A DNA stretch of 55,455 nt from Oscillospiraceae bacterium (GTDB lineage: Bacteria; Bacillota; Clostridia; Oscillospirales; Oscillospiraceae): assembly GCA_902767915.1 (NCBI GenBank), contig CACXJE010000018.1, positions 1 to 55,455 of the forward strand, in the 5' to 3' direction. The notes beneath the pieces are model-generated. The model ran no database searches, was not told the origin of the DNA, and was given only the letters and a program-made list of their open reading frames with translations. A program made the position numbers and the translations under genes. How positions within the stretch are numbered: position 1 is the stretch's first letter; the number at the start of each line of letters is the position of its first letter. This document shows, one piece after another, positions 1 through 55,455 of the stretch.

Positions 1-4
1 GATT

Positions 5-1213
5 ATGCAGTACACCAGCCAGGACGTTCAGAGCTTTGTGGCCGAGGAGGACGTTCGCTTTATCCACCTGGCCTTTTGTGACGTGTTCGGGCGGCAGAAA
101 AACATCGCCATTTTGCCCTCGGAGCTGCCCAGGGCTTTTTCCTATGGGATCGCCATCGATGCCTCCGCCATTCGCGGCTTTGGCGGCCAGGTGCACTCAG
201 ATCTGTTCCTGCACCCGCTGCCTCAGACTCTCACCCTGCTGCCCTGGCGGCCGGAGCAGGGGAAGCTGGTGCAGATGCATTGCAGGGTCAGCAATCCGGA
301 CGGAAGCCCCTTTGAGAATGACACCCGCAGTCTTCTGATCCGGGCTGTGGAGGAAGCCGGCGCCAGGGGCCTGCGCTTCTCCTTCGGCGCGGAGCTGGAA
401 TTTTACCTGTTCTGCCTGGATGATCAGGGCAATCAGACCCGCATCCCCGTGGATCAGGCGTCCTATATGGACAGCGCCCCGGACGACCGGGGGGAGGGCG
501 TCCGGCGGGAGATCTGTATGATGCTGCAGGAGCTTGGCATCCAGCCGGAGGGGGCCCACCACGAGGAGGGACCCGGCCAGAATGAGATCGACTTCCGCTA
601 TTCCGACGCGCTGTCCGCCGCGGACAACGCCATGGCCTTCCGCAGAGTGGTCAAAACCGTGGCAGCCAGAAACGGACTGTGGGCGGACTTCTCTCCCAGG
701 CCTCTGGAGAATGCCCCGGGCAGCGGCTTTCACATCAACATTTCGGTGCAGTCCGCCACGGGTGAGGATCTGCTTGGGCCCATGATCGCGGGCATTCTCC
801 GTCACATCGGGGAAATCACCGTATTTCTCAACCCGCTGGAGGGCTCCTATACCCGTCTGGGCCGGGACAAGGCGCCGCGGTTTATCAGCTGGTCGGCCCA
901 GAACCGCTCCCAGCTGATCCGGGTTCCCGCCGCGGAGGGCGAATTCCGGCGGGCGGAGCTGCGCTCTCCGGACCCGGCGGCAAACCCCTATCTGGCCTAC
1001 GCCCTGCTGATCTGGGCCGCCATGGACGGAATTGCAAGGAAGCTGCCCCTGCCTCCTGCCGCGGATCTGAATCTGTTTACCGCAGATGAGTCGACCCAGG
1101 CGCGGTTTGCCCGGCTGCCGGAATCCAAGGAGGCCGCCGCAGCGCTGGCTGCCTCCAGCGACTTTTTGAGAGCCCATTTGCCCCGGACGTTGATCGACAG
1201 CTATTGTCTTTGA
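5..1213 (+). CDS. glnA: Glutamine synthetase, short form
   Basis: Makes glutamine from glutamate, ammonia and ATP in the cytoplasm. The 402-residue protein has an N-terminal beta-grasp domain (about 1-100) and a catalytic domain with the metal and glutamate ligands in GAELEF (E130, E132), HEEGPGQNEIDF (about 186-197), GFHINIS (H243) and ELRSPDPAANPYL (about 318-330). It is shorter than the usual 440-470 residues, and the NLYxLP adenylylation loop of enterobacterial enzymes is not recognisable. The N-terminus aligns with family starts although only four bases lie upstream, so the gene appears complete. The next gene encodes an ANTAR regulator 30 bp downstream; ANTAR proteins commonly accompany glutamine metabolism genes in clostridia, which suggests nitrogen-responsive antitermination. 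Confidence 0.95.
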   Translation: MQYTSQDVQSFVAEEDVRFIHLAFCDVFGRQKNIAILPSELPRAFSYGIAIDASAIRGFGGQVHSDLFLHPLPQTLTLLPWRPEQGKLVQMHCRVSNPDGSPFENDTRSLLIRAVEEAGARGLRFSFGAELEFYLFCLDDQGNQTRIPVDQASYMDSAPDDRGEGVRREICMMLQELGIQPEGAHHEEGPGQNEIDFRYSDALSAADNAMAFRRVVKTVAARNGLWADFSPRPLENAPGSGFHINISVQSATGEDLLGPMIAGILRHIGEITVFLNPLEGSYTRLGRDKAPRFISWSAQNRSQLIRVPAAEGEFRRAELRSPDPAANPYLAYALLIWAAMDGIARKLPLPPAADLNLFTADESTQARFARLPESKEAAAALAASSDFLRAHLPRTLIDSYCL

Positions 1214-1243
1214 GATGGAGAACGCAGAAAAGGGGGTGACGCG

Positions 1244-1828
1244 GTGCTCTTTCCAAGTCAATGCTACAGCCTGCTGCTGGTCTCCTGCTCGGAGCGGTTC
1301 AACGAAACGGTTCTCGGCCTTTGCAAGCCATATTGCGATCCCATCCGCGTGGTCCCCTCTGTGAACGCGGCAAAGCGTGCGGTTCTGGACCAGAGCTATG
1401 ACCTGGTGCTGCTCAACGCGCCTCTGCCCGACGGGCAGGGGATGGACCTGGCCGCGGAGCTTTCCGCCGGGCGGCAGACCATCTGCCTGCTGCTTCTGCG
1501 GGCCCAGGAGTTCAAGCTGCTGCAGAGCCGGGCGGAGGAACAGGGTGTTTTCACCCTTGAAAAGCCCACCACACCCCGGACGCTGGAGACCGCGATTCAC
1601 TGGATGCTCACGGCTCGACAGCGCCTGCGCCGTTTGGAGCAGAAAACCCAGAGCCTGGAGGAGAAAATGCAGGAGATCCGCATCGTCAACCGCGCCAAGT
1701 GGCTGTTGATCGGCCAACTGGGGATGACGGAGGCCGACGCCCACCGCTATCTGGAAAAGCAGGCCATGGACCGCTGTGTCTCCCGCCGCACAATCGCCGA
1801 GGAGATCATCCGGATTTACGATGCGTAA
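1244..1828 (+). CDS. ANTAR-domain antiterminator with degenerate receiver
   Basis: The 194-residue protein has a receiver-like half (about 1-115), a coiled-coil linker (about 122-145) and a C-terminal ANTAR domain (about 140-194, with NRAKWLL and the final AEEIIRIYD helix). ANTAR domains bind paired RNA hairpins and prevent transcription termination. The GTG start is chosen because a purine-rich ribosome binding site (AAAAGGGGGTGA) lies just upstream. The receiver is unusual: the phosphoacceptor position in YDLVLLNAP is Asn58 rather than Asp, and the usual N-terminal acidic pair is missing, although the Lys of EKP (K107) is kept. It probably does not signal by ordinary phosphorylation. Its place after glutamine synthetase suggests it controls that or other nitrogen genes. 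Confidence 0.9.
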   Translation: MLFPSQCYSLLLVSCSERFNETVLGLCKPYCDPIRVVPSVNAAKRAVLDQSYDLVLLNAPLPDGQGMDLAAELSAGRQTICLLLLRAQEFKLLQSRAEEQGVFTLEKPTTPRTLETAIHWMLTARQRLRRLEQKTQSLEEKMQEIRIVNRAKWLLIGQLGMTEADAHRYLEKQAMDRCVSRRTIAEEIIRIYDA

Positions 1829-1853
1829 CCATGTGTACAGGTATTCTTGCTTA

Positions 1854-1920
1854 CAGGAGAAAACCAGACCGCGCAAGCTGAGTATGCGGATCTGGTTCTC
1901 CTGGTAGACATTTTTCTTTG
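1854..1920 (+). terminator. Rho-independent terminator of the glnA-ANTAR pair
   Basis: A long hairpin pairs CAGGAG..AACCAGA..CCGC with GCGG..TCTGGTT..CTCCTG and is followed by a T-rich run (TTTTTCTTT). It lies 25 bp after the ANTAR gene stop. Confidence 0.8.
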
Positions 1921-2101
1921 CAACAGCAGAGCTTCTAACACCTGTCTAACACTTTTCCAAAAATTCAAAAAAATCGTTTTCCCGGTCATAACGAGTGATT
2001 TAATACAAAAGTGCTGAAATCCCTTGTTTTTACTGGAAAAATCGTGTATTCTATGGGCTGTAAAGCAACTGTAAGGGACGTCCTGTTACGGCTCAAGAAC
2101 A

Positions 2102-2147
2102 AATGGGGTTCAAGAGGCCGCTGGTTCGAATCCAGTCACTCGGACCA
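2102..2147 (+). pseudogene. 3' half of a tRNA-Pro(GGG) gene, attachment-site-like remnant
   Basis: The sequence begins in the anticodon loop (ATGGGGT, anticodon GGG), then gives the 3' anticodon stem TCAAG, a variable loop, a T arm with GGTTCGAATCC and the 3' acceptor strand CACTCGG-A-CCA. No matching 5' half is present: there is no D arm, and the expected acceptor strand CCGAGTG and anticodon stem CTTGA are absent at the right distance. A tRNA cut at the anticodon loop with an encoded CCA is the typical footprint of integrase-mediated insertion or excision at a tRNA gene. The whole tRNA-Pro gene is not in this window. Confidence 0.75.
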
Positions 2148-2149
2148 AA

Positions 2150-2179
2150 ATCGGGACAGTCCTAAAGGGCTGCCCCGAT
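2150..2179 (+). terminator. Hairpin after the tRNA-Pro remnant
   Basis: ATCGGG-CAG-CC pairs with GG-CTG-CCCGAT around a TAAA loop, directly after the CCA end. The following sequence (ATTTCATATT) is only moderately T-rich. It was probably the terminator of the original tRNA gene. Confidence 0.6.
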
Positions 2180-2293
2180 ATTTCATATTATGGCAAATCT
2201 CACACCGCCTTTTTGGGGTTTCAATCCTGTAGGTTAGTGGGCCTTTGCGAAAAATGTTGGAATCATAAAGAGCGGCGTCGGAACGGTGAACAT

Positions 2294-2340
2294 CGGCATT
2301 GTGAAATATATGGTGGAGCAATGCCGTAATTTGTTTTTTT
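2294..2340 (+). terminator. Terminator-like hairpin in the leader of the CARF nuclease gene
   Basis: Perfect 8-bp arms CGGCATTG and CAATGCCG enclose a 17-nt loop and are followed by TAATTTGTTTTTTT, ending 15 bp before the start codon at 2355. It could end an upstream transcript or act as an attenuator for the nuclease gene. The rest of the 1921-2354 stretch holds only the tRNA-Pro remnant and its hairpin; I see no gene there. Confidence 0.5.
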
Positions 2341-2354
2341 GATATGGTGATAGA

Positions 2355-3542
2355 ATGGAGACATTGATAGAACTCTATGACGACAGGCCCCTGGAAAACG
2401 TCCTTGGGGTGGAGACCTTTCATCCCCGGCGGGTGGTCTATGTCTGCCCGGATTCCGCGTTTCAGGATCGGCGACTGGGGGAGAAACTCAAAACCTATTT
2501 CAAGCACCGGGAAATGGACGTCCATGTGATTCTGGAGCGTACCAGCGTCTATGATGCGGAGTCAGTTCTTCAGGTGCTGAGGAAGATTGTGACCCAATAT
2601 CCGGATTGTGCCATTGACATTACCGGAGGGACCGATGCCGTGCTGTTTGCCGCCGGAAGGTTGAGCGCAGAGATACCGGTGCCGATTTTTACCTACAGCC
2701 GCCGCAAGAATTGCTTCTTTGATATCCGTCACGCTTCCTTCGCGGATCGTGTGGGCTGTGACGTTTGTTATTCTGTGGAGGATCTGTTCGTCATGGCCGG
2801 CGGGTCTATGCGCCCGGGCCGTGTGGATCGGTCTGCCCTGCAGGGCGGCCTGGCGTTTGTGGAGCCGTTTTTTAAGATTTATCTGCAAAACCGCAGGCAG
2901 TGGCCGAAGATCGTCACATATATTCAAAGAATCTCAGCTTCCCAAGCAGAGAACCAGAGCCTGATTGCACAGGGAGCGTTCGTGGTAAAAGGGGAGCGGG
3001 GCGCCCGCGTTTCCGCACCGACGGAGGTGCTCCGTGAGCTGGAACAGATCGGAATGATCCGGGAGCTGTCGATTCAGGAGGGAGAATCCGTTCAATTTAC
3101 CTTCAGCAAGGAAGCCTACAGAGGCTTTTTGCGGGACGTGGGCAGCGTTCTGGAGCTCTACGTGTACAAAACCTGTCTCGATCTGGAGGCTTTTCAGGAT
3201 GTTTGCCTGAGCGCCGTGGTGGACTGGGAGGGAACCGCAGGCAGAAACGCGGTTTCCAACGAGCTGGATGTGGTTTGCACCAAGGGTGTGGAGCCGGTGT
3301 TTATCAGCTGCAAGACCTGTGATGTGAAAACGGAAGCGCTGAACGAGCTTGCCATCCTTCGAGACCGGTTTGGCGGCCAGATGGCACGGGCAGTCATCGT
3401 GACCGCCGAACGGGGCACAGCAGCCATGCGCAACCGGGCCTCTGAGCTGAATATCGAAGTGATTGATCTGAATGATCTGACTAAGGATCGGATTGCCCAG
3501 CGCCTGCGCAGAATCCTCCAAAAACAGAATCGAAAAGACTGA
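2355..3542 (+). CDS. Card1/Can2-like CARF-nuclease (DUF1887 family)
   Basis: The 395-residue protein has the layout of DUF1887 proteins. An N-terminal CARF-like Rossmann domain carries the nucleotide-binding signature DITGGT (88-93), a middle winged-helix-like part follows, and a PD-(D/E)xK nuclease domain sits at the C-terminus (NELDVV with D305, then PVFISCKT with K320). Characterised relatives such as Card1 and Can2 are switched on by cyclic tetra-adenylate from type III CRISPR systems and cut DNA and RNA. The usual E-x-K acidic residue is Ser318, and the Lys often following TGGT is Asp94. No CRISPR array, cas10 or other cas gene is in the window, so the activator is unknown. It lies alone between a tRNA-Pro remnant and convergent tex. 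Fold assignment is firm; activity is inferred. Confidence 0.8.
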   Translation: METLIELYDDRPLENVLGVETFHPRRVVYVCPDSAFQDRRLGEKLKTYFKHREMDVHVILERTSVYDAESVLQVLRKIVTQYPDCAIDITGGTDAVLFAAGRLSAEIPVPIFTYSRRKNCFFDIRHASFADRVGCDVCYSVEDLFVMAGGSMRPGRVDRSALQGGLAFVEPFFKIYLQNRRQWPKIVTYIQRISASQAENQSLIAQGAFVVKGERGARVSAPTEVLRELEQIGMIRELSIQEGESVQFTFSKEAYRGFLRDVGSVLELYVYKTCLDLEAFQDVCLSAVVDWEGTAGRNAVSNELDVVCTKGVEPVFISCKTCDVKTEALNELAILRDRFGGQMARAVIVTAERGTAAMRNRASELNIEVIDLNDLTKDRIAQRLRRILQKQNRKD

Positions 3543-3550
3543 ACCAAACA

Positions 3551-3583
3551 GGGCCGACGCTCCAAATTGCGGAGCGTCGGCCC
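3551..3583. terminator. Bidirectional terminator between the CARF nuclease gene and tex
   Basis: Perfect 13-bp arms GGGCCGACGCTCC and GGAGCGTCGGCCC lie between two convergent stop codons. T-runs are short on both sides, so termination efficiency is uncertain. Confidence 0.7.
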
Positions 3584-3593
3584 TGAAACTGCC

Positions 3594-5759
3594 TTATGAA
3601 CGATCCGCCTGCTTGATGGACAGGCTGATTCGCTTTTTCTTTTCATCCACACCCAGCACTTTGACCTTCACAACGTCTCCCACGCGAAGGGCTTCGGAGG
3701 GGTGCCGGATAAACCGGTCGGCGATTTCGGAGATGTGCACAAGTCCGTCCTGGTGGACGCCGATGTCCACAAATGCGCCGAAGTCGATGACGTTTCGCAC
3801 GGTTCCGGTCAGACACATGCCGGGCTTGAGATCCTTCATCTCCAGCACGTCTGTCCGGAGAATCGGCTGGGGCAGGGAATCCCGGAGATCCCGTCCCGGC
3901 TTCTGCAGCTCGCTCACTACGTCCTTTAAGGTGGGTATGCCGATCCCCAGGGCTTCGGCAGCCTTTTTTTCTCCGTAGTCATTGAGAGCCTGGTTCAGAT
4001 TTCCGAGCTTTCCGGCCTTAACGTCTGCCAGAGTGTGACCGGTAAGGGAGAGCAGTCCCTCGGCTGCTTGATAGGACTCCGGATGAACAGCGGTGTTGTC
4101 CAGAATGTTTTTGCTTTCCGGGACTCGAAGAAAGCCCGCGCATTGCTGGAAAGCCTTGGGCCCCAGCTTCGGAACCTTTTTCAACTGGGTCCGGGATGTA
4201 AATGCGCCGTTTTCCTCCCGATAGGCAACGATACTTTTTGCCGTGGCGGCGGTCAGACCGGATACCCGCAGCAGCAGAGAAGGAGAGGCTGTGTTCAGAT
4301 CCACACCCACCGCGTTGACGCAGTCCTCCACAACGCCGTCCAGGGCCTGTTCCAGCTGCTTCTGGGGCATGTCGTGTTGATACTGCCCCACGCCGATGGC
4401 CTTGGGTTCGATCTTAACAAGCTCCGCCAGAGGATCCTGGAGCCGTCTTGCAATGGAGACTGCAGACCGGAGGTTGACGTCGAACTGGGGGAATTCCTCT
4501 GCGGCCAAAGGACTTGCGGAGTAGACGGATGCACCTGCCTCGGAGACGATCATATAGCTGACCGAACGGCCGGCCTCTGCCTCGTGCCGGATCAGTTCTA
4601 CGGTCATCTGCTCGGTTTCACGGCTGGCAGTGCCGTTGCCGATGGCGATGTGCTCCACACCGTCCTTCCGGATCAGTCGGGAGAGGGTAGAGATGGCCTC
4701 GTTTTTCTGCCGCTCGCCGTAGGTGGGGTATACAACCGCCGTGTCAAGCACCTTGCCGGTGCCATCCACCACAGCGACCTTGCAGCCCATCCGGTAGCCG
4801 GGATCCAGACCCATTGTGACCTTTCCCTTGACGGGAGGCTGCATCAACAGGGGGCGAAGATTCAGCGCGAATTGCCCGATGGCGCCTTCGCAGGCTTTTT
4901 CCGTGAGGGCGGCTCTCTGCTCCCGTTCCAGAGAGGGGAAGATCAGACGCGCATAGGCGTCCTCCGCTGCCGCCATGACGAACTCGGTTGCGGGGCTGCC
5001 GAACCGAACCACGGCCCGGCGGACGGTCTGCAGCGCAAGCATCGGGTTGAGCTCCAGAGAGACCTTCAAAAGCTTTTCCTTCTCACCCCGGTTGATGGCC
5101 AGGACCTGATAGCCCTGAAGCTTTTGGATGCTCTGGGAAAAGTCGTAATACATGGCGTAAACCGAATCCTCCTCGGTGGCAGTCTCGGAGCGAATCCTCC
5201 CGTTTTCCAAAAGCAGCTTCCGAAGGGCCTTCCGCAGATCGGCGTGGTCGCTGATATCCTCGGCGATGATGTCTGAGGCCCCGGCGAGCGCCTCCTCTAC
5301 AGAGTTCACGCCAAGCTCAGGATTAATGAAGTCCTTGGCGGCCTCGGCGGGTGCAGGACAGGTTTTCTCCTGAGAGAAGAGAAGCTGCGCCAAGGGCTCC
5401 AGGCCCTTCTCCCGTGCAATGGAGGCCCGGGTCCTGCGCTTGGGCCGATAGGGACGGTACAGATCCTCCAATTCGGCAAGGGTTGGCGCGGCGTCCAGAG
5501 AGGCTAAGAGCTCGGGGGTCAGTTTACCCTGCGCCTCAATGGACTTTACGATGGCATCCCGCCGCTCCTGGAGACCGCGAAGATACTGCAGCCGGGTTTC
5601 CAGCGCTCTGAGAGTTGTGTCGTCCATGGAGCCGTGAAGCTCCTTCCGGTAGCGGGCGATAAAGGGAATGGTGTTGCCCTCGTCGAGGAGGGTAACGACG
5701 TTTTCAATGTATTTGGGATTCTGCTTCAGCTCGGAAGCAATCGTAGAAATAATATCCAT
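3594..5759 (-). CDS. tex: Tex family RNA-binding transcription accessory protein
   Basis: The 721-residue cytoplasmic protein has the full Tex layout: an N-terminal helical region (KYIENVVTLLDEGNTIPFIA), a central helical core, a YqgF/RuvC-like domain (MGLDPGYRMGCKVAVVD), helix-hairpin-helix repeats (LNTASPSLLLRVSGL) and a C-terminal S1 RNA-binding domain (FGAFVDIGVHQDGLVHIS). Tex proteins bind nucleic acid and influence transcription and, in some bacteria, toxin gene expression or stress tolerance. I start at ATG 5759, which begins the conserved MDIISTIASEL segment and has a CGAGG ribosome binding site; an 11-codon upstream extension has no family support. It is monocistronic here, convergent with the CARF nuclease and divergent from tRNA-Ala. 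Confidence 0.95.
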   Translation of the reverse strand: MDIISTIASELKQNPKYIENVVTLLDEGNTIPFIARYRKELHGSMDDTTLRALETRLQYLRGLQERRDAIVKSIEAQGKLTPELLASLDAAPTLAELEDLYRPYRPKRRTRASIAREKGLEPLAQLLFSQEKTCPAPAEAAKDFINPELGVNSVEEALAGASDIIAEDISDHADLRKALRKLLLENGRIRSETATEEDSVYAMYYDFSQSIQKLQGYQVLAINRGEKEKLLKVSLELNPMLALQTVRRAVVRFGSPATEFVMAAAEDAYARLIFPSLEREQRAALTEKACEGAIGQFALNLRPLLMQPPVKGKVTMGLDPGYRMGCKVAVVDGTGKVLDTAVVYPTYGERQKNEAISTLSRLIRKDGVEHIAIGNGTASRETEQMTVELIRHEAEAGRSVSYMIVSEAGASVYSASPLAAEEFPQFDVNLRSAVSIARRLQDPLAELVKIEPKAIGVGQYQHDMPQKQLEQALDGVVEDCVNAVGVDLNTASPSLLLRVSGLTAATAKSIVAYREENGAFTSRTQLKKVPKLGPKAFQQCAGFLRVPESKNILDNTAVHPESYQAAEGLLSLTGHTLADVKAGKLGNLNQALNDYGEKKAAEALGIGIPTLKDVVSELQKPGRDLRDSLPQPILRTDVLEMKDLKPGMCLTGTVRNVIDFGAFVDIGVHQDGLVHISEIADRFIRHPSEALRVGDVVKVKVLGVDEKKKRISLSIKQADRS

Positions 5760-5879
5760 AGGAACCTCGGTATGAATTGATTTGCCCGGCAATTATAACC
5801 CGAAACTCGAAAAAAAGCAAGGGCGGTGTGGAGCTGAATAGAACCGTGCAAAAAATATTGGAAAAAACAAAAATAATGC

Positions 5880-5908
5880 TTGCATTCTGAAATGAACTGT
5901 GCTATAAT
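5880..5908 (+). promoter_or_regulatory. Promoter of tRNA-Ala
   Basis: A -35 box TTGCAT and a -10 box TATAAT are separated by exactly 17 bp, ending 12 bp before the tRNA. Confidence 0.85.
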
Positions 5909-5920
5909 AACGGCGTTATC

Positions 5921-5996
<76 letters not shown>

Positions 5997-6000
5997 AAGA

Positions 6001-6030
6001 AAACAGTCATCCGAAAGGATGGCTGTTTTT
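6001..6030 (+). terminator. Terminator of tRNA-Ala
   Basis: AACAG-CATCC pairs with GGATG-CTGTT around a GAAA tetraloop, followed by T residues. Confidence 0.85.
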
Positions 6031-6142
6031 ATTTGGTAAAGCATGATTTCAGGGCCTTTTCTTTTTTTTCGCTTGAGGAGGTCGGAAAACTGATGCTGAA
6101 CATTGTCCGCCTGGGCTGAGGGCTATTTTGAACAAATTTTGA

Positions 6143-6179
6143 TGTAACAATTGACATTACAACAATACTGTGATATAAT
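6143..6179 (+). promoter_or_regulatory. Promoter and candidate operator of the Rrf2-macrodomain-sirtuin module
   Basis: A consensus TTGACA (6151-6156) and TATAAT (6174-6179) are 17 bp apart. A dyad TGTAA (6143-6147) / TTACA (6157-6161) overlaps the -35 box, the right place for autorepression by the Rrf2 protein encoded just downstream. The promoter is seen directly; the operator role is inferred. Confidence 0.75.
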
Positions 6180-6223
6180 GCCTCCATCAAGCGAATGCAA
6201 GGCCATGTCAGGGAGCGCTGTTC

Positions 6224-6664
6224 ATGCAGATTTCCAGCCGATTTACAATTGCGCTGCATATCTTTACCTGTGTAGATGTGTTTCAGAATCAATACAAGGT
6301 TACAAGTGATTTTTTGGCAGGGTCGATCCGCACGAATCCGGTGATCATCCGGAAAATCCTGGCGCAGCTGAAGCACGCCGGTCTGATTTCGGTGGCCAGA
6401 GGCACGGGAGGGATCTCTCTGACGAGAGCGCTTTCGGAAATCTCGTTTTACGATGTGTATGAGGCTGTCGAAGCCGTTGAGGCCGGGAAGCTGTTTCATT
6501 TCCATGAGAGTCCGAATCCCGAATGCCCGGTGGGCAGAAACATTCATAGGCTGCTGGACGAGAAGCTTCTGGCAGTACAGACTGCCATGGAGCAGGAGCT
6601 GCGAAGATATACCCTGTCAGATTTGCGCAGCGAAATGACGGAACTCCTGGACCAGGAGTGCTGA
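6224..6664 (+). CDS. Rrf2 family transcriptional regulator
   Basis: A 146-residue DNA-binding repressor-type protein. The N-terminal winged helix shows the Rrf2 hallmarks SRFTIALHIF and the recognition region NPVIIRKILAQLKHAGLI, followed by the wing VARGTGGISL. Classic iron-sulfur members have three clustered cysteines; here only the Cys of NPECPVG is seen in that region, so it resembles cluster-less YwnA/CymR-like members rather than IscR. It is first in a probable three-gene operon with the macrodomain hydrolase (28 bp downstream) and the sirtuin, so it most likely senses the stress that the ADP-ribosylation module answers. A ribosome binding site AGGGAG precedes the start. Confidence 0.9.
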   Translation: MQISSRFTIALHIFTCVDVFQNQYKVTSDFLAGSIRTNPVIIRKILAQLKHAGLISVARGTGGISLTRALSEISFYDVYEAVEAVEAGKLFHFHESPNPECPVGRNIHRLLDEKLLAVQTAMEQELRRYTLSDLRSEMTELLDQEC

Positions 6665-6692
6665 AGAAACCGGCTTGGAGGAAGGTGGAAGA

Positions 6693-7499
6693 ATGAATCA
6701 GAATATGACGCAGTCGCAGCGGCTGGACTACCTTGTTGAAGCATTCAAGGAGGATTCCCGGCAGTATCGGGATCTGGCGACCCCGGAGGATCCTGCCGGC
6801 AAACGTCGGATCCTGCGGTCGCTGATGAATATTCGGCTGCCGAATGCCCTGGATGAGGAAATCCTGACTGTACAGGATGACTATCTGCGGGAACGAATCC
6901 GGGAGAACGGGATCATTTCCGCATCAGAAATCCCGGTGATCCGGGACGGAATGTCTCTCTGGCAGGGAGATATTACCCGACTGCAGGTGGACGCCATCGT
7001 AAACGCGGCGAATTCTCAGATGCTGGGCTGCTTTGTGCCGATGCACACCTGTATTGACAACTGCATCCACACCTTTGCCGGTGTACAGCTCCGGGCGGAG
7101 TGCAATCGACAGATGACGCTCCTGCGGCGCAAATATGGCCGGGATTATGAGCAGCCCACCGCGGTTCCGATGTTGACGGAGGGCTACAATCTGCCGGCAA
7201 AAAAAGTCGTGCATATTGTTGGCCCGATTGTGCAGGGTAGGCTGACGCCCGCCCATGAGCGTGCATTGGCGGACTGCTATACCAACACCCTGGAGCTCTG
7301 CATGGAAAACGGTTTGCAGACGGTGGCCTTCTGCTGCATCTCCACCGGCGTGTTCCGTTTTCCGAACCAGCGAGCTGCCGAGATCGCGGTGCGGACCGTC
7401 GGCGACTGGCTTTCTGCCCATAAGGGCAAAATCCGGCAGGTGATTTTCAATGTTTTCAAGGATGAGGACAAAGCATATTATGAGAAACTCTTATTCTGA
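6693..7499 (+). CDS. Zinc-containing macrodomain protein-ADP-ribosyl hydrolase
   Basis: A 268-residue cytoplasmic protein predicted to remove ADP-ribose from proteins modified by its partner sirtuin. An N-terminal helical extension (1-85) precedes a macrodomain starting at WQGDITRLQVDAIVNAAN (90-107). The segment GCFVPMHTCIDNCIH (112-126) carries the Cys/His zinc ligands (C113, H118, C120) that mark the Zn-macro class found beside class M sirtuins. ATG 6693 is chosen over an in-frame TTG at 6675 because GAGGAAGGTGG gives it a good ribosome binding site. The 3' end overlaps the sirtuin gene by 20 bp, implying translational coupling. Confidence 0.9.
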   Translation: MNQNMTQSQRLDYLVEAFKEDSRQYRDLATPEDPAGKRRILRSLMNIRLPNALDEEILTVQDDYLRERIRENGIISASEIPVIRDGMSLWQGDITRLQVDAIVNAANSQMLGCFVPMHTCIDNCIHTFAGVQLRAECNRQMTLLRRKYGRDYEQPTAVPMLTEGYNLPAKKVVHIVGPIVQGRLTPAHERALADCYTNTLELCMENGLQTVAFCCISTGVFRFPNQRAAEIAVRTVGDWLSAHKGKIRQVIFNVFKDEDKAYYEKLLF

Positions 7500-8469
7500 C
7501 AGACCGAACGGTTATCTGGAAACCATACAGAGGGGCATGACTGCCATGCGGCGCTTTGATCTGCGGATTTCCCGGGGAATCGGATCCCGCTCAGAGCAGC
7601 TTGCCCGCCTGCAGCAGGAGCTTGACACCGCGGAGGCCGTTGTGGTCGGCGCCGGGGCAGGTCTTTCCACTGCTGCCGGGCTGACCTACAGCGGAGAACG
7701 GTTTCAAACGTATTTCGGGGATTTTGCCGCTGCCTTCGGTATTCGGGATATGTATTCCGGCGGCTTTTATCCTTTCCCGGACCCGGAAACCCGCTGGGCC
7801 TGGTGGGCAAGGCATATCTACTATAACCGCTATATTGACCCACCGAAGCCGGTGTATCAAAATTTGCTCCGGCTGTTGGAGGGAAAGAATTATTTTGTGA
7901 TTACCACGAACGTGGACCATCAATTCCAGCGGGCGGGTTTTGAGAAGCAGCGTTTGTTCTACACCCAGGGAGATTACGGCCTGTTTCAGAGCGTCAACCC
8001 GGAGATCGGGAAAACCTTCGACAATGAAGCCTGGGTCCTGGAAGCCATGGCAGCCCAGGGCTTTGAACGGGACGAGACAGGTGTGTTCCGGATCCCGGCG
8101 GGAAAGTACTTGAAGCTTCGGATCCCCGGGTCCCTGATCCCCAAGTGCCCGGTGGACGGCAGCGACGTGATGATGAATTTGCGGTCGGACGACTCCTTTG
8201 TGGAGGACGAGGGCTGGCACAGAGCCTCAGAGGCCTACGCAGCCTTCCTCCGGGACCACAGCGGTCAGCATTTGCTGTTTCTGGAAATCGGCGTGGGCGC
8301 CAATACCCCGGTGATCATAAAATACCCCTTCTGGCAGATGACAAATGAAAACCCGAATGCAGTTTACGCCTGTCTGAACTATTCTGAGGCCTATTTCCCC
8401 AAGCAAATCGAAGCCAGGGCCATCAGCCTGGACGGAGATACGGCGGATGTGCTGCAGGCGCTGCATTAA
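7480..8469 (+). CDS. Class M sirtuin (SirTM-like), predicted protein ADP-ribosyltransferase
   Basis: A 329-residue Sir2-fold protein with an NAD-binding GAGAGLS (57-63), TTNVDHQF (142-149) in place of the canonical TQNID/H region, and QGDYG (163-167). Known SirTM enzymes transfer ADP-ribose to proteins, often lipoylated GcvH-L, and the neighbouring macrodomain reverses it. Here no GcvH-L or LplA2 gene accompanies the pair, so the target must be encoded elsewhere or differ. The structural zinc cysteines expected after QGDYG and in the IPKCP region are mostly gone: only C223 remains, and the first pair is replaced by SVNPEIG. The start at ATG 7480 has GAGGACAAAG upstream; a further upstream in-frame start lacks support. 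Confidence 0.88.
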   Translation: MRNSYSDRPNGYLETIQRGMTAMRRFDLRISRGIGSRSEQLARLQQELDTAEAVVVGAGAGLSTAAGLTYSGERFQTYFGDFAAAFGIRDMYSGGFYPFPDPETRWAWWARHIYYNRYIDPPKPVYQNLLRLLEGKNYFVITTNVDHQFQRAGFEKQRLFYTQGDYGLFQSVNPEIGKTFDNEAWVLEAMAAQGFERDETGVFRIPAGKYLKLRIPGSLIPKCPVDGSDVMMNLRSDDSFVEDEGWHRASEAYAAFLRDHSGQHLLFLEIGVGANTPVIIKYPFWQMTNENPNAVYACLNYSEAYFPKQIEARAISLDGDTADVLQALH

Positions 8470-8494
8470 TGCTGCTATTTGACGAATACGTATA

Positions 8495-8534
8495 AAACGG
8501 GGCTGCCTTCTGAATGAGACAGCCCCGTTTTTTT
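8495..8534. terminator. Terminator between the sirtuin gene and fchA
   Basis: AACGGGGCTG pairs with CAGCCCCGTT around a 14-nt loop, followed by a TTTTTTT run on the plus strand. It also sits after the convergent fchA stop and may act in both directions. Confidence 0.9.
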
Positions 8535-8544
8535 CTGTGTGAGA

Positions 8545-9174
8545 TTATTGCAGCTCGGCTTCGATCCTGGTGTAGATGGCCTCGCTCAGCTGTTCGCCCT
8601 GCTTGAGCAGAGCCCTGCCGTCGTTGCGATAATGATCGGCCAGAGCGGCGTCCTTGATGCCGCCCACGTTGATCATCACGTTCAGCCAGGCGCCGCGGAT
8701 CGCCGCACCCAGAGACAGGGCAGCCACGCCCAGATCGCTCATGGCGTTGGTGTTGGTCTTGCCCAGCTGGGATTCCACCAGCCCCAGGGCGTTGACACAG
8801 AGCTCCATCATGTGATAGGGGGATTCTGTGCAGGCAATGAGCGCCTCCTGCATGGCGGCGCTTCTGGCAGCCTTTTCCTCGGGGGTTTCCTTGGGCATAG
8901 CCATCGCAGCCGTGAAGGCGTTGAAGGCATCGGTGTCCTTGTTGATCGCCACCAGGAAGGTCTCCTTCAGAGCTTCGGCCTTCTGATTGACGTCCTCGTT
9001 GAAGGCCCAGTGCTCCTCATACTTCTTGCGGCCCACGGTGAGCGCACTGACCATGGCGGAGAGGGCTGCGCCCAGGGCGCCCTCCAGCGCAGCGGTAGAG
9101 CCGCCGCCGGGAGCCGGGGCATTGGAGGCCAGCAGATCCGCAAAGGAACGGACAGTCAGTTCGGTTAATTCCAT
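8545..9174 (-). CDS. fchA: Formimidoyltetrahydrofolate cyclodeaminase
   Basis: A 209-residue cyclodeaminase/cyclohydrolase family protein. It converts 5-formimino-THF to 5,10-methenyl-THF and ammonia, the last step of this histidine pathway. It corresponds to the C-terminal half of vertebrate FTCD, with the glycine-rich APAPGGGSTAA (about 20-30) near the N-terminus and an otherwise all-helical sequence. It is the last gene of the minus-strand hut operon, 11 bp after ftcD, with an AGGAGG ribosome binding site. It links amino acid breakdown to one-carbon metabolism. Confidence 0.93.
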   Translation of the reverse strand: MELTELTVRSFADLLASNAPAPGGGSTAALEGALGAALSAMVSALTVGRKKYEEHWAFNEDVNQKAEALKETFLVAINKDTDAFNAFTAAMAMPKETPEEKAARSAAMQEALIACTESPYHMMELCVNALGLVESQLGKTNTNAMSDLGVAALSLGAAIRGAWLNVMINVGGIKDAALADHYRNDGRALLKQGEQLSEAIYTRIEAELQ

Positions 9175-9185
9175 AAGAGTACCTC

Positions 9186-10100
9186 CTAATTGTTCATGTC
9201 CAGCAGGCTGTATTCCATGACCTGCTCACGGCAGTTGAAGTTCTCCAGCTTCAGATAGTACTCGGCGCAGTCGATCAGCGCCTTTGCGGGGGTGATGCCC
9301 ACCAGCTCGGAGCCGATGATGCGGACGCCGTAGCGGTCAGCCAAGGCGCGGATCATTTCATAGGTGTAGAACAGGGGCGTGCCCTCGTAGTTGACCATGT
9401 TCATGGAGACCTGGGCGATGTTCCGATCCTCCAGCATAATGCCCAGGGCCTTGCAGTACTGGAAGCCGCCGGAGGAGCCGCGGATGGCCTTGGCAATGCT
9501 CTTGGCAATTTCCAGGTTGTCGGTGTCCAGGTTCACATTGAACGCAACCAGAGGCATTCTGGCGCCTATGGCGGTGATGCCGGCAGTGGGGTGGATCTTG
9601 CGCTCGCCGTAGTCGGGAGCCCAGTCGGGATCCAGCAGCTTCTCGGGCATACCCTCGAACTGACCCTTGCGGCACTTGGCCAGGTTCCGGCGCTCGGGGC
9701 GGGTGGCGGAGTCTTCGTACAGGAAGGAGGGGACCTTCAGCTCGTCCCAGATCCGCTGGGCAACCCGCTTGCTGAGGTCGATGCACTCCTGCAGGGTCAC
9801 GTCCATGGTGGGGACGAAGGGGATCACGTCGGTGGCGCCCATTCTGGGGTGCTGGCCCACATGCTTATTCATGTCAATGAGCTCGGTGGCCTTCTTGCAG
9901 AGCTGGAAGGCGACCTCTTCGATGCCCTCGGGAGAGCCGACCATGGTGAAAACGCAGCGGTTGTGGCTGCCGTCGGTCTGGACGTTCATCAGGGTGACGC
10001 CGGGGGCGGCGCTGGCCACGTCTACCAGCTGCTGGAACACAACGGGATCGACTTCCTTACTGACGCTGAAATTGGGGATGCATTCAATGATTTTTGCCAT
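9186..10100 (-). CDS. ftcD: Glutamate formimidoyltransferase
   Basis: A 304-residue cytoplasmic enzyme that moves the formimino group from N-formimino-L-glutamate to tetrahydrofolate, releasing glutamate. The N-terminal CIPNFS and the signature HVGQHPRMGATDVIPFVP (80-97, with the catalytic-type His84) are clear. The length fits the stand-alone transferase rather than the fused bifunctional animal enzyme; the deaminase half is the separate next gene. Its start overlaps the end of hutI by 17 bp and has an AAAGGAG site, so the genes are translated together. Confidence 0.95.
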   Translation of the reverse strand: MAKIIECIPNFSVSKEVDPVVFQQLVDVASAAPGVTLMNVQTDGSHNRCVFTMVGSPEGIEEVAFQLCKKATELIDMNKHVGQHPRMGATDVIPFVPTMDVTLQECIDLSKRVAQRIWDELKVPSFLYEDSATRPERRNLAKCRKGQFEGMPEKLLDPDWAPDYGERKIHPTAGITAIGARMPLVAFNVNLDTDNLEIAKSIAKAIRGSSGGFQYCKALGIMLEDRNIAQVSMNMVNYEGTPLFYTYEMIRALADRYGVRIIGSELVGITPAKALIDCAEYYLKLENFNCREQVMEYSLLDMNN

Positions 10101-11322
10101 GATAGATTACTCCTTTTTTAATAACGGTATGGGCCAGGTTGCTGCCCAAACGGTAACAAAGATAATTGAGATCCGGGGCGTCCCAGATTACAAGGTCTGC
10201 CTGCTTGGCCCGGTCGATGGAGCCCACCTGCTCCGCCATGCCGATGGCAGCGGCAGCGTTGAGGGTCACGCCGGTCAAAACCTCCTCGGGGGTCAGACGG
10301 TATTTGAGGCAGGCGATGTTCATCACCAGCTGCAGATTCAGACAGGGGCAGGAGCCGGGATTGAAGTCCGAGGCCAGAGCAACGGGCACGCCGGCTTCGA
10401 TCATTTTCCGTGCAGGGGCATAGGTGGAATTGAGATAGAAGCTGGTGGCAGGCAGCAGGCAGGCGATGGTGCCGCCCTTTGCCATGCTTTCGATGCCGGC
10501 GTCGGGGCAGACGATCAGATGCTCGGCGGAGATGGCCCCGATTTCTCCGGCCAGCTGAGAGCCGCCGATGGGGTCGATCTCGTCGGCATGGATCTTGGGG
10601 ATCAGGCCGTTCTCCTTGCCGCATTCCAGGATCCTGCGGGATTCCTCTGCCGTGAAAACGCCGGTTTCACAGAACACATCGCAGAACTTGGCCAGCTTCT
10701 GCTTGGACACCGCGGGGATCATCTCCTCGCACAGAAGCTTCAGATAGCCGTCCCGATCCGCCTTGAATTCCGGCGGCAGGGCATGGGCCCCCATAAAGGT
10801 GGCGGCCACATCCATGGGATGCTCCTTGTTCAGCTTCTTGATGACCTTGAGCTGCTTGAGCTCCTCTTTTTTGCACAGACCGTAGCCGCTCTTGGCTTCG
10901 CAGGTGGTGGTGCCGAAGGCCAGCATTTCGTCCAGGGCCGCGGAGGCCTTTTCCGTCAGCGCCTCCTCAGACGCGGCGTGGGTTGCCTTGACGGTGGAGA
11001 GGATTCCGCCGCCGGCAGCCAGAATGTCCAGGTAAGGGACGTTCCGGATCTTCATGGCCAGCTCATTCTGCCGCCAGCCGCCGAAGATCAGGTGGGTGTG
11101 GGCGTCCACGAGACCGGGGGTCACCAGCCTTCCGCCGGCGTCCAGCTTTTCCCCGAAGGTGATGGGGGGATTGCCGGTGCCGTAGGAAATGATCTCGCCG
11201 TTTTCGGTGTAGATCCAGGCGTTTTCCAGCACCCGGATGCTGCCCTGATCGGCGCCCCGGCGGGCCTCCAGGCCCTCCGGGGTCGCCAGCATGCCGATGT
11301 TGTGGATCAGCAGGGAGCTCAT
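10084..11322 (-). CDS. hutI: Imidazolonepropionase
   Basis: A 412-residue amidohydrolase that opens imidazolone-5-propionate to N-formimino-L-glutamate, step three of histidine breakdown. Metal ligands are visible in DAHTHLIFGG (H75, H77), in KIHADEIDPIGG and in the late ASDFNPG aspartate, all standard for HutI. It overlaps hutU by four bases (ATGA) and ftcD by 17 bp. The product feeds the folate-dependent branch encoded by the next two genes rather than a hutG formiminoglutamase, which is absent here. Confidence 0.96.
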   Translation of the reverse strand: MSSLLIHNIGMLATPEGLEARRGADQGSIRVLENAWIYTENGEIISYGTGNPPITFGEKLDAGGRLVTPGLVDAHTHLIFGGWRQNELAMKIRNVPYLDILAAGGGILSTVKATHAASEEALTEKASAALDEMLAFGTTTCEAKSGYGLCKKEELKQLKVIKKLNKEHPMDVAATFMGAHALPPEFKADRDGYLKLLCEEMIPAVSKQKLAKFCDVFCETGVFTAEESRRILECGKENGLIPKIHADEIDPIGGSQLAGEIGAISAEHLIVCPDAGIESMAKGGTIACLLPATSFYLNSTYAPARKMIEAGVPVALASDFNPGSCPCLNLQLVMNIACLKYRLTPEEVLTGVTLNAAAAIGMAEQVGSIDRAKQADLVIWDAPDLNYLCYRLGSNLAHTVIKKGVIYHGKNH

Positions 11323-13337
11323 TTCAGAACCTCCATAGCCGCCTCAATGACCGCGTCGTCCGCCAGATAGGGCAGGGTGATGTGGTCCTTGCCGGCGTAC
11401 ATGCCGTTGTACTCGGCAGCGGTGGTCAGGGCATTTTCGTTCCGGGCCCAGGCACGGCGGGCAACACCCACCATGGTATCCCAGGGCATGGACATCCGCA
11501 GAATGGTGTCCACCCGTTCGGAGCCGTCCAGCACCATGCCGAAGCCGCCGTTGATGGCCCGGCCGATGCCGGTGCCGCCGCCGTTGTGGAGGGCGATGTA
11601 GCTCATGCCGCGAGCCGCGTTGCCGGCGTAGCACTGGGTGGCCATTTCGGCCATGATGTTGGAGCCGTCCTTGATGTTGGAGGTCTCGCGGAAGGGAGCG
11701 TCGGTGCCGCCGGTGTCGTGGTGGTCACGGCCCAGGATCACGGGGCCGATCTCGCCGTTGCGCACCATCTCGTTGAACTTCAGCGCGATGTTCATACGGC
11801 CCATAGCGTCCTGATACAGGATCCGGCACTGTGTGCCGACCACCAGCTTGTTCTGCTTGGCGTCCCGGACCCAGACGTAGTTATCGTAGTCCTGGTAGCG
11901 GCGGTTGTGGGCCAGAATGTAGTCGGCTGCAGCCTTGTCGGTCTTGTCAAGATCCTCGGGGTTCCGGCTCAGGCAGCACCAGCGGAAGGGACCGTAGCCG
12001 AAGTCAAACAGACAGGGCCCCAGAATGTCTTCCACGTAGGAGGGGAAGACAAAGCCGTCCAGGTCGTTCTCGCCGTTGCGGCAGACAGAGGTCACGCCCG
12101 CGTCGTAGACGGCCTTCAGGAAGGAGTTGCCGTAGTCGAAGAAGTAGGTGCCCTGCTCGTGGAACTTGCAGATCATCTCGTAGTGGTGCCGCAGGGTCTT
12201 GTCTACCAGCTTGCGGAAGCCCTCGGGATCCTTGTCCAGCATTTCGGTCCGCTGAGCGAAGGTCAGGCCCTGGGGGCAGTAACCGCCGTCGTAGGGGACG
12301 TGGCAGGAGGTCTGGTCGGACATCAGATCCACGTGGATGTTGTGGGCGTAGAGGTACTCCAGCAGGTCCACGATATTGCCGTTGTAAGCCACAGCACAGG
12401 CCTTGCCGGCCTTCTGATGGTCCGTGGCGATCTGCACGGCCTCGGCCAGGCTGGCGGTGCGGTGGCTGACCCAGCCCTGGGTGTAGCGGGTGTCGATCCG
12501 GGAGTCGTCCACCTCCGCGATGATGGAGGCAGCGCCGGCAATCTCAGCGGCCTTGCCCTGGGCGCCGCTCATGCCGCCTAAGCCAGCGGAAATGAAGAGT
12601 CTGCCGGCCAGGTTGCCGTCGTTGGGGATGCCCAGCTTCAGACGGCCTGCGTTCAGCAGGGTGTTGAAGGTGCCGTGGACGATGCCCTGGGGCCCGATGT
12701 ACATCCAGCCGCCGGCGGTCATCTGGCCGTAGTTGGCCACGCCCAGGGCCGCTGCCCGGTTGAAGTTCTCCTGGTCGTCGAAGGTACCAACCATCAGACC
12801 GTTGGAGATAATGACACGGGGAGCCAGCTTGTGAGAGTGGAACAGACCCAAAGGATGGCCGGACATGACAACCAGAGTCTGCTCATCTGTGAGCTCCTCC
12901 AGATATTTCTTGATCAGGCGGTACTGCATCCAGTTCTGGCAGACCTGGCCGGTTTCACCGTAGGTTACCAGCTCGTAGGGGTACAGGGCCACGTCAAAGT
13001 CCAGGTTGTTGTCGATCATGACCTGGATGGCTCTGCCCTCGATGCATTTGCCCTTGTACTGATCGATGGGCTTGCCGTAGAGCTTGCCCTCGGGGCGGAA
13101 CCGGTAACCGTAGATCCGGCCATGCTCCTTCAATTCCTGGGCGAATTCCTTGGCCATCTGGGCGTGGTGCTGCTTGGGCACGTAGCGCAGGGCGTTGCGG
13201 ATCGCCAGGGCCTTGTCGGCCTCGGTGAGCTTGGACTCCCGGCGGGGAGCTCTGCGGTACTTGGGATCAAAGGGATGGAGCTCCGGCAGCTCGTCGTCCA
13301 GCCGGATCACCGTGGCGTTTCTGGGATCGAAATCCAT
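11319..13337 (-). CDS. hutU: Urocanate hydratase
   Basis: A 672-residue NAD-dependent urocanase that hydrates urocanate to imidazolonepropionate. Landmarks are YGETGQVCQNW near residue 150, the glycine-rich GLGGMSGAQGKAAEIAG of the NAD-binding domain, and DLMSDQTSCH with YDGGYCP. It is longer than the roughly 555-residue proteobacterial HutU and matches the long form seen in anaerobes. An AAGGAGG site precedes ATG 13337. It follows hutH by 12 bp and overlaps hutI by four. Confidence 0.96.
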   Translation of the reverse strand: MDFDPRNATVIRLDDELPELHPFDPKYRRAPRRESKLTEADKALAIRNALRYVPKQHHAQMAKEFAQELKEHGRIYGYRFRPEGKLYGKPIDQYKGKCIEGRAIQVMIDNNLDFDVALYPYELVTYGETGQVCQNWMQYRLIKKYLEELTDEQTLVVMSGHPLGLFHSHKLAPRVIISNGLMVGTFDDQENFNRAAALGVANYGQMTAGGWMYIGPQGIVHGTFNTLLNAGRLKLGIPNDGNLAGRLFISAGLGGMSGAQGKAAEIAGAASIIAEVDDSRIDTRYTQGWVSHRTASLAEAVQIATDHQKAGKACAVAYNGNIVDLLEYLYAHNIHVDLMSDQTSCHVPYDGGYCPQGLTFAQRTEMLDKDPEGFRKLVDKTLRHHYEMICKFHEQGTYFFDYGNSFLKAVYDAGVTSVCRNGENDLDGFVFPSYVEDILGPCLFDFGYGPFRWCCLSRNPEDLDKTDKAAADYILAHNRRYQDYDNYVWVRDAKQNKLVVGTQCRILYQDAMGRMNIALKFNEMVRNGEIGPVILGRDHHDTGGTDAPFRETSNIKDGSNIMAEMATQCYAGNAARGMSYIALHNGGGTGIGRAINGGFGMVLDGSERVDTILRMSMPWDTMVGVARRAWARNENALTTAAEYNGMYAGKDHITLPYLADDAVIEAAMEVLK

Positions 13338-13349
13338 TTGTATTCCTCC

Positions 13350-14915
13350 TTATTCAAAGTCGGGTACGATATTCTTTACGATATGCAGAAGCTCCTCGCT
13401 TCTGACCAGCTTTTCCACCTGCTCGATGTCCAGACGGATCTCCCGGTCCTCCTCCATGAAGGGAACGACCTTGCGGACCGTGTCGTAGACAGCCTTGTCG
13501 GCAGGGGACAGCCCCTCGCCCCAGGGGCCCACCATCCGGCGGATGTCAATGGCCTGGCAGGCGGTCAGCAGCTCGTAGGCCAGCACGGAGCGGGTGTTTT
13601 CCAGGATCAGGCCGGACTTGCGGGCGGCGGTGGTGCCCATGGAGACGAAGTCCTCCTGGTTGGCGGAGGAGGGGATGGTGTCCACACAGGCGGGATGGGC
13701 AAAGACCTTGTTTTCCGAGGCCATGGAGGCCGCGGTGTACTGCACGATCATGTAGCCGCTGTTGACGCCGGCCTTGGTGGTCAGGAAGGGAGTCAGACCG
13801 TTGGAGAGGGCGGCGTTGACCATCCGCTCGATGCGGCGCTCGGAGATGGAGGCCAGCTCGGAGCAGGCAATGCCCAGGAAGTCAAAGGGAAGGGCCATGG
13901 GCTCGCCGTGGAAGTTGCCGCCGGAGATGACGGCCTCGTCCTCGGTGAACAGCAGGGGGTTGTCGGTGACGGCGTTCAGCTCAATGCAGACCTTTTCCCG
14001 CACATATTCCAGCGCGTCCCGGATGGCGCCGTGGACCTGGGGGATGCAGCGCAGGGCGTAGGCGTCCTGGACTCTTGCCCGCTGACTGTTCTTGAGGATC
14101 TCGCTGCCGGCGGTGAGCAGGCGGATGTTCTTGGCCACCCGGATCTGGCCCTTGTGGCCTCTGGCGGTGTGCATCCGCTCCTGGAAGGCGTCCAGCTGGC
14201 CGCCCAGAGCGGTGAAGGTCAGGGAGGCGATGATGTCGGCCATCTCGGCGGCAGCGTAGGTGTCGTAGAAGTGGAGCGCGCCCACGCTGGTCATGGCGCA
14301 GGTGCCGTTGGTGATGCCCAGGCCTTCCTTGGAGACCAGGGTATCCAAAGCCTCAATGCCGGCCAGACGCATGGCCTCGGCGCCTTCATATTCGACGCCC
14401 TGATAAATGGCCTTGCCCTTGCCCAGCATCACAAGACCCATGTGGCTCAGAGGCGCCAGGTCGCCGGAGGCGCCGAGGGAGCCCTTCTGGGGAACAACAG
14501 GGGTAACACCGCGGTTGAGCATCTCGCAGAGCATGGTAACCAAAATGGGCCGGACGCCGCTGATGCCCACGCACAGGGCGTTTGCCCGCAGCAGCATCAT
14601 ACCGCGAACCTCTTCGATCTCATAGGGATCGCCGGTGCCCACAGCGTGGCTGAGGATCAGATTGGTGGAGAGCCGTGCGCTCATCTCCTCGGGGACGGCA
14701 ACAGTGGCAAAATCGCCGAAGCCGGTGGTGATGCCGTAGGCGACTCTGTGCGCGGCGGAGATCTTCTCCGCCAGGGCGCGGGAACGCTTCAGGGCTTCCA
14801 TCGCTTCGGGAGCCAGGGAGACCTGTGCGCCGTATCTTGCCACAGCAATAAACTGCTCCAGCGTCAAGTGTTTTCCATCAAGCACAACGTGCCGGATGGC
14901 CTGCGGATGTTCCAT
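13350..14915 (-). CDS. hutH: Histidine ammonia-lyase
   Basis: A 521-residue enzyme that removes ammonia from L-histidine to give urocanate, the first and committed step. The Ala-Ser-Gly triplet that self-cyclises to the MIO cofactor is at 149-151 in GSLGASGDLAPL, and the catalytic tyrosine loop is AYGITTGFG (59-67). It is the first gene of the five-gene hut operon and is preceded by AAAGGAG. Upstream on the minus strand a TATAAT lies about 80 bp before the start, but its -35 box is poor. No hut regulator gene is adjacent. Confidence 0.97.
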   Translation of the reverse strand: MEHPQAIRHVVLDGKHLTLEQFIAVARYGAQVSLAPEAMEALKRSRALAEKISAAHRVAYGITTGFGDFATVAVPEEMSARLSTNLILSHAVGTGDPYEIEEVRGMMLLRANALCVGISGVRPILVTMLCEMLNRGVTPVVPQKGSLGASGDLAPLSHMGLVMLGKGKAIYQGVEYEGAEAMRLAGIEALDTLVSKEGLGITNGTCAMTSVGALHFYDTYAAAEMADIIASLTFTALGGQLDAFQERMHTARGHKGQIRVAKNIRLLTAGSEILKNSQRARVQDAYALRCIPQVHGAIRDALEYVREKVCIELNAVTDNPLLFTEDEAVISGGNFHGEPMALPFDFLGIACSELASISERRIERMVNAALSNGLTPFLTTKAGVNSGYMIVQYTAASMASENKVFAHPACVDTIPSSANQEDFVSMGTTAARKSGLILENTRSVLAYELLTACQAIDIRRMVGPWGEGLSPADKAVYDTVRKVVPFMEEDREIRLDIEQVEKLVRSEELLHIVKNIVPDFE

Positions 14916-15081
14916 GGTGATACACTCCTTTTTCAGTGAAAAAATGAATTGCGAAACTCAAGATAGACACATCATCCGTATCTTATCACAACATTATAAT
15001 TCTAACATATACCGGTTCAGAAAACAAGCAACAAAACGCACTTATCGGAAATATTTTCGATTCCTGTCGCCAGAGCGCGAA

Positions 15082-15112
15082 AAATAACGCCGACCCGCGG
15101 AAGCGGGCCGGC
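15082..15112 (-). terminator. Terminator of the sortase gene
   Basis: GCCGACCCGC and GCGGGCCGGC pair around GGAA; on the minus strand the hairpin is followed by GTTATTTTTC. It lies 10 bp past the sortase stop. The rest of the 14916-15121 gap holds the hut leader and nothing else I can identify. Confidence 0.8.
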
Positions 15113-15121
15113 GCGGATGAC

Positions 15122-15961
15122 TCAATTGCAAATCCGTCCGATCAGAATAACACGGCTGTTGTCCTTCTCGTAGTCGCAGGTGGCAAGGGTGATAAAACGG
15201 TCTGCTTCTGAAAAGACGGCGTCGGAACGGGCGCACCTGGCGTCCCGGAGGCAGTCGGCGGCAAAGTCAGCGGAGACTTCCGGCTCAAACACGTAGGGAG
15301 CCTGATCCGGCGTAATCACCAGGCAGGCGATGACTTCTGCCTGGATCGTCCTGTGCTCCAGAAACACATAGAAAAACCGGTGCTGGGCAAAGAAGCTCTG
15401 CTGTTTGAATTTGGAGAGGGTTCCGAACATGCTGCCGTTTCGCAGATTGTGACCAAAGATGATGGAATTGCTTCCGGAAAAGTCAGAAGGACAGCGATAG
15501 TCCAGAAAGGGAACGCCGGCGTAGAGGTATTTCCCGTCGATGCCCCGGCGGAGATAGTAGCTGTTGTCCTTTCCCTGGACGATGGGATAGTCCACGTCCG
15601 TTCCCGGGACTGTGATCCAGCCCACGGCGTTGGGATAGTCCTGCCGGAGCCGCAGAATGCTCTCGTTGGTAAGCTTCTCAGGCCTTTCCGGCTGATCCGG
15701 AGAATCAGGGCTCTGCCCCTGGGGATCGGTTTCCGGGTGCCCGGGGGATATGGTTTCCTGCTCAGGCAGCGTCTGAACCGGGTAATCCGGGTCCGCCCAT
15801 ACAGGCAGCTCCGGCCGGTATTGCAGAAGCAGATCATGGGCCTTTTGCTCCTCCCGATAGTCCTTTTGGATCGACAGATACCGATAGACGCTGTAGCCGA
15901 ACACGCCCAGAAGAACGACGATCAGTACATAAAGAATAATTCGGATGCGTTTCCGTTTCAT
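15122..15961 (-). CDS. srtB: Class B sortase
   Basis: A 279-residue membrane-anchored transpeptidase that joins surface proteins to the cell wall. An N-terminal membrane anchor (about 6-27) is followed by a Pro/Glu-rich stalk (about 55-97) and the SrtB catalytic domain. The triad is visible: H171 in IIFGHNL, C262 in TLATCDY, and R270 in DNSRVILIG. ATG 15961 is chosen because GAGGTG lies 6 bp upstream; in-frame GTG 15970 and ATG 15967 are alternatives. It is monocistronic between two terminators. No protein in the window carries an obvious sorting signal, so its substrates are probably elsewhere. Confidence 0.92.
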   Translation of the reverse strand: MKRKRIRIILYVLIVVLLGVFGYSVYRYLSIQKDYREEQKAHDLLLQYRPELPVWADPDYPVQTLPEQETISPGHPETDPQGQSPDSPDQPERPEKLTNESILRLRQDYPNAVGWITVPGTDVDYPIVQGKDNSYYLRRGIDGKYLYAGVPFLDYRCPSDFSGSNSIIFGHNLRNGSMFGTLSKFKQQSFFAQHRFFYVFLEHRTIQAEVIACLVITPDQAPYVFEPEVSADFAADCLRDARCARSDAVFSEADRFITLATCDYEKDNSRVILIGRICN

Positions 15962-15979
15962 CTGCATCACCTCAGAGGC

Positions 15980-16012
15980 AAAAGCCGCAGGAATTGGCCT
16001 GCGGCTTTACCT
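15980..16012 (-). terminator. Terminator of the 69-residue protein gene
   Basis: AAAGCCGCAGG pairs with CCTGCGGCTTT, and on the minus strand it is followed by a short T-run. It separates the small gene from the sortase gene. Confidence 0.75.
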
Positions 16013-16033
16013 TGCAACAAAAGCTGAATCGGC

Positions 16034-16243
16034 TTATAAGGAGAAGTCCCGGTCGTCAAACTGGGAGAAATCCTTCGCCTGGTATCTGGAAGGGGTCCGC
16101 TTCAGGGGATCGTAACGGAATCTCCAGCATTTGCTGTCTGAGTTTACAAAGCCCTTTTTCCTGCAGAGCATCTGACCGTTGTCCGCCTGACCGGCATGCA
16201 CGCAATAGGCGCAGAATTTCGCTACGTTTTTTCGAAACAGCAT
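16034..16243 (-). CDS. Conserved small four-cysteine protein
   Basis: A 69-residue protein with CxxC (C11, C14) plus C27 and C39, which looks like a small zinc-binding module, then the motif RFRYDPLKRTP (41-51) and an acidic end DFSQFDDRDFSL. Proteins of this type, with a YDPLKR motif, are frequent in clostridia; I know of no assigned function. A GGAGGAG ribosome binding site precedes ATG 16243. It follows the YlbJ-like gene by 27 bp on the same strand, so it may be co-transcribed with it. Confidence 0.8.
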   Translation of the reverse strand: MLFRKNVAKFCAYCVHAGQADNGQMLCRKKGFVNSDSKCWRFRYDPLKRTPSRYQAKDFSQFDDRDFSL

Positions 16244-16270
16244 ACTGCTCCTCCGTTCTGTTTTTTTGTA

Positions 16271-17305
16271 TTATATCACACAACTGCGATTTTTCCAATG
16301 CCTTTTTGAAAAAAAGAAAAAAATCAGCAGGAGCAGAGCTGCAGCAGGCAGCAGAAGCCGGATTCCGGCTGCGGTCGGGAAGAACAATACCGATGCTGCA
16401 CCGGCCAGCAGCAGGGAGATCAAGGCCTGCAGGGTTTTCCCCAACAGATAGCTGCCGAAGGGCAGACCGGCAGCCTGCAGGGCCTCCAATGCCTGCAGGT
16501 GGACACAGACCCCACCCCAGCCGGTGAGCAGGGCACAGAACAGAAACCGCAGGTGCAGGCCCAGCCGGGACAACGTCGTGATTCCGGCGGTCAGCTCCAG
16601 AGAGCCGAGACTCAGGCAGTAGACCCAATCGGGCAGGGACAGCCTGTCCAGCGCCCGGGTGCATACAGCCTGGAAGGCGGAGAAAAAGACGACCATGCCT
16701 GCCACCCGGAGCATGGAGCCGGTTGCCTCCGCCACCGCCTTCGGGAAGGCGGCGGACAGGGGTTCCGGAGCTTTCTGTTTTAGAATCCTGTTACTGTCCG
16801 CTTCACGGACCGGCGCGAACAGTACGCCGGTGAGCCCGGCGGACAACAGGGTGATCCCCATCAGCACCAGGCCTAAACGGACGGAGTCCAGGCAGACTGC
16901 GCCGACAGCGCCGATCAGAAAGGCGGGTCCCGGATTGTTGCAGAAGGCTGAGAGGGAAGCGGCCTGCCCTTTTGTAAGCCCGCCCTCCCGATACAGACTG
17001 CAGAGGGCGTGAATACCCAGAGGATACCCGCCCAACAGCCCGATGGCAATGGGCGCCGCAGCGCTGCCGGGCAGGGAGAAGGCCTTTTCTGCAAACGGGC
17101 CCAGACGCCTTCCTGCAAAGTCGGGGAATCCGGTTTTCAGGGCCAGGGCGGATAAGACGCTGAAGGGAAACAGGGCCGGAAGCAAGACCGTTCCGCAGAT
17201 TCTGAGTCCGTTTTTTACACCCTCCCGGCATGCCTCGTTCTGAAACAGCAGCAATCCCATCGCCGACAGCGGCGCCCAAAACGCGGTATATGGGAATCTT
17301 CTCAT
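16271..17305 (-). CDS. ylbJ: YlbJ-like sporulation integral membrane protein
   Basis: A 344-residue polytopic membrane protein with about eight hydrophobic segments and the two-lobed nucleoside-recognition (Gate) arrangement. GLLGGYPLGIHALCSLYREGG and SAFCNNPGPAFLIGAVG are typical of YlbJ. In Bacillus, YlbJ is needed for the spore cortex. ATG 17305 is chosen because of the strong AAAGGGGGTG site; longer in-frame extensions upstream run into the divergent promoter region. It is divergent from yqfC-yqfD, also sporulation genes, with a long palindrome between them. Family is fairly sure; the exact orthology to ylbJ is less so. Confidence 0.82.
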   Translation of the reverse strand: MRRFPYTAFWAPLSAMGLLLFQNEACREGVKNGLRICGTVLLPALFPFSVLSALALKTGFPDFAGRRLGPFAEKAFSLPGSAAAPIAIGLLGGYPLGIHALCSLYREGGLTKGQAASLSAFCNNPGPAFLIGAVGAVCLDSVRLGLVLMGITLLSAGLTGVLFAPVREADSNRILKQKAPEPLSAAFPKAVAEATGSMLRVAGMVVFFSAFQAVCTRALDRLSLPDWVYCLSLGSLELTAGITTLSRLGLHLRFLFCALLTGWGGVCVHLQALEALQAAGLPFGSYLLGKTLQALISLLLAGAASVLFFPTAAGIRLLLPAAALLLLIFFFFSKRHWKNRSCVI

Positions 17306-17335
17306 CCCGGCACCCCCTTTGATTCTGGTGCAGTC

Positions 17336-17363
17336 TATGCAAATCCGGATACGGACTTGCATA
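17336..17363. promoter_or_regulatory. Palindrome between ylbJ-like and yqfC
   Basis: TATGCAA-A-TCCG is mirrored by CGGA-C-TTGCATA around GATA, 11 of 12 positions complementary. It lies in the 91-bp divergent intergenic region and is placed like a shared operator. No T-run follows, so it is not a terminator. No clear sigma-A promoter is visible nearby. Confidence 0.5.
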
Positions 17364-17396
17364 AACTGAACCATATTTTGAGCGAGGTGAAGGAGA

Positions 17397-17684
17397 ATGA
17401 AGAACTCCAGACGGCGGCTGCAGGAGCTTCTCGGGGCAGGGGATTTCCCGGCGGAGATTTTGACAGGCGTCCCGGTGATCGAGATCAAGGGGGACACGGA
17501 GACGGTTGTAATCAACCACCGGGGTATCCTGTCCTATCAGGAGGACGCGGTACGGATCGCCTCCGGTCTGGGCCCGATCTGCATTCGCGGAAAGGATCTG
17601 GTGATCTATCGCATGAACCGGGAACGGATTCAATTGCGGGGATCGGTGCTGGCAGTTCTGTTCGGGGAGGAGTTGGAATGCTGA
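17397..17684 (+). CDS. yqfC: Sporulation protein YqfC
   Basis: A 95-residue member of the small YqfC/YabP family, expressed in the mother cell during sporulation in Bacillus. Family features are the N-terminal basic stretch, then VPVIEIKGDTETVVINHRGIL and the IRGKDLVIYRM segment. An AGGTGAAGGAG site precedes the ATG. Its last codons overlap the start of yqfD (ATGCTGA), the conserved arrangement of this pair. Confidence 0.9.
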   Translation: MKNSRRRLQELLGAGDFPAEILTGVPVIEIKGDTETVVINHRGILSYQEDAVRIASGLGPICIRGKDLVIYRMNRERIQLRGSVLAVLFGEELEC

Positions 17685-18892
17685 GAACCCTGCGAGGCTA
17701 TGTGGAGCTGGAAATCACCGGTGCTTCCCCGGAGCGGTGCCTGAACCGACTGGCGGAAAAGGATATCCCGTTTTGGAACCTGCAGCAGGTCGACGCATTT
17801 CATCTGACCTGCTGTCTCTATACGGCCCATCTGGAGGCAGCCAGAAAAGAGATCTCGTCGGCCCTCTGTACGGAAAAGGTGCTTCGGATCCGGGGTCTTC
17901 CTCACGGGGTCCGGGGCTTGCGAAATCGCCCTGTCCTGATTGTGGGATTCCTGCTGGCGCTGGTTTTGGCATACGTTTCTCAATGCTTTGTCTGGTTTGT
18001 TCGGGTGGAGGGCGCGGTGGAGGTCCCTCCGGAGCAGATCCTGCAGGCGATTGATGCCGAGGGGGTAGCCTTCGGCGCCTGGGGCCCGAAGCTGGATTCC
18101 CAATATCTCAAAAACCGGATGCTGAATCTGATCCCTCAGCTTCGTTGGCTGGCGGTCAATCGGGAGGGCGGCATTGCACATGTGCTGGTTTCCGAACGGG
18201 AAAAGCGGCTGCCTGAGAGGGAGCCCTATCAGGTCACAAATGTGGTGGCCTCCGCAGACGGCGTGGTCACAGGTCTTTCCGTTCTGAGCGGGTTTCCCTG
18301 CGTGGAAATCGGGGATGCGGTGCTGGAGGGGCAGGTGCTGGTGACCGGCATCCAGGAATGGACCACCCACGTCCAGGCCACAACCGCTTCTGCCGAGGTG
18401 GAGGCCATGACGCTGCACAATCTCACCCTCTTAATGCCGGATCAAACCTATGAAAAAGCCTATACCGGCAGGGAAGCGGTCTGCCGCACCCTGATTCTGA
18501 AAAGAAATCGAATAAAAATCTCAGGAAACAGTAGCATTTTCGGTACAAAGTGTGATAAAATGATAGAAACGAAACCGTTGACGCTGCCGGGAGGCTATGT
18601 GCTCCCTGTTTTTCTGGAGATTGTCACGCTGCGGGAGTATGCATTGACCCCTGTGGAGGTGACGGAACAGGAGGCCTCCGCGATAGTTCAGACTGTGGCG
18701 GAGGAGACCGTGGGCAGGGAAATGATCGCCGGAACCGTAGCGTCAAAACGAATGATCATAGATCGGACAGAGGGGCTGTTCCGCTGTGAGGCGGCGCTGA
18801 ACTGTCGGGAGGTGATCTCCCGGACGGTGGAGGTCCCCCTGTTTGGAGAGGATGTGGAGTATGGACAGAATTATCAACGCGGAACGGATTGA
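17678..18892 (+). CDS. yqfD: Sporulation protein YqfD
   Basis: A 404-residue membrane protein of the YqfD family, linked to engulfment and forespore maturation. The N-terminal soluble part (1-85) is followed by one transmembrane helix (VLIVGFLLALVLAYVSQCF, about 87-105) and a large extracytoplasmic domain with VEGAVEVPPEQILQAI and a central ADGVVTGL hairpin domain. GGGGAGGAG serves as ribosome binding site for ATG 17678. It overlaps yqfC by 7 bp and phoH by 32 bp, the usual clostridial order. Confidence 0.92.
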   Translation: MLRTLRGYVELEITGASPERCLNRLAEKDIPFWNLQQVDAFHLTCCLYTAHLEAARKEISSALCTEKVLRIRGLPHGVRGLRNRPVLIVGFLLALVLAYVSQCFVWFVRVEGAVEVPPEQILQAIDAEGVAFGAWGPKLDSQYLKNRMLNLIPQLRWLAVNREGGIAHVLVSEREKRLPEREPYQVTNVVASADGVVTGLSVLSGFPCVEIGDAVLEGQVLVTGIQEWTTHVQATTASAEVEAMTLHNLTLLMPDQTYEKAYTGREAVCRTLILKRNRIKISGNSSIFGTKCDKMIETKPLTLPGGYVLPVFLEIVTLREYALTPVEVTEQEASAIVQTVAEETVGREMIAGTVASKRMIIDRTEGLFRCEAALNCREVISRTVEVPLFGEDVEYGQNYQRGTD

Positions 18893-19859
18893 ACAGATCA
18901 TTAACGTCTTCGGTTCCTTCGACGAGAACATCAAGCGGATCGAGCAGACCTTCGGCGTCCGGGTCACCAACCGGGATACGGAATTGAAGGTTTCGGGTGA
19001 GCCCGAGGCGGTGGAGCAGGCGGGCAGAGCCGTGGACGGGCTGCTGCTTCTGGCGGCCAAGGGAGAAGCCATCGACGAGCAGAAGGTTCGCTATCTGATT
19101 GACCTGGTGCGGTCCGGCAACGACGACAAAATCGGGGAAATGGCCAAGGACGTGGTTTGCGTCACCGCCAAGGGCAAGCCCATCAAGGCCAAAACTCTGG
19201 GCCAGCAGCGTTATATGAAGGCCATCCAGAAAAACACCATTACCATCGGCGTGGGCCCTGCGGGCACCGGCAAAACCTATCTGGCCGTGGCGGCGGCGGT
19301 GGCGGCCTTCCGGGAGAAGACCGTGAACCGGATCATTCTGACCCGGCCGGCGGTGGAGGCGGGCGAGCGGCTGGGCTTTTTGCCCGGAGATCTGCAGAAT
19401 AAGGTGGATCCCTATCTGCGGCCGCTGTATGACGCGCTGTTCGACATGCTGGGCCCGGAGACCTATCAGAAATACCTGGAGCGGGGCAATATCGAGGTGG
19501 CCCCTCTGGCCTATATGCGGGGCCGCACGCTGGACGACAGCTTTATCATCCTGGACGAGGCCCAGAACACTACCCGGGAGCAGATGAAGATGTTCCTGAC
19601 CCGCCTGGGCTTCGGATCCAAGATCGTGATTACCGGCGACGTGACCCAGATCGACCTTCCCACCGACAAAACCAGCGGCCTCAAGGAGGCATTGAAGGTT
19701 TTGGATAACGTGCCGGACATTGCGATCTGCCGTCTGAGCGCCTCCGACGTGGTCCGGCACGCTCTGGTGCAGAGCATTGTGGCTGCCTACGATAAATACG
19801 AAAATGCCAAGTCTCAGCCGGACAGAAAGCCTCCCGTGAAAAACTACCGAAAGAGATGA
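18861..19859 (+). CDS. phoH: PhoH-like ATPase
   Basis: A 332-residue cytoplasmic P-loop protein. An N-terminal KH-like part (VRVTNRDTELKVSG) precedes a helicase-like NTPase domain with Walker A GPAGTGKT (about 132-139) and Walker B ILDEAQN (about 229-235). PhoH proteins are tied to RNA processing, often together with YbeY. ATG 18861 begins the conserved MDRIINAERIEQ; an in-frame TTG at 18843 lies deeper in yqfD. The stop overlaps the ybeY start (ATGA). Confidence 0.93.
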   Translation: MDRIINAERIEQIINVFGSFDENIKRIEQTFGVRVTNRDTELKVSGEPEAVEQAGRAVDGLLLLAAKGEAIDEQKVRYLIDLVRSGNDDKIGEMAKDVVCVTAKGKPIKAKTLGQQRYMKAIQKNTITIGVGPAGTGKTYLAVAAAVAAFREKTVNRIILTRPAVEAGERLGFLPGDLQNKVDPYLRPLYDALFDMLGPETYQKYLERGNIEVAPLAYMRGRTLDDSFIILDEAQNTTREQMKMFLTRLGFGSKIVITGDVTQIDLPTDKTSGLKEALKVLDNVPDIAICRLSASDVVRHALVQSIVAAYDKYENAKSQPDRKPPVKNYRKR

Positions 19860-20362
19860 ACACCATGAAAAATAATATTGTGATTACCTTCCAGATCGAA
19901 AACGGAATCCGCCGTCTGCCTCTGTGGCTGCATCTGAAAAAATGCATCGAAGCCACCCTGCAGGCAGAGAAGGTCACGGTTCCCTGTGAGATCAACGTGC
20001 TGGTGGCGGACAACCAGACCATCCGGGCCATCAACAAGGCCTACCGGAACATCGACCGGGAAACCGATGTGCTGTCCTTCCCCATGTTTCAGTTTGAGCC
20101 GGGGAAGCTGCCCAAGGATCTGACGGAATACCTGGATCCCGAGACCGGCCTGCTGCCCCTGGGGGATATGGCCATCTCCTTCGAGAAGGCCAAGGCCCAG
20201 GCGGAGGAATTCGGCCACAGCGCCAAGCGGGAGCTGGGGTATCTGACCATCCACTCCATTTTGCACCTGCTGGGTTACGACCATGTGGACGAGGGCCCCA
20301 TGAAGCAGCAGATGCGGGCCCGGGAGGAAGCAATCTGCGCCAAAATCGACCTGGAACGCTGA
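19856..20362 (+). CDS. ybeY: Endoribonuclease / rRNA maturation factor YbeY
   Basis: A 168-residue metalloprotein for 16S rRNA 3'-end maturation and ribosome quality control. The zinc-binding HSILHLLGYDH motif (about 133-143) is intact, and NxTYRNID-type sequence (INKAYRNIDRETDVLSFP) precedes it. The first ATG is coupled to the phoH stop; ATG 19865 is an alternative. In many Firmicutes a diacylglycerol kinase or cytidine deaminase gene lies between ybeY and era; here an acetyltransferase gene occupies that place. Confidence 0.95.
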   Translation: MNTMKNNIVITFQIENGIRRLPLWLHLKKCIEATLQAEKVTVPCEINVLVADNQTIRAINKAYRNIDRETDVLSFPMFQFEPGKLPKDLTEYLDPETGLLPLGDMAISFEKAKAQAEEFGHSAKRELGYLTIHSILHLLGYDHVDEGPMKQQMRAREEAICAKIDLER

Positions 20363-20377
20363 TGTTTACGAAGGCAG

Positions 20378-20396
20378 GGACAAGCATTGCTTGTCC
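20378..20396. repeat. Short GC-rich hairpin before the acetyltransferase gene
   Basis: GGACAAGC and GCTTGTCC form a perfect 8-bp stem with an ATT loop. With the similar hairpin at 20942-20960 it brackets the GNAT gene. Confidence 0.6.
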
Positions 20397-20416
20397 GCCG
20401 AAAGGAGCTTCGCTGC

Positions 20417-20935
20417 ATGGTAGAGTTTCACGTTGCAGAACAGAAAGATGCGCCGATTCTCGCGGCAATCCGGCGAAAGGCCTGGGACGCGACTTATCGG
20501 GGCATCTACCCGGATGAGATGATCGACCGGTACGATTTGGCGCTCTTTACCGTCAGGGACGAAAAACGGATTGCAAACCCGGAGAACAAGGTTTGGCTTG
20601 TCATGGATGGAGCCGACTGTGTCGGCTATCTTGTGGTGGGCCCCTGCGGCTTCGGCCGTTATAAAGACTTCGAATTTTGCCTCAACAGTCTGTATTTGCT
20701 TCCGCCCTATCAAAAATTGGGTCTGGGTAAAAAAGCCTTTGATCTGACTGTTGCGGAGTGCCGCCGGCGTGGCTTCAACCGTTTCTTTTGCAGCTGCAGC
20801 CCGCACAACGAGAATGCCATGGGCTTCTATAGACACATGGGCGGCGTTCTTGGGGCGCAGTCTCTCGGACATACAAACAAGGCGGAGGACGCTGTGTATT
20901 TTGAATTCTTACTGAATTTGTCCCCCAAATCATGA
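20417..20935 (+). CDS. GNAT family N-acetyltransferase
   Basis: A 172-residue acetyl-CoA-dependent acyltransferase. Motif A is visible as LNSLYLLPPYQKLGLGKKAF, with the pyrophosphate-binding Q/R-x-x-G-x-G/A pattern in QKLGLGKKA, and a later motif in HNENAMGFYRHMGG. The substrate cannot be read from sequence. ATG 20417 follows AAAGGAG; an upstream in-frame start at 20387 falls in a hairpin. The gene interrupts the normally tight ybeY-era neighbourhood and is flanked by two GC-rich hairpins, so it may be a late arrival. Confidence 0.85.
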   Translation: MVEFHVAEQKDAPILAAIRRKAWDATYRGIYPDEMIDRYDLALFTVRDEKRIANPENKVWLVMDGADCVGYLVVGPCGFGRYKDFEFCLNSLYLLPPYQKLGLGKKAFDLTVAECRRRGFNRFFCSCSPHNENAMGFYRHMGGVLGAQSLGHTNKAEDAVYFEFLLNLSPKS

Positions 20936-20941
20936 ACCGAC

Positions 20942-20960
20942 GGGCCGGGGAACCCGGCCC
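20942..20960. repeat. Short GC-rich hairpin before era
   Basis: GGGCCGGG and CCCGGCCC form a perfect 8-bp stem around GAA. There is no T-run, so it may be a repeat rather than a terminator. Confidence 0.6.
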
Positions 20961-20987
20961 CTGCGAATCTTACACAGGAGAAAGACT

Positions 20988-21884
20988 ATGAACACAAAAT
21001 CTGCTATGATCGCCATTTGCGGGCGGCCCAATGTGGGCAAGTCCACGCTGACCAATACCATCGTAGGCGAGAAGGTCGCCATCGTTTCCAATAAGCCCCA
21101 GACCACCCGAAACCGGATCTGCGGGATCCTGGACCGGGGAGATACCCAGCTTGTGTTTATGGACACCCCGGGCTTTCACAAGCCCCGGACAAAGCTGGGA
21201 GACTACATGGTCAACGTGGTGGAGGAATCCGTGGCAGACGTGGACCTGGCCCTGCTGCTGGTGGAACCAATTGCCAATATCGGGCCCCAGGAGCAGGCGC
21301 TGATCGACCAGTTCCGGCAGCGTCAGGTGCCGGCGATCCTGGTGATCAACAAAATTGATACCGTAGAGGAAAAGGAAAACCTGCTGGCGGTCATCGCCGC
21401 CTATCGGGATGCCTATTCCTTTGAGGAGATCATTCCCGTCTCCGCGAAGACAAAGGAGGGGGTGGAGGAGTTGCTGCGCATCTGCGAGCGCTATGCGGTG
21501 GAATCCCCCTGGTTCTTCCCGGAGGGCATGACCTCCGATCAGCCGGAGCGGCAGGTGATTGCCGAGATCATTCGGGAAAAGATGCTTTGGAACCTGGAAA
21601 AGGAGATCCCCCACGGTACGGCCGTGGAGATCAACCGGTTCACTGAACGGGACAACGGGATCATCGACGTGGAGGCCACCATCTACTGCGAAAAGGCCAG
21701 CCACAAGGGCATCATCATCGGCAAGGGCGGCCAGATGCTGAAAAAGATCAGCTCCCAGGCCCGGGCCGACTGCGAGCGGTTCATGGGCACAAAGGTCTAT
21801 CTTCAGACCTGGATCAAGGTCAAGGAGAACTGGCGGGACAGCGATTTCATGATCCGGAACTTCGGCTATTCCCGGGGAGAATAA
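20988..21884 (+). CDS. era: GTPase Era
   Basis: A 298-residue ribosome-assembly GTPase that binds the 3' end of 16S rRNA. G motifs are complete: GRPNVGKST (G1), the TTR switch (G2), DTPG (G3), NKID (G4) and SAK (G5). The C-terminal KH domain contains HKGIIIGKGGQMLKKI. It acts at the membrane-associated ribosome stage alongside YbeY and RecO neighbours. An ACAGGAGAAAG site precedes the ATG. Confidence 0.97.
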   Translation: MNTKSAMIAICGRPNVGKSTLTNTIVGEKVAIVSNKPQTTRNRICGILDRGDTQLVFMDTPGFHKPRTKLGDYMVNVVEESVADVDLALLLVEPIANIGPQEQALIDQFRQRQVPAILVINKIDTVEEKENLLAVIAAYRDAYSFEEIIPVSAKTKEGVEELLRICERYAVESPWFFPEGMTSDQPERQVIAEIIREKMLWNLEKEIPHGTAVEINRFTERDNGIIDVEATIYCEKASHKGIIIGKGGQMLKKISSQARADCERFMGTKVYLQTWIKVKENWRDSDFMIRNFGYSRGE

Positions 21885-21967
21885 AAACTGCCAGGTTTTC
21901 CCGGGTATCATGTGAGCCGTCCCGGAAATGCTAACCTCAGAGTCCAAGATCCGGATCGGAGGTTGGT

Positions 21968-22123
21968 ATGATGAATGAGGCGTCTGCGCTTTGGGCCCGG
22001 TTTCTTTCCACCGGCGCACCGGAGACCTATTTGCAGTATCGAAACTGCCTTGCCGCCGAGGCGGCGGATCGGAGTCATTCATGTATTTCAAATCGGAGGG
22101 AATCGTCCTCAGAGAGGTGCTGA
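21968..22123 (+). CDS. yqzL: YqzL-like small protein
   Basis: A 51-residue product with a GGAGG ribosome binding site at 21957-21961 and two possible starts (21968, 21971). The first part, LWARFLSTGAPETYLQYR, fits the W-x-x-F-x-x-TG-x-P-x-x-Y-L-x-Y pattern of YqzL proteins, which lie between era and recO in Bacillus and many clostridia. Its last 43 bases overlap the start of recO, and that part of the peptide is probably not conserved. The function of YqzL is unknown. Confidence 0.7.
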   Translation: MMNEASALWARFLSTGAPETYLQYRNCLAAEAADRSHSCISNRRESSSERC

Positions 22124-22839
22124 TCGACGAGGCGGACAAGCTGCTGGACATCCTGACAAAGGAGCACGGCCTGGTTACGGCCAAGGCCAGAGGCGTCCGC
22201 CGGGGACGTTCGCCCTTGAAAAGCGCCTGTCAGCTTTTGACCTACTCGGAATTTACCCTGTTTGAATATCGGGGCAAGCTGACCGTGCAGGAGGCCCAGC
22301 CCATCGAACAGTTCCGGCAGCTCAGAGAGCAGCTGGAGCTGTTCGGTCTGGGTTCCTATTTTGCCCAGGCCTGTTCGGTGGTGGCCCAGGAGGACGCGCC
22401 GAACCCGGAGCTGCTGTCTCTGCTCAGCAACTGCCTCTATGCGTTGAGCAGACTGGGCAAGCCCCAGCTTTTGGTGAAAAGCGTCTTTGAGCTGCGGCTG
22501 GCCTGCCTGGCAGGCTTTGCGCCGGAGCTCACCGGCTGCTGTGTCTGCGGGAAGCCGGACCCGGATCGGTTCGACCTGTCCCAGGGCTTGGTCCATTGCG
22601 CCGCCTGTCACCCGGATCAGGGAGAGGGCATCCGCATGCCGATCACCACCGCTGTTTTGTGCGCCATGCAGTATATCTGCTGGTGCGATCCAAAAAAACT
22701 GTTTTCCTTCAAGCTGGACGAGGCCTCTCTGCAGCAGCTCAGCAGCATTACGGAGGCTTATCTGATGACCCAGCTGGAACACAGCTTTTCCACCCTGGAT
22801 TTCTATAAATCCTTATTGCCATATGGGGAGACAACATGA
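22081..22839 (+). CDS. recO: DNA repair protein RecO
   Basis: A 252-residue mediator of RecA loading in the RecFOR pathway. An N-terminal OB fold (SEGIVLREVLIDEADKLLDI, then KARGVRRGRSPL) is followed by a helical domain and the four-cysteine zinc site CCVCGKPDPDRF...HCAAC. ATG 22081 begins the conserved MYFKSEGIV and has CGGAG upstream; longer forms read through the yqzL-like gene. Its stop overlaps the mutS2 start (ATGA). Confidence 0.94.
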   Translation: MYFKSEGIVLREVLIDEADKLLDILTKEHGLVTAKARGVRRGRSPLKSACQLLTYSEFTLFEYRGKLTVQEAQPIEQFRQLREQLELFGLGSYFAQACSVVAQEDAPNPELLSLLSNCLYALSRLGKPQLLVKSVFELRLACLAGFAPELTGCCVCGKPDPDRFDLSQGLVHCAACHPDQGEGIRMPITTAVLCAMQYICWCDPKKLFSFKLDEASLQQLSSITEAYLMTQLEHSFSTLDFYKSLLPYGETT

Positions 22840-25208
22840 CAGAACTGTATCAGAAATCATTACATAAATTAGAGCTGGACCGGGTTTTGGAGATGCTGAC
22901 GGAATGCGCGGTCAGCGGCGAGGCCAAGGACCGGTGTAAAGAGCTTCAGCCCTCCACGGACCCGGAGGACGTCATGGCTCTGCAGACCCAGACCCAGGAC
23001 GCCTGCAAACTCATCAGTCTCCGCTCCAGTCCCGCCTTTCAGGACGTGCGGGACGTGCGGGCTTCCTTGGACCGGGCGGACCGGGGTGGCAGCCTGAACC
23101 CGAAGGAGCTGCTGCAGATCGCCGGCGTACTTCGGAGTGCCAGAGCGGCAAAGGAGTATTATGACGGGGCCTGCGCCAATACCTCCCTGGACTGGATGTT
23201 TGCGGCCCTGACCCCCAATCGGTTCCTGGAGGAGAAGATCACCGGCGCCATCCTCTCAGAGGAGGAGATCGCCGACGCAGCCAGCTCGGAGCTGGCGGAT
23301 ATCCGCCGTCACATGCGGATCCAGAGCGCGAAGATCAAAGAGAGCCTGCAGAAGATGATCACCTCTCCGTCCTATTCAAAATTCCTGCGGGACCCGATCA
23401 TCACCCTGCGGCAGGACCGCTATGTGGTGCCGGTGAAGGCGGAGTTCAAAAACGAGATCCCCGGTCTGATCCATGACGTCAGCTCCAGCGGCTCCACCTT
23501 TTTCATCGAGCCCATGTCCTCGGTCAACGCCAACAACGCGCTGCGGGAGCTGCTGCTGCGAGAGAAAAAGGAGATTGAGCGGATTCTGGCGGAGCTGTCC
23601 GCAGACGCCGCCGCCCACAGGGAGACCATTTCCCAGGACTACAGCCTTTTGGTGGATCTGGACGTGATTTTTGCCCGGGCAAAGCTGTCCTATCGGATGA
23701 AGGCGACCGCGCCGGAGATCCGCACCGACGGCAGCCTGAACCTGAAGGCCGCCCGGCATCCGCTGATCGACCCGAAAACCGTGGTGCCCATTTCCGTACA
23801 CCTGGGCAGAGACTTTGACACCCTGATTATCACCGGCCCAAACACCGGCGGTAAAACCGTTACTTTGAAAACCATCGGCCTTTTGACTCTGATGGCGGAG
23901 TGCGGCCTGCAGCTGCCTGTGCAGGACGGCAGCTATGTTTCCGTGTTTGACCACGTTCTGGCGGACATCGGCGACGAGCAGAGCATCGAGCAGAGCCTGT
24001 CCACCTTCTCCGCCCACATGCGGAACATTGTGCAGCTGGTGGAGCAGTGCGACGAGAAGTCTCTGGTCCTGTTTGACGAGCTGGGAGCCGGCACAGACCC
24101 TGCCGAAGGCGCGGCCCTTGCAATTTCTCTGATCGAATACTGCCGGGGCAGAGGCAGTCGGGTGGCAGCCACCACCCACTATGCCGAGCTGAAGGTCTAC
24201 GCCATGCGGACCAAGGGCGTCACCAACGCGGCCTGCGAGTTCGACGTGGAGACCCTGAAGCCGACCTATAAGCTGCTGATCGGCGTGCCCGGAAAATCCA
24301 ACGCCTTTGCCATTTCCAGGCGGCTGGGTCTGCCGGAGGATATTATTCAATCCGCCCGGAATACGGTGAGCCAGAACGATCTGGACTTTGAGGAGGTCCT
24401 GGACCAGCTGGAGCAGCAGCGCCAGCAGATGGAGCAGGCCAGGGAGGAGGCGGAACGGCTCCAGCGGGAGACCGCCAAGGTCAAGGAGCAGTCCGACGCC
24501 TACTACGCGGAGATCAAGAAGCAGAAAGAGCGGGCCGAGGCCCAGGCGAGGAAGGAAGCCCAGTTCATTCTGGATGAGGCCAGAAGAACTGCCAACAGCG
24601 TGTATGAGGAGCTGAAGGCCCTCCGCAAGCAGATGCGGGACGTGGCCGACGCCCAGGGCATCAACGAACGACAGGCGGAGCTTCGCCGGCAGATCAACGA
24701 GGCGGAAGCCAAGCTCACCCCCAAAAAGGAAGCCCCGGAGCGTCCCAAGCCCAGCCGGGAGATCCGGGTGGGGGATACGGTGGAGCTTCTGAAGCTGGGC
24801 ACCAAGGCCACGGTGCTGGCGCTGAACAAGGACGGTACCTACCAGCTCCAGGCCGGCATAATGAAGGTCAACGTGAAGCCCGAGGAGGTCTATCTGCTGG
24901 AAAACCAGCAGACCGATGTAAAGAAGTACATCGAGAAAACCCGCCGGGAATTCAAAAATGCCGCCCAGTCTCCCGAGCTGGATCTGCGGGGCATGGATTC
25001 TCTGGAGGCGTCCTCTGTTTTGACTATGTTCCTGGACAATGCCTATATGGCGAACCTGACCCAGGTCCGGATCATTCACGGCAAGGGAACCGGTGTCCTG
25101 CGGAAGACGGTCCAGGAGGAGCTGAAGAAGAACAAGCACGTCAAGTCCTATCGGCTGGGCGTGTACGGCGAGGGCGAAGACGGCGTTACGATTGCCGAGC
25201 TGCGCTGA
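22836..25208 (+). CDS. mutS2: Endonuclease MutS2
   Basis: A 790-residue MutS-family protein without the mismatch-recognition domain. It has the core and clamp regions (1-300), an ATPase domain with Walker A GPNTGGKT (about 334-341) and Walker B LVLFDELGAGTDP, a long charged coiled coil (about 515-640), a KOW-like segment and a C-terminal Smr nuclease domain with LDLRGMDS and RIIHGKGTGVLR (about 713-790). MutS2 suppresses recombination in some bacteria and resolves collided ribosomes in Bacillus. It closes the yqfC-to-mutS2 gene run. Confidence 0.96.
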   Translation: MTELYQKSLHKLELDRVLEMLTECAVSGEAKDRCKELQPSTDPEDVMALQTQTQDACKLISLRSSPAFQDVRDVRASLDRADRGGSLNPKELLQIAGVLRSARAAKEYYDGACANTSLDWMFAALTPNRFLEEKITGAILSEEEIADAASSELADIRRHMRIQSAKIKESLQKMITSPSYSKFLRDPIITLRQDRYVVPVKAEFKNEIPGLIHDVSSSGSTFFIEPMSSVNANNALRELLLREKKEIERILAELSADAAAHRETISQDYSLLVDLDVIFARAKLSYRMKATAPEIRTDGSLNLKAARHPLIDPKTVVPISVHLGRDFDTLIITGPNTGGKTVTLKTIGLLTLMAECGLQLPVQDGSYVSVFDHVLADIGDEQSIEQSLSTFSAHMRNIVQLVEQCDEKSLVLFDELGAGTDPAEGAALAISLIEYCRGRGSRVAATTHYAELKVYAMRTKGVTNAACEFDVETLKPTYKLLIGVPGKSNAFAISRRLGLPEDIIQSARNTVSQNDLDFEEVLDQLEQQRQQMEQAREEAERLQRETAKVKEQSDAYYAEIKKQKERAEAQARKEAQFILDEARRTANSVYEELKALRKQMRDVADAQGINERQAELRRQINEAEAKLTPKKEAPERPKPSREIRVGDTVELLKLGTKATVLALNKDGTYQLQAGIMKVNVKPEEVYLLENQQTDVKKYIEKTRREFKNAAQSPELDLRGMDSLEASSVLTMFLDNAYMANLTQVRIIHGKGTGVLRKTVQEELKKNKHVKSYRLGVYGEGEDGVTIAELR

Positions 25209-25218
25209 GCGAAAGAAA

Positions 25219-25256
25219 AACGACCGGTGAAGCGGATCATCGCTTCACCGGTCGTT
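25219..25256. terminator. Convergent terminator between mutS2 and plsY
   Basis: Perfect 16-bp arms AACGACCGGTGAAGCG / CGCTTCACCGGTCGTT around GATCAT. On the minus strand it is followed by TTTTTCTTT, so it most clearly serves plsY; it lies 10 bp after the mutS2 stop. Confidence 0.85.
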
Positions 25257-25268
25257 GGCTATGAGCCA

Positions 25269-25901
25269 TTATTCTTTTTTCTTTTTCTTTTTTAAGAGGG
25301 CGCCCAGCACGTCGGTCTGCTTTGTGGATTTGTCCCGGATGCCCAGGATGGAGGAGCCGTGGCACAGCAGAGCCAGGACAAAGAACACGCCGGACAGAAT
25401 CGCGGCTTCCCATTGCTTTGTCAGCACCATACAGACGCCGAAGGCCAGGGGGACAATGGGGCCTGCCAGGCAGAGATATTTTGTGGAGAAGGTCACGATG
25501 ATGCCGAAGATATGAGCCACAAGGCTCCACAGGGGGTGAAACAGCGTGATGGCTGCGGAGGAGGTGGCAACGCCCTTTCCGCCCCGGAACTTCCTCCAAA
25601 TGGGGAAGTCGTGGCCCAGGGTGCAGCCCAGGCCCGCATAGAGGGTGATGATGGCGCCGGTGCTCCGGAACAGGACCCAGCGGCACAGCACAACGGCCAG
25701 AATGACCTTCACCAGATCGCCGATCAAAACCAGGATACCGGGCTTAAAGCCCAGAGCGTGCATGATGTTTGCCATACCGGGGTTGCCGGTGTTGCCGATT
25801 TCGGAGCAGGGCTTTCCGGCATAATGCCGGGCGACGGGTTCCGCTGTAAGAAAACAGCCGAAGGCGTAACCGATCAGGCAGCTGAAGATCCGAGGATACA
25901 T
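25269..25901 (-). CDS. plsY: Glycerol-3-phosphate acyltransferase PlsY-like
   Basis: A 210-residue integral membrane protein with about five hydrophobic helices. PlsY uses acyl-phosphate to acylate glycerol-3-phosphate in phospholipid synthesis. The two loop signatures are present in variant form: EIGNTGNPGMANIM (canonical SGNxGATN) and KFRGGKGVATS. The first is divergent, so this may be a paralogue rather than the housekeeping enzyme. The C-terminus is a run of lysines. A CGGAGGG site precedes ATG 25901. It marks the left edge of the conserved backbone before the accessory island. Confidence 0.85.
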   Translation of the reverse strand: MYPRIFSCLIGYAFGCFLTAEPVARHYAGKPCSEIGNTGNPGMANIMHALGFKPGILVLIGDLVKVILAVVLCRWVLFRSTGAIITLYAGLGCTLGHDFPIWRKFRGGKGVATSSAAITLFHPLWSLVAHIFGIIVTFSTKYLCLAGPIVPLAFGVCMVLTKQWEAAILSGVFFVLALLCHGSSILGIRDKSTKQTDVLGALLKKKKKKE

Positions 25902-26016
25902 ACTGATCCCTCCGTAATGGTTGATTCGGGTTCGACCAGGTTTATTGTATAATATTTGCGGGCAGAATGCAATGGGGATTCGGAAAAAACAGAGATTCCC
26001 GGCCAGAGAGGAAGGG

Positions 26017-26036
26017 CGCCTAATTTTTGTGGTGGT
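26017..26036 (+). repeat. Island repeat, copy 1 (degenerate)
   Basis: GCGCCTAATTTTTGTGGTGG. It aligns with the copies at 26072 and 26117 (consensus CGCC-C/T-AA-N-T-N-TG-N-GGTGG) and starts the three direct copies at the left edge of the island. Confidence 0.6.
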
Positions 26037-26071
26037 TAAATTTCAAAAAAAGTTGCTATAAACGACCTGCC

Positions 26072-26091
26072 CGCCCAAACTCTGTGGTGGA
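26072..26091 (+). repeat. Island repeat, copy 2
   Basis: CGCCCAAACTCTGTGGTGGA. Its core AAACTCTGTGGTGGA is identical to the arms of the palindrome at 41780-41825. Confidence 0.75.
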
Positions 26092-26116
26092 CAGATCTTT
26101 TTTAGCCTTACCCCCT

Positions 26117-26140
26117 CGCCCAAATTCTGAGGTGGATGAA
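26117..26140 (+). repeat. Island repeat, copy 3
   Basis: The 18 bases at 26122-26139 (AAATTCTGAGGTGGATGA) recur exactly, inverted, at 41323-41340, so the 15.2 kb between them is bounded by perfect inverted repeats. Confidence 0.8.
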
Positions 26141-26201
26141 ACAAATGCTCCAAAAAGTAGCGCATTTTGTAATGAAATGTATTCCGTTATTGGCGCGCTT
26201 G

Positions 26202-26210
26202 TGGTATAAT
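26202..26210 (+). promoter_or_regulatory. Extended -10 promoter of the restriction-modification gene
   Basis: TGGTATAAT is an extended -10 element 60 bp before the methyltransferase start; only a weak -35 (TTCCGT) is seen 17 bp upstream. The remaining gap from 25902 holds the plsY leader and the three repeats. A 39-codon frame beginning at 26145 is discussed under findings. Confidence 0.6.
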
Positions 26211-26270
26211 ATCAAGGAAAAGATACCAGGCCCTGATGGGTTCAAAGCGAAGAAAAAGAGGTAGACTGTT

Positions 26271-29072
26271 ATGACTGAAAACGAACAACGTCTTGCAGCA
26301 AAGCAATTTGCCCAGGATTGGGCTGGACGCGGAGACGAAAAGCAGGACACTCAACTGTTCTGGGTTGCCCTGCTTCAGAAAGTCTATGGAGTAGAAGAAC
26401 CGGATAAGTATATCCAATTCGAGCTTCCTGTAAAGCTGAGCCATACCAGTTTCATAGACGGCTACATTGAAACTACCCGTGTTCTGATCGAGCAGAAAGG
26501 CCTCGACATTGATTTGAAGAAGGGGTACAAACAGTCTGACGGCTCCCTTCTCTCCCCATTCCAGCAGGCCCGTCGCTATGCGGGTTATCTGCCCCACAAT
26601 CAGAATCCTCGTTGGATCGTTGTCTGTAATTTCCAGGAGTTTCATATCCATGATATGAATCGGCCCAACGATGCCCCGGAAGTTGTCAAACTTGCCGACC
26701 TGGAAAAAGAATACGCCCGGCTTCAATTCCTGGTTGACACGGGCAACGAACAGATCAAGCGGGAAATGGAGATCTCCCTGCAGGCCGGTGAGCTTGTAGG
26801 TGTTCTTTACGACGCTTTTCTGAAGCAGTACAAAGATCCTAACTCCCCTGAGACGTTGAAGAGCCTGAACAAGCTCTGTGTCCGGCTCGTCTTCTGCCTC
26901 TACGCCGAGGATGCAGGCATCTTCGGTCAGAAGAACATCTTCCACGACTACCTCGCGCAATTTGACGCCAAAGGAGCTCGTAAGGCCTTGCGCGATCTTT
27001 TTCGTGTTCTGGATCAGAAGCCCGAAGACCGCGACCCATATCTCGCTGACGACGATCCCTTGCTGGCAGCCTTCCCTTACGTCAACGGTGGCCTTTTTGC
27101 TGACGAGAATATCGAGATCCCTCCCTTCACGGAAGAACTGCTGAAGCTGCTTCTGGACAACGCCAGCGGCGATTTCGATTGGAGTGAGATCAGCCCGACC
27201 ATCTTCGGTGCTGTCTTTGAAAGCACTTTGAACCCCGAGACACGGCGTTCCGGCGGGATGCACTATACCTCTATCGAGAACATCCACAAGGTCATCGACC
27301 CGCTTTTTCTGAACGATCTAAATGCGGAGTATGAGGGAATTGTTTCCAACCCGATTACCAAAACCAGGAATCAGCAACTCAAGGAGTTTCAGCAAAAACT
27401 TGCGGGATTAACTTTCCTTGACCCCGCCTGCGGTTCCGGTAACTTCCTTACCGAAACCTATCTTTCCCTGCGGCGCTTGGAAAACAAGGTGGTTCAGGAG
27501 ATCATCGCTACCCAAAGAGGCGCCCAAGCCGGTCAGATCGTCATGGGTGAAACTATCGACCCCAATAAAGTTTCTATCAGCCAGTTCTACGGCATTGAGA
27601 TTAACGACTTTGCTGTCACCGTCGCCAAGACCGCTCTCTGGATTGCAGAGAGCCAGATGATAAAAGAGACGGAGGAGATTGTTCGCTTTGTGATTGATTT
27701 CCTTCCGCTGAAAACCTATGCCAATATCGTAGAAGCTAATGCCCTCCACATCGACTGGGAAACAGTGGTTCCCAAAAATAAGCTATCTTTTATAATGGGA
27801 AATCCGCCTTTTGTGGGCTCTTCTATGATGACTGCACAACAGAAAGCGGAAGCTGTATCTGTATTCGGAAAAGGGAAGCGGATCAACAGCATTGATTATG
27901 TTGGTGCGTGGTATTACAAGGCAGCAGCATTGATGCAAAACACGTCGATCTGTGCTGCATTTGTTTCAACCAACAGCATTACGCAGGGCGAACAGGTTGC
28001 GGCGTTATGGAACAAACTGCTCTTTGCGTATAAAATTCATATTATATTTGCCTATCGAACTTTCAGATGGGACAGCGAAGCGAAAGAAAAAGCAGCGGTT
28101 CATTGTGTTATAATTGGATTCAGTCAGTTCAATCATGGAAAGCCAAAGCTGCTGTTCACAAATGAAACTGGAGCACAAATCGTACAAAGGATAAATCCGT
28201 ATTTAGTTGAAGGCCCGGATGTTTTAGTGGAAAGCAGAGGAACGCCGTTGTGTGACGTTCCAAGAATGACAAAAGGGAATCAGCCTTCTGACGGGGGTAA
28301 TCTTATCCTCTCAGAAGAAGAACGGAAAAAGCTGTTAGAAGCAGATGAAAAGTTGGCGCCATGTATTCGTCGTTATGTTGGCGCAAAAGACTATATCAAC
28401 AATGATGAAGTGCGGTATTGCCTATGGCTGAAAGGCATTTCACCTGCTGTATATAATAAAAATACCGAAGTAATGCGCAGATTGAACGCGGTCCGCGAAA
28501 TGAGACTTGCAAGCTCTGCTGCGCCTACACGAGCGTTGGCTGAAATGCCGTACCTTTTCTTCTCAACCCCGCAGACGGATAGTAACTATCTTTGCATTCC
28601 GGAGGTCTCGTCCGAAAGGAGAAAATACATTCCGATCGGATTTATGGATAAAAGTGTGATTGCAAGTAATAAATTGCTGATCGTTCCAGGCGCAGAATTG
28701 TATCACTTTGGAGTTTTGACTTCTAATGTTCACATGGCATGGACAAGAACAGTATGTGGAAGAATGAAAAGTGATTATCAGTATTCCGGTTCAAATGTTT
28801 ATAATCCGTTTCCCTGGCCCAATCCCACGGAGGCACAGCGGGCAAAGATCGAACAGACCGCCCAGGCCATACTGGACGCCCGGGCCCTGTACCCGGATTG
28901 CAGCCTGGCCGATCTCTACGACGAGACCACCATGCCCCCGGAGCTCCGCAAGGCCCATCAGCAGAACGACAAGGCCGTCATGCAAGCCTACGGCTTTGAC
29001 GTGAAAACCACCACCGAGGCCTCCTGCGTCGCGGAATTGATGAAGATGTATCAAAGAATGATAGGTGTCTAA
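26271..29072 (+). CDS. MmeI-like single-chain restriction-modification enzyme (type IIG/IIL)
   Basis: A 933-residue fusion expected to methylate adenine in its recognition site and cut unmodified DNA. The N-terminus has a PD-ExK-type nuclease pattern, D63-x10-E74-Q-K76, as in MmeI. A helical connector (about 160-340) leads to an N6-adenine methyltransferase with the SAM motif FLDPACGSGNF (about 382-392) and catalytic GNPPF (about 510-514). The target recognition part (about 560-840) is AT-rich compared with the rest. The C-terminal 80 residues, starting NVYNPFPWPNPTEAQ, are GC-rich and are repeated as a fragment downstream. The mosaic composition fits exchange of recognition domains. Exact recognition sequence cannot be read from DNA alone. 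Confidence 0.88.
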   Translation: MTENEQRLAAKQFAQDWAGRGDEKQDTQLFWVALLQKVYGVEEPDKYIQFELPVKLSHTSFIDGYIETTRVLIEQKGLDIDLKKGYKQSDGSLLSPFQQARRYAGYLPHNQNPRWIVVCNFQEFHIHDMNRPNDAPEVVKLADLEKEYARLQFLVDTGNEQIKREMEISLQAGELVGVLYDAFLKQYKDPNSPETLKSLNKLCVRLVFCLYAEDAGIFGQKNIFHDYLAQFDAKGARKALRDLFRVLDQKPEDRDPYLADDDPLLAAFPYVNGGLFADENIEIPPFTEELLKLLLDNASGDFDWSEISPTIFGAVFESTLNPETRRSGGMHYTSIENIHKVIDPLFLNDLNAEYEGIVSNPITKTRNQQLKEFQQKLAGLTFLDPACGSGNFLTETYLSLRRLENKVVQEIIATQRGAQAGQIVMGETIDPNKVSISQFYGIEINDFAVTVAKTALWIAESQMIKETEEIVRFVIDFLPLKTYANIVEANALHIDWETVVPKNKLSFIMGNPPFVGSSMMTAQQKAEAVSVFGKGKRINSIDYVGAWYYKAAALMQNTSICAAFVSTNSITQGEQVAALWNKLLFAYKIHIIFAYRTFRWDSEAKEKAAVHCVIIGFSQFNHGKPKLLFTNETGAQIVQRINPYLVEGPDVLVESRGTPLCDVPRMTKGNQPSDGGNLILSEEERKKLLEADEKLAPCIRRYVGAKDYINNDEVRYCLWLKGISPAVYNKNTEVMRRLNAVREMRLASSAAPTRALAEMPYLFFSTPQTDSNYLCIPEVSSERRKYIPIGFMDKSVIASNKLLIVPGAELYHFGVLTSNVHMAWTRTVCGRMKSDYQYSGSNVYNPFPWPNPTEAQRAKIEQTAQAILDARALYPDCSLADLYDETTMPPELRKAHQQNDKAVMQAYGFDVKTTTEASCVAELMKMYQRMIGV
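28797..29000 (+). repeat. Direct repeat A: C-terminal part of the restriction-modification gene
   Basis: About 200 bp are repeated near-identically at 29693-29900, with long exact stretches around GCCCAGGCCATACTGGACGC. Confidence 0.9.
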
Positions 29073-29096
29073 AACACATAATCGGAGAATAATTGT

Positions 29097-29666
29097 ATGA
29101 AAAAATTCTTAAAAAATCCATGGACGATTAGCATGGGAAGCGTGTTTTTTGGTTTTTTGCTTACAGTTCTTTATGATCTGATAAAAGGGAAAAATATCTT
29201 TTCTACGGTTGGAGGGATATTATCGAATGTTATTACATTCTTGCTTTCTGTTATGAATTTTCGGCTAAAAGTTTGGTGGGTACTTATTGGACTAATTGTA
29301 GTTTTCCTCATTTTATGCCTAATTGCAAGGTACAATGAATCAAAAACTATTCAGGCGGAGCAGGAAAAACCACCCTTTTTCAAATATACAAAAGACCAGA
29401 TAAAAGGATGGAACTGGGAATGGAGGTGGTATAAAAACCTTTATGGCCAATATGATATTGAAGACTTACATCCAGTTTGTAGTTCATGTGGCACACCGCT
29501 TGTACGAAGTGATAACATAGAATATAATCTGGAGTGTATGAGATGCAACAAAAAGTATAGTGAATACTTACCTGATATGGACAATATTAAGATATATATT
29601 CGTGACAGCGCAAAAAGAGGAATTTATCAAGGAAACGAAAGCGAAATCAATAGAAGACAACTATAA
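29097..29666 (+). CDS. Membrane protein with C-terminal zinc ribbon, unknown
   Basis: A 189-residue AT-rich gene product. Hydrophobic segments lie at about 12-27, 38-54 and 58-77, then a cytoplasmic-type tail has CSSC (C128, C131) and CMRC (C147, C150), a rubredoxin-like zinc knuckle. I do not recognise the family. It sits between the two copies of the methyltransferase C-terminus, so it travelled with, or into, the restriction locus. Base composition is clearly lower in GC than the core genes. A role in phage defence or as an accessory to the restriction enzyme is conceivable but unproven. Confidence 0.65.
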   Translation: MKKFLKNPWTISMGSVFFGFLLTVLYDLIKGKNIFSTVGGILSNVITFLLSVMNFRLKVWWVLIGLIVVFLILCLIARYNESKTIQAEQEKPPFFKYTKDQIKGWNWEWRWYKNLYGQYDIEDLHPVCSSCGTPLVRSDNIEYNLECMRCNKKYSEYLPDMDNIKIYIRDSAKRGIYQGNESEINRRQL

Positions 29667-29692
29667 GTCGATATATAGTACATAAAAAATTT

Positions 29693-29917
29693 GTTTACAA
29701 CAATTTCCTCTGGCCGAATTCGACGGAGGCCCAGCGTGCGAGGTTCGAGCAGATGGCCCAGGCCATACTGGACGCCCGGGCCCTGTACCCGGATTGCAGC
29801 CTGGCAGACCTCTACGACGAGACCACCATGCCCCCTGAGCTCCGCAAAGCGCATCAACAGAATGACAGAGCGGTCATGCAGGCGTACGGCTTCGACAAAG
29901 AAATGACTGGTGATTAA
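29693..29917 (+). pseudogene. Duplicated C-terminal fragment of an MmeI-like methyltransferase
   Basis: It reads VYNNFLWPNSTEAQRARFEQ and continues through LADLYDETTMPPELRKAHQQ to a stop, matching the last 75 residues of the upstream enzyme at about 90% identity. There is no start codon or methyltransferase core, so it is a remnant of a second, probably differently specific, gene. The first residues differ most (NNFLWPNS against NPFPWPNP), as expected if it came from another allele. Confidence 0.85.
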
Positions 29918-29918
29918 T

Positions 29919-30662
29919 ATGCAATTAAGTGATTGTTATTTTGTCAAGTGCTTTGGCAAACAATCATATCGCGACACCTTCTATAGCGGAGAACTTTTCT
30001 TTGGACATGTAAAAGAGTATTGGGGGGCGGAAAATGCTTTCCAACAAGATTTTGAAGGAAGAATTCTCCATCAAGAAGGAAATGGGCTACTTATTGCTGC
30101 AAAACCCGGATTTGAAAGTGTATTAAAACAAGCGCGTTCAGTACACGATATAGAAGGGATAGTAAAAGAACGTGGAGATACGATTATAGCACGTACAACT
30201 TTGGCCTCTTCGTGGATCAATGGTTATATTTGTTGCTTTTATCTTCTCCCCAAAAGAAACGTAATACTACAGAATGACAAAATGGTTTTTGCCACCGATA
30301 CTATGGAGAATAAATTCAAATTTTTTTTAGCGAACTATATGGGGGATAAGAGCGTGGTATTTGCCGGCATTTATGATGCAGCAAGGCTTTGTAAAGCGTT
30401 TGAAGAGGTGTGTACTAATCAAGGGGTGCCATTTGCACGCGATATGGTAAAATATGCTGATATGGATACCACACAGGTTTTCTCGTGTATCAACCGAGGA
30501 GATATTTCACCAATTATCTTTACGAAACGCAAAGTATATAGTTACCAGCAAGAGTATAGAATGTTTATCGCTCCCCCAAAAGAGAGTGCGGCAGAGAACT
30601 ATAGGCTTAAAGGTGTTGCCGTTGCATCCTGCATTGTAGCAACATTTGAATATCCGTCTTAA
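29919..30662 (+). CDS. Unknown protein in the restriction island
   Basis: A 247-residue soluble protein, AT-rich. It begins MQLSDCYFVKCFGKQSYRDTF with a following GELFFG and DFEGR; this opening (a short KCF strand, then a Y-x-x-x-F/Y-x-x-G-x-L-x-F pattern and a later D-x-x-EG) resembles a loosely defined group of uncharacterised proteins often met in phage and defence regions, but I cannot name it. No catalytic motif is certain. It starts two bases after the fragment stop, with GGTG as a weak ribosome binding site. GTG 29910 is an alternative start. Confidence 0.6.
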   Translation: MQLSDCYFVKCFGKQSYRDTFYSGELFFGHVKEYWGAENAFQQDFEGRILHQEGNGLLIAAKPGFESVLKQARSVHDIEGIVKERGDTIIARTTLASSWINGYICCFYLLPKRNVILQNDKMVFATDTMENKFKFFLANYMGDKSVVFAGIYDAARLCKAFEEVCTNQGVPFARDMVKYADMDTTQVFSCINRGDISPIIFTKRKVYSYQQEYRMFIAPPKESAAENYRLKGVAVASCIVATFEYPS

Positions 30663-30731
30663 TATTTTACGGGAAAGTGTTGTTAATGCAAAGACTTGAA
30701 AGGACTCCTGCTAACGCATTGAGGTGGTAAT

Positions 30732-30914
30732 ATGCCGAGACAAAAAAAAGAAAACGTACCAGTCAGTTTCCGTCTCGCAAAGGATGTTAACGAGCGGCTG
30801 GAGCAATTTTGCAAGGACTCCGGGCAATCAAAGACCGTAGCCGTCGAGCGTGCTATAGCGATGTATGTTGACGATTACGAGGCCAAGCAGCGAAAGCTCA
30901 GTGAAGAAAAGTAA
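30732..30914 (+). CDS. Ribbon-helix-helix protein
   Basis: A 60-residue protein: VPVSFRLAKDVNERLEQFC is a typical RHH strand and helix, followed by SKTVAVERAIAMYVDDYE. RHH proteins of this size act as antitoxins, plasmid copy regulators or local repressors. GAGGTGG lies upstream of the ATG. No toxin-like gene overlaps it; the neighbours are the 247-residue unknown and a convergent XRE gene. Confidence 0.8.
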   Translation: MPRQKKENVPVSFRLAKDVNERLEQFCKDSGQSKTVAVERAIAMYVDDYEAKQRKLSEEK

Positions 30915-30940
30915 AATGATATTCACGGCCAAAAGGCCCA

Positions 30941-30979
30941 AAGTGCCCCTCTCCCAGTTGCATTCCGGGAGAGGGGCTT
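30941..30979. terminator. Convergent terminator between the RHH and XRE genes
   Basis: AAG-GCCCCTCTCCC pairs with GGGAGAGGGGC-TT around an 11-nt loop, between convergent stop codons. T-runs are short. Confidence 0.65.
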
Positions 30980-30994
30980 GCCTTCCGTTGAGGC

Positions 30995-31249
30995 TTAGGC
31001 GTCCGTGTATTTCACTGCATATTGAGCATCTGGAATATCAAGCCAATTCATAAGTCGAAGAAGGTAGTGACCATCCGGCGTTGTATCACCGTTTTCCCAC
31101 TTTTGGTATGTTCGGACGGTTGCTCCAATGGCGTCCGCAACTTCCTGTTGCGTGAATTTCAACTTCTTGCGTCGTTCTTTCAGCACGGTGAAGTCGAACT
31201 CCATACACAGAGGGCCTGCATAGATCTGATACCAAGTGCCGTCATACAA
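30995..31249 (-). CDS. XRE-type helix-turn-helix regulator
   Basis: A 69-84 residue DNA-binding protein. The helix-turn-helix is clear: FTQQEVADAIGATVRTYQKWENG, then DGHYLLRLMNWLDI. The better start may be ATG 31204 (MEFDFTVLKERRKK), giving 69 residues; neither start has a good ribosome binding site. It lies just left of the promoter of the giant surface protein gene and is divergent from it, so it could regulate that operon. Confidence 0.75.
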   Translation of the reverse strand: MYDGTWYQIYAGPLCMEFDFTVLKERRKKLKFTQQEVADAIGATVRTYQKWENGDTTPDGHYLLRLMNWLDIPDAQYAVKYTDA

Positions 31250-31257
31250 TTTAGGTC

Positions 31258-31286
31258 TTGCAAAATCAAAAGAAATACATTATAAT
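31258..31286 (+). promoter_or_regulatory. Promoter of the giant surface protein operon
   Basis: TTGCAA and TATAAT are 17 bp apart. The leader of about 82 nt ends in a strong GGAGAAAGGAGG site. The -35 box overlaps the 5' side of the divergent XRE gene region. Confidence 0.8.
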
Positions 31287-31374
31287 GAATTAAAATAGAA
31301 TAAGTGTGGAAACCTGCCATTTGTCTTCAAATGCAAGCTTTCTTTTGAAACCCCGGAGAAAGGAGGATCCCTAA

Positions 31375-34300
31375 ATGAACGGAATCCTGAAACGGCTCAC
31401 TTGTCTGATACTAACTTTATGCCTGCTGAGTACAATCATGCTCCCTGGCCTGGCTTTTGCCGATGAGACAACAGAGCCTGTTTCTGCCCTGCTGGAATCG
31501 GAGGTATCTGAGACCGGTTCGAGTGAAACGGAGCCTGTGCAGCCCGAGTCTGTGGAAACGGAGCCCGTAGAACCTGCACCTGTAGAAACTGAGTCTGCGC
31601 AGCCTGAGCCTGCGGAAACGGACCCTGCGGAAACGGGCCCTGCGGAAACGGGCCCTGCGGAAACGGACCCTGTGGAGTCTGAGCCTGTTGAAACAGAACC
31701 TGTTGAGACCGATCCTGTTGTAACGGAACCTGAACCGGTTCCGGAACAGCCTTCTGATGGTCCTACAACTGAAACGGAGATCACAGTAGTTTCCCGCACA
31801 GAAAATATCGTTGGCGACGTCTTTGCCAGAATGTTTACCCAAGATGAAGAGGAACAAAAGACGCTGAAGGAAAAACTTGCAGAATATCCCCGTGAGCATC
31901 ATGAGCTCTCTTACTACAAGGACTCTTCCCGGGTCCGGTATCTGAAGGGCGGAGAAGGGGAGGATCGCAACTACCTGGTCTACCGGGATTCCTATCTGCT
32001 GATCTCCGAAGAGGACAGCCTGCTTTATAAGGTTGATGTTTCCGAGGACGGAACCTCTGCGACGGTATCCCCGGCGGTCTTCCCCGAACGTCTGGACAAT
32101 AAGACCGGCATCGTTTTCCTGGGGGAAAACATCGGCTGCGACGAAATTCTCGTGTTTGGCGGCGAGACGGTCTATCACGGCGACTCCGTGACCTTCTCCC
32201 TGAAACCGGCGGAAGAGATCGTTATCACCGAGCTGTTCTCCGACGGCAAGCTGGAATTCAACGGCGATTCCGGGGAACCGAAGCGAGTTGACTTCGGCTT
32301 CACTGTCTATCCCAAAGGAACGAACTGGGAAGGCGAGATCACAAGCTTCAAGCCATACTGGCCCAATGCCCATGTTCATGTCAATCTCTGGGATCTTGAA
32401 TTCAAGCTGATCCTTAATCTGAAGTTCGACCTGGGCTTTGAGATCGAAACCACCGGCTCCAGCGGCGGCAGGCAGTCCGCAAAGATAGCTTCCGTTTCCG
32501 TGCCCGTTGAGCTGTTCGACATCGGCGTCCAATACAATCTTCAGGTGGAATTCCCCAATGAGCCCATGAAATTCAAGGGCACGAGCACCACGGAAATGGA
32601 AATCACCATGGACTTGCTCTTCGGGACGCGCATCTCGAAGTTTGAAAACCCGATTTCGCTGACTGATCTGACCGTCAAGAACCCGGCGGACTATAATAAA
32701 GACATTCCCTTCTACATCGGCTCCCAGATTCTGATCTACGGCGGTTTCCTGGAGATCAGCGTTGACCTTTGGCTGTTCTCCATCGATTTCGGCCCGGTGC
32801 TTTCGATCAACATTGACAACAGCGCGGGCTGCTACGGCGTTGCAAGATATGAAAAGAATACTTTCACAGAGGAGGACATCGGGCAGAAGAACCGACTACA
32901 TACCTGCGCGGCGCAAGGCGAAGCCGGCTGCCTGACTGTCGATTTGCGGGAGGTCTCCAAATTCTGGATCTATTTCAAGATAGACATCTATGTTGACCAT
33001 TGGGAGTTCCCGCTGTACTCACCCGGCGAGGAAACGATCTCAAGGTATTCCTATTATAATTCCTACACGCATCACAGCGGCATGCAGAAGGGCGTCTGCC
33101 CGCATCTGTTCTACATGGTCCCGGTCCGGGTCTGGCTGGACGATAATATGACACGTCCCGCCGCAAACATGGCGGTGACTGTCAGCGACAGTTTGCAGAT
33201 CAGCCCTGCCGAGGAGAGGTTTGTTTCCGCTGTGACCGACAGCGGCGGCAGCGCATTCGTCTATCTGCCCTATAAACAGAATTATCAATACACCTTCGTA
33301 TCCAACGGCGTCATCGACGGAAGAACGCTCGCCGGTTCCAAAAAACAGACGGTCTATATTCAGGCAGGAGACAATCCGGTTGTCAATATTGTCCTGCGCT
33401 CGGATGAAATCATAAATATTAAGACCGACATCGTTTGGGAAGCGGACTTTGAAAAGAAAGACTTGCCCTCCGGAAGCTATGCTTATTTGAACATTTTGCT
33501 TTTCAGACGGAGAGCCGGTTCCAATGAAGAATGGGAGTGGACCAATTATTACGACGCTGCTGTTAGCAGCGAAGGATGGCACGTGGATCAGCGGACGGTG
33601 CCGAAATTCGGCTTTGACAGCAGCGGGGCCTTCCTCTATGAATATCGCGTTCGTCTTTTGGAGAAAAACGATTACGGCAACGGTTATTCTGTGATCACGC
33701 CTGAGAACGACAACTGCTTTATCCTCCGCGGAATAGAGGCTTATACCGACGTTGCCGGCAACACGGTGCAGTCTCACACCAACAAGTATCAGATCAGCTA
33801 TGACGAAAAGACCACCGACGAGACCCTGGAGACCACCATCCGCGCCACCGCGGTCATGGATATCCGGCTGAGCAAGAGCTGGAAGCTGCAGGATCCTGCG
33901 AACAAAGCGGAGTTTGTCTATCTTGCTCTGCTGCAAAAGCCGGCGGATGGCTGGGAAAACAAGGCAGTCGAGAAACATGTGCCCCAGGACTGGGTCGTGA
34001 TCCTGGATCCGATCCAGGGACCGCACGAGTCGATCCGGAGCCTTACGGAAGCAGATCAGCTGATTGTATACGACGATCTCAGCAGCGTTGAGAACAGACC
34101 CCTTGCCATCGGAAAAGTCGATAACGATAATCAGTGGACCCTTAATTATACGGTTTGCAAGTATCGAAACGGTATCCGGCTGCAGTATGAGGGCTGCGAG
34201 CTGGACAACACCGTCATGGAGAACCTGCTCAAACACGAGTATGACATCCGGAACTCCGTGTTGGTCAAGTCCTTCGGCAATTATCTGTCCATACCGGGTA

Positions 34301-37300
34301 CCACAACAGAAGAAAACTATTATTCGCTGAACGCTGTCGTGGTCAACACCGATCCGATTGCTGACAACACACTGTCCGGGACAATCTATTGGCAGGGTTC
34401 CTATTTTTCGCAGCCGACAGATTACGTTGTGCTCCATTTCCGGAAAAACGGCGAACCGCTCACAGATCTTACGGTCTACAAATCCGAAAGCGCGTTGGAG
34501 GAGAATCTCTGGTTCTGGCAGCTCACTTTAGATGACTATGACCCGGACGCCGAATATACCGTGACGGAGACCATTCCCTTCGGACCGGATGGACCGGAAT
34601 ATGTCGGCGTGCCCTATGGGCTGAACCTGATCAACTATGAGATCTCGTTCGATTATGTACAGGCGGAGGCACAGGTCATCTTTGACGTTGAGCCTGCAGG
34701 CCTGGATCAGATTTCCATCGGAGGTTATGACTACTGGACTCATAAAGCCGGGTGGGACTTCACGGTTGAAAAACGTGACGGCTGGTGGGCGCGTAAAGCC
34801 GACAAGAAGAAGACCGAGGTTGCCCCCATCGAGAACTATATCGTTGAAGCGCCGAATCTGCACAATTATGTCACCGTAAGGGCAAATCCCTACGCCTACA
34901 CCCGTCCGGGCTGGGGCAATCTCTTCTACAACTTCACCGTGTACTATCTGTTCAACTGCGACAATCTGAAGCTTCACATCTCCAAGGAGTGGGAGGACGA
35001 CGGTTCCGCCATGTACCCGGAGTCGGTTGTGGTCGAGGTCTTCCGGGACGATGAGAAGATTGCCGAAACTACGCTGACGCGAAATGGCTCTAACTGGAGT
35101 ACAGCTGTCATCAGTGAGGATTTGAACCATAATAACCTCACCCGCACCTATTACGATACCACAAACTATACGCATCATAAGTATGTTTATACCATCCGGG
35201 AGAAGCCCGTCGAAGGCTTTACCTCGAAAGCGACCGTAACCGCGGATACAGGAACCGATATCTACTATACCCTTACGAATACCTGGGTCGGTGCGGATTA
35301 CATGAATGTGGCCGGCACCGTCACCTGGGAGGGGGACGAGGGCAAGGAGTATCTCCGCCCGGAGAACGTGCAGATCTCTGTGATCGACAGCAACGAAGAG
35401 TATGTCAAATCCATCACGGTGCCTGTCAGCGGAGACGGTAAATTCGAGGCCAAATACCTGCCCGGCAAGGACGCGGAGGGCCACCCGCTGACCTATTCCG
35501 TCATGGAGAGCCATGTGGACGGCTACACCTCCGTTTACAGCACCCCGACCTTCGACGAGGAGACCCGGACCTGGACCTGCGACGTCACCAACAAGCTTAC
35601 GGGCTACTGCCCGATCACTGTCAAAAAGACCGTGGAAGGCAAGCCGGAGAAGGAGGACAAGGACGGAGACGGGGAGGAAGAGGAAGAGACCTACAAGTTC
35701 ACCGTTGAACCGAAGAACGGGCTTCAGACCGTGGACCATGAATTCCCCGCCCCCAGGGAGTCGGAGCTCAGCATTCAGGGCGCCGGCGAGACCAAGGCCG
35801 AGTTCATTCTGGATCAGGACGGCTTGTATGCCTATACCTTCAAGGAGGTAAAGGGCGAGACCGAGAACTGCGTCTACGACGAAGAGGTGAAGCTGGTGCT
35901 GATCCTCCGAACCACCGATCCGGAGGGGAATGTCAACTTCAAAAGCTGGGTCGGCGTTGACGGAGAAGAAGGCTTCACGCCCTCAGACGACAACAAGTCC
36001 GATACCGTGGAATTCGTCAACCGCTTCCCGAACGTCACCATCGAAAAGAAGTGGGACATCGACCTGGAGAAGAACGACAAGCCCGACAGCATTGAGGCTG
36101 TGGTACAGAAGAAGAACGGCGACAATTGGGAGAACGTCAAGCTGGTCGAGCTGAAGGATGACAACGACTGGAAGGTCACAGTCAACCTTCCCATCGGAGA
36201 GGATGACGAGTACCGGGTCCGTGAGCTGAAGGAAGAGACGGCCCTGCAGGAGATCATCAGGACCCTGAAGGAGACCATCACCCAGTTCAGCACAGACCAG
36301 TATGATTCCTGGATCGGAAAGGTCAAGGAATCCTTGGGCGACTATTACAACATGCTGCCGGACTTCATTCGGGAAGCCGCGGACCAGGGCGCCGACAAGC
36401 TGAAAGAAGCTTTGAAGGCCAAGGAGGAGGACCTGCTGGACAAACTGCTGGAGCAGATCGGTCTGGCTACTGCCATGGACCGCATCGTCTACGACGAGGA
36501 CGACAGCGACAAGCCCGATGGCGACGATGTCAAGACCAACATGGTCACATTCCATGTGGGTGAAAAGAATTCCGTGGTTACTGCCGGAAAGGTTGACGCC
36601 CATGTCACAGAGTATAAGGTGTCCTATTCCAAAGATGATAACACTTATACTATTGAAAACATGGCGGTCTTGGAGATCGACGTCATCAAGCGCTGGATCA
36701 GCATCGGCGACGATGGAATCACCATCGTCGGCGTCAACGATGGCGACGATGACGATGATGACGATGATGACGATGACGATGACGATATGCCGGATTCCGC
36801 CTGGATCGTCCTGCTGTTCAAGCCGACTGCCGATATCAGCAACAACAGCGCGGCCAGCAGCTTGGCCAGCGCTGCCGGCGTGGATCTGAGCAAAGTTCTG
36901 GAGTATGAGTTCCCCGTGATCAATCCGGAGGAAGGCGGCAAGGATCCCATCAGCATCATCAGCAAGCTGACCATTGGCGTTGATCTGGACATTTTCAGCA
37001 ACCTGCCCCTTGTCCCCAAGCTGGCCATAGACCGGGTGGATGAGGACTGCAACTGGACGAAGTCCTACGTGGTCAGCAAGTACTACTATGGCATTCCGAT
37101 GGAGTACAAGGGCGCCGAGCTTGGCAGTGAGATCATTCGCCAGATTGTCAAATACCTGACCGGAATAGACTTCTTCATTTCCTACAATCCCTTCGATAAC
37201 TATTTCAGCATCCCCACCAAGGCGATCCGTACCTTTGCCGGGATCACGGATCCTGGCGACCTGCTGGATTTCTCCAAGCTGGGCGGGGCGCTGCTGAACA

Positions 37301-38478
37301 AGGCCAAGTCCCTGACCATGGATGACATCAAAAACTTCGGCCCGTCGACGATGCTGGACGACTGGCACCTGATGGCCAACGTGATCAACGTCAAGATCAA
37401 CTTCGATCTCGATTCCGACGACAGCCTTTCCGGCACCAAGACCTGGAAGAACGACACCGAGGAGAACCGGCCTGAGTGGATCAAGATCCATGTCAAGGAC
37501 GGGGAAGAGGAAATCGAAGGCTCGCCCATCACCCTGAACAAAAGTGATTTTGAAGGCAAGGACGAGTGGACCTGGGAGTTGGAGCTGCCGGAGGATAGCG
37601 AGATCGATCCGGATGACTGCACCGTCTCTGAGGAATATCCGGAGGATTACCAGTACAAGGACAGCTATACCGCAGAGTTCAATGGCCTGGATATCATCAA
37701 CACCTGGAACGCGACTACCGTCCGGGTCTCCGGCAAGAAGATCTGGAAGGATGACAATAACGCGGCCGGACTCCGCCCGGAATTCGTCACGATCAAACTG
37801 CTGGCTGACGGGGAAGAGATCGCTTCTGTCAAGACCTCGAAGCAGGGCGAATGGAGGTTCGTCTTTGCGGAGCAGCCCAAGTACAAGACGGAAACGGATG
37901 AAGAAACCGGCGAAACCAAAAAGGTTGAGATCAAATACACCGTCGTCGAGGACGAGGTGGAAGGCTATGCAGCTTCCTATGAGGGCTACAACGTGATCAA
38001 CTCCCGCTCGGGGAAGGGGATCCTTGTGATCAGGGCGACCCGCTCCGAGGACGAGAAGGAGAAGGAACAGGCCTACGTGTATCGGATCCAGGACGAGAAC
38101 GGTTCGGAGCTTCTTGCCGTCGCCGTGATCCTGGAGGCCGGGCAGACTGAGAACAGCGTTCGGATCGAACTCCCGACTGGCATGTATCAGATCACGGAGG
38201 AGCGTCCCTGGAGCTGGCGTTGGAAGGGCACCCTGGTCAGCGCGATCATGCAGGCTACCCAGAGCGGGTATTCCTCGGCGAATGCAAGATTTGGAGATCT
38301 GGTCTGCATCGCAGAAGGCAGGGAGACTGTAGCCACCTATTCCTACGATCTGGAGATACCTGACTGGCTGAACGGCTGCGCCCACCGCCAGGAGGATGCC
38401 GCTCCGCCTCCAAATCACAAAACGGACCCGGAGGACGCCAATCCGGATGACGAACACAACACCGATCCCGATGACTGA
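31375..38478 (+). CDS. Giant Cna-B repeat surface protein
   Basis: A 2367-residue secreted protein. A signal peptide (1-29, ending LAFA-D) is followed by a Pro/Glu/Thr repeat stalk (about 38-130) and a unique beta-rich region (about 145-820). Cna-B-like domains begin near 1000 (SGTIYWQG), 1198 (HISKEWEDD), 1309 (AGTVTWEGD), 1551 (IEKKWDIDL), 2017 (LSGTKTWKND) and 2115 (SGKKIWKDD), and a pilin-like domain lies near 1409-1550 (ITVKKTVEG). Such domains often carry isopeptide bonds. A 14-Asp tract sits at about 1791-1804. A segment near 825-985 is repeated, divergently, near 1765-2000. No LPxTG-type signal or C-terminal membrane helix is present; it ends in an acidic Asp/Pro tail. Three TasA-like genes follow, so it may join a matrix fibre. 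Confidence 0.88.
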   Translation: MNGILKRLTCLILTLCLLSTIMLPGLAFADETTEPVSALLESEVSETGSSETEPVQPESVETEPVEPAPVETESAQPEPAETDPAETGPAETGPAETDPVESEPVETEPVETDPVVTEPEPVPEQPSDGPTTETEITVVSRTENIVGDVFARMFTQDEEEQKTLKEKLAEYPREHHELSYYKDSSRVRYLKGGEGEDRNYLVYRDSYLLISEEDSLLYKVDVSEDGTSATVSPAVFPERLDNKTGIVFLGENIGCDEILVFGGETVYHGDSVTFSLKPAEEIVITELFSDGKLEFNGDSGEPKRVDFGFTVYPKGTNWEGEITSFKPYWPNAHVHVNLWDLEFKLILNLKFDLGFEIETTGSSGGRQSAKIASVSVPVELFDIGVQYNLQVEFPNEPMKFKGTSTTEMEITMDLLFGTRISKFENPISLTDLTVKNPADYNKDIPFYIGSQILIYGGFLEISVDLWLFSIDFGPVLSINIDNSAGCYGVARYEKNTFTEEDIGQKNRLHTCAAQGEAGCLTVDLREVSKFWIYFKIDIYVDHWEFPLYSPGEETISRYSYYNSYTHHSGMQKGVCPHLFYMVPVRVWLDDNMTRPAANMAVTVSDSLQISPAEERFVSAVTDSGGSAFVYLPYKQNYQYTFVSNGVIDGRTLAGSKKQTVYIQAGDNPVVNIVLRSDEIINIKTDIVWEADFEKKDLPSGSYAYLNILLFRRRAGSNEEWEWTNYYDAAVSSEGWHVDQRTVPKFGFDSSGAFLYEYRVRLLEKNDYGNGYSVITPENDNCFILRGIEAYTDVAGNTVQSHTNKYQISYDEKTTDETLETTIRATAVMDIRLSKSWKLQDPANKAEFVYLALLQKPADGWENKAVEKHVPQDWVVILDPIQGPHESIRSLTEADQLIVYDDLSSVENRPLAIGKVDNDNQWTLNYTVCKYRNGIRLQYEGCELDNTVMENLLKHEYDIRNSVLVKSFGNYLSIPGTTTEENYYSLNAVVVNTDPIADNTLSGTIYWQGSYFSQPTDYVVLHFRKNGEPLTDLTVYKSESALEENLWFWQLTLDDYDPDAEYTVTETIPFGPDGPEYVGVPYGLNLINYEISFDYVQAEAQVIFDVEPAGLDQISIGGYDYWTHKAGWDFTVEKRDGWWARKADKKKTEVAPIENYIVEAPNLHNYVTVRANPYAYTRPGWGNLFYNFTVYYLFNCDNLKLHISKEWEDDGSAMYPESVVVEVFRDDEKIAETTLTRNGSNWSTAVISEDLNHNNLTRTYYDTTNYTHHKYVYTIREKPVEGFTSKATVTADTGTDIYYTLTNTWVGADYMNVAGTVTWEGDEGKEYLRPENVQISVIDSNEEYVKSITVPVSGDGKFEAKYLPGKDAEGHPLTYSVMESHVDGYTSVYSTPTFDEETRTWTCDVTNKLTGYCPITVKKTVEGKPEKEDKDGDGEEEEETYKFTVEPKNGLQTVDHEFPAPRESELSIQGAGETKAEFILDQDGLYAYTFKEVKGETENCVYDEEVKLVLILRTTDPEGNVNFKSWVGVDGEEGFTPSDDNKSDTVEFVNRFPNVTIEKKWDIDLEKNDKPDSIEAVVQKKNGDNWENVKLVELKDDNDWKVTVNLPIGEDDEYRVRELKEETALQEIIRTLKETITQFSTDQYDSWIGKVKESLGDYYNMLPDFIREAADQGADKLKEALKAKEEDLLDKLLEQIGLATAMDRIVYDEDDSDKPDGDDVKTNMVTFHVGEKNSVVTAGKVDAHVTEYKVSYSKDDNTYTIENMAVLEIDVIKRWISIGDDGITIVGVNDGDDDDDDDDDDDDDDMPDSAWIVLLFKPTADISNNSAASSLASAAGVDLSKVLEYEFPVINPEEGGKDPISIISKLTIGVDLDIFSNLPLVPKLAIDRVDEDCNWTKSYVVSKYYYGIPMEYKGAELGSEIIRQIVKYLTGIDFFISYNPFDNYFSIPTKAIRTFAGITDPGDLLDFSKLGGALLNKAKSLTMDDIKNFGPSTMLDDWHLMANVINVKINFDLDSDDSLSGTKTWKNDTEENRPEWIKIHVKDGEEEIEGSPITLNKSDFEGKDEWTWELELPEDSEIDPDDCTVSEEYPEDYQYKDSYTAEFNGLDIINTWNATTVRVSGKKIWKDDNNAAGLRPEFVTIKLLADGEEIASVKTSKQGEWRFVFAEQPKYKTETDEETGETKKVEIKYTVVEDEVEGYAASYEGYNVINSRSGKGILVIRATRSEDEKEKEQAYVYRIQDENGSELLAVAVILEAGQTENSVRIELPTGMYQITEERPWSWRWKGTLVSAIMQATQSGYSSANARFGDLVCIAEGRETVATYSYDLEIPDWLNGCAHRQEDAAPPPNHKTDPEDANPDDEHNTDPDD
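31515..31745 (+). repeat. 15-bp tandem repeats coding the Pro/Glu/Thr stalk
   Basis: Units of the type CCTGCGGAAACGGAC (Pro-Ala-Glu-Thr-Asp) recur with a 15-bp period, nearly identical at 31617-31670 and more diverged outward. Recent slippage would change stalk length. Confidence 0.85.
36745..36786 (+). repeat. GAC/GAT run coding 14 aspartates
   Basis: Fourteen Asp codons in a row inside the second copy of the internally repeated segment; a candidate calcium-binding or slippage-prone spot. Confidence 0.9.
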
Positions 38479-38531
38479 GTAGAGATGTCAAAACAAATCA
38501 AGGTTGATCGGAAGAAAGGAGAACGGATTCA

Positions 38532-39044
38532 ATGAAAAAGAAACGTATGCCGGACCCCTTGGGTGTCGCGCTGATTCTTCTTTGCCTGGTCATGTTTTCG
38601 ACAGTTTTGCCCTCTGGTCTGCAGGCGCGGTTTGTCACAAGGGCGTCTGGAACTGACAGTGCCCGGCTCGCCTCCTTCGCTCCCAACATGGAGGCGAGCC
38701 CGGACGCGGTCACCATTGCGGCCAACAGTCAGTCGGAGTACGTGATCACGATCCGGAACAAGGGTGAGACCGCGGTCCGATATACGGCGGTCGTGGAATT
38801 CTCGGGAGAGGATCCCGAAGCGGAATCTGAGAAATTCGACGAAGGTACCGAGGATGCACCGAAGCTCACCTTTACCGGCGAACTTGGCCCCGGCGAAGTG
38901 GCCGAGGAAACGCTAACTTTGGATATGTCGGAATATTTCGATCAGATGGAGGACAAATGGGATACCCTCAGCAACAAAGACGTCAGCGGTGAATCCGGCG
39001 AGATCCCCTTTGCGGTTTTCGTGACCTTCACACAGCTGGACTAA
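38532..39044 (+). CDS. TasA/camelysin-like exported protein 1
   Basis: A 170-residue protein with one N-terminal hydrophobic segment (about 10-30, GVALILLCLVMFSTVLPSG) followed by LQARFVTRASG and an Ig-like beta domain (EYVITIRNKGETAVRYTAVVEF). This build, a SipW-type signal peptide then an alanine/arginine cleavage region and a beta-sandwich with an N-x-G strand, matches TasA/camelysin matrix proteins. AGAAAGGAG precedes the ATG. It begins 53 bp after the giant surface protein gene and is presumably in its operon. Confidence 0.72.
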   Translation: MKKKRMPDPLGVALILLCLVMFSTVLPSGLQARFVTRASGTDSARLASFAPNMEASPDAVTIAANSQSEYVITIRNKGETAVRYTAVVEFSGEDPEAESEKFDEGTEDAPKLTFTGELGPGEVAEETLTLDMSEYFDQMEDKWDTLSNKDVSGESGEIPFAVFVTFTQLD

Positions 39045-39057
39045 AGGAGGCTTGGAA

Positions 39058-39726
39058 ATGCGAAAAAAACTACGTTTCGGCAAACGAGGCCTGCTTTTGA
39101 CCGTTGGGCTTCTTCTGGCCGCGGCTGTCGTCCTGATTCCTCTGGTGGGGCAGTCTCGGGCAAAGTTCAAGACCCAGCTGGTGGTCGCCAACCAGGTCTC
39201 CTATCAAAATGAGCTGGCTGAGAGCTTCCAACTGCTGGATCAGCCTGTGGTTCTCCAAGAGGACGGCAGCTATCTGAAAAACGAGGCCGAAGACTCGATG
39301 CCCACCAGCGGCTTTTCCTACAAGCTGATTCCGGGCATTACAATTCCCGCCGCTCCCTATATCGAGATCGAGCACAAGACAGAGATTCCCGCCTATCTGT
39401 ATTTTGAGGTCGTCTGTCCTGAGGGCGCTCCCGCTCTGCTGGTGACAGAAGACTGGGAAAAATTAGTGACAGAAGGGAAGTTCGGCGGCGATGTCTACAC
39501 CTATAAGGACGGCGCCCTGGTGAAAACGGAAGAGGAAGACAATTTTACGTTCGATACCTTCACCGTGGAGACACTGGATTCAAAGCCCATGGACTTTGAA
39601 TCTGGGGAGATTCATGTTTACGCCTACATGATCCGTCAGCTGGAGAATCAAACGGCGTCTGAGGCCTTTGCGGCCGCGCCCACGCCGAATCCGCCGTCGG
39701 CTCCCGAGCCGGAAACGGGCGATTAA
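39058..39726 (+). CDS. TasA/camelysin-like exported protein 2
   Basis: A 222-residue protein: N-terminal basic patch, hydrophobic helix (about 11-29), then GQSRAKFKTQLV and a beta-rich domain. The C-terminus is Pro-rich and ends PEPETGD. Although PETG recalls a sorting motif, no hydrophobic segment or basic tail follows, so it is not a sortase substrate by normal rules. AAAGGAGG lies before the ATG. It sits 13 bp after the first TasA-like gene. Confidence 0.7.
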   Translation: MRKKLRFGKRGLLLTVGLLLAAAVVLIPLVGQSRAKFKTQLVVANQVSYQNELAESFQLLDQPVVLQEDGSYLKNEAEDSMPTSGFSYKLIPGITIPAAPYIEIEHKTEIPAYLYFEVVCPEGAPALLVTEDWEKLVTEGKFGGDVYTYKDGALVKTEEEDNFTFDTFTVETLDSKPMDFESGEIHVYAYMIRQLENQTASEAFAAAPTPNPPSAPEPETGD

Positions 39727-39747
39727 GGCTGCAGGAGGAGGATCTCG

Positions 39748-40266
39748 ATGAAGATGAAGTTTTTTGAGAAAACAGGACCCGGCGCAAGGCGGACGGCCCT
39801 GATCCTGATTCTGGTGGTCTTGCTGACCGTCGGCTGCGTCACCACTGCTTTTGCCCTGCGGGATACCACGGGCGAGGTCACGGAGTCCTTGGAGAAGGCT
39901 GAGGTAACCTGTGAAGTGAACGAGAACTGGTCTGTTACCAACACCGGGAATATTCCGGCCCTGATCCGGGTCCGGGTGATTGTGAATCTCACCGACGGCG
40001 ACACCCTGCTTCCCGGAGACGTTCCCGACTATACGGTCGGCAGCGGCTGGGTGAAGATCGGCGATTATCTGTACTATACGGGTATCGTTGATTTTGAGGA
40101 AGGCGAAAACGGCACCGGCAATGTCACGACCCCTGCCATCAGTTATTCGAATACCGGAGCGCAGACCACCAAGGTCACAGTCTTGGCGGACGCCATACAA
40201 GCGACGCCGAGTACGGCAACCCAGCAGGCCTGGGGTGTCACGTTTGAGAACGGAAATTGGTCCTGA
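39748..40266 (+). CDS. TasA/camelysin-like exported protein 3
   Basis: A 172-residue protein with a hydrophobic helix (about 15-36) ending TTAFALRDTTGEVTESLEKA, then the strand NTGNIPALIRVRVIVNLTD and VGSGWVKIGDYLYYTG. This is the best match of the three to the clostridial alternate-signal (SipW-dependent) exported family, where D-K/T-T-x-x-V-x-N and VKNTG-x-x-x-AYIR patterns recur. AGGAGGAGG precedes the ATG. It is the last gene before a terminator. No SipW signal peptidase gene is in the window. Confidence 0.78.
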   Translation: MKMKFFEKTGPGARRTALILILVVLLTVGCVTTAFALRDTTGEVTESLEKAEVTCEVNENWSVTNTGNIPALIRVRVIVNLTDGDTLLPGDVPDYTVGSGWVKIGDYLYYTGIVDFEEGENGTGNVTTPAISYSNTGAQTTKVTVLADAIQATPSTATQQAWGVTFENGNWS

Positions 40267-40278
40267 CAAAGGAAAAAA

Positions 40279-40317
40279 CAGCGCTTCCGCGGCTCGATTG
40301 GGTTCGCGGAGGCGCTG
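40279..40317 (+). terminator. Terminator of the surface protein operon
   Basis: CAGCGCTTCCGCG pairs with CGCGGAGGCGCTG around a 13-nt loop, with the moderate T-rich GGTCTTATTATG after it, 12 bp past the third TasA-like stop. Confidence 0.75.
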
Positions 40318-40329
40318 GTCTTATTATGT

Positions 40330-40545
40330 TTGAAATACATCAGCCTGATCGTGAAATACCATCTGCAGACGCCGTGGAACGAGGCCGAGGACCTGGCGGA
40401 GACCGCTCGGAAAAGGGCGGAGGCGAAGGTCATCCAACCCGAGCTTCCGATCCCGGTGCCGGGTGCCGTCGGCGTGAAGGAACGGGTCACCGGCGTGCAG
40501 GTCCAGTCGATTGCAGACGCGCTCCGAAAGCTCCTGATTATGTGA
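40330..40545 (+). pseudogene. Possible C-terminal remnant or small hypothetical gene
   Basis: A 71-codon frame from a TTG gives a plausible soluble sequence (WNEAEDLAETARKRAEAK, then VQSIADALRKLLIM). There is no ribosome binding site and it directly follows a terminator, so it may be the tail of a lost gene. I do not recognise it. Confidence 0.3.
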
Positions 40546-40561
40546 TCTGAAACAAAACAAT

Positions 40562-40596
40562 GCGCTTCTCCAAACGAAAACCGTTCGGAGAAGCGC
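40562..40596. terminator. Convergent terminator at the end of the island membrane gene
   Basis: GCGCTTCTCC pairs with GGAGAAGCGC, with ACG/CGT pairing further in. On the minus strand it is followed by the T-rich ATTGTTTTGTTTC, fitting the membrane protein gene. Confidence 0.75.
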
Positions 40597-40612
40597 GTTT
40601 GGCGTAAGCGGA

Positions 40613-41326
40613 TCAGATCGTGCTGTGAAGCTTTCTGAACTTGACGGATTTGGAATCCAGAATAAGGATGGCGTAGAACACGCCGGTAAAGGCGCCGCCG
40701 ATCAGCAGCAGGGAGATCAGGCCGATGCCGAAGACTCTGCCCATGTTTTTCAGCAGTGTCTTCCCGTGCTTAAAGAAGAGCACGGCGCCCTCGCAGGTGG
40801 CCTTGGCGGCGTTGACCTGGCTCCGGTAGAAGACCCAGCCAAGGCAGCAGTCGCAGAGGTAGTTGATCACCGTGGTCAGCACGCTGCTGACTGCGCTGCC
40901 GACGGTTCCGCCGGTATCGCCGACGATGTGCTCGCCGACCCTCGTGATGACACGACCCAGCTGATTGAAGATGCCCTTGATGGCGCTGGTGATCGCAAAG
41001 TAGGCGGCGACGGTCAGGAATCTCGCTTTGACGACCGTTTTCCCCTCGGCGATCACATTCTCGGGCAGCTCGCCCTCCACAATGCCCTTGGTCATCATGG
41101 CGATCTGACCCGCCTTCAGCATATAAGAGACAAAGCGCAGCACGATTACCATCAGGCTCAGGCCGATCACCGCGCCGATGACCAGGCCCAGGATCCCGGC
41201 CTCGAAGAACTTCTCGCCGAGGAAAAAGCCAAGCGTACTGAGAGCCAGCAGCAGGACGATGGACAGGATATGAAAAGAAGAAAGAATGGAATGACTACGT
41301 ACTTGGATTAGGCTGACAACAATCAT
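40613..41326 (-). CDS. Membrane protein, choline-transporter-like pattern, probably 5'-truncated
   Basis: A 237-residue frame with about five hydrophobic helices. The later part (CDCCLGWVFYRSQVNAAK, then GAVLFFKHGKTLLKNMGRVFG) recalls the C-terminal region of CTL/SLC44-type choline-transporter-like membrane proteins, where a short F/Y-x-x-x-VNA and a K-T-LLK pattern occur; this is a weak, pattern-level match. The ATG lies inside the 18-bp repeat with its GAGGTGG touching the start codon, too close to function. The first 17 residues look unlike the rest. Most likely the original 5' end was replaced when the repeat arrived. Confidence 0.55.
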   Translation of the reverse strand: MIVVSLIQVRSHSILSSFHILSIVLLLALSTLGFFLGEKFFEAGILGLVIGAVIGLSLMVIVLRFVSYMLKAGQIAMMTKGIVEGELPENVIAEGKTVVKARFLTVAAYFAITSAIKGIFNQLGRVITRVGEHIVGDTGGTVGSAVSSVLTTVINYLCDCCLGWVFYRSQVNAAKATCEGAVLFFKHGKTLLKNMGRVFGIGLISLLLIGGAFTGVFYAILILDSKSVKFRKLHSTI

Positions 41327-41378
41327 CCACCTCAGAATTTAGACTCATGGGTCTAAACTCTGAGGTGGATATTTTTTT
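41325..41378. repeat. Island repeat palindrome A
   Basis: Twenty-base arms 41325-41344 and 41351-41370 are complementary except for one position, around TCATGG, and are followed on the plus strand by ATTTTTTT, so the element can also act as a terminator. It encodes the last residues (IHLRV) of the gene at 41353. Confidence 0.85.
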
Positions 41379-41763
41379 GCAGCTTATATTGCCCGCATTT
41401 TATGGCGTCGACTATGAATAGTACGCTGTCTTTGCTGATCGAATCATAGGGAACGACAAGACTCTCCTCGTTGCACACGATAAGAAGGCTTCTTCGGCGG
41501 TATATTGTGTCCGCCTTGTCGTCTGGATTGTAATACTTTACAGAGATCTCATACACGCCATCCGACAGCTCGCCGTATGCGTAAACGACATAAGCACCCC
41601 AGTCATAACGTTCTTCAAATCGTAGGAATTGCCTCGCATAGCCGAAGACTGTATCAGATCCTTTTATTTGAGCTACATACTTACTGAACTTGTATGGCAA
41701 CACGATCGCAACTGTCAAATCGCACACATCTACATAACAGACGCCACTATCTTCCGGTTTCAT
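41353..41763 (-). CDS. Small cassette protein 1, unknown
   Basis: A 136-residue soluble protein (starts MKPEDSGVCYVDVC; contains FGYARQFLRFEERYDWGAYVVYAYGEL and YNPDDKADTIYRRRSLL). The family is not recognised; size and mixed alpha/beta look are compatible with an immunity-type protein. GGAAGGAAGG precedes the ATG, supporting real translation. It is boxed by two palindromic repeats, and its stop codon lies inside one of them. Confidence 0.65.
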   Translation of the reverse strand: MKPEDSGVCYVDVCDLTVAIVLPYKFSKYVAQIKGSDTVFGYARQFLRFEERYDWGAYVVYAYGELSDGVYEISVKYYNPDDKADTIYRRRSLLIVCNEESLVVPYDSISKDSVLFIVDAIKCGQYKLQKNIHLRV

Positions 41764-41779
41764 GATTTACCTTCCTTCC

Positions 41780-41825
41780 ATCCACCACAGAGTTTGGATC
41801 TATAGGTCAAAACTCTGTGGTGGAT
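41780..41825. repeat. Island repeat palindrome B
   Basis: Perfect 16-bp arms ATCCACCACAGAGTTT and AAACTCTGTGGTGGAT around a 14-nt spacer. It separates the two small cassette genes. Confidence 0.9.
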
Positions 41826-41838
41826 ATGTCGCTTGCTG

Positions 41839-42294
41839 CTATTTATTCCAGTCGATCTCCCAGGGGGTCAAATCCTGAAGTGTTCGTTTGGCGTCCTCGG
41901 CTGCAATGTTGAATTGGTATTCCTCCTTATGGGTTTTGAATGCGTACAGCATTCTTGCGATGTCCAAATTTTCTTCATCGCCGAGACTTTCCGCCTTTCG
42001 CATGATGATTGATATTTCTGTCAGACGAACCTCTTCTATTGGGATCTCCTCGTTAAGAATCTTTAATTGCCTTTCTGTAAACTTTTTTCCATAATTGGGT
42101 TTGTAGTCCGGGCTGTCTTTATTCTGAAAGACAGACGGTGGCAGCCCGTAATCTGACGGTGACTCAACTTTCGTTCCACCCCTTTCCCAACGACTTTGAC
42201 GGGTAAAAACTTCACGCTCCGCTTCTGTCCGAGCATATTTTTGGCCTCCTCTCCGTGCTTTTATCATACATGATTCTGAAGCCGTTGTGTCCAC
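41839..42294 (-). CDS. Small cassette protein 2, unknown
   Basis: Up to 151 residues, charged and soluble: basic start (MIKARRGGQKYARTEAER), then YGLPPSVFQNKDSPDY and a helical acidic C-terminal half ending DLTPWEIDWNK. No family recognised. The start is uncertain: GTG 42294 or ATG 42267, neither with a good ribosome binding site, so the N-terminus may be missing. It lies between palindrome B and the half-repeat at 42389. Confidence 0.5.
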   Translation of the reverse strand: MDTTASESCMIKARRGGQKYARTEAEREVFTRQSRWERGGTKVESPSDYGLPPSVFQNKDSPDYKPNYGKKFTERQLKILNEEIPIEEVRLTEISIIMRKAESLGDEENLDIARMLYAFKTHKEEYQFNIAAEDAKRTLQDLTPWEIDWNK

Positions 42295-42327
42295 AAATTA
42301 CCATGTCTGTCAAAAAATAAAATTCCC

Positions 42328-42368
42328 TGCTACTCCACCTCTGGCAGGCGAAATAGCAGGGGTTGTTT
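42328..42368 (+). terminator. Hairpin to the right of cassette 2
   Basis: CCCTGCTA pairs with TAGCAGGG around 20 nt, followed on the plus strand by GTTGTTTATTTT. Its gene is unclear, since cassette 2 is on the other strand. Confidence 0.5.
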
Positions 42369-42388
42369 ATTTTGTGGGATTACAGCAA

Positions 42389-42406
42389 ATCCACCTCAGA
42401 TTTTAG
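42389..42406 (-). repeat. Island repeat, right-edge half copy
   Basis: ATCCACCTCAGATTTTAG is a single arm in the opposite orientation to the copies at 26017-26140, and marks the right edge of the island 65 bp before tRNA-Ser. Confidence 0.75.
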
Positions 42407-42428
42407 GTTCCCAGAGAGGAAAAAAACC

Positions 42429-42456
42429 TTGACAAAGATTTGAAAATATGATAATG
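42429..42456 (+). promoter_or_regulatory. Promoter of tRNA-Ser(UGA)
   Basis: A consensus TTGACA (42429-42434) is followed 15-17 bp later by GATAAT/TAATGT. Confidence 0.65.
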
Positions 42457-42471
42457 TAATCAAGCAAATTC

Positions 42472-42560
42472 GGAGAGATGTCCGAGCGGTTTAAGGAGCC
42501 GGTCTTGAAAACCGGTGACCCGGCAACGGGCCGTGGGTTCGAATCCCACTCTCTCCGCCA
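42472..42560 (+). tRNA. tRNA-Ser (anticodon TGA)
   Basis: An 89-nt class II tRNA: acceptor GGAGAGA/TCTCTCC, anticodon loop CTTGAAA (anticodon 42506-42508), long variable arm (GACCCGGCAACGGGCC), T arm GGTTCGAATCC, encoded GCCA. Confidence 0.96.
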
Positions 42561-42598
42561 TTTTTTTTCATCTTTTCGCCATATTGTTTTTGAGATTC

Positions 42599-42690
42599 GG
42601 AGTGGTACCCAAGAGGCCGAAGGGGCTCCCCTGCTAAGGGAGTAGGCGTCTAAAAAGCGCGCGAGGGTTCAAATCCCTCCCACTCCGCCA
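42599..42690 (+). tRNA. tRNA-Ser (anticodon GCT)
   Basis: A 92-nt class II tRNA: acceptor GGAGTGG/CCACTCC, anticodon stem CTCCC/GGGAG with loop CTGCTAA (anticodon 42633-42635), long variable arm (TAGGCGTCTAAAAAGCGC), T arm GGTTCAAATCC, encoded GCCA. It is 38 bp after the first tRNA-Ser and probably co-transcribed. Confidence 0.96.
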
Positions 42691-42733
42691 TGAAAAAAGC
42701 GTCTTTTGTCTACCGACAAAAGCGCTTTTTTCA
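42691..42733 (+). terminator. Terminator of the tRNA-Ser pair
   Basis: TGAAAAAAGCG and TTTTGTC pair with GACAAAA and CGCTTTTTTCA around TACC; the T-run is part of the stem. Confidence 0.85.
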
Positions 42734-42905
42734 GTTATATTCGCCTTCGGCGAGCTCTATTGCGTGGCAGTTATATTCGTCCTACGGACGAGTTATATTG
42801 CGCTGCGCGCAGTTTGAAGGCGAATATAATATAACTTTGCGGCGTCGCCGCAAAATATAACTGATCCGCAGGATCAATCTAACTGCGCCGCAGGCGCAAT
42901 ATATC
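42734..42905. repeat. Cluster of six mini-palindromes (REP-like)
   Basis: Within 170 bp, six short stem-loops, each with a 4-5 bp GC stem and a 3-nt loop, alternate with the AT motif TTATATT/AATATAA: CGCC-TTC-GGCG, CGTCC-TAC-GGACG, GCGC-TGC-GCGC, GCGGC-GTC-GCCGC, GATCC-GCA-GGATC, GCGCC-GCA-GGCGC. Arms differ but the frame is constant, which marks a repeat family rather than copies of one unit. Confidence 0.8.
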
Positions 42906-42941
42906 TTCTGTGCTTTGGTGCACTTTTACGCGCTCTTACAC

Positions 42942-42981
42942 AAAAAACAGGAGAATGCATCTTCGCATTCTCCTGTTTTTT
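42942..42981. terminator. Strong bidirectional terminator hairpin
   Basis: Perfect 17-bp arms, AAAAAACAGGAGAATGC and its complement, around ATCTTC, with A/T runs on both ends so it can work in either direction. Confidence 0.85.
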
Positions 42982-42995
42982 GATCGGGCTGTTCG

Positions 42996-43023
42996 TAGGG
43001 GCCGATGCCCACATCGGCCCTAT
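42996..43023. repeat. GGGCCGATG-type intergenic palindrome
   Basis: GGGCCGATG and CATCGGCCC form a perfect stem around CCCA; it looks like a dispersed intergenic repeat rather than a terminator. Confidence 0.6.
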
Positions 43024-43068
43024 CTGCAAAACCCGCTTTTTTGCAGCGCTGCTGCAAGCACTTAAAGA

Positions 43069-43097
43069 TTGACAGAATCGATTTCTCAGAGTATGAT
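43069..43097 (+). promoter_or_regulatory. Promoter of the small membrane protein/ruv region
   Basis: TTGACA and TATGAT are 17 bp apart, 33 bp before the start codon. Confidence 0.8.
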
Positions 43098-43129
43098 AAT
43101 ATAATAATGCAAGAATTGAGGTGGAATCG

Positions 43130-43333
43130 ATGAGCGAACCGTACAACCGTGAAGAACTGGAGCACGCTGCCCGGGATGCCATGGATAAGCAGGAGCAGGC
43201 ACAGGAACAGCAGCAGGAGCCCTATGTGGAGCGGCCCAAGAGTCTGCGTATTTTTGCCTGGATTCTCTTTGGAATCCTGATGGTGGGAATTGCCCTGTAT
43301 TATTTCTGGATCGCCAAGGGCGGCCGACTTTGA
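43130..43333 (+). CDS. Small single-span membrane protein
   Basis: A 67-residue protein with an acidic, Gln-rich N-terminal half (about 8-32) and one transmembrane helix near the end (IFAWILFGILMVGIALYYFW, about 41-60), then a short basic tail. TGAGGTGG precedes ATG 43130. It is the first gene before ruvC and shares its promoter. No function is known to me. Confidence 0.75.
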   Translation: MSEPYNREELEHAARDAMDKQEQAQEQQQEPYVERPKSLRIFAWILFGILMVGIALYYFWIAKGGRL

Positions 43334-43377
43334 GCGGCCTTGCCCGAAGTGCGATTTGATCGGATTGTTTGCTTGCT

Positions 43378-43890
43378 ATGAGAATTTTAGGAATTGACCC
43401 CGGCTATGCCACCACCGGCTTTGGACTGATTTTGTCTGATGGTCCGGTACTGAAGCTGCTGCAGTACGGCGTTGTGACGACCCCAAAGGACCTGCCCTTT
43501 CCCAAGCGGCTGGAGATGCTCTTTGACGACGTGACAAGGCTGGTAGAGGTCACCGCGCCGGACGCTGCTGCGGTGGAGGAACTGTTTTGGGGCCATAATA
43601 TCACCACCGGTATCGGTGTTTCCCACGGGCGCGGCGTGATTTTGCTGGCGCTGACGAAGGCCGGGGTCCCGATCTTTGAGTATACTCCCATGCAGGTGAA
43701 GCAGGCCGTGGTCGGCTACGGCAAGGCGGAAAAACGCCAGGTCATGGATATGACCAGACGGCTGCTGCACATGGAAAAGGTCGCACGGCCCGACGACGCG
43801 GCCGACGCCATTGCCATTGCCCTCTGCCACGCCAGGTCTCAGACCTCCCTGCTGGCAAAGCTCCAGGAGAATGCCGGCCGGCAGCAATGA
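43378..43890 (+). CDS. ruvC: Holliday junction endonuclease RuvC
   Basis: A 170-residue resolvase that cuts Holliday junctions moved by RuvAB. Catalytic acids appear in GIDPGYATTGFG (D7 from ATG 43378), VEELFWGHN (Glu) and DDAADAIAIALCH (Asp pair). ATG 43378 is preferred to an in-frame TTG three codons earlier because the family starts MRILGIDPG. The ribosome binding site is weak. ruvA follows after 64 bp. Confidence 0.96.
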   Translation: MRILGIDPGYATTGFGLILSDGPVLKLLQYGVVTTPKDLPFPKRLEMLFDDVTRLVEVTAPDAAAVEELFWGHNITTGIGVSHGRGVILLALTKAGVPIFEYTPMQVKQAVVGYGKAEKRQVMDMTRRLLHMEKVARPDDAADAIAIALCHARSQTSLLAKLQENAGRQQ

Positions 43891-43954
43891 CGGCCACGGG
43901 CCCGTTTTTGTGAAGTCCCATGCCTGAGAAACAACATAAAAAAAGGAGAACAAC

Positions 43955-44560
43955 ATGTTCTACTATCTGAACGGAAAGATCACCGTCTTAGAGGCCGGAC
44001 TGGCCGTGGTGGATTGCGGCGGAGTGGGCTATGCCTGCCATTGCAGCAACTATACCCAGTCCCAGCTCCGGGTGGGAGAGGAGCACCGGCTTTTCACCCA
44101 CGTCAATGTGAAGGAGGACGCCTTCGATATCTACGGCTTCTCCGGCAGGGACGAGCTGCGGCTGTTTGAGCAGCTTACCGCTGTCACAGGTGTGGGTCCT
44201 GCCTCCGCCCTGGCCATTCTCTCTGTCCTGTCACCGGATCAGCTGACGCTGGCCATTATGACCGGGGACGAAAAGAGCATCACCCGGGCCAAGGGCATCG
44301 GTGGGAAATCCGCCAAACGGATTATCCTGGAGTTGAAGGAAAAAATCGGTGGGACCCTGGACTTCTCACAGGGACAGGCCGGGGCAGCAGCGGCGATCCC
44401 GGTTCAGCAAAGCGGGAAGGTTGCCTTGGCCACAGCTGCCCTGGCGGAGCTGGGATATTCCCAGGCCGAGGCAGCGGAAGCCCTGAAGGGCGCCGACGCG
44501 GAGCATATGAGTGTGGAAGAGCTTGTACGCCATGGACTGCGGGCCATGGTCATGAAGTAG
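43955..44560 (+). CDS. ruvA: Holliday junction branch migration protein RuvA
   Basis: A 201-residue junction-binding subunit that tetramerises and loads RuvB. The N-terminal OB fold ([15 protein letters not shown]) is followed by helix-hairpin-helix motifs ([16 protein letters not shown], then [17 protein letters not shown]) and the C-terminal RuvB-contact domain ([15 protein letters not shown]). AAAAGGAG precedes the ATG. The ruvB start is 13 bp beyond its stop. Confidence 0.96.
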
Positions 44561-44573
44561 GGGAGGTGTTAAT

Positions 44574-45611
44574 ATGAGCATTGATTTCTCTCAGGATTAT
44601 GAAGCGCCCATCGTCACGTCCTCTTTGACGCCAATGGACGAAGGAGAACTGACCCTTCGCCCCAAGACCCTGCAGGACTACACCGGCCAGGAGAAGGCCA
44701 AGGAAAACCTGGCTGTCTACATCGAAGCGGCCAAGCGCCGGGGAGAGCCCCTGGACCATGTGCTGCTCTATGGCCCTCCGGGTCTGGGCAAGACCACGCT
44801 GGCAGGTGTTATTGCCAATGAGATGAATGTGAATATCCGGATCACCTCCGGCCCGGCCATCGAAAAGCCCGGTGATTTAGCTGCCCTTTTGACAAATTTG
44901 AATCCCGGAGATATCCTGTTTATTGACGAAATACACCGTTTGAACCGGATTGTGGAAGAAATTTTATATCCGGCGATGGAAGATTATGCAATCGACATCA
45001 TCGTGGGCAAGGGGCCCAGCGCCAATTCGATCCGCCTGGATCTGCCGAAGTTCACCCTGATCGGCGCCACCACCCGGGCCGGACAATTGTCCTCGCCTCT
45101 GCGGGACCGGTTCGGTGTTTCCCTTCGTCTGGAGCTCTACAAGGTGGAGGAGTTGGCCCGGATCGTTTCCCGGTCTGCGGCCCTGTTCGGCATTGAGATT
45201 GATCCTGCCGGCGCCCTTGAGATCGCTTCCCGAAGCCGGGGAACGCCGAGAATCGCCAACCGGATTCTTCGACGGGTCAGGGATTTCGCCCAGGTTTTCT
45301 ATGACGGTGTGATTACGGAACAGGCGGCCAGCCATGCGCTGGAGCGTCTGGAGATCGACGAGCTGGGCCTGGACCGGATCGACCACAGGATGCTTCGCTC
45401 CATTATTGAAAACTACGGCGGCGGACCGGTGGGCCTGGAAACCCTGGCCGCCACCATCGGAGAGGAAGCAGTCACCCTGGAGGACGTGTACGAGCCCTAC
45501 CTGATGCAGATCGGATTCCTGACTCGTACACCCAGAGGTAGATGCGTCACGCAGCTGGCCTATCAGCATCTGGGAATCGCCCAAATGGGGCAACAGCAAA
45601 TGAAGCTCTGA
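44574..45611 (+). CDS. ruvB: Holliday junction helicase RuvB
   Basis: A 345-residue AAA+ motor that drives branch migration. Walker [12 protein letters not shown], Walker [10 protein letters not shown], sensor 1 GATTRAG and the arginine-finger region SPLRDRFG are all present, with the C-terminal winged helix ([20 protein letters not shown]). GGGGAGGTG precedes the ATG. It completes the ruvCAB set. Confidence 0.97.
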
Positions 45612-45693
45612 CAGAAACAAGCATCAATATTCACGCTGTTTTGTAAATATTCGACAAAATTTGAATTATCTTAAAAAATAATTAATTGTTTTA

Positions 45694-45721
45694 TTGACAG
45701 ATGGACTTTCCGTGGTATAAT
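45694..45721 (+). promoter_or_regulatory. Promoter of the sigma factor gene, likely leaderless
   Basis: TTGACA (45694-45699) and TATAAT (45716-45721, with extended TGG) are 16 bp apart. Transcription should start about 7 bp after the -10 box, at or next to ATG 45729. Confidence 0.85.
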
Positions 45722-45728
45722 AAGTAGC

Positions 45729-46343
45729 ATGCAAAACCAAAATATCATTCCAAGCCTTTCAACCGCCTCAGATGAACAGCTTGTTTCCCTTTCGTCGGAT
45801 TCTCTGGAGGCGATGGAGGAGCTGATTACCCGGTATTCGAGGCTTGTACGAGCTGCCGCACGGCCGTTGTTTCTGACCGGCGGCGACCATGAGGATTTGG
45901 TGCAGGAGGGCATGATCGGCCTGCTGCACGCGGTGAGAAGTTATTCCGTAACTGCCGGCACACCCTTTCCGGCCTATGCTTTGGTATGCATCCGCAATAA
46001 GATGATTTCCGCTGTCCGGGCAGCGACAGCGAGTAAGCACGCTCCGTTAAATGATTCTGTTCCCATTCAGCCGTTCTCTTTTGATTTGACTGTCCCGGTC
46101 GGCATGATCAACGACCCCGAGACGGAAATGATCAGCCGCGAGTGCGCGGATGAGTTTCTGGAGACCCTGGGCATGCGGCTTTCCGCATCGGAACGAACCG
46201 TTCTTTCCCTGTATTTGCAGGGCTTGTCATATTCGGAGATTGCAGACAGAATCCGCAAGACGCCGAAATCTGTAGACAATGCCGTGCAGCGTATCCGAAA
46301 GAAAGCTGCTTCAATTCTTGGCGAAAACGGCCCTGCCGTTTAG
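45729..46343 (+). CDS. RNA polymerase sigma-70 family factor, SigH-like
   Basis: A 204-residue sigma factor with region 2 (ELITRYSRLVRAAARPLF, then HEDLVQEGMIGLLHAVRSY, core-binding and -10 recognition) and region 4 (LSASERTVLSLYLQGLSYSE, then IADRIRKTPKSVDNAVQRIRKK, the -35-binding helix-turn-helix). No region 1.1 or full region 3 is seen. It resembles SigH/Spo0H more than ECF factors, so a role in stationary phase or sporulation entry is plausible. The start lies about 7 bp after the -10 box and has no ribosome binding site. Confidence 0.85.
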   Translation: MQNQNIIPSLSTASDEQLVSLSSDSLEAMEELITRYSRLVRAAARPLFLTGGDHEDLVQEGMIGLLHAVRSYSVTAGTPFPAYALVCIRNKMISAVRAATASKHAPLNDSVPIQPFSFDLTVPVGMINDPETEMISRECADEFLETLGMRLSASERTVLSLYLQGLSYSEIADRIRKTPKSVDNAVQRIRKKAASILGENGPAV

Positions 46344-46407
46344 CATATATTTTTGCCCAGAGTCCGGTGAAAGACTTGGACAGGCAACCAAAAGAGAGGT
46401 ATTATCC

Positions 46408-46686
46408 ATGTACGAAGACAAGACCTTAGTTTGCAAAGAGTGCGGTAAAGAGTTCGTGTTCACTGCCGGTGAGCAGGAATTCTACGCAGAGAAGGGCTTC
46501 CAGAATGAGCCCCAGCGTTGCAAGGCTTGCCGTGACGCTCGCAAGAACGCAGCCCGTGCTCCCAGGGAGTATTTCCCGATTGTCTGCGCTGCCTGCGGCC
46601 GCGAGGATCGCGTCCCGTTTGAGCCCAAGGCCAACAAGCCGGTTTATTGCAGCGAGTGCTTTGCAAAGATGAACGAGAAGGGCTGA
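46408..46686 (+). CDS. Zinc-ribbon protein with paired CxxC motifs
   Basis: A 92-residue protein with four CxxC pairs: CKECG, CKACR, CAACG and CSECF. The first half (TLVCKECGKEFVFTAGEQEFY) is the zinc-ribbon domain found in many Firmicutes, followed by a second ribbon (PIVCAACGREDRVPF). It is probably a small nucleic-acid or protein-binding factor; the exact job is not known. AGAGAGG lies before ATG 46408. It has its own strong terminator. Confidence 0.85.
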   Translation: MYEDKTLVCKECGKEFVFTAGEQEFYAEKGFQNEPQRCKACRDARKNAARAPREYFPIVCAACGREDRVPFEPKANKPVYCSECFAKMNEKG

Positions 46687-46697
46687 GCTTCAGCGTA

Positions 46698-46733
46698 GCG
46701 GCATCCTGACGGATGCCGCCTTCTCTTTTTTTT
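46698..46733 (+). terminator. Terminator of the zinc-ribbon gene
   Basis: GCGGCATCC pairs with GGATGCCGC around TGAC, followed by CTTCTCTTTTTTTT. Confidence 0.95.
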
Positions 46734-46815
46734 GCTGTTTTTTCGGAATCCGGGATGTTCGTATAGATTTTTTCTCAAAGGTATGATAAGATAATATAAA
46801 TAAAGAAAATCCCCG

Positions 46816-46857
46816 CATACGCCGCAGGGCTGCATAGTTCACGCCTGCGGCTGCGTA
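46816..46857 (+). other. Leader hairpin before the J-domain-like gene
   Basis: CGCCGCAGG pairs with CCTGCGGC-TGCG around about 15 nt, ending some 25 bp before the start codon. It sits in the leader without a T-run, so it could affect mRNA stability or translation. Confidence 0.45.
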
Positions 46858-46880
46858 CCCGCCCGGAGAAGAGAGAGAAT

Positions 46881-47717
46881 ATGAATCCTGATATCCTGAA
46901 TGACCGGAATATACCCGTCCTCCACCCGGACTACGATTCCCTTCTGGAGGAGGAAAAACGTCTTCGTTCAGAGCTCACGGTGCTGCTGCTGCAAAAGGAT
47001 GATCTGCAAACCGTGCAGAACAAACGGATTGAATCGGCGTATCTCCGCAGATTCGGCGCTCTGGAGCTGAAGCTCTATGAGGCCTACTGCGCCTGTCTGC
47101 GGCAGAAGCGGAAGGCTGCTCTGATCCGTGCCAGCGTCAACCGGCGGGAGCCGGTGGATGAGCCCGCCGTGGAGGCGACCCTGGATCGGGACCTGGCCAG
47201 CTATCGGGAAACCCTCCAGGAGAAAATGGACCAGATGAGCAGGATTCTGGCCAGGGGCAGCAACGGACCGCAGCTGACAGCTGCCGGCAGGGAAGAGCTG
47301 AAAAAGCTCTACCGTGCCGCCGTCAAGGCCCTTCACCCGGATCTGCATCCGGAGGCCTCGGAACGGGAGCAGAAGCTGCTGCAGCGGGCTGTGGAGGCCT
47401 ATCGGTTCGGTGATCTGAAGGGGCTGCGGGCCGTGTGTGAGGCCGCGGATCCGGGGCCGGAGGACCAGGCGGAAAGCTCCTTGGAGGTGCTGCGGGCGGA
47501 GGTCATACGATTGCGTAAAACCGTCCGCTCCCTTGCCGCGGAGCTGGAGGAGCTGAAAAAAGAATATCCCTATACCTTGCGATGTTTTTTGGAGGATCCC
47601 CAGCAGGGAGAGGCCAGAAAAGCCGCTCTGGAGGAAAAGCTGCAAGCACTCCGGGCCCGGAAGGAAGCCTACGAGGCCGGGATCCGTCAAATGTTGGCAA
47701 CGGAGGATCCGGAATGA
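46881..47717 (+). CDS. J-domain-like coiled-coil protein
   Basis: A 278-residue, highly charged, mostly helical cytoplasmic protein. A J-like segment lies at about 137-180: KKLYRAAVKALHPDLHPEAS contains the HPD signature that stimulates Hsp70 ATPase. Long coiled-coil stretches flank it (about 20-125 and 195-265). It lacks the Gly/Phe and zinc parts of true DnaJ, so it is a class C-type cochaperone or a scaffold. The stop overlaps the next gene start by four bases, so it works with the HIRAN protein. Confidence 0.75.
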   Translation: MNPDILNDRNIPVLHPDYDSLLEEEKRLRSELTVLLLQKDDLQTVQNKRIESAYLRRFGALELKLYEAYCACLRQKRKAALIRASVNRREPVDEPAVEATLDRDLASYRETLQEKMDQMSRILARGSNGPQLTAAGREELKKLYRAAVKALHPDLHPEASEREQKLLQRAVEAYRFGDLKGLRAVCEAADPGPEDQAESSLEVLRAEVIRLRKTVRSLAAELEELKKEYPYTLRCFLEDPQQGEARKAALEEKLQALRARKEAYEAGIRQMLATEDPE

Positions 47718-48127
47718 AAGAACAGGAATTCTCCCTTGTCAAGCCCGAAGCCTGCGGCCTGCTGGGCCTTTTGCGGCAGGACACCGCGATCCCGGACCTG
47801 CCGGAGCCCTATGCAAGAGACATTATGCTGCTGGAAACGATTATTGCCGGCACCTCCCACGTGGTGGGCATCGAGGAGCTGGAGCCCTATCTCCGGGTGG
47901 GGGATCGGCTTACACTTTATCGGATCCCGGACAATCCCTCCGACCCCAACGCCATCAAGATCTTCAATCGGGACGGCTTGAAGCTGGGCTATGTGCCCCG
48001 GCAGGACAACCCGATCCTTGCCAGGCTGATGGACGGCGGAAAGCACCTATACGCCACGATCCAGGAGAAATCCTGGCGGGAGGGCTGGCTGCGGATCGGG
48101 ATCCGGGTGTTCCTGGCTGACGAATAA
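47714..48127 (+). CDS. HIRAN domain protein
   Basis: A 137-residue protein. The HIRAN domain (about 40-125) shows the pattern ETIIAGTSHVVGIEEL, then GDRLTLYRIPDNPSDPNAIKI and GLKLGYVPRQDN. HIRAN domains bind DNA ends, as in the fork remodeller HLTF, and in bacteria often stand alone. The start overlaps the J-domain-like gene (ATGA). ATG 47714 is preferred to upstream in-frame starts because of this coupling. Confidence 0.88.
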   Translation: MKEQEFSLVKPEACGLLGLLRQDTAIPDLPEPYARDIMLLETIIAGTSHVVGIEELEPYLRVGDRLTLYRIPDNPSDPNAIKIFNRDGLKLGYVPRQDNPILARLMDGGKHLYATIQEKSWREGWLRIGIRVFLADE

Positions 48128-48147
48128 CAGACGGAAAGAGTACTGCG

Positions 48148-49041
48148 ATGATGAACATAGTGTTTCCGAAGATCGGAATTGTGATGGAAGGCGGTGCCCT
48201 GCGGGGCTTGTTCACTGCCGGAGTTTTAGATGTGTTTTTGGAACACAATCTGCACTTCGGTGCCGCCGTTGGCGTCTCTGCCGGTGCTGCCTTTGGCTGT
48301 AATCTGAAATCCAGACAGCCCGGGAGAGTCCTTCGATATAATCTCAACTATTGCAAGGATCCCAGGTATTGCAGTTTCCGGTCCCTGCTGAAAACCGGGG
48401 ACCTGTTCGGCGCGGAGTTCTGCTACAAGACCCTGCCGGAGCAGCTGGATCCTTTTGCATATCGGACCTTCGACGCGGATCCCATGGAGTTTTACGTGGT
48501 TTGTACGGATATGCAGACCGGTGAAGCAGTCTATCCTCGGTGCGACAGGGTCAACGACAGGACCTATGCATGGATGCGGGCCTCCGCCTCCATGCCCCTG
48601 GCCTCCAGGCCTGTGGAAATCGACGGCAGATACTATCTGGACGGTGGGATCAGCGATCCGATCCCGCTGCAATTCTTCCTGGATCGTGGGTTTGAGAAGA
48701 ATATCGTGGTTCTGACGCAGCCCAGGGACTATGTGAAGCCCCAAAATAAGCTGATGCCCCTGATGCGCCGGAGGCTGAAGGCCTATCCGGAGCTGATCCG
48801 GGCGATGGAGACCCGGCATCTGCGCTATGCGGAAAGCAGAGACTTGGTTTTTCAGCAGGAGGAATTGGGGGCTGCAGTTGTGATCTGCCCGGCAGAACCC
48901 CTTCCCATCGGCAGACTCACCCACGACCCGGAGAAAATCCGGGCCGCCTACGCCTGCGGCAGGCAGGCTGCCCTGCAGGCACTTCCCGCCGTGCGGAAGC
49001 TGCTGGGGTATGATACGCAAACAGGGGAGGCGAAGCCATGA
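48148..49041 (+). CDS. Patatin-like phospholipase
   Basis: A 297-residue lipid acyl hydrolase of the YjjU/RssA-like group. The oxyanion hole GGALRG (15-20), the nucleophile elbow GVSAG (S44) and the catalytic DGG (about 164-166, in LDGGISDPIP) form the Ser-Asp dyad. No signal peptide or membrane helix is visible, so it is cytoplasmic. It overlaps the exonuclease gene by four bases. The natural substrate is unknown. Confidence 0.93.
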   Translation: MMNIVFPKIGIVMEGGALRGLFTAGVLDVFLEHNLHFGAAVGVSAGAAFGCNLKSRQPGRVLRYNLNYCKDPRYCSFRSLLKTGDLFGAEFCYKTLPEQLDPFAYRTFDADPMEFYVVCTDMQTGEAVYPRCDRVNDRTYAWMRASASMPLASRPVEIDGRYYLDGGISDPIPLQFFLDRGFEKNIVVLTQPRDYVKPQNKLMPLMRRRLKAYPELIRAMETRHLRYAESRDLVFQQEELGAAVVICPAEPLPIGRLTHDPEKIRAAYACGRQAALQALPAVRKLLGYDTQTGEAKP

Positions 49042-49613
49042 GCAGATACGTTGCCTTCGACGTGGAGACCCCCAACTATGCCAACGACCGCATGAGCGCC
49101 ATCGGCATCGTGGTGGTCGAGGACGGGGAGATCACCGATACCTTTTACAGCCTGATCAATCCGGAGTGCCGGTTTGACAGCTTCAACATTTCCCTGACAA
49201 AGATCACGCCCTACATGGTGGCGGATCAGCCCAGCTTCCCGGAGCTCTGGGAGCGGCTGCGGTTCTATTTTGAAAAGGGAATCCTTGCGGCCCATAACGC
49301 GCCCTTTGATATGAGCGTGCTGGGGAAGTGTTTGCGGGACTATGGGATTGCCTGGCGGCAGCAGCAGGACTATGTCTGCACCTGTCAGATCGGTCGGCGG
49401 GTGCTGCCCCAGTTGTCCAGCCATGGACTGGATGCCATGGCGGATTATTACGCTCTGCCGCTGGATCACCACAATGCCAAAAGTGATACCCTGGCCTGCG
49501 CCGGTCTGCTGCAGAATTATCTGAAAGCCGGCGTGGATGTGTCCCGGTTCTTGCGCACCTATGATTTCACAACCCTTCGGACCCTGCACGGTCCCCGGCC
49601 GCTGCCGGTATAA
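49038..49613 (+). CDS. DEDDh 3'-5' exonuclease, DnaQ-like
   Basis: A 191-residue single-domain nuclease. ExoI is AFDVET (D8, E10), ExoII HNAPFD (about 86-91) and ExoIIIepsilon HHNAKSDTLA with the general-base His and final Asp near 145-150. It matches stand-alone DnaQ-type exonucleases used in repair or RNA trimming rather than a polymerase subunit. It is translationally coupled to the patatin gene. Confidence 0.92.
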   Translation: MSRYVAFDVETPNYANDRMSAIGIVVVEDGEITDTFYSLINPECRFDSFNISLTKITPYMVADQPSFPELWERLRFYFEKGILAAHNAPFDMSVLGKCLRDYGIAWRQQQDYVCTCQIGRRVLPQLSSHGLDAMADYYALPLDHHNAKSDTLACAGLLQNYLKAGVDVSRFLRTYDFTTLRTLHGPRPLPV

Positions 49614-49646
49614 GGCACCACCATTTCCCATAAAGGAGAAGACATT

Positions 49647-51245
49647 ATGATCACAGTATCCGATCTCGGTATGCAGTTTGCCGGCTCCGTGCTGTTTCAG
49701 CACGCGGACCTGCAGTTCACCGCCGGCAACTGTTACGGCGTCATCGGCGCCAATGGTTCCGGAAAATCCACCTTCCTGCGCATCCTTTCCGGAGAGCTGG
49801 AGCCCACCAAGGGCTATGTGGCCATCAAGCCCGGCATCCGGATGTCCGTTCTGAAGCAGGACCAGTTCCAATATGATAAATTTTCGGTAATGGACACCGT
49901 CATCATGGGCAACCAGCATCTGTATGACGTGATGAAACAGAAGGACGCCATCTATGAAAAGCCGGACTTCTCCGATGAAGACGGCATCTTGGCTGCGGAG
50001 CTGGAGGCGGAATTCGCAGAGATGAACGGTTGGGAGGCGGAATCCGACGCCAGCCGGATTCTGCAGGGCCTTGGCATCGACGTTTCCAAGCACTATGACC
50101 TGATGGCCGACACAGATCCCCGGGACAAGGTGAAGGTGCTGCTGGCCCAGGCGCTGTTCGGCAAGCCGGATATTGTGATGCTGGACGAGCCCACCAACAA
50201 CCTGGACATTGAATCTATCAACTGGCTGGAGGATTTTCTCCTGGACTATGAGGGCACGGTGATCGTGGTGTCCCACGACCGTCATTTCCTCAACACGGTC
50301 TGCACCAATATCGTGGATATCGACTACGGCAAGATCAAGATGTACGTGGGCAACTACGACTTCTGGTATGAATCCTCCCAGCTGGTCCAGGCCTTGATGC
50401 GCAACAAAAATAAGCGCAACGAGGAAAAGATCGCGGAGCTGCAGGCCTTTATTTCCCGGTTCTCCGCCAACAAATCCAAGAGCAAGCAGGCCACGGCCCG
50501 CCGGAAGCTGCTGGACAAGATCTCCCTGGAGGAGATTCCCTGCTCCACCCGCCGCTATCCCTTTGTGGGCTTTACCCGGGAAAGGGAAGTGGGCAAGGAC
50601 GTGCTGTTTGTCACCGAGGTCAGCAAGACCGTGGATGGGGTGAAGCTGCTGGACAAGGTGAGCTTCATCGCCAACCGCAATGAGAAGATCGCCTTTGTGG
50701 GGGAGAACGAGTTGGCGCAGACCACCATGTTCAAGCTGCTGACCGGGGAGCTGGAGCCGGACGAGGGTACCATCAAGTGGGGCGTTTCCACCTCCAGAAG
50801 CTATTTCCCCAAGGATAACACGGAATATTTTGAAGGACATTCCGAGTCTCTTGTGGACTGGATGCGGCCCTTCTCCGAGAAGAAGGACGACGTCTATCTG
50901 CGGGGCTTCCTGGGGCGGATGCTGTTCTCCGGCGACGAGGTGTTCAAGCCGGTGTCCGTCCTCTCCGGCGGCGAGAAGGTCCGGATGATGCTCTCCCGGA
51001 TGATGCTTTCCGGGGCCAACTGCATTCTGCTGGATCAGCCCACCAACCATCTGGACATGGAATCCATTCAGGCTGTCAATAAGGGCGTGACCGCCTTCCC
51101 GGGCAACGTGTTCCTGGCCTCCCATGACCACGAGCTGCTGTCCACCACCGCGGACCGGATTATCGAGTTCCTGCCCAACGGCAAGATCATCGACCGGCTC
51201 TGCGGGTATGACGACTACCTGGCGTGGAAGAAGGAAAATGTCTGA
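49647..51245 (+). CDS. ABC-F family ATPase, YbiT-like, degenerate second site
   Basis: A 532-residue soluble twin-ATPase without membrane domains, the type that acts on ribosomes. NBD1 has Walker A GANGSGKST (35-43) and Walker B VMLDEPTNNLD; its signature region lacks LSGG, as in YbiT. The inter-domain linker (about 240-300) is basic and helical (SRFSANKSKSKQATARRK). NBD2 has LSGGEKVRMM and LLDQPTNHLD but its Walker A reads GENELAQTT, missing the conserved Gly-Lys. One ATP site is therefore probably weak. AAAGGAG precedes the ATG. It closes the J-domain-to-ABC-F run. Confidence 0.92.
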   Translation: MITVSDLGMQFAGSVLFQHADLQFTAGNCYGVIGANGSGKSTFLRILSGELEPTKGYVAIKPGIRMSVLKQDQFQYDKFSVMDTVIMGNQHLYDVMKQKDAIYEKPDFSDEDGILAAELEAEFAEMNGWEAESDASRILQGLGIDVSKHYDLMADTDPRDKVKVLLAQALFGKPDIVMLDEPTNNLDIESINWLEDFLLDYEGTVIVVSHDRHFLNTVCTNIVDIDYGKIKMYVGNYDFWYESSQLVQALMRNKNKRNEEKIAELQAFISRFSANKSKSKQATARRKLLDKISLEEIPCSTRRYPFVGFTREREVGKDVLFVTEVSKTVDGVKLLDKVSFIANRNEKIAFVGENELAQTTMFKLLTGELEPDEGTIKWGVSTSRSYFPKDNTEYFEGHSESLVDWMRPFSEKKDDVYLRGFLGRMLFSGDEVFKPVSVLSGGEKVRMMLSRMMLSGANCILLDQPTNHLDMESIQAVNKGVTAFPGNVFLASHDHELLSTTADRIIEFLPNGKIIDRLCGYDDYLAWKKENV

Positions 51246-51363
51246 CAGGCGCCGGATGGTGCAGCGCGTGCAATCTGCCCGCCGTATGCGGCGCCGGCGT
51301 ATTTTACATTACCATGATTTTTGTTCTTTCCATTTTCAATCACCAAACAAATATGATCTGCAG

Positions 51364-51399
51364 AAGCGGCTCCAAACCCGGAGCCGCTTTCGTGTTTTT
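51364..51399 (+). terminator. Terminator of the ABC-F gene
   Basis: AAGCGGCTCC pairs with GGAGCCGCTT around AAACCC, followed by TCGTGTTTTT, 118 bp after the stop. The 51246-51511 gap holds only this hairpin and the amylase promoter. Confidence 0.85.
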
Positions 51400-51421
51400 C
51401 GGAAAACTTCCCTGGAGCTTA

Positions 51422-51450
51422 TTGACATCTGATTTTGATAGGAGTAAAAT
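51422..51450 (+). promoter_or_regulatory. Promoter of the amylase gene
   Basis: TTGACA and TAAAAT are 17 bp apart; the leader is about 55 nt and ends with GAAAGGGTG before ATG 51512. Confidence 0.75.
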
Positions 51451-51511
51451 ATAAGAAAATGGTTAAATGGGATAATTATAACCATATTTTGTTAGAAAGG
51501 GTGCGTTACGA

Positions 51512-54500
51512 ATGAAGCGTTATTCGAAGCGATTTCTTGCGTTTCTGTTGGCCTTCACGCTGATTCTGAGCATGGCTCCGTCTATTGCCGCTGTCAATGC
51601 GGAACCAAAATCCTCTGACGCCGGAGATTATTACCTCTTCGGGTATATCAACGGAGCAAACTACGGATGTGAATCCGATTGGCAGAATCTGGGAGCATAC
51701 GGGTTCACCAACGGCAAGCTGACCGCAACCTTTACCGAGGACAGCTATATCGGCGTCAAGAGTGGGGACAACGCCCATTGGTACATGACGGATGGCTGGC
51801 TTGGCACCGAAGTATCCACCGCGACGCTGTATAACGCGGATACTTACAGCTTTGCCAATGAGAAGAACAAGCTCTATGTCCCGGGCGGCGTGGAGCTGAC
51901 CTTCACCTTGGTTGTGGATCCGTCCACGGACAGCATGGTACTGTCCTATACGACCGGAGGCCAGACCACGGATCCGGATCCCGATCCGGAACCCACCCTG
52001 TCGGATTATTATCTGACCGGCGGCATGAACGGCTGGAACACCCAGGATTCTGCCTATCGTCTCAGCACCGGCACCAACAGCGGAGAGTACGTTCTCCAGA
52101 ACGTTGCCCTGGAGGAGGGCACCGAGGTAAAGATCGTGAATCCCACCTCCAACACCTGGTATCCCGGCGGCAACAACTACTCTGTTCCGGAGAACGGCAT
52201 TTTCGATCTGAGCTTCTATCCTGCCGGCGGCATGACCGGGTATTATGAGGGCTATTTCAAGCTGACGAAGGTTGAAGAGTATACTCCGGAACCTACAGAG
52301 GTGGAGTATTACCTTACCGGCACCTTTGCCAACTGGGGCATGAACGCTGCCTACAAGCTGAGCCCCGGCGAGAATGACGGCGAGTATGTGCTCTCCGGCG
52401 TCACCCTTTCCGCAGGGGCCGGCGTCAAGGTCGTGAGCTCCAAGAATAATTGGTATCCCAGCGGCACCGACAATGATTACAGCGTTGCCTCTGCCGGCAC
52501 CTATGACGTCAGCTTTTACCCTGCCGGCGGCGTGGCCGACTACTACGAAGGCTTCTTCAAGCTGACCAAGACCGGCGGAAGCGTCACTCCCGTGGACCAT
52601 TCTGGCGCAGATGACAAGGTGATTCTCCACTGCTGGAATTGGTCCTATGACGTGATCCGGGAAAACCTGCCCGCCATCAAGGCCGCCGGCTACACCGCCA
52701 TTCAGACCTCTCCTGCCCAGGTGCCAAAGGGCTACCACGCCGAGGGCCGGGACAACGAGGTTTCCGGCAACTGGTGGGCTCTGTATCAGCCGGTTTCCTT
52801 CTGCATTGCCCCGACGAATGCAGATTCCTATCTGGGCGGCAAGGCAGAGCTGCAGGCCCTGTGTGAAGCTGCCCATGCGCTGGGCATTGAAGTGGTGGTA
52901 GACATTGTCTCCAACCATGTGGGCAACGGCTGGAACGACATCCACGATGCCGGCGGCGATCCGGAGCAGCCTGTCGGCGACGGCGGTAAGCTCTTTTGGA
53001 TCACCCCGTCCGGAGAGGTCGCAGACTACGGTCTCAGCTGGCTCCTGGAGAAGGACGGAAACAGCTATAAATACTTCCGCGACTATATCAAGTGTACCGA
53101 CAATTCCACCCAGGGAACGGTCCAGGGCTGCATCGAGCTGCCGGATCTGAAAACCGAGACTCCTGAGGTCCAGGCCATGGTGGCGGGTTACCTGGAGGAG
53201 CTGATCGACGTGGGTGTCGACGGCTTCCGGTTTGACGCTGCCAAGCATATCGAGACGCCCACGGACGGCGACTATGCTTCCGATTATTGGCCGAATATTC
53301 TGAATGCCGCGGAAGCTCATTTCAAGGATGTGCGGGGTGAGGACGCGGAGCTCTGGTCCTACGGCGAGATCCTCTACCAGGCCGCCTACACCCGGAATAT
53401 GAGCCAGTACACCCCTTACCTGGACGTCACCGACATCAACTATGCCGGCGGCCTGATCTATGGCTTCGGCGAGGGGCAGGGTGCAAGCAGCATCGCAAAT
53501 CTGGAGATCCGGGACTGGAACGGCGCGGATCAGGAGCCGATCCCGTCCGAAAGCGTGGTCCTCTTTGCCGAGACCCACGATATGTACTCCGACGCCAACT
53601 ACTCGACCTCCAAATTCAGCGTGCAGGACGTGAATAAGTCCTGGGCTGTCGCTGCTGCCCGGGCGGATGTGTCTGCCCTGTACTTTGCCCGTCCCGCAGG
53701 CTATTCCGACAACGCGCCCCAGGGCACCATGGGCCAGATGGAATCCACCGATTGGATGGACGTGGAGGTTGCGGAGGCCAATAAGTTCCACACCGCCTTC
53801 ATCGGCGCGGACGAATATGTCCATGCAGAGGGAGACCTTGTGCTGATCGAGCGCTGGAACGAGGAGGACTGCGGCCTGGTGATGGTGAACGCCGTCGGCA
53901 CCACGGCCACTGCCTACGCGCCGGTCTCCTACGTGGAGGACGGCACCTACTACGACCAGATCACCGGGGAAGCCTTCACGGTTGCAAACGGTTATGTTTC
54001 CGGCCCCGTGGGCAACACCGGCATTGCCGTGCTGCGGAGCCAGCCCCCTGTGGTCTGCGAGCATCCCGAAGACCAGCGCTACACCAAGACGGTTGAAGCA
54101 ACCTGCACCGAGGACGGCTATGAGGCGATCTACTGCGGAGAATGCGGCAGAATGCTGGAGCTGGTCCGGACGATTCCCGCCCTGGGCCACGTAGACGCTG
54201 ACGGCGATCAGCACTGCGACCGCTGCGGCGAGTTCCTGGGCGTCATTACCGTCTACTTTGTAGATTCCAACGACTGGATCCCTGCCAATAACTACTACGA
54301 CTGCGTCCGCGTCCATGCCTGGAACGAGACCGGCGGAAACAACGGCTGGCCCGGCACGGATATGGAAATCGTCGGCAGAACCAAGGACGACCACGGCATC
54401 TGGAAGATCGATATGAATCCCGAGAAGTACACGATGCTGTTGTTCGATGCCGGCGAAAACGGTGTGAACCAGACCGTGGATCTGCCCTACGTGGAGGACG

Positions 54501-55455
54501 CCGGTACCGCTTCCTATGTGGTCTACACGCCGGACTATCTCCCCGTATCCGAGGGACGGACCTTTGACGGCACGGAATCCCTTTATGTGAATACTGCTGC
54601 TGTGGAATGGTGGGCCAATGACGGTGCGATTCTCCACATGACACTGACCAAGGACGATGGAACGCAGGTGGATCTGACCCTGACCCAGGAAGAGCTGGCA
54701 ATCTTCGGTGCTGTGATTCCTGCCGGCACCTACGTGACTCTGAATCTGAGCCGCTACAATCCCAACTATGACCCGACCCTGCCGGAGAGTGATGAAAACA
54801 AGCAGGTTTGGAATCGTACCGGCGAGATCGGGATCCCCGGAAAGGGCAACTATATTAAGTCCTTTAATGACGGATCCGCGGCTGCGGAATGGGGCTTCTG
54901 GCCTGAGACTGAAACAGAAAAGCTTAACGCGACTCCCGGTGCGGTCCTGAAGGATATCTGCGGACACACCGCCTATGAGGTTGTTACCGAGAACGGCGTG
55001 GAAAAATGGATCTGCGACTGCTGCGGAGAAATCATCTACGGTGGCGAGCACATCCACACGCCTGCGGAGCCCGTGATCGAGAACAACGTGGCTCCCACCT
55101 GCACCGAAGCCGGCCACTACGACTCCGTGGTCTACTGCTCCGTCTGCGGCGAGGAGATCTCCCGTGAGACCGTCACCGTTCCCGCCACCGGCCACGCCTA
55201 CGGCGCGCCCGAATGGACCTGGAACGCGGACAACACCGCCGCCACCGCCAAGTTCACCTGCGCCAACTGCGGCGACGAGCAGACCCTGGATGCTGTCATC
55301 GCCGAGACCGTGCTCACCGAGGCCAAGCCTCACGTGGCCGGCGAGAAGAAGCTGATCGCCACGGTCACCTTCAACGAGACCGCATATACCGACGAGAAGA
55401 CCGTGGAAATCGAAGCCCTGCCCTGTCCCTGCGCGGACTTCACGGATATGCCGGC
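51512..55455 (+). CDS. Secreted multidomain GH13 alpha-amylase, C-terminus outside the window
   Basis: At least 1314 residues, open at the right end. A signal peptide (1-30) is followed by starch-binding-like beta modules (about 30-150, 167-260 and 268-360; the last two share YYLTG and SFYPAGG-x-x-x-YYEGxFKLTK). The GH13 barrel starts near 369 (VILHCWNWSYD) with conserved regions DIVSNH (about 464), GFRFDAAKH with the nucleophile Asp (about 574), YGEI with the acid Glu (about 617) and AETHD (about 686). Two cysteine-pair repeats (CTEDGYEAIYCGECG and CTEAGHYDSVVYCSVCGEE) precede the end, where PCADFTDMPA looks like the start of an S-layer homology or similar anchoring domain. It would degrade starch at the cell surface. 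Confidence 0.9.
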   Translation, partial: MKRYSKRFLAFLLAFTLILSMAPSIAAVNAEPKSSDAGDYYLFGYINGANYGCESDWQNLGAYGFTNGKLTATFTEDSYIGVKSGDNAHWYMTDGWLGTEVSTATLYNADTYSFANEKNKLYVPGGVELTFTLVVDPSTDSMVLSYTTGGQTTDPDPDPEPTLSDYYLTGGMNGWNTQDSAYRLSTGTNSGEYVLQNVALEEGTEVKIVNPTSNTWYPGGNNYSVPENGIFDLSFYPAGGMTGYYEGYFKLTKVEEYTPEPTEVEYYLTGTFANWGMNAAYKLSPGENDGEYVLSGVTLSAGAGVKVVSSKNNWYPSGTDNDYSVASAGTYDVSFYPAGGVADYYEGFFKLTKTGGSVTPVDHSGADDKVILHCWNWSYDVIRENLPAIKAAGYTAIQTSPAQVPKGYHAEGRDNEVSGNWWALYQPVSFCIAPTNADSYLGGKAELQALCEAAHALGIEVVVDIVSNHVGNGWNDIHDAGGDPEQPVGDGGKLFWITPSGEVADYGLSWLLEKDGNSYKYFRDYIKCTDNSTQGTVQGCIELPDLKTETPEVQAMVAGYLEELIDVGVDGFRFDAAKHIETPTDGDYASDYWPNILNAAEAHFKDVRGEDAELWSYGEILYQAAYTRNMSQYTPYLDVTDINYAGGLIYGFGEGQGASSIANLEIRDWNGADQEPIPSESVVLFAETHDMYSDANYSTSKFSVQDVNKSWAVAAARADVSALYFARPAGYSDNAPQGTMGQMESTDWMDVEVAEANKFHTAFIGADEYVHAEGDLVLIERWNEEDCGLVMVNAVGTTATAYAPVSYVEDGTYYDQITGEAFTVANGYVSGPVGNTGIAVLRSQPPVVCEHPEDQRYTKTVEATCTEDGYEAIYCGECGRMLELVRTIPALGHVDADGDQHCDRCGEFLGVITVYFVDSNDWIPANNYYDCVRVHAWNETGGNNGWPGTDMEIVGRTKDDHGIWKIDMNPEKYTMLLFDAGENGVNQTVDLPYVEDAGTASYVVYTPDYLPVSEGRTFDGTESLYVNTAAVEWWANDGAILHMTLTKDDGTQVDLTLTQEELAIFGAVIPAGTYVTLNLSRYNPNYDPTLPESDENKQVWNRTGEIGIPGKGNYIKSFNDGSAAAEWGFWPETETEKLNATPGAVLKDICGHTAYEVVTENGVEKWICDCCGEIIYGGEHIHTPAEPVIENNVAPTCTEAGHYDSVVYCSVCGEEISRETVTVPATGHAYGAPEWTWNADNTAATAKFTCANCGDEQTLDAVIAETVLTEAKPHVAGEKKLIATVTFNETAYTDEKTVEIEALPCPCADFTDMP

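Follow-up and report, generated by a model that had tools for sequence, protein, structure and literature searches.

Within a 55,455-nucleotide stretch of DNA from an Oscillospiraceae bacterium (hereafter the window), copies of one short repeat are found on both sides of a group of genes that includes a restriction enzyme. This arrangement raises the question of whether the repeats are the ends of a mobile DNA unit and, if so, where that unit begins and stops and by what type of enzyme it might be moved. A first-pass annotation, prepared from the sequence alone, proposed that the repeats bound an accessory island, and that a 15.2-kb segment between two inverted 18-mers looks like a unit that could invert or move.

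A short repeat marks the element and its copies

The window holds seven exact copies of AAANTCTGWGGTGGA (Table 1) compared with 0.01 expected, and none of 100 shuffled sequences reached this number, which establishes that the repeat family is real. When up to three mismatches are tolerated the enrichment is only mild (14 matches versus a mean of 7.98). The copy at 26017 is a degenerate one with three mismatches, and is the left terminal repeat itself. Both palindromes formed by inverted motif copies, as well as the exact inverted 18-mer pair (26122-26139 and 41323-41340), were found as the first-pass annotation had described them.

Similar searches were made in other genomes. A 19-base version of the motif, with one mismatch allowed, matched three of 23 genomes of the genus, and all 15 places listed reside in this element (seven in G000, four in G020 and four in G008), while a control search with the motif written backwards gave one match, in G004. 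The exact motif is present in four of 39 relatives' genomes (G000, G008, G020 and G033), and the region around the single match in G033 has no homology to the window. The DNA of the left end has matches in four of the 23 genus genomes, where the match in the fourth (G007) spans 24 bases and touches none of the motif copies, and the pattern of the ends was found in one of 295 genomes of the order, which is the genome that carries the window. A two-site pattern returned 11 places besides the window among 398 genomes of the phylum, and the two of these viewed in context are unlike the element; in viral contigs it returned nine stretches, and a palindrome pattern returned two, none of which resembles the element. 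Plasmids and phages that were searched gave no match to the element.

A second copy defines the ends of a mobile unit

The proposal that the repeats bound a mobile unit is supported by a second copy at another place, with the same ends and a target duplication. This 4.2-kb version of the element, designated L016 (G020:C52), has exactly the same ends in a different chromosomal setting. Left-end and right-end motif copies are 4.1 kb apart both there and in L017 (G008:C125); the 12,114 bases of L017 are identical to part of L016, and the two are therefore treated as one independent copy. BLAST homology between L016 and the window covers 26014-28126, 29693-30948 and 42287-42412, beyond which it does not extend in either direction. 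The neighbours of the element are plsY and tRNA-Ser in the window versus other genes in L016, where glutamine-synthetase-like and lipase-like frames (named by eye) are present on the left and a tRNA array on the right. Only two independent insertions were found, those in the window and in L016. The motif had also been expected elsewhere in the window's own genome (78% complete), where one further exact match was found (C1:41023); this match is inside a 2606-aa reading frame and is therefore probably due to chance. The first-pass annotation had named absence of the motif elsewhere in the genome as a refutation, and for the part of the genome covered this absence was seen; it leaves mobility unrefuted, since a related genome supplies the second location.

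These comparisons define an element of 16,399 bp, bounded by the outermost repeats and a 9-bp target duplication (Table 1). Its terminal inverted repeats (GGG.../...CCC) are about 24 bp in length, are 17/24 identical in each copy of the element, and each contain the motif. The duplication in L016 is preserved at 7 of 9 positions (CCGATGCGC and CCGGAGCGC). The run common to both window flanks is 11 bp, and the length of 9 bp is given for the duplication because the right end is placed at CCC. When 9-mers from the flanks were paired at random 200,000 times, a 9/9 match occurred with a frequency of 1.5e-5, and 7/9 or better with a frequency of 0.002. We scanned 20 sequences of at least 10 kb (344,162 bases) for a GGG end and a CCC end separated by 0.8-20 kb, requiring 13 or more of 22 inverted-repeat positions to match and the 8-9-bp duplication to be exact. 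The sole structure returned was 26014-42412; the L016 copy was not recovered because its duplication is imperfect (two mismatches).

Table 1. Positions of the element, its cargo and its insertion target in the window.
Feature	Position	Strand	Basis or remark
Left target duplication copy (9 bp), AGAGAGGAA	26005..26013	.	sequence comparison
Left terminal inverted repeat, GGGCGCCTAATTTTTGTGGTGGTT	26014..26037	+	L016 homology starts exactly at 26014; 17/24 identical to right end
First subterminal direct motif copy	26074..26092	+	conserved in L016
Second subterminal direct motif copy	26119..26137	+	conserved in L016
Exact AAANTCTGWGGTGGA copies	26077+, 26122+, 41326-, 41355+, 41781-, 41810+, 42390-		exact match
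MmeI-type IIG restriction enzyme-methyltransferase, both copies	26271..29072	+	profile matches, comparison with L016
189-aa protein, window copy only	29097..29666	+	no family at E 0.001
Left-over 3' end of another MmeI allele	29692..29896	+	85% to 28796-29000
250-aa protein, both copies	29910..30662	+	no good family match
60-aa ribbon-helix-helix (CopG-type) protein, both copies	30732..30914	+	RHH_1 E 6.7e-6; same frame in L016
11.3 kb in window copy only	30949..42286	.	BLAST versus L016
84-aa helix-turn-helix (HTH_3) protein	30995..31249	-	profile match
2367-aa Cna_B-domain protein	31375..38478	+	Pfam
Three more ORFs, same direction (170, 224, 172 aa)	38532..40266	+	ORF list
237-aa ORF, GC3 0.80	40613..41326	-	no family; membrane-bound look by eye
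Palindrome 1, two inverted motif copies	41325..41370	.	then T run on + strand
136-aa ORF, 3' end in palindrome 1	41353..41763	-	no family
Palindrome 2, two inverted motif copies	41780..41825	.	sequence comparison
151-aa ORF	41839..42294	-	no family
Right terminal inverted repeat, outward, GGGAACCTAAAATCTGAGGTGGAT	42389..42412	-	L016 homology stops exactly at 42412
Right target duplication copy (9 bp), AGAGAGGAA	42413..42421	.	sequence comparison
-35 TTGACA upstream of tRNA-Ser	42429..42434	+	16 bp from element right end
tRNA-Ser (TGA), gene behind target promoter	42472..42560	+	tRNA prediction

The DNA outside the repeats had been described as conserved chromosome throughout. The flanks include plsY and ruvAB (Pfam), a pair of tRNA-Ser genes and a frame judged MutS2-like by eye, but the neighbourhood of tRNA-Ser is not conserved in the eight relatives' regions compared. 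The tRNA-Ser pairs of relatives have other neighbours, and in G020:C15 plsY adjoins tRNA-Ser in the opposite relative orientation. Relatives without the island had been predicted to retain a single clean repeat, but no empty site was found among the relatives' loci compared. The gene to the left of the L016 element was found in G019, G004 and G001, with no tRNA array after it in the stretches compared.

Both insertions are adjacent to a candidate promoter

The right end of the element in the window faces a -35 hexamer for tRNA-Ser (Table 1), for which the candidate -10 elements are GATAAT (15-bp spacing) and TAATGT (17-bp spacing). All 13 relatives' loci compared likewise have TTGACA upstream of tRNA-Ser; they are the tRNA-Ser loci among the matches listed in a search that gave some match in 22 of the 23 genus genomes. 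In L016 the distance from the left end to TTGACC is 16 bp, and this hexamer precedes the lipase-like frame, which is read away from the element. The promoter-proximal end is the right end in the window and the left end in L016, and the element is thus found in both orientations. In a simulation of hexamers located 15-17 bp from an end, matches of 5/6 or better occurred at 0.0116 per end and 6/6 at 0.00075.

The use of TTGACC as the -35 element in L016 is contestable. An alternative, TTGAAA, is located 23 bp away with an equal score and is the choice of a consensus scanner, which considers 16-18-bp spacers only and called no promoter at the tRNA-Ser site. We also observed, in genome G011 (L077/L168, near position 864 of L168; G011:C80), a sequence, ending in ATTAGAGGTTCCC, that lies upstream of the -35 element of the same tRNA-Ser at a distance of exactly 16 bp. 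It is possible that GGGAACCTCTAATTT in L168 is the end of a related element, which is not counted here because its other end was not found and AGGTTCCC is common.

Cargo of the two copies

The DNA between the ends is broadly accessory, as had been proposed. The MmeI-type enzymes of the window and L016 are 98-100% identical per 60-aa block over residues 1-480, only 37-68% identical over residues 481-840, and 79-90% identical at the end, and the recognition region has been swapped between the two copies. Relatives of this enzyme are present in 32 of 245 order genomes, including the window's own, and none was found in viral contigs. Of 23 MmeI loci checked, 22 show no copy of the motif over the DNA compared, even with up to two mismatches tolerated; the remaining locus is the window. 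The 250-aa protein was detected in two of 147 order genomes (its own and one with a weak partial match) and was not found in plasmids, phages, viral contigs or PDB sequences; its structure model has a mean pLDDT of 35 and is unusable. GC3 values for the AT-rich cargo are 0.32-0.55 versus 0.65-0.81 in five flanking genes.

In accord with the absence of integrase and transposase genes noted previously, no transposase, integrase or recombinase family was recognised in the 12 ORFs tested from the element, all of which were compared with Pfam and part with PADLOC, NCBIfam and PHROGs. Since no recognised recombination enzyme is encoded inside, movement would be in trans.

The stretch carried by the window copy only is of mixed composition. 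GC3 is 0.65-0.80 in the HTH gene, the Cna_B surface-protein operon and the 237-aa ORF, which is like that of the flanking genes, and 0.46-0.50 in two AT-rich ORFs beside the palindromes, with a shift in base composition at palindrome 1. DNA from 38400 to 42286 was not matched in any of the other 22 genus genomes (E 1e-8), and the 136-aa protein was not found in plasmids. The last codons and stop of this 136-aa ORF come from palindrome 1. Near the start of the Cna_B protein is a 15-bp coding repeat array (31495-31734).

The palindromes, at 46 bp each, are 82% alike over 49 nt. Their arms match like with like (A-type with A-type, T-type with T-type), and folding is strong, at -30 to -31 kcal/mol for 50 nt. 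We rejected the idea that they are joined transposon ends because the bases between the TTTAG arm and the CTAAA arm are two fewer than in abutted ends, and because they lack the 6-10-bp spacer between joined ends that is given for published circles in the consulted part of a survey (PMC3942029). Our guess is that they may be symmetric double protein-binding sites or hairpin terminators.

Comparison with known mobile elements

The consulted sections of a survey of prokaryotic Mutator-like transposases (Guerillot et al. 2014, PMC3942029) describe 8-9-bp duplications and inverted repeats of 18-39 bp with a terminal C. According to these sections, p-MULT 3 (ISLre2, TnGBS) has a promoter peak at 16 bp, as do 13 ISs of p-MULT 4 (ISKra4 side), and in p-MULT 3 and ISKra4 the element end is 15-17 bp upstream of the -35 box. 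ISLre2 is found in many Firmicutes, and the group includes large elements such as the TnGBS ICEs and Mycoplasma ICEs. Relative to these descriptions, our element is similar in its duplication (9/9 in the window and 7/9 in L016, compared with 8-9 bp), in its ~24-bp ends, which are within 18-39 bp and have the terminal C, and in its 16-bp distance from a -35 element at two insertions, the -35 of L016 being contestable. In contrast, the element carries no Mutator-like DDE transposase among its 12 ORFs, and therefore would be at most a non-autonomous Mutator-like derivative. It also departs from the orientation rule given there for p-MULT, wherein the right end is at the promoter unless the ends are near-identical: repeats in the published cases with insertions in both orientations are 83-100% alike, whereas here both orientations occur with ends that match at 17/24. 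The element additionally has subterminal direct repeats and internal palindromes, which may set it apart from described p-MULT members.

Mobile insertion cassettes (MICs), in the part of the source used here, are IS-related objects without a transposase gene that a cognate transposase can activate (PMC3129680). The element is like these MICs in having terminal repeats, a target duplication, passenger genes and no transposase, with presumed movement in trans. Unlike them, as so described, it measures 4-16 kb and carries a restriction enzyme, joined in one copy by a surface-protein operon. No cognate IS with these ends was found in 23 genus genomes, 22 of which are listed as less than 100% complete. 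The search for a helper by its end repeats likewise yielded no other copy of the ends in these genomes.

The PluTI element and others were reportedly presented in 2010 by Khan and by Furuta as mobile restriction-modification units. The restriction-modification genes of our element similarly reside in a putative mobile unit, and differ from those units, so far as partial accounts describe them, in the type IIG single-chain enzyme, the promoter-proximal target, the 9-bp duplication and the swapped recognition region. IS-linked movement of a restriction-modification system is known (PMC3031569, in the portion consulted). Plant Pack-MULEs, as outlined in the consulted sections of PMC3942029, are non-autonomous elements of the Mutator type that hold captured genes and insert close to the 5' end of genes; those are eukaryotic and carry gene fragments, whereas our element carries whole bacterial genes.

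Two other classes were rejected. The element is on the promoter side of tRNA-Ser, not at its 3' end, and no integrase family was found in the tested ORFs, unlike an integrase-type tRNA island. Tn7-like transposons produce a 5-bp duplication and carry TnsABC-type genes, whereas the duplication here is 9 bp and no TnsABC-type family is present among the tested ORFs. No transposase-less, promoter-targeted Mutator-like element with a restriction system was encountered in the literature among the matches listed, which comprised titles and abstract starts and few subscription journals. One report, in the part used, describes a large inversion that has a transposase of the ISLre2 family beside it and a tRNA/rRNA region at the other end (PMC12056078); nothing is concluded from it here.

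Proposed mechanism and alternatives

We consider it likely that 26014-42412 is a non-autonomous cargo transposon of the promoter-targeting, prokaryotic Mutator-like kind that is moved in trans. Judged by its sequence signature, the element resembles a putative non-autonomous member of ISLre2/TnGBS or promoter-targeting ISKra4. In this mechanism, the motif would be the binding site of the transposase, with one copy in each ~24-bp terminal repeat and a further two, directly oriented, within the left end. Cutting at the GGG/CCC ends would be done by a DDE transposase whose gene lies elsewhere; insertion would duplicate 9 bp of the target and place the element 16 bp upstream of a promoter's -35 box. 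We infer both the family of the transposase and its action in trans. The RHH protein may bind the repeats as an accessory or regulator, although this is a guess.

The ends and the 9-bp duplication alone do not name a family, and the assignment of the -35 element in L016 is ambiguous. A non-autonomous cargo transposon served by a different DDE transposase, from another IS family with 8-9-bp duplications, would share these features, and the 16-bp distances would then be coincidental. This seems unlikely to us given that a hexamer is located at exactly 16 bp in both insertions. A more distant reading treats the motif as an operator to which the RHH or HTH protein, both encoded in the element, would bind, and the island as not mobile via these repeats. 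The direct repeats upstream of the restriction-enzyme gene and the palindromes between minus-strand ORFs are in keeping with an operator, but the outermost copies are where homology breaks off in both chromosomal settings, and target duplications adjoin them there. Moreover, L016 retains the right-end copy with no ORF of at least 80 aa starting beside it, and we regard the operator reading as improbable. Least credible is the scheme of the first-pass annotation, in which site-specific recombination would invert or move the 15.2-kb unit lying between the inverted 18-mers. The exactness of the inverted 18-mer and the change in composition near palindrome 1 are what recommend it, but L016 extends to the outer repeats, and neither the 41323 repeat nor either palindrome is present in it, which contradicts the 15.2-kb segment as a unit common to both copies. 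Our sequence comparisons revealed nothing to support an inversion. This scheme is thus very improbable, and the mobile unit is better placed at the outer repeats.

If the element is a Mutator-like cargo transposon, a broader proposal can be made tentatively, though we hold it to be doubtful: that it is a bacterial counterpart of Pack-MULEs. Such an element would be a promoter-seeking Mutator-type transposon that has shed its transposase, carries a restriction-modification enzyme that swaps its recognition region, and has acquired a 10-kb surface-protein operon whose composition is close to the host's; the palindromes of the motif would mark modules of gene size, open to gain or loss. The cargo transposon would provide a concrete route for restriction-modification systems and surface genes to move without an integrase or transposase of their own, and use of sites upstream of promoters would avoid damage to coding genes. 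Searches that begin with recombinases would miss such elements, which could instead be sought by their ends together with the 9-bp duplication and the 16-bp spacing.

Other sequences near the tRNA-Ser pair

Two additional sequences were observed beyond the element. Downstream of the tRNA-Ser pair is an AT-rich segment (42743-42907), parts of which are matched in G010 (98%), G006, G005 and contig C7 of the window's own genome, among the matches listed. Just past the same pair, at 42992-43025, is a palindromic repeat of ~30 bp that has many copies in genus genomes among the matches listed, in places as inverted pairs ~44 bp apart.
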